From: Acidovorax sp. SRB_14
GTDB taxonomy: Bacteria > Pseudomonadota > Gammaproteobacteria > Burkholderiales > Burkholderiaceae_C
DNA: 38,570 nt
Direction: 5' to 3'
NCBI RefSeq assembly: GCF_012932145.1
Contig: NZ_MWOK01000030.1
Location: forward strand, 1-38,570
A program made the position numbers and the translations under genes. Of this stretch, positions 1 to 38,570 are shown piece by piece. A model generated the notes under the pieces. The model did not search any database. It was not told the origin of the DNA and worked only from the letters and a program-made list of their open reading frames with translations. Each line of letters starts with the position of its first letter. Position 1 is the first letter of the stretch.

Positions 1-32
1 GCAGAAACGCCCCCCTCATTGCTGAGGGGGGC
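1..32 (-). terminator. rrn operon intrinsic terminator
   Basis: Read on the minus strand, bases 32 to 9 form a perfect 10-bp GC-rich stem closed by a GCAA tetraloop, followed by GTTTCTGC. It lies 17 bases beyond the 3' end of 5S rRNA. The stable GNRA-capped stem with a short T-rich tail fits a factor-independent terminator of the rRNA operon. Confidence 0.85.
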
Positions 33-49
33 GCGACTGGGCTGTAAGA

Positions 50-163
50 GCCTGACGATGACCTACTTTCACACGGGAACCCGCACTATCATCGGCGCGA
101 AGTCGTTTCACTGTCCTGTTCGGGATGGGAAGGAGTGGGACCGACTTGCTATGGTCATCAGGC
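50..163 (-). rRNA. rrf: 5S ribosomal RNA
   Basis: The minus strand reads GCCTGATGACCATAGC at the 5' side and ends GGTCATCGTCAGGC, so the two ends pair as helix I. The internal CCCATCCCGAACAGG stretch is typical of bacterial 5S loops B and C. The length of about 114-116 nt is normal. It is the last gene of the rrn operon, about 120 bases after 23S, and is followed at once by a terminator. The ends could be off by one or two bases. Confidence 0.95.
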
Positions 164-275
164 ATAACTGGGTGCCTGGCTGATCTTTGGATCAACCGGG
201 CGAATTCATAGAGTTTGGAATCAGCTTGTTTTATTTGACTGCGTCAACTTGGCATAACGACCTTGATCGATTTGA

Positions 276-286
276 TCAAAGTTATA

Positions 287-294
<8 letters not shown>
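276..294 (-). repeat. pre-23S processing stem (3' arm; partner 3159-3177)
   Basis: Bases 276-294 and 3159-3177 are perfect reverse complements (19 bp) that bring the two ends of the 23S precursor together. Known biology: this helix is the RNase III processing stalk. It supports the 23S boundaries given here. No separate transcript is implied. Confidence 0.85.
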
Positions 295-3165
<2,871 letters not shown>

Positions 3166-3339
3166 CTATAACTTTGACGTCTCTTAACGAAACATCTCCA
3201 TTTTCTTTCAAGGACTTGCCAGGTCTTTCACCCGGCGCGTTATGCCGTAATCAACTACGGCTCTTTCGAGCCTTCATCGTATTACTTTTGAATTTCAAAG
3301 CTAGTTTGAATATTCGTTTTGACGCAATCAAAAATTCTT

Positions 3340-3397
3340 GTTGCTGATGGCACGGTCTGCACTAAACCTTTACGAATGTGCAGTTTCCATCAGCAAC
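3340..3397 (-). other. spacer hairpin between tRNA-Ala and 23S
   Basis: An 11-bp perfect inverted repeat (3340-3350 with 3387-3397) encloses a second 6-bp pairing (3357-3362 with 3378-3383). It forms a long bulged hairpin in the internal transcribed spacer, upstream of the 23S processing stem. The role is probably structural or in processing; this is inference. Confidence 0.6.
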
Positions 3398-3416
3398 GCT
3401 GATTCGACTCTATGAA

Positions 3417-3429
3417 TTTTTAAAGAACA
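3417..3429 (-). promoter_or_regulatory. boxA antitermination site in the 16S-23S spacer
   Basis: The minus strand reads TGTTCTTTAAAAA, close to the bacterial rRNA boxA consensus TGCTCTTTA. It is located between tRNA-Ala and 23S, where boxA normally occurs. Known role: loading of the NusB/NusE antitermination complex. A weaker boxA-like AGTTCTTTGGAA is in the 16S leader at 5463-5474. Confidence 0.7.
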
Positions 3430-3452
3430 GCCGATTGATCGATTGATATCGA

Positions 3453-3494
3453 TCAACATCAAAGCAGCCTTTTGCAAAGCTGCTTTGGTGTTGA
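3453..3494 (-). other. 16-bp spacer hairpin after tRNA-Ala
   Basis: Arms 3453-3468 and 3479-3494 pair over 16 bp with a single G-U, around a 10-base loop. The stem begins 31 bases beyond the tRNA-Ala 3' end in the transcript. It is not followed by a T run, so a processing or spacing structure is more likely than a terminator. Confidence 0.6.
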
Positions 3495-3525
3495 TTCACC
3501 GCCCTTGCGGGCGCATCGTGTTGGT

Positions 3526-3601
3526 TGGTGGAGGATGACGGGATCGAACCGACGACCCCCTGCTTGCAAAGCAGGTGCTCTCCCAGCTGAGCTAATCCCC
3601 C
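3526..3601 (-). tRNA. alaT: tRNA-Ala (anticodon TGC)
   Basis: A 76-nt cloverleaf is readable on the minus strand. The acceptor stem is GGGGGAT paired with ATCCTCC (one G-U), followed by discriminator A and an encoded CCA. The D-arm holds AGCTCAGCTGGGAGAGC, the anticodon arm is CTGCTTTGCAAGCAG with TGC, and the T-arm holds GGTTCGATCC. It lies in the 16S-23S spacer after tRNA-Ile, the usual order. Confidence 0.97.
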
Positions 3602-3640
3602 AGGAATCGCATTGTCGTGTCGCCCCTGGACTGCAGCACT

Positions 3641-3717
3641 TGGTGGGTCTGGGTGGTCTCGAACCACCGACCCCCGCCTTATCAAGACGGTGCTCTAACC
3701 AACTGAGCTACAGACCC
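3641..3717 (-). tRNA. ileT: tRNA-Ile (anticodon GAT)
   Basis: A 77-nt cloverleaf on the minus strand. The acceptor stem GGGTCTG pairs with CAGACCC, followed by A and an encoded CCA. The anticodon loop CTTGATAAG carries GAT (3681-3683), and the T-arm is GGTTCGAGACC. It is the first spacer tRNA after 16S. Confidence 0.97.
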
Positions 3718-3780
3718 AAGCCGGCCACTGCCGTCGACAGGCACTTATCGCACCCGCCGCTTTGCAGCGACTTCTTCCAA

Positions 3781-3804
3781 CAACCGATAAGTGTGGGCGT
3801 TCAA
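3781..3804 (-). repeat. pre-16S processing stem (3' arm; partner 5487-5510)
   Basis: Bases 3781-3804 pair with 5487-5510 on the minus-strand transcript. Twenty-three of 24 positions pair, counting three G-U, with one C-A mismatch. The arms flank 16S on both sides, as the RNase III stalk of the 16S precursor should. Confidence 0.8.
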
Positions 3805-3823
3805 ATTGAATTGCAGTTTTCCA

Positions 3824-5359
<1,536 letters not shown>

Positions 5360-5592
5360 GATCTTGTGTTTTTTGCCCCTTGCGGGGCCACTCAAAAAAT
5401 CAAGAATTGAAGTGAACTTCACTTCTTTACTCTCATGAGCGTTTAAAGTCTTGCGACTTGAGTTCCAAAGAACTTGGCAATCGCCTTCAAACGCCCACGC
5501 TTATCGGCTGTATATTTTTAAGGTTCCTGGCAGATCCGTCAGACCGGAGTCTTTCTTTTCTGCCGACTTAGCCGCGATCAGCTGAGCCTTGA

Positions 5593-5622
5593 ATTATAAC
5601 AGGGTTTTTAATCCCCTGTCAA
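5593..5622 (-). promoter_or_regulatory. rrn promoter P1 (consensus -35/-10)
   Basis: The minus strand carries TTGACA (5622-5617), an 18-bp spacer and TATAAT (5598-5593). Both hexamers match the sigma-70 consensus exactly. Transcription would start near 5586 and give a leader of about 225 nt before 16S. The downstream sequence TTCAAGGCTCAGCTG resembles that after the two upstream modules. Confidence 0.88.
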
Positions 5623-5626
5623 CATT

Positions 5627-5641
5627 GTGGTTATTAACCAC
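5627..5641. promoter_or_regulatory. 15-base dyad just upstream of rrn P1
   Basis: GTGGTTATTAACCAC is a perfect inverted repeat with 7-bp arms around one base. It sits four bases upstream of the P1 -35 box, at roughly -41 to -55 from the start site, where an UP element or activator/repressor site would act. The binding protein is unknown. Confidence 0.5.
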
Positions 5642-5702
5642 TCTGTCTTTCCCGCCTTCCAGAAGAGCTGCTTGGCAGCACCTCCGTTGAGCGAAGCCTT
5701 GA

Positions 5703-5735
5703 ATTATATACCGGGTTTTCACCGGCTTTTCTCAA
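5703..5735 (-). promoter_or_regulatory. rrn promoter-like module P2
   Basis: The minus strand has TATATAATTCAAGGCTTCGCT, sharing TATAATTCAAGGCT with P1 exactly 110 bp away. The only -35-like hexamer, TTGAGA (5735-5730), is 19 bp from TATATA or 21 bp from TATAAT, which is longer than ideal. Duplication of the P1 module is clear; its activity is uncertain. Confidence 0.55.
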
Positions 5736-5864
5736 AACTTGAAGATTTTTTCTCGCCGCTTGCAGCAAGATCGCTTTTCACGCCAGAACCCGGGCTCTTC
5801 AACCCCCGGGTCCGGCTGGCACGCAACTTCTTTAAAAAAGAACTTCCGTGCAGCGAAGCCCGCA

Positions 5865-5894
5865 ACTATAGCACCGGTTTGGAGGAGCGGGCAA
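5865..5894 (-). promoter_or_regulatory. rrn promoter-like module P3 inside the end of gshB
   Basis: TTGCCC (5894-5889), an 18-bp spacer and TATAGT (5870-5865) lie on the minus strand. The gshB stop codon TAG (5868-5866) is part of the -10 hexamer. The sequence after it, GCGGGCTTCGCTG, resembles the sequence after P2. It could drive the rrn operon from farther upstream. Confidence 0.5.
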
Positions 5895-6855
5895 GATTTT
5901 CGAGGTTTTTTGTGCCCACTGCCGCTTCGAGCGCATCCATGAACAACGCAGGCACATCGCATCCGGTCTGCTGCTGGATCTCCTGGAAGCAGGTGGGGCT
6001 GGTGACGTTGATCTCGGTGACGCAGTCGCCAATCACATCCACCCCCGCCAGCAGCAAGCCGCGCTCTTGGAGGACAGGGCCGAGGGCGTTGGCGATCTCC
6101 ATGTCACGTGCCGACAGGGGCCGCGCCACCCCCTTGCCGCCCGCCGCCAGGTTGCCGCGCACTTCGCTGCCCTGGGGAATGCGCGCCAAGCAATAGGGGA
6201 CTGGCTTGCCGCCAATGACCAGGACGCGCTTGTCACCGTCCACGATCTCCGGCAGGAATTTCTGCACCATCAGGCTTTGCGTACCGCCCCGGTTGAGTGT
6301 TTCGGTGATGCTGCCGAGGTTCAGGCCATCGGGCCCCACGCGAAAGATGCCCATGCCGCCCATGCCATCGAGTGGTTTCAGGATGATGTCGCGGTGCTCG
6401 GCATGAAAACGCTGGATGTCGCGCGCGTCGCGTGTGACCAGCGTGGGGCCAATGAACTGCGGGAACTCCATGATGGCGAGCTTTTCCGGGTGGTCGCGCA
6501 GGGCGCGCGGCCGGTTGAAGACCCGTGCACCGTCGCGCTCGGCTTGTTCGAGCAGGTGCGTGGCATAGAAATACTCGCTATCAAACGGGGGGTCCTTGCG
6601 CATCAGCACCGCGTCGAACGACGCCAGTGCAGCGGCGCGCTCTTGTTCTACGGTGAACCAGGCCTCTTCGTCTCCGGTCAGCGTGACGTCGCGCACATGG
6701 GCCTGCACCAGGCCGCCGCGCTCCCACATCACGTCCTGCGGCTGGCAAGCGGCAATGCGGTGGCCGCGGCGCTGCGCCTCGCGCATCATGGAAAAGGTGG
6801 TGTCTTTGTAGATCTGGAAGGCTTCCAGCGGATCGGCGATGAACAACAGTTTCAT
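5866..6855 (-). CDS. gshB: glutathione synthase
   Basis: 329 residues, normal for GshB. It catalyses the ATP-dependent addition of glycine to gamma-glutamylcysteine, the last step of glutathione synthesis in the cytoplasm. The start MKLLFIADPLEAFQIYKDTT and the block RKDPPFDSEYFYATHLLEQ are typical of the N-terminal GSH synthase domain. The ATP-grasp part follows, with ILKPLDGMGGMGIF and the metal/substrate site EINVTSPTCFQEI. The ATG at 6855 matches the family N-terminus, but no clear Shine-Dalgarno precedes it. It lies 80 bp after the BenE-family gene, on the same strand as gshA and kup farther upstream. Its stop codon is inside the -10 box of a promoter-like module for the rrn operon. No strong terminator follows, so readthrough into rrn is possible. 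Confidence 0.96.
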   Translation of the reverse strand: MKLLFIADPLEAFQIYKDTTFSMMREAQRRGHRIAACQPQDVMWERGGLVQAHVRDVTLTGDEEAWFTVEQERAAALASFDAVLMRKDPPFDSEYFYATHLLEQAERDGARVFNRPRALRDHPEKLAIMEFPQFIGPTLVTRDARDIQRFHAEHRDIILKPLDGMGGMGIFRVGPDGLNLGSITETLNRGGTQSLMVQKFLPEIVDGDKRVLVIGGKPVPYCLARIPQGSEVRGNLAAGGKGVARPLSARDMEIANALGPVLQERGLLLAGVDVIGDCVTEINVTSPTCFQEIQQQTGCDVPALFMDALEAAVGTKNLENLARSSKPVL

Positions 6856-6935
6856 GGATGGGCAAAAAATGGATCGAAGGGAAGCCCTGGTGCGCTGACC
6901 GGGGGCAGTTGCAGGGCCCGTGCGGCGCTTTCGCG

Positions 6936-8120
6936 CTAGCGCGGAGCCGGCCGACGCGCGTACTGTTGCACAAACAGCGCAAGGCTGCCGGCCGCCACAC
7001 CCCAGAAGGCCGAACCGACACCGGCGATGGCCACGCCGCTGAGCGTGACCAGGAACGTGATCAGCGCGGCCTCGCGGTGCGGCTCGTCGCGCAGGGCGAC
7101 GGACAGGCCGTTGCCGATGGTGCCCAGCAGCGCCAGGCCCGCGATGGCCACGACCAGCTCGTTCGGGAAGGCGGTGAGCAGCCCCGTGATGACCGCGCCA
7201 AAGATGCCGACCACTATATAGAGAGCGCCGCAGGACGCGGCCGCCGTGTAGCGCTTGCTGCGGTCTTCGTGCGCCTCCGGGCCCATGCAGATGGCGGCGG
7301 TGATGGCGCTGAAGTTGAGCGCGAAGGCGCCGAACGGCGCCAGCACCAGCGTGGCCACGCCCGTGAGCGTGATGAGCCGGGAGATCGGCAGCGTGTAACC
7401 CGACGCCCGGATGACGGCAACACCGGGCAGGTTCTGCGAGGCCATGGTGACCACGAACAGCGGCAGCGCCAGGCTGACCAGGGCGCTCCAGCTGAATTCG
7501 GGGGCCGTGAACTGCGGCATGGCCAGTTCCAGCGACACGGCCGACCAAGCCATCTGCCCGCGCAAGGCGGCATAGGCGATGGCCACGGCCAGCGTGAGCA
7601 CCACGGCGTAGCGCGGCCACAGGCGGCGCGCGACCAGGTAAGTGCCCAGCATCAGCAGCACCAGCGGCAGGGCCGTCTGGGCGGCCGCGAAGGCCTGCAG
7701 GCCAAAGCGCGCCAGCACGCCTGCCAGCAGAGCGGCAGCGATCTCCATGGGGATGCGGTTCATCACGCGCTCGAACCAGCCTGTGGCGCCGGCCGCGGTG
7801 ATCAGGGCGGCGCACACCATGAAGGCACCGACGGCCTCGGCCATGCTGAAGCCTCCGGCGAGTCCCGCCGTGGCCAGCACCGCGGCGCCGGGCGTGGACC
7901 AGGCCACCATGACCGGCTTGCGCAGCCACAGCGAGGGCACGAGCGAGCACAGGCCCATGCCCAGGCCCAGCGCCCACATCCACGAAGTGATTTGCGCCGG
8001 CGTGGCGTGGAACGCCTGCGCCGCCTGGAACACGATGGCCACCGAACTGGTGAAGCCCACCAGCACGGCCACAAAGCCGGCCGTGAAGGCCGAAAGGCTC
8101 AAGTCTTTGAAAAAATGCAT
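6936..8120 (-). CDS. benE: BenE-family transporter (benzoate/H+ symporter family)
   Basis: 394 residues, highly hydrophobic, with about 10-12 membrane segments. The sequence TMASQNLPGVAVIRASGY and the N-terminus with GFTSSVAIVFQAAQAF are hallmarks of the BenE/YdcO family (TC 2.A.46), inner-membrane proton symporters. Some members carry benzoate. No benzoate-degradation genes are nearby, so the substrate is unknown and the symbol stands only for the family. The ATG at 8120 gives MHFFKDLSLSAF, the usual family start. An upstream in-frame TTG at 8180 would lie inside a 54-bp repeat and is less likely. The gene sits between kup and gshB on the same strand, 131 bp from kup. Confidence 0.88.
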   Translation of the reverse strand: MHFFKDLSLSAFTAGFVAVLVGFTSSVAIVFQAAQAFHATPAQITSWMWALGLGMGLCSLVPSLWLRKPVMVAWSTPGAAVLATAGLAGGFSMAEAVGAFMVCAALITAAGATGWFERVMNRIPMEIAAALLAGVLARFGLQAFAAAQTALPLVLLMLGTYLVARRLWPRYAVVLTLAVAIAYAALRGQMAWSAVSLELAMPQFTAPEFSWSALVSLALPLFVVTMASQNLPGVAVIRASGYTLPISRLITLTGVATLVLAPFGAFALNFSAITAAICMGPEAHEDRSKRYTAAASCGALYIVVGIFGAVITGLLTAFPNELVVAIAGLALLGTIGNGLSVALRDEPHREAALITFLVTLSGVAIAGVGSAFWGVAAGSLALFVQQYARRPAPR

Positions 8121-8171
8121 GGTGGCCGATTCTGGCACCGCCCGGCACACCCCGACCGCCGCCGCTTTTTC

Positions 8172-8225
8172 ACTATGCAATCCATAGCTGCAGGCGCTTT
8201 ATCTATAAGGGCTGGCGGCGGAAAA
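8172..8225 (+). repeat. 54-bp dispersed repeat, copy A (kup-benE intergenic)
   Basis: First of seven related 54-bp units. All have the same spacing: an 18-base head ending in AGCT, then a 36-base tail with GCGCTT-like and AAGCGCT-like arms of a small hairpin. Here the head is ACTATGCAATCCATAGCT and the tail has GGCGCTT...AAGGGCT. It lies in the 131-bp gap between kup and the BenE-family gene. Confidence 0.8.
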
Positions 8226-8251
8226 CACCCAAAATCTGCGCTGTCCGGGCA

Positions 8252-10126
8252 TCAGATCTCGATCTTGGAGCCCAGTTCCACCACGGCGTTGTTGGGCAGG
8301 TGCAGAAAGTCGGCCGCGCCGCTGGCGTTGTGGTGCATTTGGGCAAACAGCTTCTCGCGCCACGGCGCCATGCCCGTGCCCACGGTGGGAATGACCGTGT
8401 CGCGCGAGAGGAAGTAGCTGGTGCCCATGGGCTCGAGCTCACAGCCGCGCCCGCGCAACAGGGCCAGCGCGCGCGGCAGGTCGGGGTCGTCCATGAAGCC
8501 ATAGTGGACGACCACCTGCCAGCAGTTGTGGCCCAGCGCCTGTAGCTGCACGCGCGCATCGCCCTCGACCCAGGGCACCTCGTGGTTGTGCACCGTGACG
8601 AACAGGTTTTGCGCATGCAGCACCTTGTTGTGCTTGAGGTTGTGCAGCAGCGCGTTGGGTACGGTGCCCCGCTCGGCGGTCAGGAACACGGCGGTGCCGT
8701 CCACGCGCACCGGCGGGCTGACGAACACCGACTCCAAAAACTCGGACAGGCCCAGGGCATCGCTGGCGAAGGCGGCGCGCATCAGGCGGCGCCCGTCCTC
8801 CCAGGTTTTCATCAGAATGAAGATGGCGCTGGCGATGACCAGCGGGAACCAGCCGCCCTCGAACAGCTTGAGCAGATTCGAAGCCCAGAACGCGAAGTCC
8901 ACGACAAAGAAGAAAGCCGTGGCACCCAGGCTCAACGCCAGGGGCAGGCGCCAGGCGTTGCGGATGACGAAGAAGGTGAGGATGGTGGTGATCAGCATGT
9001 CGGTCGTCACGGCGATGCCGTAGGCCGAGGCCAGCGCGCTCGACGACTTGAACATGACGACCGCCATCGCGATCATGGCGAACAGGGCCCAGTTGACGAA
9101 GGGCAGATAAATCTGGCCGGCCTCCTTGACGCTGGTGTGCAGCACGCGCAAGCGCGGCAGGTAGCCCAGCTGGATGACCTGCTTGGTCACGCTGAAAGCG
9201 CCCGAGATCAGCGCCTGCGAAGCGATCACGGCAGCCACGGTGGCCAGCAGCACCATGGGCACCAGGGCCCACTCGGGGGCCATCATGAAAAACGGGTTCT
9301 TGACGGCCTCGGGACGCTTGAGCAGCAGCGCACCCTGGCCGAAGTAATTCAGCGTGAGTGCCGGCATGACGACGGCAAACCAGGTCACACGGATCGGGCG
9401 CCGCCCGAAGTGTCCCATGTCGGCATACAGCGCCTCGGCGCCGGTCACGCACAGCACCACGGCGCCCAGAATAATGAAGGTGATGCCCGGGTGCTCGTAG
9501 ATGAAGCGCAGCGCATAGTGCGGGCTGATGGCCCACAGGATGCGCGGGTTGTCGGCAATGTTGTACAGGCCGAGCGCGGAGATGGCGACGAACCACAGCA
9601 CCATCACCGGCCCGAAAAAGCGCCCGATGCTCGCGCTGCCGCGCTTTTGCACCATGAACAGCAACAGCAGAATGACCAGGGTGAGCGGGACCACGTATTG
9701 CTTGAACGTGGGCGAGATGACCTCCAGCCCCTCGACCGCCCCGAGCACCGTGATGGCCGGGGTGATGACACCATCGCCATAGAACAGGCAGGTGCCGAAG
9801 ATGCCCACCAGCAGCAGCCATTTGCGCAGCCGCGGCTGGTGTTTGACGGTCTGCGATGCCAGCGCCAGCATCGCCACCAGGCCGCCCTCGCCATGGTTGT
9901 CGGCGCGCAGCACCAGCACCACGTACTTGAGCGAGACGATGACGGTGAGCGTCCAGAAGAAGATGGACAAGATTCCGTGCACGTTGTCGGACGTGAACGG
10001 CACATGGCCCGAGCCAAACACCTCCTTGACGGAGTACAGCACGCTGGTGCCGATGTCGCCGTAGACGACACCGATGGCGCCCAGCATCAGCACACCCAGG
10101 GAGGATTTAGAGTTTTCCACTGCCAT
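8252..10126 (-). CDS. kup: low-affinity potassium uptake protein Kup
   Basis: 624 residues, the usual length (E. coli Kup has 622). It is an inner-membrane K+/H+ symporter of the KUP/HAK/KT family. The N-terminus contains [20 protein letters not shown], the family signature with the conserved Asp. About twelve membrane segments run to near residue 450, and a hydrophilic C-terminal domain follows ([20 protein letters not shown] is typical). The start at 10126 gives [22 protein letters not shown] just upstream is a weak ribosome site. It lies 151 bp after gshA and is followed by a BenE-family transporter. trkH and trkA are upstream on the same strand, so two K+ systems sit together with both glutathione genes. 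Confidence 0.96.
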
Positions 10127-10228
10127 TTCCGCTGCGCACCGACCGGTCTGGGCGCTGGCGGGGCTCTGTTATTGGGGGTTGCCATTGTGCCCGTTGGCCC
10201 GGACGCACGGGCGCGGGCCTTTTCACAA

Positions 10229-10243
10229 TGTTGCAGCGCAACA
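10229..10243. promoter_or_regulatory. inverted repeat upstream of kup
   Basis: TGTTGCAGCGCAACA has 6-bp perfect arms around AGC, in the 151-bp gap between gshA and kup. It could be an operator or a small hairpin. No T run follows on either strand, so a terminator is unlikely. Nothing else in the gap is recognisable. Confidence 0.35.
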
Positions 10244-10277
10244 ACTGGCGGTGCGCCGGACGCCGGCGCCGCCCGCT

Positions 10278-11573
10278 TCAGTCGTAGACCTCGGCGTCGG
10301 GGTCGGTGGCTTCGAGCTCGTAGCTGGCGGCCAGCATGGCCAGGCGCGCGATCACGCCATACATATAGAAGCGGTTGGGCGCGCTGGCGCCAGGGCGCGC
10401 GCCCAGCTGCGGCATGTGGGTGCTGTGGTCAAAGGCCAGCGGCACAAAGCTCGCGCCCGGTGCGTTGAGGTTTTCGTCCACGCCGCGGTCGGCATGCATG
10501 CGGTAGAAGCCGCCGACGACGTAGCGGTCCATCATGTAGACCACGGGCTCGGCCACGGCTTCGTGCACGCGCTCGCGTGTCAGCACGCCCTCCTGGATGA
10601 TGAGGTCGTGCACGGGCTGGCCGTCCTTGATGACGGCCATCTTGTTCTTCGACTTGCGGTTGAGCGTCTGCAGTTCCTTGGCGTCGTGCACCGTCATGAT
10701 GCCCATGCCATAGGTGCCGTTGTCGGCCTTGACGATGGCGAACGGCTTTTCGTTGATGCCGTATTCCTTGTACTTGCGCCGCACCTTGGACAGCAGCGCG
10801 TCGACCTGGGTCTGCAGGTTCTCCAGCCCCGTGTCCTCGGTGAAATCGATCTCGCCGCACTTGCCAAACAGGGGGTTGATGAGCCAGGGGTCGATGCCCA
10901 GCAGCTTGCCAAAGCGCTTGGCCACCTCTTCGTAGCTGCGGAAATGGTTGCTCTTGCGGCGCACGCTCCAGCCCGCGTGCAGCGGCGGCAGCAGGTACTG
11001 TTCGTGCAGGTCTTCGAGGATGCCGGGCGGCCCGGCCGACAGGTCGTTGTTGAGCAAGATGGTGCAGGGGTCGAAGTTCTTCAGCCCCAGGCGGCCCCTA
11101 TTGCGCTGCACCGGCTCGAGCGTCACGCTCTCGCCCGTGGGCAGCTCGATGACGGTGGTTTTCTTGACCTCGGGGCTGATCGAGCCCACGCGCACATTGA
11201 GCCCAGCCATGTTGAAGATGCGCTGCAGCTGCACCACGTTGCTCAGGTAGAAGCTGTTGCGCGTGTGGTTTTCGGGAATGATCAGCAGGTTGCGCGCCTC
11301 GGGGCAGATCTTCTCGATGGCCGCCATCGCGGCCTGCACGGCCAGCGGCAGCATCTCCTGGGTGAGGTTGTTCCAGCCGCCCGGAAACAGGTTGGTGTCC
11401 ACAGGCGCGAGCTTGAAGCCGGCGTTGCGGATGTCCACCGAGGTATAGAACGGCGGCGTGTGCTCCATCCACTCGAGCCGGAACCAGCGCTCGGTGGCCG
11501 GCATGGAGTCGATGATGCGCTGCTCTAGCTCGTTGATGGGCCCGGTGAGGGCCGTGATGAGGTGCGGAACCAT
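10278..11573 (-). CDS. gshA: glutamate--cysteine ligase (betaproteobacterial GshA type)
   Basis: 431 residues. It makes gamma-glutamylcysteine from glutamate, cysteine and ATP, the first step of glutathione synthesis. The sequence belongs to the short GshA family first noted in Acidithiobacillus and common in betaproteobacteria, not the E. coli GshA family. Typical blocks are RLEWMEHTPPFYTSVDIRN, the FPGGWNNLT segment, ENHTRNSFYL, and KADNGTYGMGIMTV, which looks like an ATP-grasp glycine-rich loop. The ATG at 11573 has a good AGAAGG ribosome site seven bases upstream. A TACAAT -10-like box is at 11607-11602. A 10-bp hairpin separates it from trkH. gshB is 3.4 kb downstream on the same strand. 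Confidence 0.94.
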   Translation of the reverse strand: MVPHLITALTGPINELEQRIIDSMPATERWFRLEWMEHTPPFYTSVDIRNAGFKLAPVDTNLFPGGWNNLTQEMLPLAVQAAMAAIEKICPEARNLLIIPENHTRNSFYLSNVVQLQRIFNMAGLNVRVGSISPEVKKTTVIELPTGESVTLEPVQRNRGRLGLKNFDPCTILLNNDLSAGPPGILEDLHEQYLLPPLHAGWSVRRKSNHFRSYEEVAKRFGKLLGIDPWLINPLFGKCGEIDFTEDTGLENLQTQVDALLSKVRRKYKEYGINEKPFAIVKADNGTYGMGIMTVHDAKELQTLNRKSKNKMAVIKDGQPVHDLIIQEGVLTRERVHEAVAEPVVYMMDRYVVGGFYRMHADRGVDENLNAPGASFVPLAFDHSTHMPQLGARPGASAPNRFYMYGVIARLAMLAASYELEATDPDAEVYD

Positions 11574-11620
11574 GGGAAGGCCTTCTAAGACGTTAGCAGC
11601 GATTGTAGGGAGTCGCCCTG

Positions 11621-11653
11621 CCCGCTGGCGTTCCCGGCAGGGCCGCCAGCGGG
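11621..11653 (-). terminator. hairpin after trkH
   Basis: CCCGCTGGCG (11621-11630) and CGCCAGCGGG (11644-11653) form a perfect 10-bp stem with a 13-base loop. It lies 13 bases beyond the trkH stop and before the gshA promoter region. It lacks a T run, so it may be an inefficient or Rho-assisted terminator. Confidence 0.5.
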
Positions 11654-11666
11654 CGGCGCGCGCCGC

Positions 11667-13133
11667 TCAGCGGCGCCAGAATGCGGGCGTCAGCAAGGCC
11701 ATGAAGCTCAGGATTTCCAGGCGTCCGAGCAGCATGCCCAGCGTGCACACCCAGGTCTGGAAGTCGGTGAGCAGCGCGTAGTTCGACGCGGGGCCGATGC
11801 TTCCCAGGCCTGGCCCGGTGCAGTTGACGCTGGCCAGCACGGCACTGAAGGCGGTCAGTGGGTCGAGGTCGGTCAGCATCAGCGCCATGCTGAGCACGAC
11901 GACCGTGCCGCCATAGACCAGCATGAAGGCCATGACCGAGAAGATCATGCGCGACTCGACCACCGCGCCGCCCAGGCGCACCGGCTGCACCGCGTTCGGG
12001 TGCACTAGGCGCGTGAGCTCGCGCCGCGCCTGCTTGAGCAGGATCAGCATGCGCACCATCTTGATGCCGCCGCCCGTGGAGCCGGCGCTGGTCGCCACGC
12101 CCGAGAGCATCAGCATGAAGACCGGCGCAAACACCGGCCAGGCCAGGTAGTCCACCGTGGAAAAACCCGTGGTCGTGGCCACCGAGACCACATGGAACAC
12201 GCCGTAGCGCAGCGCGTCGAGCGGGCCATACACGCCCTTGGCCCAGAGCAGCACGGCCACCAGCAGCCCGCCGCCGAGCAGCGCCACACAGGTAGCGCGC
12301 ATTTCCGGGTCGCGCCAGAAGCCGCGCCAGTGGCCCTTGCGCAGCGCGACAAAGTAGAGCGCGAAGTTGCAGCTGGCCAGCAGCATGAACACCAGTGCAA
12401 TGCCTTCGAGCAGCGGCGACTGGAAGAAGGCAAAGCTCGCGTCGTGCGACGACAACCCGCCCAGGCTCACCGTGGAAAACATGTGCATCAGTGCGTCCAG
12501 CGGCGCCATGCCACCGGCCCAGTAGGCCAGCGCGCAGAGCACGGAAAACAGCGCGTACACGCCCCACAGGCCCTTGGCCGTCTCGGTCATGCGCGGCGTC
12601 AGCTTGGTGTCCTTGACCGGGCCCGCGGCCTCGGCCTTGAACAGCTGCGCGCCGCCCACGCCCAGCAGCGGCAGCACCGCCACGGCCAAAATCAGGATGC
12701 CCATGCCGCCGATCCACTGCATGAAGGTGCGCCACACGTTCACCGAGACCGGCAGCGTGTCGAGCTGCGAGAGCACGGTCGCGCCCGTGGTGGTCAGGCC
12801 CGACACCGCCTCGAAGTAGGCGTGGGTGAACGACAGCGGCCGCCCCACCTGGTGGCAGGCCAGCATCAGCGGCAGCATGGCAAACAGCGGCAGCAGCGCC
12901 CACACCAGCGACACCAGCATGACCCCATGGCGCGGCTGCAGCTCGCGCTTGTAGCGGCGCAGCCCCACCACCAGGCTGGCGCCCACCAGCAGCGTGACCC
13001 CCATGGCCACGGGGTACACCTGCCAGACGCCGTCCTGCGCAAACCAGGACACCGCCAGCGGCACGCCCATGGAGAGCGCAAACAGCATCGTGAGCATGCC
13101 CAGCACGCGCAGGACGGGAAGAAGGTCGATCAT
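11667..13133 (-). CDS. trkH: Trk potassium transporter membrane subunit TrkH
   Basis: 488 residues, normal for TrkH (E. coli 483). It is the inner-membrane K+ translocating subunit. The four pore loops are visible as SGLTTTGATVLSQ, STVSLGGLSSHDAS, VVSVATTTGFSTVDY and NCTGPGLGSIGPASNY, each giving a selectivity-filter strand. The N-terminus MIDLLPVLRVLGMLTMLF is a membrane segment, and the C-terminus GRLEILSFMALLTPAFWRR is typical of the family. It starts 24 bp after the trkA stop, so the two are probably co-transcribed, trkA first. It needs cytoplasmic TrkA for regulation. Confidence 0.96.
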   Translation of the reverse strand: MIDLLPVLRVLGMLTMLFALSMGVPLAVSWFAQDGVWQVYPVAMGVTLLVGASLVVGLRRYKRELQPRHGVMLVSLVWALLPLFAMLPLMLACHQVGRPLSFTHAYFEAVSGLTTTGATVLSQLDTLPVSVNVWRTFMQWIGGMGILILAVAVLPLLGVGGAQLFKAEAAGPVKDTKLTPRMTETAKGLWGVYALFSVLCALAYWAGGMAPLDALMHMFSTVSLGGLSSHDASFAFFQSPLLEGIALVFMLLASCNFALYFVALRKGHWRGFWRDPEMRATCVALLGGGLLVAVLLWAKGVYGPLDALRYGVFHVVSVATTTGFSTVDYLAWPVFAPVFMLMLSGVATSAGSTGGGIKMVRMLILLKQARRELTRLVHPNAVQPVRLGGAVVESRMIFSVMAFMLVYGGTVVVLSMALMLTDLDPLTAFSAVLASVNCTGPGLGSIGPASNYALLTDFQTWVCTLGMLLGRLEILSFMALLTPAFWRR

Positions 13134-13157
13134 GGCCGGGCGCCGTCGGCGAGCGTG

Positions 13158-14615
13158 TCAGAAGAACGTGGCGCTCACGCGGAACAGCTGCTCGACATCG
13201 CGCACCAGGCGTTTGTGCGGCAGGAAGAAGACCACATGGTCGTTGCTCTCGATCTGGGTATGGCTGCGCGGAATGATGACCTGGGGCGGCGCGGCCGGCG
13301 CTCCCGGCAGCGGCGCGGCGCCCGGCTCGGGCAGGCCGCGCACGATCAGGCCCATGTGCACGTCACCGGGCAGGCGCAGCTCGCTCACCTTGCGCCCGAC
13401 CACGCGAGAGCTCTTGCGGTCGCCGCGCGCCACGATCTCCAGCGCCTCGGCCACGCCGCGGCGCAGGCTGTGCACGGCCTGCACGTCGCCGCGGCGCACG
13501 TGGGCCAGCAGCTCACCCAGCATGGCCTGCGCGGGCGAGAGGGCGATGTCGATCTGCGTGCCATGCATCAGGTCGGCATAGCTGCGCCGGTGGATCAGCG
13601 CGAGCACGCGCCGCGCGCCCATGCGCTTGGCCAGCAGGCTCGACATGATGTTGTTCTCGTCGTCGTCGGTGAGCGCCAGGAACAGGTCCACCTCCTCGAT
13701 GTTCTCGCTTTCGAGCAGCTTTTCGTCGGTGGCATCGCCCTGCAGCACCAGCACCTGCGAGGGCAGCGCCGACGCCAGCGCGATGCAGCGCGGCGGGTCG
13801 GATTCGATCAGCTTGACATGGAAACGCCCCGGCTCGGCGCCCAGCTGCAGCGCCAGGCGCAGGCCGACGTCACCGCCGCCGGCGACCATGATGCGGCGCA
13901 CGGCGCGCGCCGGCTGGCCTTCGCGCCGGTGCAGCGAAGCGAGCACGAACGGCAGGTGCTCGCGCGCCGCCAGCACGAAGACCTCGTCGCCGGGCTCGAT
14001 GCGCGTGGCGCCGCTGCAGGCGACGAAGCGGTCGGGCTCTTCGGGAAAGCGCCGGTAGATGGCCACCACGCGCATGGCCACGTGGGGCGTGGCCGCGCGC
14101 ACCTGGGCGATGGTGAGGCCGACCATCGGCGCGCCGGCACGTGCGCGCGTGGCCACCAGGCAGGCACGCCCACCGGCAAATTCGCGCACCTGCATGGCCT
14201 CGGGGTACTCGATGAGCTTGGCGATATAGCGCGTGAGCGACGCCTCGGGGCAGATCACGCTGACGGCAAAGCCGTCCGGCCCGGCCAGCGGCCCGCCGGG
14301 GTCGAACCCCGAGGAGCGCACGCGCGCAATGCGCGCCGGAACGTTGAACAGCAGCTGCGCGACCTTGCAGCACACCAGGTTGGTCTCGTCCTGCGCGGCG
14401 CAGGCGATGAGCAGGTCGGTGTCGTTGGCCCCGGCCTCGGCCAGCACCGCCGGGTCGATGCCGTTGCCGACCACGGCGCGCAAGTCCAGGTGCGCTTCGA
14501 GTTCGCGCACGCGCGCGGCGTCGGTGTCGATGACGGTGATGTCGTTGCGCTCGGAGACCAGGCTCTCGGCGACGCTCTGGCCCACGCGGCCGGCCCCCAG
14601 GATGATGATTTTCAC
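13158..14615 (-). CDS. trkA: Trk potassium transporter NAD-binding regulator TrkA
   Basis: 485 residues (E. coli TrkA 458). It is the cytoplasmic nucleotide-sensing ring that gates TrkH. Two Rossmann/RCK units are visible: MKIIILGAGRVGQSVAESL at residue 1 and RRIMVAGGGDVGLRLALQL near residue 241. Each is followed by a TrkA-C-like region. The second TrkA-C region carries an unusual Pro/Ala-rich insert (EPGAAPLPGAPAAPPQ), which may explain the extra length. The start is GTG at 14615, chosen because it gives the invariant MKIIILGAGRVG. The gene lies 45 bp after proA's stop and 24 bp before trkH. Confidence 0.96.
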   Translation of the reverse strand: MKIIILGAGRVGQSVAESLVSERNDITVIDTDAARVRELEAHLDLRAVVGNGIDPAVLAEAGANDTDLLIACAAQDETNLVCCKVAQLLFNVPARIARVRSSGFDPGGPLAGPDGFAVSVICPEASLTRYIAKLIEYPEAMQVREFAGGRACLVATRARAGAPMVGLTIAQVRAATPHVAMRVVAIYRRFPEEPDRFVACSGATRIEPGDEVFVLAAREHLPFVLASLHRREGQPARAVRRIMVAGGGDVGLRLALQLGAEPGRFHVKLIESDPPRCIALASALPSQVLVLQGDATDEKLLESENIEEVDLFLALTDDDENNIMSSLLAKRMGARRVLALIHRRSYADLMHGTQIDIALSPAQAMLGELLAHVRRGDVQAVHSLRRGVAEALEIVARGDRKSSRVVGRKVSELRLPGDVHMGLIVRGLPEPGAAPLPGAPAAPPQVIIPRSHTQIESNDHVVFFLPHKRLVRDVEQLFRVSATFF

Positions 14616-14660
14616 GGCTTGGTGTCGGAAGCTGGGGCGGTGCGCGGGTGCGTCGGCCCC

Positions 14661-15941
14661 TCAGGCCCGCACTTCGCCCTCGCCCAGCACCACCCACTTG
14701 AGCGAGGTCAGCCCTTCGATGCCGACCGGGCCGCGCGCATGGAACTTGTCGGTGCTGATGCCGATCTCGGCGCCCAGGCCGTATTCAAAGCCGTCGGCAA
14801 AGCGCGTGCTGGCGTTGACCATGACGCTGGCCGAATCGACCTCGCGCAGGAAGCGCTGGGCGTGCATGTGGTCGCGCGTGAGGATGGCGTCGGTGTGGTG
14901 GCTCGAATAGCGGTTGATGTGCGCGATGGCCTCGTCCAGCCCCGCCACCACGCGGATCGAGATGATGGGCGCGAGGTACTCCTCGGACCAGTCCTGCTCG
15001 GTGGCGTCGACCAGCTTCGCTCCTGAAACCGCCGCCAACAGCGCCCGGCTGGCGGGGCACACGCGCATTTCAACGCCTTTTTCAGCGTAGACCGCGCCGA
15101 TGCGCGGCAGGAACTCGGCCGCCACGCCCGCGGCCACCAGCAGGCCCTCGCTGGCATTGCAGGGGCTGTATTTGCTGGTCTTGGCGTTGTCGGCCACGGC
15201 CACGGCCATGGCGAGATCGCAGGGGTCGTCGACGTAGGTGTGGCAGTTGCCGTCCAGGTGCTTGATCACGGGCACCTTGGCCTCGCGGCTGATGCGCTCG
15301 ATCAGGCCCTTGCCGCCGCGCGGGATGATCACGTCGACGTACTGCGGCATGGCGATGAGCTGGCCGACGGCCTCGCGGTCGGTGGTCTGCACCAGCTGCA
15401 CCGCGTCCTGCGGCAGGCCGGCCTCGGCCAGCGCCTGCTGCACCAGCTGGGCGAGCGCCTTGTTCGAATCGATCGCCTCGGAGCCACCGCGCAGGATGCA
15501 GGCGTTGCCGCTCTTGATCGAGAGCGAAGCCGCCTCGATGGTCACGTTGGGCCGGCTCTCGTAGATCATGCCGAAGACGCCGATCGGCACGCGCATCTGG
15601 CCCACGCGGATGCCGCTGGGCTGCTGCTTCATGCCCAGCACCTCGCCAATGATGTCGGGCATGGCGGCCAGTTGTTCGCAGCCCTGGGCGCAGGTCTCCA
15701 GCACCTGCGGCGTGAGCTTGAGCCGGTCCACCAGGGGCTCGGCCAGGCCGGCGGCGCGGGCGCGCTCGAGGTCGCGCGCATTGTCGGCCTGAAGCGCCCC
15801 GGTCTGTGCGCGCAGCAGCCGGGCCAACGCCTTCAATGCTTTGTTTTTGATAGCTGCAGGCGCTTTGGCCATCAGGGCTGAAGCCGCTTTTGCCTGTAAA
15901 CCAAGGGTCTGGGTGTATTCGCTGACGTGGAGGGCGTTCAT
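14661..15941 (-). CDS. proA: gamma-glutamyl phosphate reductase
   Basis: 426 residues, standard ProA length. It reduces gamma-glutamyl phosphate to glutamate semialdehyde with NADPH in proline synthesis. It has the aldehyde-dehydrogenase-like fold, with [25 protein letters not shown] and the catalytic Cys261 in [11 protein letters not shown]. The ATG at 15941 gives [18 protein letters not shown], the usual N-terminus; no clear ribosome site precedes it. Residues about 17-35 are encoded by a copy of the 54-bp dispersed repeat (15838-15891), in antisense orientation, without changing the expected length. The gene normally follows holA in this group, but here a dodecin gene on the opposite strand lies between them. 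Confidence 0.96.
15838..15891 (+). repeat. 54-bp dispersed repeat, copy C (inside proA, antisense)
   Basis: The head GCTTTGTTTTTGATAGCT is followed by a tail starting GCAGGCGCTTT, whose first 11 bases match copy A; AGGGCTG is also shared. The unit lies within codons 17-35 of proA, antisense to the gene. Its frame relative to the gene equals that of copy F in purK. Confidence 0.65.
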
Positions 15942-16122
15942 GGCGTGATTTTGCCGCAGATACCCCGTGGCTGCCGCGCCGTGCCCTGCCCCTCGCCAAA
16001 GCGCCCCGGCGATGGCGGGCGAAAGGCGGCCCCGCCGGCTACGGCACAAGGCGCGCTTGTCCGACAGGGACGCGGCCGCACCGCTCCTAGCATGAGGGCT
16101 CCCCCACTTTCCGGAGCCCGCC

Positions 16123-16332
16123 ATGAGTGTCGCCAAAGTCATTGAGGTCAGTGCCACCAGCACCACCAGTTTCGAGGATGCCATCAACCAGGGCATCTCC
16201 CGGGCCTGCGACACCATCTCCAATGTGCGCGGGGCGTGGATCAAGGAACAGAAGGTGTCGATCGAAGGCGGCCGCATCACCAAGTACCGGGTGAACATGC
16301 AGGTCACCTTTGTGCTCGACGACGGCAAATAG
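16123..16332 (+). CDS. dodecin family flavin-binding protein
   Basis: 69 residues. Dodecins form hollow dodecamers that bind and store flavin (FMN/FAD) in the cytoplasm and limit its photoreactivity. The sequence [20 protein letters not shown], the [14 protein letters not shown] block with Trp39 (flavin-stacking position) and the ending [13 protein letters not shown] match the family over its whole length. GGAG at 16113-16116 lies six bases before ATG. The gene is on the plus strand, divergent from proA (181-bp gap) and convergent with holA (35-bp gap). It therefore interrupts the holA-proA neighbourhood and probably has its own promoter, which I could not identify. Confidence 0.92.
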
Positions 16333-16367
16333 CCGCCGCGCCCCGCGCCCCCACCGGCGCGTGTGCC

Positions 16368-17432
16368 TTACCCGCGCCGGGCCGCCCCGGCGCTGGCGCG
16401 GCCCAGCTGCAGCGCCAGCCGCTGCAGGGCCTGCCAGGGGTCCTGCGGCCAGTCGGGCACCTTGAGCCCCTTGACGATGCCATCGACCAGGTGCGCGGAC
16501 TGCAGCAGGCGCGCCGCGCTGGCGTCCGTCAGGTGCGTGAGCACCCGCTCGTACAGGCGCTCCTTCGCGCCCCAGACGCGGTTTTCGCGCAGCGCCATCG
16601 GCAACGGGCGGCCGGCGTTCATTGCGTCCTTCACGCGCTTGAGGCCCCGGATGTCTTCGGCCAGCGCCCAGTGCACGAGCACGGCGGCCTCGCCCTCGGC
16701 CTGCAGGCCGTCGAGCATGCGCTGCACGCGCAGCAGCTGGCCGGCGAGCACGGCCTCGGACAGCTTGAACACGTCGTAGCGCGCCACGTTGAGCACGGCC
16801 GCTTCGACCTGCGCCCAGCCGAGTTCGCCCGGCGGGTGCAGCAGCGCGAGCTTCTGGATCTCCTGGTGCGCGGCCAGCAGGTTGCCTTCGACGCGGTCGG
16901 CAAAGAACGTGAGCGTGCGCTGGCCCTCCTCGCCCGCCGCCACGCGCTGGCCCTGCGCGGCCAGGCGCTGGGCGATCCACTGCGGCAGCGCGGCGCGATC
17001 GATCGGGTCGATCTGCACGGTCGCGCCGTTGTTCTCGAGCGCCGAGAACCAGGCACCCGTCTTGGTCGCCTTGTCCAGGCGCGGCAGCAGCACCAGCGTG
17101 AGCGTGCTGTCGTTGCCGGCCGCGGCCTGCGCGATCTGCTGCAGCGCGGCGCTGCCGTCCTTGCCCGGTTTGCCCGAGGGGATGCGGATCTCGATGATCT
17201 GCCGGTCGGCGAACAGGCTCAGGCTGCCACCGGCCGCCAGCACCGCACTCCAGTCGAAATGCGCGCCGGCCACGGCAAAGCTGCTGCGCTCGGTGTAGCC
17301 CTGGGCGCGCGCCTGCGCGCGGATGGCGTCGGCCGCCTCCTGCTGCAGCAGCGGCTCGTCGCCGTGCAGGGTGTAGAGCGGGCGCAGGCCTTTGTGCAAG
17401 TGCGCGGCGAGCTGGTTCAGGGCGATGTGCAT
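16368..17432 (-). CDS. holA: DNA polymerase III subunit delta
   Basis: 354 residues (E. coli HolA 343). It is the clamp-loader wrench that opens the sliding clamp. The N-terminus MHIALNQLAAHLHKGLRPLY and HGDEPLLQQEAADAIRA match the HolA start. ENNGATVQIDPIDRAALPQWI and FFADRVEGNLLAAHQEIQKLALL are conserved. The C-terminal helical domain carries LAEDIRGLKRVKDAM. The ATG at 17432 is 93 bp after the lptE stop, and that gap is mostly filled by a 54-bp repeat. It belongs to the leuS-lptE-holA run and is convergent with dodecin. Confidence 0.95.
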   Translation of the reverse strand: MHIALNQLAAHLHKGLRPLYTLHGDEPLLQQEAADAIRAQARAQGYTERSSFAVAGAHFDWSAVLAAGGSLSLFADRQIIEIRIPSGKPGKDGSAALQQIAQAAAGNDSTLTLVLLPRLDKATKTGAWFSALENNGATVQIDPIDRAALPQWIAQRLAAQGQRVAAGEEGQRTLTFFADRVEGNLLAAHQEIQKLALLHPPGELGWAQVEAAVLNVARYDVFKLSEAVLAGQLLRVQRMLDGLQAEGEAAVLVHWALAEDIRGLKRVKDAMNAGRPLPMALRENRVWGAKERLYERVLTHLTDASAARLLQSAHLVDGIVKGLKVPDWPQDPWQALQRLALQLGRASAGAARRG

Positions 17433-17452
17433 GGCGCTACCGAATAGGGATC

Positions 17453-17506
17453 AAATCAGGCTTAGACGCTTTACCAGCAAGCGTTGAAAGCTCTTTTTTC
17501 AATAGC
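17453..17506 (-). repeat. 54-bp dispersed repeat, copy D (lptE-holA intergenic)
   Basis: Head GCTATTGAAAAAAGAGCT, tail with ACGCTT/AAGCGT arms, ending CCTGATTT. It occupies over half of the 93-bp gap between lptE and holA, inside a probable operon. Unlike the coding copies it has a stop (TAA) in the frame that leuS and cnoX use. Confidence 0.8.
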
Positions 17507-17525
17507 ATGCAGCAGCCAATACCGC

Positions 17526-18077
17526 TCACTGCGCTCGCACGGCCGCGAGCCGGCGCAGCAGCTGCTGCACCAGGTCGGTCTGCATGTTGCGGTAGAGCAG
17601 CGCCTCTTCGGCCTCCTTGGCCAGCGCGATGGTTTCGTTGTAGCTCACGTCGCGCTGCTGCAGCAGCTCGGTGTCGGGGATCAGCTCGGCGCCGGCCGGT
17701 GTGCGCAGCTTGAAGCGGATGCGCAGGCGCAGCTGCAGTTCGCGCACCTGGCCCGACGCATTCAGGCCCACGACCGAGCGCTCTTGCTGCTCGGAGAGCA
17801 GGTCCATGATGGCCTCGGCCTCCGGCATTCTGGCCGGTTCGGTGATGACCTTGAGCGCGCCCCCCGCGCCTGCGAGCGTGCGCCTCAGCTCGCGCGCCAG
17901 CGGCGAGCCCGGAGGGGCGGCGATGTAGAGCGAGCGGAACGTGAACTCGGGCACGCCGCGCAGCCGAAAGCCACAGGCGGCCAACAGCGGCACCGGCCAC
18001 AGCGCCAGCAGCGTGCGCCGGGGCAGCGCACCGCCGGTGCGGGCCGCAGAAGCCAGGGCGGTGGGACGGGCGGCCAT
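17526..18077 (-). CDS. lptE: LPS assembly lipoprotein LptE
   Basis: 183 residues. It is an outer-membrane lipoprotein that plugs and assists LptD in placing lipopolysaccharide on the cell surface. The signal peptide RRTLLALWPVPLLAACGF ends in a lipobox, LAAC, with Cys35 as the lipidation site. The mature start GFRLRG is typical of LptE/RlpB. EFTFRSLYIAAP, LRRTLAGAG and SYNETIALAKEAEEALLYRNM are family blocks. The ATG at 18077 is two bases after the leuS stop, so translation is probably coupled. leuS-lptE-holA is a standard order. Confidence 0.93.
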   Translation of the reverse strand: MAARPTALASAARTGGALPRRTLLALWPVPLLAACGFRLRGVPEFTFRSLYIAAPPGSPLARELRRTLAGAGGALKVITEPARMPEAEAIMDLLSEQQERSVVGLNASGQVRELQLRLRIRFKLRTPAGAELIPDTELLQQRDVSYNETIALAKEAEEALLYRNMQTDLVQQLLRRLAAVRAQ

Positions 18078-18079
18078 GT

Positions 18080-20761
18080 TCAGACCACCACGTTGACGAG
18101 GCGGCCGGGCACGATCACGACCTTTTTCGGCGCCGCGCCGCCCGCCTGCCTGGCAAACGCCTCGCTGGCCAGGGCCACGCGCTCGATCTCGGCGCGGTCG
18201 GCCTGGGCGCCGACGTGGATGGAGCCGCGCAGCTTGCCGTTGACCTGCAGCATGAGCTCGATCTCGTCCTGCACCAGCGCCGCGGGGTCGACCTGCGGCC
18301 AGGGTGCGTCGAGCAGCTCGCCGAGCGCCCGGTCGTAGCCCAGCGTGCTCCACAGGCTGTGCGCCACGTGCGGCGTGGCCGGGTAGAGGCAGCGCAGCAG
18401 GATGCCGAAGCCCTCGATCAGCGCCACCTGCGCGCCGGCCGAGTCCATGGCCTTGAAGTCTTCGAGCGCGTTGATCATCTTCATCGTGCCCGAGACCACG
18501 GTGTTGTACTGCATGCGCTGGTAGTCGTAGTCCACCTGCTTGAGCACGGTGTGGATCTCCAGGCGCAGGGCTTTGGCCTCCTTGCCAAACTCCACGTCTT
18601 TCAGGCTGTTAGCGCCCGCCACGCTTGCGCTTGCAGCTCCTTGATCGATAGCAGAGAGCTTGATGCCGAAGTTCCATACGCGGCGCAGGAAGCGGTAGCT
18701 GCCTTCGACGGCAGAGTCGTTCCATTCGAGCGTGGCCTCGGGCGGCGAAGCGAACATGGTGTAGAGGCGCGCGGTGTCGGCGCCGTACTTCTCGATCAGG
18801 TCCTGCGGGTCGACGCCGTTGTTCTTGGACTTGGACATGGTGCCCACGCCCTCGTAGTCGATGGCCGTGCCCACGGGCAGGTCGCCCACGGCGTGGATGA
18901 GCCGGGCGCCGATGACCTTGCCGTCATCGCCCAACACGTGCTCGACATCGTGCGGCCAGAAATACTCCTTGCCGCCCTTGTCGGTGCGGCGCGAGTAGAT
19001 GTGGTTGAGCACCATGCCCTGCGTGAGCAGCTTGGTGAAGGGCTCGTCGACCTTGACCAAGCCCAGGTCGCGCATGACCTTGGTCCAGAAGCGCGCGTAC
19101 AGCAGGTGCAGGATGGCATGCTCAATACCGCCGATGTACTGGTCCATCGGCATCCAGTAGTCGGCGCCTTCGGCCACCATGGCCTCGGTGTTCTTCGGGT
19201 CGCAGTAGCGCATGAAGTACCACGAGCTGTCGACGAAGGTGTCCATGGTGTCGGTCTCGCGCCGCGCGGCCTTGCCGCAGACCGGGCAGACCACGCCGGC
19301 ATGGAAGCCTTCGTGGTGGTGCAGCGGGTTGCCCGAGCCGTCGGGCACGCAGTCGGTGGGCAGCACCACCGGCAGATCCTTTTCCGGCACGGGCACGGCG
19401 CCGTGCTCGTCGCAGTGGATGATCGGGATCGGCGTGCCCCAGTAGCGCTGGCGGCTCACGCCCCAGTCGCGCAGGCGCCAGGTGGTCTTTTTCTCGCCCA
19501 GGCCCTTTTGCGCGAGCGCGTGGGCCACGGCGTTGACGGCCTCCTGGTAGGGCAGGCCGCTGAAGCTGTCGGAGTTGATGGTGACGCCGGCACCCTTGTC
19601 GCCATACCAGTCGTTCCACTGCTGGTAATCGAAATGCTCGCCGTCGACCAGCACCACCTGCTTGATCTCGATGCCGTATTTGAGTGCAAAGGCAAAGTCG
19701 CGCTCGTCGTGCGCGGGCACGCCCATCACGGCGCCGTCGCCATAGCCGATGAGCACGTAGTTGCCCACCCACAGGTCGACCGGCTCGCCGGTCAGCGGGT
19801 GCGTGACCGTCAGGCCCGTGGCCATGCCCTTCTTCTCTTGCGTGGCCAGTTCGGCCTCGGTCGTGCCGCCGCTCTTGCATTCCTCGATGAAGGCGGCCAG
19901 CTGCGCGTTGCTGCGCGCGGCGTGCTGGGCCAGCGGGTGCTCGGGCGCCACCGCGCAGAAGGTCACGCCCATGATGGTGTCGGCGCGCGTGGTGAACACG
20001 TACATCCTGCCGCCGCCGATCAGCGCGCCATCGTCGCCGCGGATGTCGTGCGGGAACGCAAAGCGCACGCCCTCGCTCTTGCCGATCCAGTTCTCCTGCA
20101 TCAGCTTGACGCGCTCGGGCCAGCCCGGCAGCTTGTCGCCCGTGACCGAATCCAGCAGCTCCTGCGCGTAGTCGGTGATCTTGAGGTAGTAGCCCGGGAT
20201 CTCGCGCTTTTCCACGGTGGCGCCGGTGCGCCAGCCCTTGCCGTCGATGACCTGCTCGTTGGCCAGCACGGTCTGGTCCACCGGGTCCCAGTTGACGACC
20301 TGGGTCTTGCGGTAGGCAATGCCCTTTTCGAGCATCTTCAGGAACAGCCACTGGTTCCAGTGGTAGTAGTCGGGGTCGCAGGTGGCGACCTCGCGGCTCC
20401 AGTCGATGGCCAGCCCCATCGCCTGCATCTGCTTCTTCATGTAGGCGATGTTGTCGTAGGTCCACTGCGCAGGCGGCACGCCGTTCTTCATGGCGGCGTT
20501 CTCGGCGGGCAGGCCGAAGGCGTCCCAGCCCATGGGCATGAGCACGTTGTAGCCGTTCATGCGCAGGTGGCGCGTGAGCATGTCGTTGATGGTGTAGTTG
20601 CGCACATGGCCCATGTGCAGCTTGCCGCTGGGGTAGGGCAGCATCGAGCAGGCATAGAACTTCTTCTTGCCGGCGTCTTCGGTCACGCGGTAGGCGTCGT
20701 GCGCCGTCCAGTGGGCCTGCGCGGCGCGCTCGACCTCGGTGTGTTGGTATTTGTCTTGCAT
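18080..20761 (-). CDS. leuS: leucyl-tRNA synthetase
   Basis: 893 residues (E. coli LeuS 860). It charges tRNA-Leu and edits wrong amino acids. Class I motifs are the HIGH motif as HMGH (residues 49-52, in [14 protein letters not shown]) and KMSKS as MSKSK (about 641). The CP1 editing region is present with [19 protein letters not shown] zinc motif precedes [19 protein letters not shown]. Residues 704-721 ([18 protein letters not shown]) are encoded exactly by a sense-oriented 54-bp repeat and look like an extra segment in a variable stretch of the C-terminal part. The ATG at 20761 gives [18 protein letters not shown]. lptE follows after two bases and exbD precedes by 91 bp. Confidence 0.97.
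18599..18652 (-). repeat. 54-bp dispersed repeat, copy E (inside leuS, sense)
   Basis: Head GCTATCGATCAAGGAGCT. The tail contains a 21-base core (18611-18631) that differs at one position from the core of copy G in cnoX (28826-28846). The unit is exactly codons 704-721 of leuS, starting at a codon boundary. The peptide SASVAGA parallels SASGAGA in cnoX. Confidence 0.85.
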
Positions 20762-20852
20762 GGGAGCCCGGAAAAGGTGAGATGCAGCCGCAAACCGCTG
20801 CGCTGCGGGGATTTTAGGCGCTGGCACCGGCAGGCCGGGCCGGAGCGCGCGC

Positions 20853-21290
20853 TCAGGGCGAAAGCGCTGCGGCGGCGGCGGCAGGCTCGGCGACGAAACC
20901 GATGCGCGTGAGCCCGGCCTGGTGCGCCGCGCCCATGACGTCGACCACGCGGCCGTAGGGCACGGCGGCATCGGCGCGCAGCTGCACCTCGGTGTCCGGG
21001 TGCTCGGCCGCGATCGCCGCGAGGCGCTGCGCCAGGGCGGCCAGGGCCAGCGGCTGGTCGTTCACGAACGCTTGGCCGGCCTGGTCGAGCACCACGGTGA
21101 CGGACTGCGGCGCCGCGCCCGGGACGGCACCCGCGCTGCGCGGCAGGTCGAGCCGGATGGCGCTGGCCAGCAGCGGCGCCGTGAGGATGAAGATGACGAC
21201 GAGCACCAGCATCACATCGACCAGCGGCGTCATGTTGATGTCGCTCATGGGCTGCGGCGCCGCGGTGCGCTCCAGACGACCGAAGGCCAT
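20853..21290 (-). CDS. exbD: biopolymer transport protein ExbD/TolR
   Basis: 145 residues. It is an inner-membrane partner of ExbB; together they use the proton gradient to energise TonB or a related protein. [20 protein letters not shown] is the single transmembrane helix with the conserved Asp25. The rest is a periplasmic domain ([34 protein letters not shown]). It starts at ATG 21290, five bases after the exbB stop. ExbD and TolR are hard to tell apart by sequence alone. No tonB, tolA or tolB is in the window; the location after dapB favours the ExbB/ExbD naming used for this gene order. Confidence 0.9.
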
Positions 21291-21295
21291 GGGCG

Positions 21296-21985
21296 TCAGT
21301 CGCTGCGCGCGGGTGGGGCGGGGGCCGCGTCGAGCACCAGCTCGCGCAGGTCGCGGGCGAAGCCTTCGAGATCGGCCTCGATGCGCCCGAGCAGGCGGCC
21401 GAACACGTTGTAGGCCAGCACGGCGGGAATGGCCACAGCCAGGCCGGCGGCGGTCATGACGAGGGCCTCGCCCACCGGGCCGGCCACCTGGTCGATGCTG
21501 ATCTGGCCCGCGCGGGCCATGGCCGCGAGCGCATGGTAGATGCCCCACACGGTGCCCAGCAGCCCCACGAACGGCGCCGTGGAGCCCACGGTGGCCAACA
21601 GCACCTGGCCCCACTGCAGCTTGCCCAGCACCGCGTGCAGCGCGTCGCGCAGCACGCGCGTGAGCTGCTGCGCGGCGCTGCCCGCCCGGGCCAGGGTCCC
21701 GGAAGGGGCGCTGTGCCCCGGTGGATTCGCTATGGATTTTGCAGCATCCACCAAAGGCAGGACCAGCGTTTCACGGTCAAAAGACGCGATGTGCTGGTGG
21801 GCGGCGTCCAAGTTCGGCGCCTGCCAGAAGGCCGCCGTGCAGCGCGCCACGTCGTGGCGGGCCCGGCGCAGCAGCAGCGCCTTCCAGGCGATGACCACCC
21901 AGCTGGCCACCGACATGGCGAGCAGCAGCAGCGCCGTGGCCTGCGTCACCGCATCGCCTTGCTCCCACCATTGCAGCGCACCCAT
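21296..21985 (-). CDS. exbB: MotA/TolQ/ExbB proton channel family protein
   Basis: 229 residues with three membrane segments: about 16-38 (TALLLLAMSVASWVVIAWKAL), about 128-150 (VLLATVGSTAPFVGLLGTVWG) and about 170-192 (VMTAAGLAVAIPAVLAYN). GSTAPFVGLLGTVWGIYHAL and the final helix with its Pro are the ExbB/TolQ signature. It forms the proton channel with ExbD. ATG at 21985; the dapB stop is 13 bp upstream, so it belongs to the bamE-dapB-exbBD run. A doubtful 54-bp repeat remnant overlaps codons 68-86. With fur nearby, iron uptake is a plausible role (inference); no Fur box was recognised. Confidence 0.91.
   Translation of the reverse strand: MGALQWWEQGDAVTQATALLLLAMSVASWVVIAWKALLLRRARHDVARCTAAFWQAPNLDAAHQHIASFDRETLVLPLVDAAKSIANPPGHSAPSGTLARAGSAAQQLTRVLRDALHAVLGKLQWGQVLLATVGSTAPFVGLLGTVWGIYHALAAMARAGQISIDQVAGPVGEALVMTAAGLAVAIPAVLAYNVFGRLLGRIEADLEGFARDLRELVLDAAPAPPARSD
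21729..21782 (+). repeat. possible degenerate 54-bp repeat, copy H (inside exbB)
   Basis: The head GCTATGGATTTTGCAGCA resembles the family head, but the tail matches poorly apart from AGCGT at the right place. It may be a decayed copy or chance similarity. Confidence 0.3.
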
Positions 21986-21998
21986 GGCGCGGGGGCCG

Positions 21999-22835
21999 TC
22001 AGTTCAGGCCGAGCACGTCGAACATGTCGAACATGCCGGTCTTTTGTGCACGCAGAAAGCGCACGGCGCGCAGGCTGCCCTGGGCATAGGTGGCGCGGCT
22101 GGACGATTTGTGCGTGACCTCGATGCGTTCGCCCGTGCCGGCGAAGAGCACGGTGTGGTCGCCCACGATGTCGCCGCCGCGGATGGTGGCAAAGCCGATC
22201 GACGACGGCTCGCGCTCGCCGGTGACGCCTTCGCGCGCGTAGACCGCGCAGTCTTTGAGGTCGCGCCCGAGCGCGTCGGCGATGACCTCGCCCATCTTCA
22301 GCGCGGTGCCCGACGGCGCATCGACCTTGTGGCGGTGGTGCGCTTCGATGATCTCGATGTCGTAGCCCGTGGCCAGCGCCTTGGCCGCCATCTGCAGCAG
22401 CTTGAGCGTGACGTTGACGCCCACGCTCATGTTGGGCGCCATGACGATGGCCGTGCGCTGCGCGAAGGCGGCGATCTCCGCCTTTTGCGCGTCGCTGAAC
22501 CCTGTGGTGCCGACCACCGCCTTCACGCCCAGTTCGCTGCACACCCGCAAATGCGCCAGCGTGCCCTCGGGGCGGGTGAAGTCGATCAGCACGTCGGCGT
22601 TTTTCAGCCCGGCATGCAGGTCCGCCGTGATGGGCACGCCGCTGGCGTGTCCCAGGAAGGCCGTGGCATCGGAGCCGATGCCGGGGCTCGCCGCCACGTC
22701 GAGCGCGCCGGCGAGCACGCAGTCGTCGCTGGCGCGGAGGGCCTCGATCAGCATGCGGCCCATGCGGCCGGAAGCGCCCGCCACGGCCACGCGGCAGGGC
22801 GCGGTGCGGGCAGCGGGCAAAGAAGTGCCTGTCAT
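21999..22835 (-). CDS. dapB: 4-hydroxy-tetrahydrodipicolinate reductase
   Basis: 278 residues (E. coli 273). It is an NAD(P)H-dependent reductase in the lysine/diaminopimelate pathway. The dinucleotide fold [18 protein letters not shown] is at residues 16-33. [11 protein letters not shown] and [10 protein letters not shown] follow, then the DapB signature [16 protein letters not shown] with the catalytic His and Lys. The ATG at 22835 has AAGGA six bases upstream. It lies 45 bp after bamE and 13 bp before exbB on the same strand. Confidence 0.97.
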
Positions 22836-22880
22836 ATCTTTCCTTGTTGCGGGTGTGCGCCAGCGGGTGGCGCGCAGCGG

Positions 22881-23423
22881 TCAGCGGGCCGGAGATTCCA
22901 GCGGCGGGTAGCTGCGCGGCGCGGGCGCCGCAGCGGCTGGCGGCGGCTCCGGGGGGCGCGCGGGGAAGCGCGCCAGCTGCGCCTCGGTGGCTTCGAGCAC
23001 GGGCACGGCGCGCTTGGATTTGCGCGTGTCCAGCGTGGCGACAAATTCGCTCTCGGACGGCATCTCGTCGCCTTCGGCGCGCTCGAACGTATCGCCCTGG
23101 AAGTACACGGTGAGCTTGCGCGTCTGGACCTCGACACCCGGGCGCTTGAGCGTGAACACGTACTCCCAGCGGTCGGCATGGAATACGCTCGTGACCAGTG
23201 GCGTGCCCAGGATGTCGCGCACCTGCTGGCGCCCCATGCCAGGCTGCAGGGCCTGCACCTGCTCGCGCGAGACAAAGTTGCCCTGTACCACGGCGATCTT
23301 GTAGGGAGTGACCGCACCGACCAGGCGGTTCGTGGCACTGTCAAAACTGCTGCAGGCGGCCACAGTGGCGCCAATCAACAGGGTCAGCCCCAGACGGGCG
23401 CTGCGATAGGCTTTGGCAGACAT
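22881..23423 (-). CDS. bamE: outer-membrane assembly lipoprotein BamE
   Basis: 180 residues. It is a small lipoprotein of the BAM complex, which inserts beta-barrel proteins into the outer membrane. The signal peptide LTLLIGATVAACSSF carries a lipobox with Cys24. The SmpA/OmlA domain shows PYKIAVVQGNFVSREQVQAL, GMGRQQVRDILGTPL and DRWEYVFTLKRPG. A Pro/Ala-rich C-terminal tail (about 30 residues) makes it longer than E. coli BamE (113). The ATG at 23423 is divergent from fur with an 87-bp gap. No clear ribosome site is seen, but a TACAAT -10-like box is at 23459-23454. Confidence 0.93.
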   Translation of the reverse strand: MSAKAYRSARLGLTLLIGATVAACSSFDSATNRLVGAVTPYKIAVVQGNFVSREQVQALQPGMGRQQVRDILGTPLVTSVFHADRWEYVFTLKRPGVEVQTRKLTVYFQGDTFERAEGDEMPSESEFVATLDTRKSKRAVPVLEATEAQLARFPARPPEPPPAAAAPAPRSYPPLESPAR

Positions 23424-23510
23424 GGAAAATGGGCAGAGGGCTATGATCGAACCATTGTAGCGGTTGGCCCACAGGCCTTAGCGCGCCAGCGGCGCACGGA
23501 AGACCTTGTC
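23424..23510. promoter_or_regulatory. fur-bamE divergent promoter region
   Basis: The 87-bp gap holds TATGAT on the plus strand (23442-23447) and TACAAT on the minus strand (23459-23454), six bases apart. They are plausible overlapping -10 boxes for fur and bamE. Neither has a good -35. A GGAAG ribosome site (23498-23502) precedes fur. I do not see a convincing Fur box. Confidence 0.4.
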
Positions 23511-23933
23511 ATGAAAAACATCGACGAACTCAAAAGCACGGGGCTCAAGGCCACGTTGCCACGCCTGAAGATTCTGGAGATTTTCCAGACCGGGGCACAA
23601 CGCCACATGACGGCCGAAGACGTGTTCCGCGTGCTGCTCGAAGAGCGCTCCGACATCGGCCTGGCCACGGTGTACCGGGTGCTCACGCAGTTCGAGCAGG
23701 CCGGCATCCTGATCCGCAGCAATTTCGAGGGCGGCAAGTCCATCTACGAACTCGACGAAGGCCAGCACCATGACCATTTTGTCTGCACCACCTGCGGCAA
23801 GGTCGAGGAGTTCTTCGACCCAGAGATCGAAAAACGCCAGCTGATCGTCGCCAAGGCCAAGGGCTGGCACGTGCACGACCACTCGATGGCGCTGTACGGC
23901 ATGTGCGCCGACTGCGCGCGCAATCCGAAGTAA
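23511..23933 (+). CDS. fur: ferric uptake regulator Fur
   Basis: 140 residues, normal for Fur. It is a cytoplasmic iron-sensing repressor. The winged-helix N-terminal domain runs LKSTGLKATLPRLKILEIF to about 80, with the recognition helix in DIGLATVYRVLTQFEQAG. The dimerisation and metal domain has HHDHFVCTTCGKVEEF (His86-His90 region and Cys92/Cys95), HVHDHSMALYGMCADC and a C-terminal Cys pair (132, 135) for structural zinc. The start MKNIDELKSTGLKAT matches the family and has GGAAG eight bases upstream. Its divergent placement from bamE is the usual arrangement in this group. Confidence 0.97.
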   Translation: MKNIDELKSTGLKATLPRLKILEIFQTGAQRHMTAEDVFRVLLEERSDIGLATVYRVLTQFEQAGILIRSNFEGGKSIYELDEGQHHDHFVCTTCGKVEEFFDPEIEKRQLIVAKAKGWHVHDHSMALYGMCADCARNPK

Positions 23934-23973
23934 GCATGCGCAGGCCGGGCGCCCGGCACGGCCGCTGCAGCCG

Positions 23974-24924
23974 CTAGGAGCCCTGCTCCATGGCGCGCCG
24001 GTGGCGCTCGACAAACTCCTGGTAGGTATCGATGCCGCGCAGCTGCAAGATGGTGTTGCGCACCGCCGCCTCGACCAGCACGGCGATGTTGCGCCCGGCC
24101 ACCACCTGGATGACCACCTTGAGCACGGGCACGCCCAGCACGTCCTGGGTCAGCGGCTCGTAGGGCAGACGCTCGTAGTCGCGCTCCAGCGTCTCCTTGC
24201 GCACCAGGTGCACGATGAGCTTGAGGCGCATCTTGCGGCGCACCGCTGTCTCGCCAAAAATGGCGCGGATGTCGAGCAGGCCGATGCCGCGCACTTCGAG
24301 CAGGTTTTGCAGCAGGTCGGGGCATTTGCCCTCGATGGTGGCCTGGTTGATGCGGTACAGGTCGACCGCGTCGTCGGCCACCAGCCCCTGGCCGCGCGAG
24401 ATCAGCTCCAGCCCCAGCTCGCTCTTGCCCAGGCCCGATTCGCCGGTGATCAACACCCCCAGACCCAGGATGTCCATGAACACGCCGTGCATGGTGGTGC
24501 GGTCGGCGAAATGCTTGGACAGGTAGGCGCGCAGCACGTCGATCACGAAGGCCGACGATTCGTGCGTGGCGAACATGGGAATCTGCGCGCGCTCGCACAT
24601 CTGCAGCAGCGCCTCGGGCGCCGCCTGGCTGTCGGCGAGGATCAACACCGGCGGCTCGAGCGTGACGATGCGGGCGATGCGGCGCTGGCAGTCTTCTGCC
24701 GTGGCGTTGGTGAGGTAAGCGATTTCGCGCTCACCCAGGATCTGCACGCGGTACGGATGGATGTAGTTGAGGTAGCCGACGAGGTCGGCGCCGGAGCGCG
24801 CCGCGCGCACGACCACCTCGTCAAAGCGGCGCTCGGAAGCGCCCAGGCCGGCCAGCCACTCCCATTTCAGGTGCGTGCGGAATTCCTCGAACAGGACATC
24901 GGCGCTGACGACATTGGGTTTCAC
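23974..24924 (-). CDS. hprK: HPr kinase/phosphorylase
   Basis: 316 residues. It phosphorylates or dephosphorylates a serine of HPr-like proteins and couples nutrient state to regulation. The N-terminal domain covers residues 1 to about 130. The catalytic domain has His146, the Walker A loop GESGLGKSE (161-169) and the family signature [16 protein letters not shown]. The start is GTG at 24924, giving [15 protein letters not shown]; no nearby ATG fits the family better. It follows ptsN by 25 bp on the same strand. It is convergent with fur, with a 40-bp gap in which I see no strong terminator. Confidence 0.95.
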
Positions 24925-24949
24925 GGCGCGAGGGCGGCAGCGGGGGCGC

Positions 24950-25417
24950 TCAGACCGCCTGCGTGGACTGCCAGTTGGCAATCATGCCGTGCAGTTCGGT
25001 CGCGTCGGTGCTGGCCTTGATTTTTTCGCGCAGCATGGTGTCGCTGAGCAGCTCGGCGATCTCGGAAAGGATCTCCAGGTGCTTTTGCGTGGCCGCCTCG
25101 GGCACCAGCAAAAAGATCAGCAGGCCCACGGGCTGCTCGTCGGGGGCATCGAAACCGATCGGGCGCTCGAGCTGGAACACGGCCGCCATGGGCGACTTGA
25201 GCCCCTTGATGCGCCCGTGCGGAATGGCCACGCCGTGGCCCAGGCCGGTCGAGCCCAGGCGCTCGCGCGCAAACAGGCTGTCGGTGATCAGCGCGCGGGA
25301 CAGGCCGTGCAGGCTTTCAAACAGCAGCCCGGCTTCTTCGAAAGCGCGCTTCTTGCTGGTGGCGTCGACGCTCACGAGCACTTGGGCGGCGGGCAGGATG
25401 GAGGAGAGGCGGTTCAT
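24950..25417 (-). CDS. ptsN: PTS IIA-like nitrogen regulatory protein PtsN
   Basis: 155 residues, normal for EIIA-Ntr. It accepts phosphate from NPr in the nitrogen PTS and regulates potassium transport and other targets in several proteobacteria. The active His67 is in [30 protein letters not shown] and [21 protein letters not shown] are family blocks. ATG at 25417. It lies between hpf and hprK, separated from hpf by a hairpin region. Because EIIA-Ntr binds TrkA in E. coli, the presence of trkA in the same window is notable, but the genes are not adjacent. Confidence 0.95.
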
Positions 25418-25476
25418 GGCAATAAGCGCGGATTATGCACCGCCTAGCGAAAACCCTGAGGGGGCGCCAGCCCATG

Positions 25477-25508
25477 AAAAAACCGCCCTGAGGGCGGCTG
25501 CGGGCGGT
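25477..25508 (-). terminator. hpf-ptsN intergenic terminator/attenuator
   Basis: On the minus strand CCGCCC-TCA-GGGCGG (25497-25483) is followed by six T (25482-25477), a good intrinsic terminator 24 bases after hpf. The arm ACCGCCC (25482-25488) can pair instead with GGGCGGT (25502-25508), giving an alternative stem that absorbs part of the T run. It probably lowers transcription of ptsN-hprK relative to hpf. Confidence 0.65.
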
Positions 25509-25521
25509 CTGGACAGAGGGA

Positions 25522-25866
25522 TCAGACGGCGGGTTGGGGTTGCTCACGCCGCCGGGCCTCGAAGTGGTGGTCCTGCAGGCACTCCTTGTGCCGCACCACC
25601 TTGCGGTCGATCTTGTCGACCAGCTCATCGACGGCGGCGTAGAGGTCGGCATGGCAGCTCTGCGCAAACAGATCGCTGCCTTTGACGCGGACATTGCATT
25701 CAGCGCGCTGGCGCTTTTCCTTCTGCTTCTGCTTTTGGACCGTCAGCAGCACCTTGATGTCGACCAGCTGGTCAAAGTGCCGGGTGATGCGGTCGAGCTT
25801 GCTGATGACATAGGTGCGCAGGGCAGGGGTGACTTCGAGATGGTGTCCGCTGATCGTCAGATTCAT
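25522..25866 (-). CDS. hpf: ribosome hibernation promoting factor (HPF/RaiA)
   Basis: 114 residues. It binds the 30S decoding centre and stores ribosomes as inactive particles in slow growth. The start MNLTISGHHLEVTPALRTYV and the basic stretch VQKQKQKEKRQRAECNV are typical of short HPF. DLYAAVDELVDKIDRKVVRHKE is the conserved C-terminal helix. The ATG at 25866 has AAGGAG nine bases upstream. The usual upstream neighbour rpoN is absent here; a non-coding gap and a Bug-type gene on the other strand come first. Confidence 0.94.
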   Translation of the reverse strand: MNLTISGHHLEVTPALRTYVISKLDRITRHFDQLVDIKVLLTVQKQKQKEKRQRAECNVRVKGSDLFAQSCHADLYAAVDELVDKIDRKVVRHKECLQDHHFEARRREQPQPAV

Positions 25867-26220
25867 AAGATAAATCTCCTTGGCTCACGGTAAGAGAGAC
25901 GCCGCCTGGGCTTCCAAAAAGCGGCCTTGCGAGAACTGGGCTGCACCCGTTGTCGTGGATTCACTATGCCCCCGCCCCTGCCCGAAAGCAATGTCATACC
26001 GCTGTCACGCAGTAGGGTATGCCGCCGTCTCTTGAAAGGGGGCAAAATCAACCGGTTGCCCTCGGCGGCATCTCTGCCAGGCCCCAGGCCCCACCGGCCT
26101 TTGCGACCTGGGTTCCGTGCAAGCGGGCGCCCGCACGGCGCACGCCCACATGGAAACCCTCTGTGGCGGAAGCAGTCCACTGCTTTAGCATGCGCATCTT
26201 TGACTTTCCGGAGCTGCTCC
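25867..26220. other. intergenic region between hpf and the Bug gene
   Basis: A 354-bp divergent region. It contains the hpf ribosome site (AAGGAG, 25880-25875) at one end and the Bug-gene ribosome site (GGAG, 26210-26213) at the other. No convincing sigma-70 or sigma-54 promoter, riboswitch or RNA gene could be recognised. Frames within it start and stop without family resemblance. Confidence 0.6.
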
Positions 26221-27222
26221 ATGACCTTCCCCCCGAACCGCCGCCGCGCCCTCCAAGCCGGTGGTGCGCTCGCCGCCGCATCGGCCTTTCCCAGCTTGCT
26301 GCTCGGCAACGCGCATGCGCAAAGCGCATGGCCCACCAAATCGGTGCGCCTGATCGTGCCGTTTGCACCGGGGGGCAGTTCGGAGATCGTGGCGCGCTCG
26401 GCAGCTTCCGAGCTGACCAAGACGCTGGGCCAGAGCGTGTTTGTCGACAACAAGCCTGGCGCGGGCGGCAACATCGCCATGCAGGAATGCGCCGCCAGCA
26501 CCGACGGCCACACCCTCATCCTGGGCCACATCGGCACCATGGCGGTGAACCCGTTCATCTACGACAAGCTGCCGTTTGACACCAACCGCGACTTCCAGCC
26601 GATCTCGCTGCTGGCCAAGGTGCCCAGCCTGTATGTGGTGAACGCCAACGTGCCGGCCAAGAACCTCCAGGAGTTCATCGCGCTGGCGCGGGCCAAGCCG
26701 GGCCAGCTCAACTACGGCTCGGCCGGCAACGGCAGCGCCGGCCACCTGGCGTTCGAGTACCTGAAGATGGCGACCAACACCTTTGTGCTGCACGTGCCCT
26801 ACCGCGGCACCGGCCCGCAGCTGACCGATCTGCTGGCCGGCCGCCTGGACGCCGCCGCCGTGGGCGCACCCGCGATCCTGGCGCACATCAAGTCGGGCAA
26901 GCTGCGCTGCATCGCCACCGGCACCAAGGAGCGCCTGCCGCAACTGCCCGACGTGCCCACGGTGGCCGAAAGCGGCTTCCCCGGCTTTGAAATGACGCAG
27001 TGGTACGGCCTGAACGCGCCCGCCAGCATGTCGCAAGCGGCCATCGACAAGATCGCCGAGGCCTGTGGCAAGGCTATGCGCAACCCGCTGGCCACCGAGC
27101 GCCTGCGCGGCGACACCGCCCAGCCCGTGGGCGACTCGCCCGCCCAGTACGGCGCCTTCATTGCCGCCGAGCAGGCGCGCTGGAAAAAGGTGATTGCCCG
27201 CGCGAAGATCCATCCCGATTGA
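26221..27222 (+). CDS. Bug-family periplasmic substrate-binding protein (TctC-like)
   Basis: 333 residues. The signal peptide has twin arginines followed by a hydrophobic stretch (NRRRALQAGGALAAASAF...NAHAQ), compatible with Tat or Sec export. The mature protein has the Bug/TctC pattern: WPTKSVRLIVPFAPGGSSEI, DNKPGAGGNIAMQECA, GQLNYGSAGNGSAGHLAFEY, VPYRGTGPQLTDLLAGRLD and PTVAESGFPGF. Known members bind carboxylates for tripartite tricarboxylate transporters, or act alone as sensors. No TctA/TctB gene is next to it, so it is an orphan and the ligand is unknown. The ATG at 26221 has GGAG seven bases upstream. Confidence 0.9.
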   Translation: MTFPPNRRRALQAGGALAAASAFPSLLLGNAHAQSAWPTKSVRLIVPFAPGGSSEIVARSAASELTKTLGQSVFVDNKPGAGGNIAMQECAASTDGHTLILGHIGTMAVNPFIYDKLPFDTNRDFQPISLLAKVPSLYVVNANVPAKNLQEFIALARAKPGQLNYGSAGNGSAGHLAFEYLKMATNTFVLHVPYRGTGPQLTDLLAGRLDAAAVGAPAILAHIKSGKLRCIATGTKERLPQLPDVPTVAESGFPGFEMTQWYGLNAPASMSQAAIDKIAEACGKAMRNPLATERLRGDTAQPVGDSPAQYGAFIAAEQARWKKVIARAKIHPD

Positions 27223-27262
27223 TCGCCCAGGCGCGGCGGCGCCGCACCCGGCGCCGCCGAAC

Positions 27263-27316
27263 GCTCCGAAATCCATAGCTACAAGCGCTTACCCCATAAG
27301 CGCTGGAGCCCGATTT
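27263..27316 (+). repeat. 54-bp dispersed repeat, copy B (Bug-purC intergenic)
   Basis: Head GCTCCGAAATCCATAGCT. The tail has the best hairpin of the family, AGCGCTT-ACCCCAT-AAGCGCT (7-bp arms), and ends CCCGATTT. It lies 41 bp after the Bug-gene stop. The rest of the 281-bp gap to purC holds a TAAAAT -10-like box at 27413-27418 without a clear -35. Confidence 0.85.
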
Positions 27317-27503
27317 CACGCACCAACTGGATCAAGCTCCCCTTTCTCGCCGCGCCACCCGCCCACGAGGAACACAGGGCATCTGGCCGGCAGGGCACGG
27401 CGCCCGGCGGCTTAAAATGGCCGATTGGCACGGGCCGCCGGATTCCGGCCCCCACCCGCCGCCCACAGCGCAGTGCGCCCCGATTGCAACGTTTCACCAC
27501 ACC

Positions 27504-28424
27504 ATGACCCAGTCCAGCCCCCCTGCCCTGCACACCTCGACCCTGACTTCGCTGCCGCTGCTGGCACGCGGCAAGGTGCGCGACAACTACGCCGTGGGCA
27601 ACGACCGCATCCTGATGGTGGCCAGCGACCGCCTCTCGGCGTTCGACGTGATCATGGGCGAGCCGATCCCCGGCAAGGGCGAGCTGCTCACGCAGATGGC
27701 GCTGTTCTGGTTCGACAAGCTCGGCCACCTCTGCCCGAACCACCTGACCGGCGACGCCCCCGAGAGCGTCGTGGGCCCCGAAGAGGTGGCGCAGGTGCGC
27801 GGCCGCTCGATGCTGGTGCAGCGCCTGCAGCCCATTCCGGTCGAGGCCGTGGTGCGCGGCTACCTGGCCGGCAGCGGCTGGCAGGAATACCAGGCATCGC
27901 AATCGGTCTGCGGCGTGCCGCTGCCCGCCGGCCTGAGCAATGCCGCCCAGCTGCCCCACCCCATCTACACGCCGGCCGCCAAGGCCGCGGCGGGCGAGCA
28001 CGACGAGAACATCACCTTCGAGCGCACGGTGGAAATGATCGGGCTCCCACTCGCCACGCGCATCCGCGACCTGAGCATCGCCATCTACGAAGCGGCGGCC
28101 CAGATCGCCCTCACCAAGGGCATGATCATTGCCGACACCAAGTTCGAGTTCGGCCTCGCGCCCGACGGCACGCTGGTACTGATGGACGAGGTGCTCACGC
28201 CCGACAGCTCGCGCTACTGGCCCGTGGAAGGCTATGCCGAGGCACTGGCCAAGGGCGAGAACCCGCCCAGCTACGACAAGCAGTTCGTGCGCGACTGGCT
28301 CGAGCAGGCGCAGGTGGGCGGCAAGCCCTGGAACAAGACGGCGCCCGCGCCCCGCCTGCCCAGCGACGTGGTCGACAAGACCGCCGCCAAATACCGCGAA
28401 GCGCTGGAGCGCCTGACGGCCTGA
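27504..28424 (+). CDS. purC: phosphoribosylaminoimidazole-succinocarboxamide synthase
   Basis: 306 residues, the longer betaproteobacterial/yeast-like SAICAR synthase. It joins aspartate to CAIR with ATP in purine synthesis. [26 protein letters not shown] is the N-terminal ATP-binding block (only the family pattern is meant). [24 protein letters not shown] and [13 protein letters not shown] are conserved. The ATG at 27504 gives [20 protein letters not shown], which fits the length; no strong ribosome site is visible. It is followed by a two-way terminator shared with cnoX. purE and purK lie 1.1 kb downstream, separated by cnoX on the other strand. Confidence 0.97.
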
Positions 28425-28477
28425 GCCACGCGCTGCGGTGGCCGGGCCGCTGCGGCCCTGGCCGGCGGCCCCCAAAA

Positions 28478-28501
28478 GAAAAGGCCCGCACGGGCCTTTT
28501 T
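28478..28501. terminator. bidirectional terminator between purC and cnoX
   Basis: AAAAGGCCC and GGGCCTTTT pair around a four-base loop, with an A run on one side and a T run on the other. It lies 54 bases after the purC stop and 34 bases after the cnoX stop, so it can end both convergent transcripts. Confidence 0.85.
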
Positions 28502-28534
28502 CAATGGGGGACCAGTGGCCGGGCCGGCCGGTCT

Positions 28535-29443
28535 TCAGCTCAGCACGACGGAGCTGAGCCGGCGGCGGTAGCTGGCCACGACCGGGTCTTCGGGCGGGAT
28601 CTGGCCGTCGGCCACCTTGACCTTGGGCGGCTCGATGATTTCGAGGATGGCCACATAGGTCTTGCGCGCCAGTTCGTCGCTCCAGGCCTTGTCGCGCATC
28701 AGGATGTCGAGCAGCTCGTCCATCGCGTCGGTCCAGCGCTGCTGCGCCATGAGCCAGCGGGCGCGGCCGAAGCGCGCATCGAAATCGCGCTTGTTCGCGG
28801 CAATCTTTGCATCGAATTCGGCCTCAGCGCCCGCCCCGCTTGCGCTGACAGCTACAAAATCAAGAGCATCCATCCAGGCCTTGAGCGCGCCCAGGCGGCG
28901 CGAAGTGGCGGCCTTGGCGATGACGGGGGCGAACGCCACCTTGGCGTCGTCCTCGCGGCCCAGCTGCAGCAGCAGCTTGACGTAGTCGAAGCGCGCATCG
29001 TCGTTGGCCGGGTCGGTGGCGACGGCGTGCTGCAGTTTTTCGAGGGCGGTGTCGGTGTCGCCCTCGGCCAGGGCGTCCTGCGCCAGGTCTTCCTCGACTT
29101 CGGCCAGGGCCTCCTCGGCGCTGGGCACATGCTTGTCGAGGAAGGCGCGCACCTGGCCCTCGGTTTGCGCGCCGGTGAAGCCGTCCACGGGCTGGCCGCC
29201 CATCAGCAGCACGCAGGTCGGAATGCTGCGGATGCCGAACATGCCGGCGAGCTGCTGCTCCTGGTCCGAATCGATCTTGGCGAGTTTGAAGCGGCCCGCG
29301 TATTCGGTTTCGAGCTTTTCGAGGATGGGACCGAGCGACTTGCACGGGCCGCACCAGGGCGCCCAGAAGTCCACCAACACGGGCACCTCCATGGAGGCGG
29401 CAATCACCTCGGCTTCAAAATTCTCTACGGTGACATCAATCAT
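28535..29443 (-). CDS. cnoX: CnoX/YbbN-like thioredoxin-TPR co-chaperone
   Basis: 302 residues. The N-terminal thioredoxin fold has [20 protein letters not shown], with a complete CGPC redox site at residues 31-34. It is followed by TPR-like helices ([39 protein letters not shown]) and a conserved C-terminal region. E. coli CnoX lacks the redox cysteines, while other bacterial CnoX proteins keep CGPC, so this one is probably an active oxidoreductase and chaperone (inference). Residues 193-210 ([18 protein letters not shown]) are exactly one 54-bp repeat in sense orientation. The start is ATG at 29443; an upstream TTG at 29452 is less likely. It is divergent from purE and shares a terminator with purC. 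Confidence 0.9.
28814..28867 (-). repeat. 54-bp dispersed repeat, copy G (inside cnoX, sense)
   Basis: Head GCTCTTGATTTTGTAGCT. The tail core (28826-28846) matches copy E at 20 of 21 bases and ends GGCCGAATTC. It is codons 193-210 of cnoX, beginning at a codon boundary, as copy E does in leuS. Confidence 0.85.
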
Positions 29444-29547
29444 GGGGCTCAAATTTCCTGGCAGTGGAAGGGTGGATGGCTAAAAGTAAAATCGCGGGTT
29501 CACACTCTGCGGGAGCGGCCAGCACGGCGCACCGCACTCCACACACT

Positions 29548-30045
29548 ATGACACCCATCCAGATCGGTGTGGTCATGGGTTCCAGCAGCGACTGGGACAC
29601 CATGCAGCACGCAGTAGAGATTCTCCAGCACTTTGGCATTCCGCACGAGGCGCGGGTGGTTTCGGCGCACCGCATGCCCGACGACATGTTCGCCTACGCC
29701 GAAGGCGCGGCCGCGCGCGGCCTCAAGGCCATCATCGCCGGCGCGGGCGGCGCCGCCCACCTGCCGGGCATGATCGCCGCCAAGACCCCGGTCCCGGTGC
29801 TCGGCGTGCCGGTGGCCAGCCGCCACCTGCAGGGCCTGGACTCGCTCTACAGCATCGTGCAGATGCCCAAGGGCGTGCCGGTGGCCACGTTCGCCATCGG
29901 CAGCGCCGGCGCGGCCAACGCGGCGCTGTTCGCCGTGGCGCTGCTGGCCAATGAAGACCCCGAGCTGCGCCAGCGCCTGAACGCTTTCCGCGCTGCGCAG
30001 ACCGAGATCGCACGCGGCATGGCCCTGCCGCCCGCCGCGCCATGA
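29548..30045 (+). CDS. purE: 5-(carboxyamino)imidazole ribonucleotide mutase
   Basis: 165 residues, normal for class I PurE. It converts N5-CAIR to CAIR in purine synthesis. [17 protein letters not shown] is the phosphate-binding loop. [30 protein letters not shown] and PVLGVPV follow in the standard order. ATG at 29548. It overlaps purK by ATGA (30042-30045), so the two are translationally coupled. It is divergent from cnoX; the 104-bp gap shows no clear promoter apart from a TAAAAT near 29490. Confidence 0.97.
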
Positions 30046-31211
30046 CGCCGGCGCCACGTCCTCTTCTGCCCGGCGCCACGCTGGGCGTGCTCGGCGGCGG
30101 CCAGCTCGGGCGCATGTTCGTGCACGCGGCGCAGGCCATGGGCTATTTCACGGCCGTGCTCGACGCCGACCCCGCCAGCCCGGCCGGCCTGGTGAGCCAC
30201 CACCACATCCAGGCCGGCTATGAAGATGCCGCCGGCCTGGCCGAGCTCGCGCGCCTGAGCGACGCCATCACCACCGAATTCGAGAACGTGCCGGCCGCCG
30301 CACTGGCCGCCCTGGCGGCGCAGCGCCCGGTGGCCCCGGCCGCCAGCGCCGTGGCCGTGGCGCAGGACCGCGCGCAGGAAAAGGCCCACTTCGTGCGCTG
30401 CGGCGTGCCGTGCGCGCCCTATGCCGTGATCGAAACCGCCGCGCAACTGGCGGCCGTGCCGGCCGATCTGCTGCCGGGCATTCTGAAAACTGCGCGCATG
30501 GGCTACGACGGCAAAGGCCAGGCGCGCGTGGCCACGGCCGCCGAGCTGGCCGCTGCCTGGGAGGCGGTCGACCGCGTGCCCTGCGTGCTCGAAAAAATGC
30601 TGCCGCTGGCGCTCGAATGCTCGGTGATCGTGGCGCGCGGTGCCGACGGCATGGTGGTGCACCTGCCGGTGCAGCGCAACCTGCACCGCGACGGCATCCT
30701 GGCCGTGACCGAGGTGTATGAGTCAAATCTGCCCCAAACGCTTGCGGCACAAGCGGTAGAAGCTGCGGTATCGATAGCAAACGGCCTGCAGTACGTGGGC
30801 GTGCTGTGCGTGGAGTTCTTCGTGCTGGAGGACGGCCGCCTGGTGGTCAATGAGATCGCGCCGCGCCCGCACAACAGCGGCCACTACAGCCAGAACGCCT
30901 GCGATGTCTCGCAGTTCGAGCTGCAGGTGCGCACCCTGGCCGGCCTGCCGCTGACGCAGCCGCGCCAGCACAGCGCCGCCGTCATGCTGAACCTGCTCGG
31001 CGACCTGTGGTTTGCCCACGGCGCGGCGGCGCGCACGCCGCCGTGGGACCAGATCCTGGCGCTGCCCGGCACGCACCTGCACCTGTATGGCAAGCACGAC
31101 GCCAAGCGCGGCCGCAAGATGGGCCACCTGAACATCACCGCACCGACGGCCGCCGCAGCACGCGCCACGGCGCTGCAGGCCGCAGAGCTGCTCGGCCTGC
31201 CGGCGTTCTGA
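30042..31211 (+). CDS. purK: 5-(carboxyamino)imidazole ribonucleotide synthase
   Basis: 389 residues. It is an ATP-grasp enzyme making N5-CAIR from AIR, bicarbonate and [23 protein letters not shown] is the N-terminal signature. [15 protein letters not shown] is the ATP-grasp glycine loop, and [19 protein letters not shown] is the active-site block. Residues about 228-246 are encoded by an antisense copy of the 54-bp repeat (30725-30778), lying just before the conserved [12 protein letters not shown], with no obvious change in length. It starts inside the purE stop and is followed by sua5 after 11 bases, so purE-purK-sua5 is probably one operon. Confidence 0.97.
30725..30778 (-). repeat. 54-bp dispersed repeat, copy F (inside purK, antisense)
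   Basis: The minus-strand head is GCTATCGATACCGCAGCT. The tail has CGCTT/AAGCG arms and ends GCAGATTT; 23 of the 36 tail positions match copy B by eye. It is antisense to purK and in the same relative frame as copy C in proA. Confidence 0.7.
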
Positions 31212-31222
31212 AAGGTCCCCCG

Positions 31223-32233
31223 ATGATTCTGGACGGCCAGCTTCCTGCTTCCATTGCCGCTGCGGCGCGCACGCTGCGCCGCGGCGCGCTGCTCGGCCTG
31301 CCGACCGAAACCGTCTACGGGCTGGCCGCCGACGCCGGCAGCGACGCGGCCGTCGCGCAGATCTTTGCCGCCAAGGGCCGGCCCAGCGACCACCCGCTGA
31401 TCGTGCACGTGGCCGACGCGGCGGGCATCGCCCACTTCGCCAGCGAGCTGCCGGCCTTCGCCCAGGCTCTGGTCGACGCCTTCTGGCCCGGCCCGCTGAC
31501 CCTCATCCTGCCGCGCCGCCCCGGCGTGGCCACGGCCGCCACGGGCGGGCAGGACAGTGTGGGACTGCGCTGCCCCTCGCACCCGGTGGCCCAGGCCGTG
31601 CTGCGCGCCTGCGCGGCCGACGACCCGGCCCTGGGCGGCGCGCCCGTCTGGGGCGTGGCCGCGCCCAGCGCCAACCGCTTCGGCCGCGTCAGCCCGACCA
31701 CGGCCGCGCATGTGGAGGACGAACTCGGCAGCGACCTGCTGGTGCTCGACGGCGGCGCCTGCACCGTGGGCATCGAAAGCACGATCGTCGACTGCACGCG
31801 CGGCGTGCCGGTGCTGCTGCGCCCCGGCGCCATCACGCGCGACCAGATTGAGGGCGCCTGCGGCCTGCGCCCGCTCTCGAAAGAGGAGCTGCCTGCGCAG
31901 ACCCCGCGGGCCTCTGGCACGCTTTTGGCGCATTACGCGCCGAACGCCAAGGTGCGGCTGATGGACGCCCAGGCCCTGCAGGCCGGGCTCGACGTGCTCG
32001 GCGCCGACGCCGCCCACCTGGCGGTGTACGCGCGCACGCCGCTGCGCACGGCCGCGAGCGGCGTGCTGCTGCGGCGCATGCCGGGCGACGCCGAGGCCGC
32101 CGCGCAGCAGCTGTTCGCCGTGCTGCGCGGCTTTGACGACCAGGGTGCGCGCCTGGTCTGGATCGAGACCCCGCCCGCGTCGCCCGACTGGGAAGGCGTG
32201 CGCGACCGGCTGCAGCGCGCCGCGGCCGCCTGA
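31223..32233 (+). CDS. sua5: L-threonylcarbamoyladenylate synthase (Sua5 type)
   Basis: 336 residues, the long form with a C-terminal Sua5 domain, unlike short TsaC/YrdC (about 190). It makes threonylcarbamoyl-AMP from threonine, bicarbonate and ATP for the t6A modification of tRNAs. The YrdC domain shows RRGALLGLPTETVYGLAADA, FAAKGRPSDHPLIVHV, FWPGPLTLILPRR and APSANRFGRVSPTTAAHV. The linker SGTLLAHYAPNAKVRL is typical of Sua5. AAAGG upstream of the ATG at 31223 serves as the ribosome site. TsaB, acting later in the same pathway, is encoded 5 kb downstream. Confidence 0.95.
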   Translation: MILDGQLPASIAAAARTLRRGALLGLPTETVYGLAADAGSDAAVAQIFAAKGRPSDHPLIVHVADAAGIAHFASELPAFAQALVDAFWPGPLTLILPRRPGVATAATGGQDSVGLRCPSHPVAQAVLRACAADDPALGGAPVWGVAAPSANRFGRVSPTTAAHVEDELGSDLLVLDGGACTVGIESTIVDCTRGVPVLLRPGAITRDQIEGACGLRPLSKEELPAQTPRASGTLLAHYAPNAKVRLMDAQALQAGLDVLGADAAHLAVYARTPLRTAASGVLLRRMPGDAEAAAQQLFAVLRGFDDQGARLVWIETPPASPDWEGVRDRLQRAAAA

Positions 32234-32240
32234 TGCCTGT

Positions 32241-32296
32241 TTTACATGCGCTGATTTTGCGTCGTTAAACTAGCCCCCACTTTTCTGGAGAAATAC
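32241..32296 (+). promoter_or_regulatory. probable promoter and ribosome site of the GDSL-like lipoprotein gene
   Basis: TTTACA (32241-32246), an 18-bp spacer and TTAAAC (32265-32270) form a moderate sigma-70-like pair. GGAG (32287-32290) lies six bases before the ATG at 32297. Confidence 0.4.
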
Positions 32297-33229
32297 ATGG
32301 CAGCAAATTGGATGCGCCGCACCGTTCTGGTCGCCGCATGTGCGTCGGCAGCGTTGCTCGCGGCCTGCGGTTCGAGCACCATCGAATCGGCGCTCACGCC
32401 CGACCGTTTCGTTGCCTTGGGCGGTGCCCTCAACGACCTGGGGAAACAGGGCTCAAGCAACCCCAACAACTGGGCGCAGCAGCTCGCCTCACGCTACGAC
32501 AATGCGATCCCGCCCGTGGCGTTGGGCAGCCAGAGCGTCGCGCCTGGAAACGCACGCATTACTGCTAAACCTGATGCTGTCGGAAATGCGAGCACCTTAA
32601 CTCTTGAAGAGCAGATCAACCAAATTCCAGCCGGCAGTTTGGGCGCCGACAACTTGGTGTTCATCAGCGCCGGGATCAGCGACTTGATCGCGGGCATGGC
32701 GGCCGTCCACGCCGAAAAGCTCACCCGACCCGAGATGGTGGCTGTGGCACGCAAGGCCGGACAAGACTTGGCGATGCAGGTGCGCCGCCTCGTCAATGCA
32801 GGGGCCAAGCATGTGGTGGTGACAGGCACTTACGACTTGGGCAAGACGCCCTGGGCCACGGACATCGATGAGGTAACCCTACTGCACGACGCCAGCAGCG
32901 CCTTCAATGAAGGCTTGCTGGTGAACATGGTCGATCTGGGTGCTAATGTGCTGTATGTGGATTCCGCCTACTTCGTCAACTTGCTCATAAGCTCTCCTGG
33001 CTCCTACGGGTTTGACAACGCCACGACCCCGGTTTGCACCTCGAAAGATGCCGACAACAGCAATAGCATCGGCATCGGCACCGGCCAAGTCAGTTCGGCG
33101 CTGTGCACTACCGGCACCTTACGCGCCAACCCGGAGAAGTATGTGTTTTCTGACCCGGTTTACCTGACCCCCGCAGCCCAACGTCAGCTGGGCAACTACG
33201 CTTACGACCGGCTGCACGCGCGTTGGTAA
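32297..33229 (+). CDS. GDSL/SGNH hydrolase-like lipoprotein lacking catalytic residues
   Basis: 310 residues with a lipoprotein signal ending LLAAC (Cys24). The overall layout recalls secreted GDSL/SGNH esterases, but all three catalytic blocks are altered. Block I (GDSL-S/D) is LGGALNDLG, with Ala44 where the nucleophile Ser should be. Block III (GxND) is GISD, residues 126-129. Block V (DxxH) is DPVY, residues 286-289, with Tyr for His. It may be a binding or structural protein rather than an esterase. I recall similar proteins in relatives with the same block-I loss, but this is unchecked. Its base composition is visibly lower in GC than its neighbours, which hints at transfer or faster drift. 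It ends at a 54-bp perfect palindrome. Confidence 0.75.
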   Translation: MAANWMRRTVLVAACASAALLAACGSSTIESALTPDRFVALGGALNDLGKQGSSNPNNWAQQLASRYDNAIPPVALGSQSVAPGNARITAKPDAVGNASTLTLEEQINQIPAGSLGADNLVFISAGISDLIAGMAAVHAEKLTRPEMVAVARKAGQDLAMQVRRLVNAGAKHVVVTGTYDLGKTPWATDIDEVTLLHDASSAFNEGLLVNMVDLGANVLYVDSAYFVNLLISSPGSYGFDNATTPVCTSKDADNSNSIGIGTGQVSSALCTTGTLRANPEKYVFSDPVYLTPAAQRQLGNYAYDRLHARW

Positions 33230-33232
33230 GCC

Positions 33233-33286
33233 GGCAGTGCCCGCAAAAAAGCCGACCCGCGGGTCGGCTTTTTTGCGGGCACTGCC
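33233..33286. terminator. perfect 54-bp palindrome, bidirectional terminator
   Basis: Each strand reads the same: 27-bp arms meet with no spacer. The inner part (AAAAAAGCCGACCCG and its complement) is a classic terminator stem with A and T runs. The outer part (GGCAGTGCCCGC) extends it beyond the T run. It lies three bases after one stop and one base before the ompW stop, serving both convergent genes. Confidence 0.9.
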
Positions 33287-33287
33287 G

Positions 33288-33983
33288 TCAGAACGTATAA
33301 CCCGCCGCGATCGTAAGCACCGCTGGACGGAAGCGGATGTCAACGTTGCGCGACACGCCGCCGGTGGTAGTCGTGAGCTTTGTTTTGACGCGCGCGGTCG
33401 CGAGCGCGCCCGTGATGGACCAGCGCTCGTTGACTTGGTAGCTCACGCCCACCTGCCCCGCCAGGCCCCAGGAATCGCTCAGGCGGATGTCGGTGGGACC
33501 GCCGTTGAGCGCGTTGCCCGCAGCCGTGGAGGTGCGCTTGTCGAACTTGGTGTAGTTGATCCCCAGGCCGACGAAGGGCCGCCACGCACTGCTCGCATCG
33601 CCGAACTTGTAGTTGAAGAACAGCGTCGGTGCAACCTGGCGCACCTCGGCGACCTTCTGGCCGTTGAAGGCCGCGACGTTCGGCGGCAGCCCGGAGGCGA
33701 TCTTGGCATTGATGTCGTGCGTGGGCGGGTAGCCCAGCGCCAATTCGAGCTCCATGTTGGGGTGGAGCGCATACGCGAGCGACAGGAACAGCGTGGACTG
33801 GTTCTCCACCTCCAGGCTGATGCCCGAAGGCGGGCCGGGCAGCAGGGGGCCCACCGCATCGCTGGCCGAAGAATGGGGCGCGATATGGGTCGCGCCGACG
33901 CGCAGGGTGATTTGAGCGGAGGCCGTGCCGCACAGCGCGAGCAGCGCGGCGCCGGTCAGGGCGCGGAATACGAATCGGGTCAT
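33288..33983 (-). CDS. ompW: OmpW family outer-membrane protein
   Basis: 231 residues. The signal peptide is MTRFVFRALTGAALLALCGTASA. The mature protein has alternating beta-strand pattern and ends in AAGYTF with a terminal Phe, as outer-membrane barrels do. OmpW features include ITLRVGATHIAPHSS, the hydrophobic LFLSLAYALHPNMELELALGY, PTLFFNYKFGD, WRPFVGLGINYTKF and WGLAGQVGVSYQVNERW. OmpW forms an 8-stranded barrel that passes small hydrophobic molecules. The ATG at 33983 has AAGGAG seven bases upstream. It lies 23 bp after the hydrolase gene, probably in one operon. Confidence 0.92.
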   Translation of the reverse strand: MTRFVFRALTGAALLALCGTASAQITLRVGATHIAPHSSASDAVGPLLPGPPSGISLEVENQSTLFLSLAYALHPNMELELALGYPPTHDINAKIASGLPPNVAAFNGQKVAEVRQVAPTLFFNYKFGDASSAWRPFVGLGINYTKFDKRTSTAAGNALNGGPTDIRLSDSWGLAGQVGVSYQVNERWSITGALATARVKTKLTTTTGGVSRNVDIRFRPAVLTIAAGYTF

Positions 33984-34006
33984 GGAGATGCTCCTTGCGG
34001 CGGCTT

Positions 34007-35566
34007 TCAACCACCCGACGCCAGTACCTGCTGGAAGAATGCGCGGGCTGCGGCATTGCAGAACGGCGGCACCAGCGTGCCGTGGTAGGCCTGCACCACC
34101 GCGTTGGCGCCGCCCTGCCCGGCCACATTGGCCTTGGCCTGGGCAAAGCCCGCCTTGGCGGCTGCGAACGGATCGGCGGCGCCACCCGCAGGCGAATCCA
34201 CGTCCAGCACCGTCAGCAGACCGGCCGGCAGCGCCAGCGGCGAGGGTGCGGACCACAGGCCCTGCATGAGCTTGGTGTTGAGGTCATAGAACACCGTGGG
34301 GTCGGCTTTGCCGCCGCACAGCATGACGGGCCGCAGGGGCGCCCAATTGCGCAGGTCGTTGGCCTTGAAGGCCTTGCGCATGGGGTGTGCGGGCGTGGCG
34401 GCCTGGCCGCCCGTGGTCAGACTCGGCACGGCGCCATCGGGGTTGACGATCGCGTCCTGCAGATAGGACAGGCGCGAGGCGTTGTTGATCAGGTTGTTGG
34501 TGCCAAAGCCCAGCGCGAACAGCGGCGCCAGCTCGGGCGGCGTGGTCGGTGGCGTGATGCCGGCGAAGATCGGCGCGGGCGGTGTGCTGCTGAACAGCGC
34601 GGTCTGCGGCAGCTTGCCCTGGCTGAACAGCGTGGCCACCGGGGTCAACGAGGGCAGCAGCGTCTCGATGCCGGTGGCGTAGGCTGCCTCATAAATGTCG
34701 GAAGGCTGGCTGTAGATGTTGCCGTAGGCCTTCTGGTAGCTCGTGGCCAGCAGAGGCGTGAACACCGTTGCGCCCAGATTCACATTGCCGTAGTAGACGG
34801 CGTCGCCGAAGGCGCCCAGGGCGTACGGGCCGGACATGGGCGCGGAGGCCGTCACCGGCAGGCCCGCGGCCTGCAGCGCGCGGTGCGTGGCCATGGCGAC
34901 GTGGCCGCCTTGCGAATAGCCCGTGATCAGCAGCTTGCCGGCGTCCTGGCCGCCGATGTTTGGCAGGGCCTTGCGCGCAGCCGTGAGCGCGTCGATCATT
35001 TCCTTGGACTGCTGGTCGGCGTTCAGATAGGGGTGGTAGCCGAGCTTGGACACGTCGTAGCCCGCGTAGTTGGGCGCCACCACGATGAAGCCCTGAGCCG
35101 CGTACATCGCTGCCAGCAGCGAGCCTTCCGAGGCACCGGGGCGGCTGGCCTCGGTGATGTCAGCGATGTTGTAGGCCTTGTCGGTCGTGGTGCCGTGCGC
35201 GTACAGCACCACGGGGCGCGCGCCGCTGCACTGCGGATCGGTGCCCGAAGGCACCATCAGAGCGCCCGAAGCATTCGTGGCCTCGCTGGCACCACCGACG
35301 GTGCCGTACTCGATGTAGTGCACATTCACGCCGCATTTGGGCGCACCGGCCACTGCCAGCAGGCTCTGGCCGCTCGGGCTGGCGGCAAGCCGGTCCTTGA
35401 ACTCGCCAGCGCTCAGCGCCGTGACGCGCAGCGGGGGATTGAACATGAGGGAGCCGCGCGCACCGCTCAGGTCGGTGGACGTGCTGCCGCCCGGATCGGA
35501 GCCTCCGCCACATGCCGTCAGCAATGCTGCGGCGCTGGTCAGGGTCCACAGTGTCCATTTGGTCAT
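34007..35566 (-). CDS. alpha/beta hydrolase lipoprotein (secretory lipase-like)
   Basis: 519 residues. The signal peptide ends LLTAC with Cys19 as a lipidation site, and a Gly/Ser-rich linker follows. The alpha/beta hydrolase parts are VVLYAHGTTTDK (oxyanion region), the APNYAGYDVSKLGYHPYL block, and the nucleophile elbow ITGYSQGGH with Ser218. Candidate Asp is in CGGKADPTVFY and His in VQAYHGTLV near the C-terminus. The length and layout recall secreted lipases/esterases of the LIP type; the substrate is unknown. It precedes ompW by 23 bp, which suggests joint handling of a hydrophobic compound (inference). A 12-base palindrome lies 22 bases before the ATG. Confidence 0.85.
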   Translation of the reverse strand: MTKWTLWTLTSAAALLTACGGGSDPGGSTSTDLSGARGSLMFNPPLRVTALSAGEFKDRLAASPSGQSLLAVAGAPKCGVNVHYIEYGTVGGASEATNASGALMVPSGTDPQCSGARPVVLYAHGTTTDKAYNIADITEASRPGASEGSLLAAMYAAQGFIVVAPNYAGYDVSKLGYHPYLNADQQSKEMIDALTAARKALPNIGGQDAGKLLITGYSQGGHVAMATHRALQAAGLPVTASAPMSGPYALGAFGDAVYYGNVNLGATVFTPLLATSYQKAYGNIYSQPSDIYEAAYATGIETLLPSLTPVATLFSQGKLPQTALFSSTPPAPIFAGITPPTTPPELAPLFALGFGTNNLINNASRLSYLQDAIVNPDGAVPSLTTGGQAATPAHPMRKAFKANDLRNWAPLRPVMLCGGKADPTVFYDLNTKLMQGLWSAPSPLALPAGLLTVLDVDSPAGGAADPFAAAKAGFAQAKANVAGQGGANAVVQAYHGTLVPPFCNAAARAFFQQVLASGG

Positions 35567-35588
35567 CCGCTGCCTCCAGTCCCAGATC

Positions 35589-35600
35589 GAACGATCGTTC
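35589..35600. promoter_or_regulatory. 12-bp palindrome upstream of the hydrolase gene
   Basis: GAACGATCGTTC is a perfect palindrome 22 bases upstream of the hydrolase start, within the 101-bp gap to dacB's stop. Its form is like operators of TetR-family repressors. No TetR gene is in the window. Confidence 0.5.
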
Positions 35601-35667
35601 TTGAGCCAAAACGATGTTACGACCGCACAAGCCTCGCTTAGGGGCGGGAAACTACCAGTCTGGCGCC

Positions 35668-37101
35668 TCAGTTGGAACCGCTGTCTGTCAGGCCATCGCG
35701 CGCCGTCCAGTCGATCAGCGCATCGAACCCGGCGCGCGCCGCCGCTGCGTTGGCGTGGTTGACCATGGCCACGAGCACATAGCGGCGGCCGCTAGCGGCA
35801 TGCACATAGCCGGCCACGGCGGCCACGTCGCGCAGGCTGCCGGTCTTGAGGTGGGCGCTGCCCACCGCGCGGCTCTGGCTGCGGCGCAGCGTGCCGTCCA
35901 TGCCCGCGATGGGCAGGGAGGACAGCAGCTCAGGCATCACCGGCGCGGCCCAGGCGGCCTGCAGCATGCGCGCCAGGGCCTGGGCGCTGATGCGCGCCTC
36001 CCGGCTCAGGCCGGCGCCGTTGTCGACCACGGGCGGGTCGGCGTCGCCAAAGCGGCCGCGCCACCACTGGCGCAGCGCATCGCGCGCCCCCTCGGGGGTC
36101 GCCACGCCATTCTTATGCAGGGCCAGCGTCAGGAACAGCTGCTGCGCCATGACGTTGTTGCTGTATTTGTTGATGTCGCGCACCACCTCGGCAAGCGCCG
36201 GCGAGGTGGCGCTGAAGGCGGGCTGCAGGCCCGCCGGCACCGGGCCCTCGCGCACCGTGCCGGTGAGCTGGCCGCCGAGTTCGCGCCACAGGCCCTCCAC
36301 GGCACGCGCCGCATGGGCACGCGGGTCGGCATAGGCCACGGCCCAGCTGCGCTCGCCACAGGCCGCCGGATAGACGCCGGCAAAGCCCATGCGCGCGGGG
36401 TCGGACAGTTCGGCGCGCAGGCCGGCGCGCCAGTCGCCACAGGCCGCGCCCGCCGCCGCCAGCGGCAGCGCGGCCTGCAGCTGCACGCCGGCCAGCGGCG
36501 GATCGAACTGCACGCGCGCCTGGCCGGCGAGCGCATCGGGCACGAACCCCATCACCACCGACTTGTAATTGATCAATAGCGCATCGGGCGCGGCGTTGTA
36601 GGGCCGCAGCGGCTCGCCGTCGAACTGCGCCGGAGCGTGCACCGGCACCGCGAAGGCCGAGCGGTCGAGCACGATGTCGCCCTCGATGGCCTGGATGCCC
36701 TGGCCCTGCAAGCGCCGCAGCAGCAGCCACAGGCGCTCCATGACCAGCTTGGGGTCGCCCTGGCCCCGGAGATAGACGTTGCCGCGCAGGCGGCCGCCCT
36801 GCGCCACGCCGTCCACATAGACCGGCGTGTTCCACACATAGGCCGGCCCCAGCAGGTCCAGCCCGGCAAAGGTGGTGACCAGCTTCATGACCGAGGCCGG
36901 GTTCATGGGCACCTGCGCGCGGTGCGCCAGGCGCGGTGCGGCGCCGCCCTCGGCCGGGGCGACGAGCACCGAGATGGCGTCGCGCGGCACCTGGGCGCGC
37001 GCCAGCGCGGCGTCGACCCCGGGCGGCAAGGGCGCTGGCGCGGCAGCGGCCACGCACCAGGACACGGCCAGTGCACAGAAAACGGACAGACGCGGCAACA
37101 T
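35668..37101 (-). CDS. dacB: D-alanyl-D-alanine carboxypeptidase/endopeptidase (PBP4)
   Basis: 477 residues (E. coli DacB 477). It is a periplasmic class C low-mass penicillin-binding protein that trims and cleaves peptidoglycan cross-links. The signal peptide is MLPRLSVFCALAVSWCVAAAAP. Catalytic motifs are SVMK (Ser70-Lys73 in NPASVMKLVTT), SNN (314-316 in NKYSNNVMAQQ) and KTG (419-421 in HLKTGSLRD). An extra domain lies between the first two motifs, as is normal for PBP4. ATG at 37101. It is divergent from tsaB, with 109 bp between them. Confidence 0.95.
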   Translation of the reverse strand: MLPRLSVFCALAVSWCVAAAAPAPLPPGVDAALARAQVPRDAISVLVAPAEGGAAPRLAHRAQVPMNPASVMKLVTTFAGLDLLGPAYVWNTPVYVDGVAQGGRLRGNVYLRGQGDPKLVMERLWLLLRRLQGQGIQAIEGDIVLDRSAFAVPVHAPAQFDGEPLRPYNAAPDALLINYKSVVMGFVPDALAGQARVQFDPPLAGVQLQAALPLAAAGAACGDWRAGLRAELSDPARMGFAGVYPAACGERSWAVAYADPRAHAARAVEGLWRELGGQLTGTVREGPVPAGLQPAFSATSPALAEVVRDINKYSNNVMAQQLFLTLALHKNGVATPEGARDALRQWWRGRFGDADPPVVDNGAGLSREARISAQALARMLQAAWAAPVMPELLSSLPIAGMDGTLRRSQSRAVGSAHLKTGSLRDVAAVAGYVHAASGRRYVLVAMVNHANAAAARAGFDALIDWTARDGLTDSGSN

Positions 37102-37210
37102 GGCGCCAGTTTACGGGGCCTGCCACGGCCGCCTGGGCCAGCGCCGATAATCGGGGCTGGGCGCACCGCGCCATGGCACCGGTCCCGCCCGCCTCCGACT
37201 CTTTCGCACC

Positions 37211-37930
37211 ATGAACCTGCTTGCCTTCGACACCAGCACCGACACCCTGTCCGTCGCCGTGGCGCGCGGCGCCGCGCTGTGGCAGCACAGCGGGCCCGGC
37301 GGCGCCCAGGCCTCGGCCACGCTGATCCCGGCGTTGCGCCGCCTGCTGGCCGAGGCGGGCCTGGACTTTGCCGCGCTCGACGCCATCGCCTTCGGGCGCG
37401 GCCCGGGCTCGTTCACCGGGCTGCGCACGGCCTGCGCGGTGGCCCAGGGCCTGGCTTTTGGCGCCGGCGGCGGGCGCGGTACGGCGGTGCTGCCCGTCGA
37501 CACCCTGGCCGCCGTGGCCGAGGAGGCGCGCCAGCAGCACGGCTGCACCCAGGTGGTGGCCGTGCTGGACGCGCGCATGGACGAGGTCTATGTGGCGCGC
37601 TACCAGTGGCGGGCCGGTGCCTGGCGGGGCGACGGCGACTTCGGCCTGTGCGCACCCGAGGCCGTGCAGGTCCCCGCTGGCTGGACCGTGGCCGGCAATG
37701 CCCTGGCCGCCTATGGCGAGCGCCTGGCGCCGTTCGCGCCCCACGTGCACGCACTGCCCACCGCCACGGCCCTGCTGCGCCTGGCACCGGGCCTGCTAGC
37801 GGCGGGTGGCGGCCTGAGCGCCGACCAGGCCCTGCCGCGCTACATCCGCGACAAAGTCGCCAAGACCACCGCCGAGCGCATGGCCGAGCGCGCCGCGCAG
37901 GCTGCTGCCCCCCTCCCTGCCCTGCCATGA
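37211..37930 (+). CDS. tsaB: tRNA threonylcarbamoyladenosine biosynthesis protein TsaB
   Basis: 239 residues. It pairs with TsaD, with TsaE, to move the threonylcarbamoyl group onto A37 of ANN-reading tRNAs (t6A). It has the ASKHA-like fold start MNLLAFDTSTDTLSVAVA, then AFGRGPGSFTGLRTACAVAQGLA and AVLDARMDEVYVARY. The ATG at 37211 fits; no strong ribosome site is visible. A GATAAT -10-like box is at 37146-37151, inside a small dyad CCGATAATCGG. It overlaps rimI by ATGA (37927-37930). The Sua5 enzyme of the same pathway is in this window as well. Confidence 0.95.
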   Translation: MNLLAFDTSTDTLSVAVARGAALWQHSGPGGAQASATLIPALRRLLAEAGLDFAALDAIAFGRGPGSFTGLRTACAVAQGLAFGAGGGRGTAVLPVDTLAAVAEEARQQHGCTQVVAVLDARMDEVYVARYQWRAGAWRGDGDFGLCAPEAVQVPAGWTVAGNALAAYGERLAPFAPHVHALPTATALLRLAPGLLAAGGGLSADQALPRYIRDKVAKTTAERMAERAAQAAAPLPALP

Positions 37931-38403
37931 GCGCCCTGCCCACCCCGTTCGGCACCCCCGAGGTGCGCCTGGAGCCGCTGACGCTGGACCGGCTGGACGC
38001 GCTTTTGGCGGTCGAGCAGCAGGCCTATTCCCACCCTTGGTCGCGCGGCAACTTCATCGACTCGCTGGCCAACGGTTACCAGGTGCAGCTGCTGATGGGC
38101 GGCGAGCAGCTGCTGGGCTACTTCGTCGCGATGCAGGGCGTGGACGAGGCCCACCTGCTGAACCTCACCGTGGCGCCTGCCTTCCAGCGCCAGGGCTGGG
38201 CCCGCGTGCTGCTGGACGCGCTGGCGCTGTGGGCGCGCGGCCTGGGCGCACAGTGGCTGTGGCTCGAAGTGCGCGCCGGCAACGAACGCGCGCGCCAGGT
38301 CTATGAAGCCCATGGGTTTCGCCGCGTGGGCGAGCGCAAGCGCTACTACCCCTGCGCCGACGGCGGGCGCGAGGACGCCATTGTCATGAGCCGCCCGCTA
38401 TGA
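37927..38403 (+). CDS. rimI: ribosomal-protein-alanine N-acetyltransferase RimI
   Basis: 158 residues. It is a GNAT acetyltransferase that modifies the N-terminus of ribosomal protein S18. AVEQQAYSHPWSRGNFIDSL is the RimI opening. LLNLTVAPAFQRQGWARVLLDAL carries the acetyl-CoA loop (Q/R-x-x-G-x-A/G). WLEVRAGNERARQVYEAHGFRRVGERKRYYP is the conserved C-terminal half. The start overlaps the tsaB stop and the stop overlaps the next gene's ATG (38400-38403), so three genes are coupled. Confidence 0.95.
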   Translation: MSALPTPFGTPEVRLEPLTLDRLDALLAVEQQAYSHPWSRGNFIDSLANGYQVQLLMGGEQLLGYFVAMQGVDEAHLLNLTVAPAFQRQGWARVLLDALALWARGLGAQWLWLEVRAGNERARQVYEAHGFRRVGERKRYYPCADGGREDAIVMSRPL

Positions 38404-38570
38404 GCCTGTCCCTCGATGCGCGCCAGCGCGCCATGCTGCAGGAAATGGGGGTGCAGGTCTGGCTGCCCAGCCCGGCCGCGGCCCCTGCCGAGCGGGCCGC
38501 CCGTGCGCCGGCGCCAGAGCCAGAGCCCTCCCCGGCGCGCCCGGTCGTGCCCAGCGCCGTCCCCGCAGCC
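38400..38570 (+). CDS. probable uracil-DNA glycosylase, N-terminal fragment (cut by window end)
   Basis: 57 codons are visible: MSLSLDARQRAMLQEMGVQV, then WLP and a long Ala/Pro/Glu-rich linker. The frame is still open at the window edge. The short helix followed by a Pro-rich linker, right after tsaB-rimI, fits the N-terminus of the family-4-like uracil-DNA glycosylase found here in related bacteria. The catalytic domain is outside the window, so the call rests on context and the N-terminal pattern. Its ATG overlaps the rimI stop. Confidence 0.6.
   Translation, partial: MSLSLDARQRAMLQEMGVQVWLPSPAAAPAERAARAPAPEPEPSPARPVVPSAVPAA

Follow-up and report, generated by a model that had tools for sequence, protein, structure and literature searches.

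A dispersed motif of about 60 bp between and within housekeeping genes of Acidovorax sp. SRB_14, a candidate double-stranded DNA recognition site

How does one short repeat come to lie both between genes and inside the codons of housekeeping genes, and what kind of element is it? The question is raised by a stretch of 38,570 nucleotides from Acidovorax sp. SRB_14 (the window), for which the initial annotation had listed seven units of 54 bp, named A to G.

Copies in the window and in the genome

All seven units were found at exactly the coordinates and on the strands claimed, and their placement was confirmed, with A, B and D between genes and C, E, F and G in proA, leuS, purK and a thioredoxin-TPR gene. 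Unit A (8172..8225, + strand; 61.0 bits) lies between a BenE-family gene (6936–8120, −) and a K+ transporter gene (8252–10126, −). Unit B (27263..27316, +; 66.9 bits) is located upstream of purC (27504–28424, +) and unit D (17453..17506, −; 66.4 bits) within the 93-bp lptE-holA spacer. Unit C (15838..15891, +; 57.3 bits) runs antisense in proA near the N-terminus and unit F (30725..30778, −; 57.8 bits) antisense in purK; both are colinear with homologues, showing no insertion. Unit E (18599..18652, −; 34.1 bits) is on the sense strand of leuS, at a point where the protein varies in length. Unit G (28814..28867, −; 54.8 bits) is on the sense strand of the gene at 28535–29443, whose product has thioredoxin and TPR domains according to the domain search and is termed CnoX-like here. 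Two additional weak units were detected, one antisense in a MotA/TolQ/ExbB-family gene (unit 21729..21782, +, 27.6 bits; gene 21296–21949, −), the other on the sense strand of a Sua5/TsaC-family gene (unit 31873..31926, +, 26.6 bits; gene 31223–32233, +), which may be a chance match or a relic. Across the seven units, 12 of 94 columns are invariant.

The weight matrix started from 57 pattern matches in this genome and was then retrained on a sample of 438,570 bp, consisting of 400 kb of contig C40 and the window. The first pass before retraining gave 67 (C40) and 6 (window) copies above 15 bits. The weight-matrix scan of the sample resulted in 86 copies above 20 bits; in three order-3 Markov shuffles, no match exceeded 10 bits. 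Extrapolated from these 86 copies, the number per genome is about 750. The bare core pattern, with up to 2 mismatches, occurs 155 times in forward and 135 times in reverse orientation in the 3.85-Mb genome (reversed-pattern control: 0); these matches correspond to somewhat fewer than 290 loci, since among the matches listed a few places match on both strands. Real copies far outnumber those in shuffled sequence, the comparison on which the initial annotation had let the family stand or fall, and the repeat is a real dispersed family, much bigger than the seven units first noted. Its occurrence between and inside housekeeping genes, in related genera as well, was borne out by the scans of the sample and of the relatives.

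The unit is about 60 bp long, dispersed and A+T-rich relative to the genome, and it is strongly over-represented genome-wide on both strands, coding DNA included, as expected of a DUS or USS. In C40, 36 copies are on the plus and 41 on the minus strand, with roughly random spacing (CV 0.92). The pairwise identity of the 86 copies averages 48% with a maximum of 73%, and near-identical pairs are absent, so that the hundreds of copies diverged independently. At so low a mean, the copies are not accounted for by recent transposition or conversion. The identities are somewhat more dispersed than predicted from independent columns (sd 0.069 vs. 0.053). Copies on plasmids and phages are scarce (6 plasmid records, no phage). 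This carries little weight, as the score required in that search is attained by just 8 matches in 400 kb of chromosome. A replication-strand role (KOPS/Chi-like) was rejected, as in genome G167 (20 × 20 kb) 13 plus and 21 minus copies were counted at positive GC skew and 13 of each at negative skew.

Hairpin arms, codons and spacers

The initial annotation had described GCGCTT and AAGCGCT arms forming a small hairpin. Its conservation was not supported, since in 162 non-redundant copies none of the 22 dyad pairs paired more often than its null once corrected for multiple testing. Double complementary changes at single pairs occur in up to 24 of these copies, which is not above expectation, and the arms are often broken, e.g. 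by replacement of CTT with CAG, CAT or CAA at columns 31–33. A palindrome kept by complementary changes, as in REP/RAYT systems, was not found in the 162 copies. When units A, B, D, E and F were folded as single-stranded DNA, only B clearly exceeded its shuffles (z −3.8), and the values for A, D, E and F were −0.5, −1.4, +0.5 and −1.4, respectively. No Rfam family matched the motif at the gathering score; the Rfam matches were rRNA and tRNA only. An RNA hairpin acting as terminator, attenuator or RNase site in 3′ regions would account for the arms and for intergenic copies lying towards 3′ ends, and the double changes could be counted in its favor, but the missing pairing excess, the broken arms, the folding of four of the five units near shuffles, the Rfam result and coding copies in both orientations leave it very improbable. 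It was rejected on the absence of arm covariation and the two orientations of the coding copies, and is largely refuted.

AA and TT exchange as blocks, and columns 57–58 are AA or TT in 98% of the 162 copies. The conserved columns include ATAGCT, GCGC and the A-tract at columns 57–59. Such swaps are as expected for double-stranded DNA read by a protein, and we infer a candidate recognition site in double-stranded DNA that is long (about 60–65 bp) and roughly dyad-symmetric.

Within the sample, 30 of the 86 copies lie in genes, 16 sense and 14 antisense; unit C is not among them, as the called proA start falls downstream of it. Each of eight synonymous shuffles gave 0 to 1 such copies, and the per-copy z-scores range from 3.0 to 8.4. 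The coding matches therefore far exceed the expectation derived from the protein, which answers the objection, raised together with the repeat, that conserved protein sequence alone might explain them. The protein does contribute, as the synonymous-shuffle means at coding sites (−23 to +15 bits) are above the scores of motif-less orthologous sites (commonly about −30 to −40 bits). However, over an almost unchanged stretch of proA the score is 57 bits in the window and −7 bits in Acidovorax soli, and the presence of the motif follows the genome, as is seen at leuS below; together with the z-scores, this leaves practically no room for protein conservation as the only cause. The coding copies show preferred reading frames, a parallel to the intragenic orientation bias published for uptake sequences (PMC2346458).

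The initial annotation had also compared the coding copies to the palindromic elements of Rickettsia, which insert into genes. For proA and purK in the window this part of the claim did not hold, as units C and F align without gaps to PDB homologues and to relatives and no residues are added in frame; unit G likewise adds no residues to the CnoX-like protein compared to relatives. From the alignments, these three copies are probably written in place, largely in synonymous letters, rather than inserted, and an origin by point mutation fits them. A different picture was obtained for a second proA site in other genera, where ten relatives have 13–18 extra residues and the motif is present in 7 of the 10. 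This site looks inserted, would be an in-frame insertion of the Rickettsia kind, and does not fit an origin by point mutation, which is possibly also true for some spacers. One relative (L098) has the motif there with only 4 extra residues.

Motif-bearing spacers are longer than in relatives at 7 of the 9 testable intergenic sites, and the difference is in the range of 40–90 bp, as from a single clean insertion, at only one of the nine. The lptE-holA spacer measures 0–37 bp in 39 of 52 relatives without a copy (median of the 52: 13.5 bp), compared to 73, 80 and 227 bp in the three relatives with a copy and without an intervening gene. Point mutation does not account for the longer spacers and the inserted-looking proA site, which counts against an uptake sequence, and part of the insertion idea may hold, possibly for these two classes of sites. 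Both would also be explained by a non-autonomous mobile element (REP, MITE or RPE-like) that was moved by a transposase in trans and is now old and diverged. The genome has one Y1_Tnp (RAYT-type) gene, and a degenerate copy (26.5 bits) over its 3′ end weakens the argument against mobilization by RAYT. Within the 0.3 kb examined, the opposite side of the gene carries no inverted second copy, and with 30 of the 86 copies in genes the motif is not extragenic as REP elements are. The unlengthened proteins of the three window genes, the rarity of clean spacer differences, the 4 residues in L098, the lack of near-identical pairs and arms without covariation, where REP palindromes are described as keeping complementary changes (PMC2817692), also speak against such an element, which we consider unlikely.

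Loss among relatives and the possible machinery

Among 80 relatives and the window, the leuS site scores above 20 bits in 30 of the 81 rows. For the 75 usable rows, the motif at this site was compared with other copies at the same locus, which resulted in 25 rows with both, 42 with neither, 7 with the other copies only and 1 with the leuS site only (Fisher p 1.4e-12; independent-pairs test, median p 0.001). At the purK site, scores of 41–73 bits were obtained for 19 of 22 genus members with a purK locus given, the own genome included, and the three below 20 bits are the same congeners that have 0, 1 and 4 matches in their genomes. The motif set is absent from 3 of 26 genus members and dense in the other 23, and the motif is kept or lost largely as a genome-wide set. 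Relics were found in one motif-poor genome (G302; 12 matches above −5 bits in 200 kb vs. 0.3 expected) and not by the same scan in another (G005; 28 vs. 25 expected). A different motif "dialect" in these two genomes was rejected, as no outstanding 12-mer was noticed in 200 kb of each. GC pressure was likewise rejected as the cause of loss, because the GC content of the purK locus is lower in the three lacking congeners (0.614–0.626) than in the other 18 (0.627–0.704), which is the wrong direction for an A+T-rich motif.

From the analysis as a whole, we tentatively regard the repeat as a recognition site whose copies are maintained one at a time, an uptake-signal-like sequence being the likeliest kind. 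A trans-acting machine would recognize the motif, and copies would be kept singly by drive or selection, not by copying. The likeliest machine would be sequence-biased DNA uptake in natural transformation, by which motif-carrying DNA would be preferentially taken up and recombined and motif-bearing alleles would spread. Motifs would gather where protein and promoter constraints permit, as described for the Haemophilus USS, and after loss of the uptake bias they would erode everywhere, also in genes with nearly unchanged proteins. Copy number, signal beyond the protein, in-place evolution, AA/TT swaps, the lack of copying bursts, the all-or-none state, the relics in G302, the preferred reading frames and the ComEC and ComP_DUS matches of the own genome are counted in favor; motif-lacking genomes with ComEC, the pilin link lost under phylogenetic control, a length of about 60 bp that far exceeds published DUS/USS cores, the missing relics in G005 and the excess dispersion of pairwise identities are counted against. 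A site for chromosome organization or topology, at which the 60 bp would be bound by a protein of the nucleoid, condensin or gyrase type and about 750 sites would be selected for chromosome structure, would fit the double-stranded type of conservation with A-tracts and non-covarying arms as well as the roughly random spacing on both strands. It would also fit the scarcity of copies in divergent intergenic regions (1 of 51 copies vs. 10.6 expected, p 1.8e-4) and the preference for the upstream gene's half in co-directional spacers (29 of 38 copies). Selection on each of so many single sites, strong enough to bend proA and purK codons, is difficult to imagine, however; the function would be dispensable given the congeners without the set, and a specificity over 60 bp would be unusual for such proteins, so that this alternative appears rather unlikely.

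As regards the uptake machinery, the own genome has ComEC and a minor pilin matching Pfam ComP_DUS. A ComEC match was obtained in all 46 genomes picked, motif-bearing and motif-lacking alike, with 44 of them exceeding the cut-off, and separately in 2 of the 3 motif-lacking congeners, the third genome being 84% complete. ComEC was rejected as a discriminator, since it occurs in genomes without the motif too. The ComP-like pilin is the PilE following pilY1 and pilX. The profile used to search for this pilin type was built from nine congeners, two of them among the 150 genomes. In raw counts, the type is associated with the motif (17 of 22 vs. 5 of 128), and the motif-poor G005 and G302 carry it as well. 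The phylogenetic control used a tree built on ComEC from 60 genomes (54 with both traits), in which the motif was counted from 20 matches and G067, one of the 46 genomes above, was omitted (fragmentary ComEC match). It gave only 2 supported independent pairs and was not significant, although four of the five counterexamples (G125, G108, G118, G066) are outside the tree, which makes the test generous to the link. The raw association does not establish the ComP-like PilE as the motif receptor.

A paper from 2020 names two families with sequence-specific DNA uptake (PMC7811141). If the uptake reading is true, a third system would be added with a motif about five times the length of DUS, and the evolution of such systems could be tested in environmental bacteria, where natural losses are numerous. 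With more reserve, we consider it possible that the Comamonadaceae are a further group with its own uptake sequence of about 60 bp, dyad-like and with several A-tracts, that is old enough to sit on the same leuS and proA codons across genera, was repeatedly switched off in whole lineages and was exported from the family in resistance-integron cassettes annotated as DUF1010. The analysis points to the Pfam family DUF1010 being in part a translated DNA motif. Whatever the machine, studies of codon usage, selection and phylogeny in this family are affected, as synonymous codons of essential genes are rewritten by the motif at hundreds of sites.

Comparison with known systems

The core itself was already printed by Tong, Schliekelman and Mrazek (2017) as the spaced pair GCTTAT(N)5AAGCG of Acidovorax ebreus, which matches the core of the 60-bp motif exactly. 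It was reported with 114 copies, 107 of them intergenic (44 convergent, 4 divergent and 59 co-oriented); among the 569 genomes scanned, Rhodoferax ferrireducens had the most significant pairs (140) (PMC5217627). The Polaromonas pair ATAGCT(N)22CAAAAG (PMC5217627) has ATAGCT in common with the motif and is possibly the same element. These pairs are short and their role is left unexplained in the available part of that paper, compared to which the unit of about 60 bp, the coding overlay, the genome-wide on/off state and the A-tract swaps are new (PMC5217627).

The repeat resembles REP/BIME elements with RAYT in being short, abundant, palindrome-like and near 3′ ends, with a degenerate copy at the RAYT gene, and differs from them by the missing arm covariation and GT(A/G)G head, by many coding copies and by the missing inverted pair around that gene (0.3 kb). 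Like Rickettsia palindromic elements, it has copies in open frames of housekeeping genes; those elements are described as insertions of about 150 bp (PMC10969869), unlike the apparently in-place copies of the window. The BRE of Bordetella and Comamonadaceae (Hot et al., 2011) is also a betaproteobacterial repeat with some entirely coding copies. It measures 75–91 bp, has 69% GC in Bordetella, is often tandem and has 4 copies in R. ferrireducens (PMC3110155), and it is set apart from the motif by size, GC content and copy number, not by sequence.

With the DUS/ComP system of the Neisseriaceae, the motif shares its family-wide occurrence, with some relatives lacking it, and the ComP_DUS pilin in the own genome; the dyad symmetry of DUS pairs in Simonsiella is a further likeness (PMC3630211). 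DUS are 10–12 bp long and of different sequence (PMC2346458), and the pilin found here is the operon PilE without a significant link to the motif under phylogenetic control. The USS of Haemophilus influenzae and the Pasteurellaceae is likewise present in hundreds to thousands of copies in and between genes. USS are described as sequences that "evolve by point mutations" and not by insertion, which would fit the window's copies in proA, purK and the CnoX-like gene; a conserved core with AT-tracts, whose shape and interactions matter in USS (PMC7811141), and an intragenic orientation bias (PMC2346458) are further similarities. The published USS core is 9–11 bp with AT-rich flanks, compared to a dyad-like motif of about 60 bp with several A-tracts in another family.

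Abundance and placement of the motif

All seven 54-bp units (A to G) proposed in the initial annotation were found at their positions within 8172..30778 of the window. The motif was then represented by a gap-free weight matrix, seeded with 57 core-pattern matches from the SRB_14 genome. Scanning 400 kb of the SRB_14 contig C40 and the 38.6-kb window resulted in 86 copies above 20 bits, whereas three order-3 Markov shuffles contained no match above 10 bits with the same matrix. The bare core pattern was identified 155 + 135 times genome-wide, compared to 0 matches for a reversed control. Extrapolated from 86 copies per 438.6 kb, the genome would contain about 750 copies. The consensus of the 86 copies is GCTatnnatTnnATAGCTgccaGCGCttgccnngcaaGCGcTnGAGgCcnaTTTgacncnnAat. 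No Rfam family reached its threshold at the units, and the complete rRNA operon on the minus strand of the window (50-5359, with two tRNA genes) was free of motif copies in the weight-matrix scan.

Genes were called with our own simple codon-usage caller, a non-standard program. As indicated by the seven units, coding and non-coding DNA both carry the motif: 51 copies are intergenic, 30 lie within genes and 5 are partial. The intergenic copies are flanked by co-directional (38), convergent (12) or divergent genes (1, compared to 10.6 expected from the available positions; p 1.8e-4). The upstream gene is the nearer one for 29 of the 38 copies between co-directional genes, which lie in its half of the spacer (p 0.0017). 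Among the coding copies, 16 are in sense and 14 in antisense orientation, with 10 and 12 of these, respectively, in preferred reading frames. Copy spacing in C40 was near random (CV 0.92), and 400 kb sampled from one relative showed no replication-linked strand bias. The window also has a perfect, spacerless 28-bp inverted repeat at 33232-33287, just 3′ of a gene end at 33229; this repeat is probably a terminator.

Coding copies, protein sequence and insertion

Conserved protein sequence alone does not account for the coding copies, since eight synonymous-codon shuffles each contained 0 or 1 coding matches above 20 bits compared to the 30 real ones. Every coding copy scored 3.0 to 8.4 SD over its own synonymous shuffles. 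Among motif-lacking relatives, 146 of 151 windows in leuS and 61 of 61 in proA were at least as codon-conserved as the motif stretch, which ranks at or close to the bottom of either gene in codon conservation. Among motif-bearing relatives this was the case for 30 of 151 (leuS), 27 of 61 (proA) and 3 of 55 windows (purK), so that the same leuS and proA stretches are average or better in codon conservation.

For unit C in proA, the window and 15 of the 80 relatives, picked to span both states, aligned gap-free in 16 of 16 rows, and the differences from motif-free relatives were largely synonymous. Over all relatives, 28 of the 32 without the motif were gap-free, as were three PDB chains shown, two of which are presumably from Burkholderia and Thermotoga. 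Unit F in purK was colinear in 22 of 22 genus members given a locus (SRB_14 included), with 41-73 bits in 19 of them, and in the two PDB homologues shown. Of 9 rows for the CnoX-like gene, 7 were gap-free and two had a single gap. The leuS site is less clear: of 45 motif-lacking relatives, 26 had no gap and 30 were within 3 residues' difference.

A wider pass over 61 coding matches (80 named relatives and the window) listed 19 rows, of which 14 could be tested and several represented the same site. The median length difference was 3 residues or less in 10 rows, and 4 were insertion-like; merging same sites by hand left 6 sites of the former and 2 of the latter kind, with two of the six (locus L062 and the TolQ-like gene of locus L056) in length-variable stretches. 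At a second, insertion-like proA site, ten relatives are 13-18 residues longer than the rest and seven of these carry the motif there, which is present in locus L098 with 4 extra residues only. Of 9 intergenic sites that could be tested, 7 had a longer spacer with the copy than the relatives have, only one difference being 40-90 bp. The lptE-holA spacer measures 73-1129 bp with a copy (5 relatives; the two above 1 kb could house another gene) and a median of 13.5 bp without (52 relatives). The gap-free coding rows show in-place writing for several genes, and the second proA site and the longer spacers make it probable that some insertion occurs as well.

Distribution among genomes and plasmids

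For the leuS comparison, 80 named relatives fetched via leuS and the window gave 75 usable of 81 rows. Motif presence at the leuS site was associated with copies elsewhere in the locus: the motif was present both at the site and elsewhere in the same locus in 25 rows, in neither in 42, elsewhere only in 7 and at the site only in 1 (independent-pairs test, median p 0.001). The leuS tree holds 17 changes of motif state, at least 13 of them forced. The occurrence in related genera mentioned in the initial annotation could be confirmed, with named carriers including Rhodoferax, Polaromonas, Extensimonas, Comamonas odontotermitis, Ramlibacter and some Acidovorax and Curvibacter. No motif was found in the loci (up to 23 kb each) of Delftia, Variovorax, Hydrogenophaga, Pseudorhodoferax, Malikia and Limnohabitans.

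Among 150 genomes from the GTDB family, 22 had at least 40 core matches; outside the family but within the order, 3 of 195 genomes had any match (up to 1 mismatch), with at most 4 each. Within the genus, 23 of 26 genomes are dense (51-396 core matches) and three have 0, 1 and 4. The same three, and no others, score below 20 bits at purK, with the PurK protein kept; two are nested among carriers in the ComEC tree and the third is outside that tree. Eroded relics were present in the motif-poor genome G302, and none were found in the motif-poor G005.

Two copies lie on plasmids of E. coli (NZ_MZ513635.1, L183:3994-4061, 63.5 bits) and Vibrio anguillarum (CP076070.1, L182:3988-4055, 48.9 bits), within class 1 integron cassettes annotated as "DUF1010 domain-containing protein" and adjoining dfrA12/aadA2 and blaOXA-2. 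This hints at an origin of the cassettes in a motif-bearing Comamonadaceae chromosome. SRB_14 has seven weak matches to Pfam DUF1010 (PF06231), with E values up to 0.01 and none over the Pfam cut-off (150 of 295 candidates scored); six of them lie on motif copies (L186-L191). DUF1010 may in part be a translated DNA motif, not a protein family. On the 242-kb Comamonadaceae plasmid NZ_CP049911.1 of Diaphorobacter sp. HDW4A, a gene for a TonB-dependent receptor and cobN flank a near-consensus copy (77.6 bits; L184:3001-3068).

Reading of the motif and comparison with uptake sequences

The arms had been described as forming a small hairpin, which covariation did not bear out. In 162 non-redundant copies (of 244 raw copies above 38 bits from all fetched loci), no dyad pair showed a Watson-Crick excess beyond the expectation of 22 tests (smallest p 0.03), and double complementary changes, in up to 24 of 162 copies at one pair, were not above expectation. 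The strongest dependencies join neighbouring columns, with AA or TT swapping as a block; columns 57-58 are AA or TT in 98% of all and 97% of coding copies. This pattern is the hallmark of double-stranded DNA shape and not that of a hairpin. The mean identity of the 86 copies is 48% over 74 columns (maximum 73%), with a spread (sd 0.069) somewhat above the 0.053 for independent columns. From this low mutual identity the copies appear to be old and individually kept. A mobile element is kept alive as an alternative by a degenerate copy (26.5 bits, core largely lost; L131:1085-1152, contig C29) that overlaps the 3′ end of the sole RAYT-type transposase gene in SRB_14. A double-stranded site read by a protein and kept copy by copy is well supported, and among several candidate machines DNA uptake is the likeliest.

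On the machinery itself, the evidence is neutral. ComEC was found with and without the motif alike. The SRB_14 PilE belongs to Pfam ComP_DUS, and this PilE type matches the motif state (17 of 22 compared to 5 of 128 genomes, uncorrected); the link was lost under phylogenetic control, with 2 supported independent pairs. This PilE is a minor pilin whose gene directly follows pilY1 and pilX (L204:4671-5087, minus strand), and its stretch RRGHRADARAGLLQAQQWLERAATATG is highly conserved in many motif-bearing genomes examined. In G042, a genome with 111 motif matches, ComEC is split across reading frames (C1:1835975-1837847), reflecting either a sequencing error or recent competence loss.

Tong et al. 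2017 (PMC5217627) listed the sequence GCTTAT(N)5AAGCG among potential novel motifs, for Acidovorax ebreus; it matches the core of the motif described here. No description of the 60-bp unit was recognised in the literature searched, which covered few subscription journals. An uptake-signal-like sequence under molecular drive would be expected to display the features seen here, namely in-place evolution (several genes), A-tract block swaps, copies on either strand, a preference for certain frames, spacing close to random and set-wise loss. The H. influenzae USS is described in several of those terms in two papers (PMC7811141; PMC2346458).
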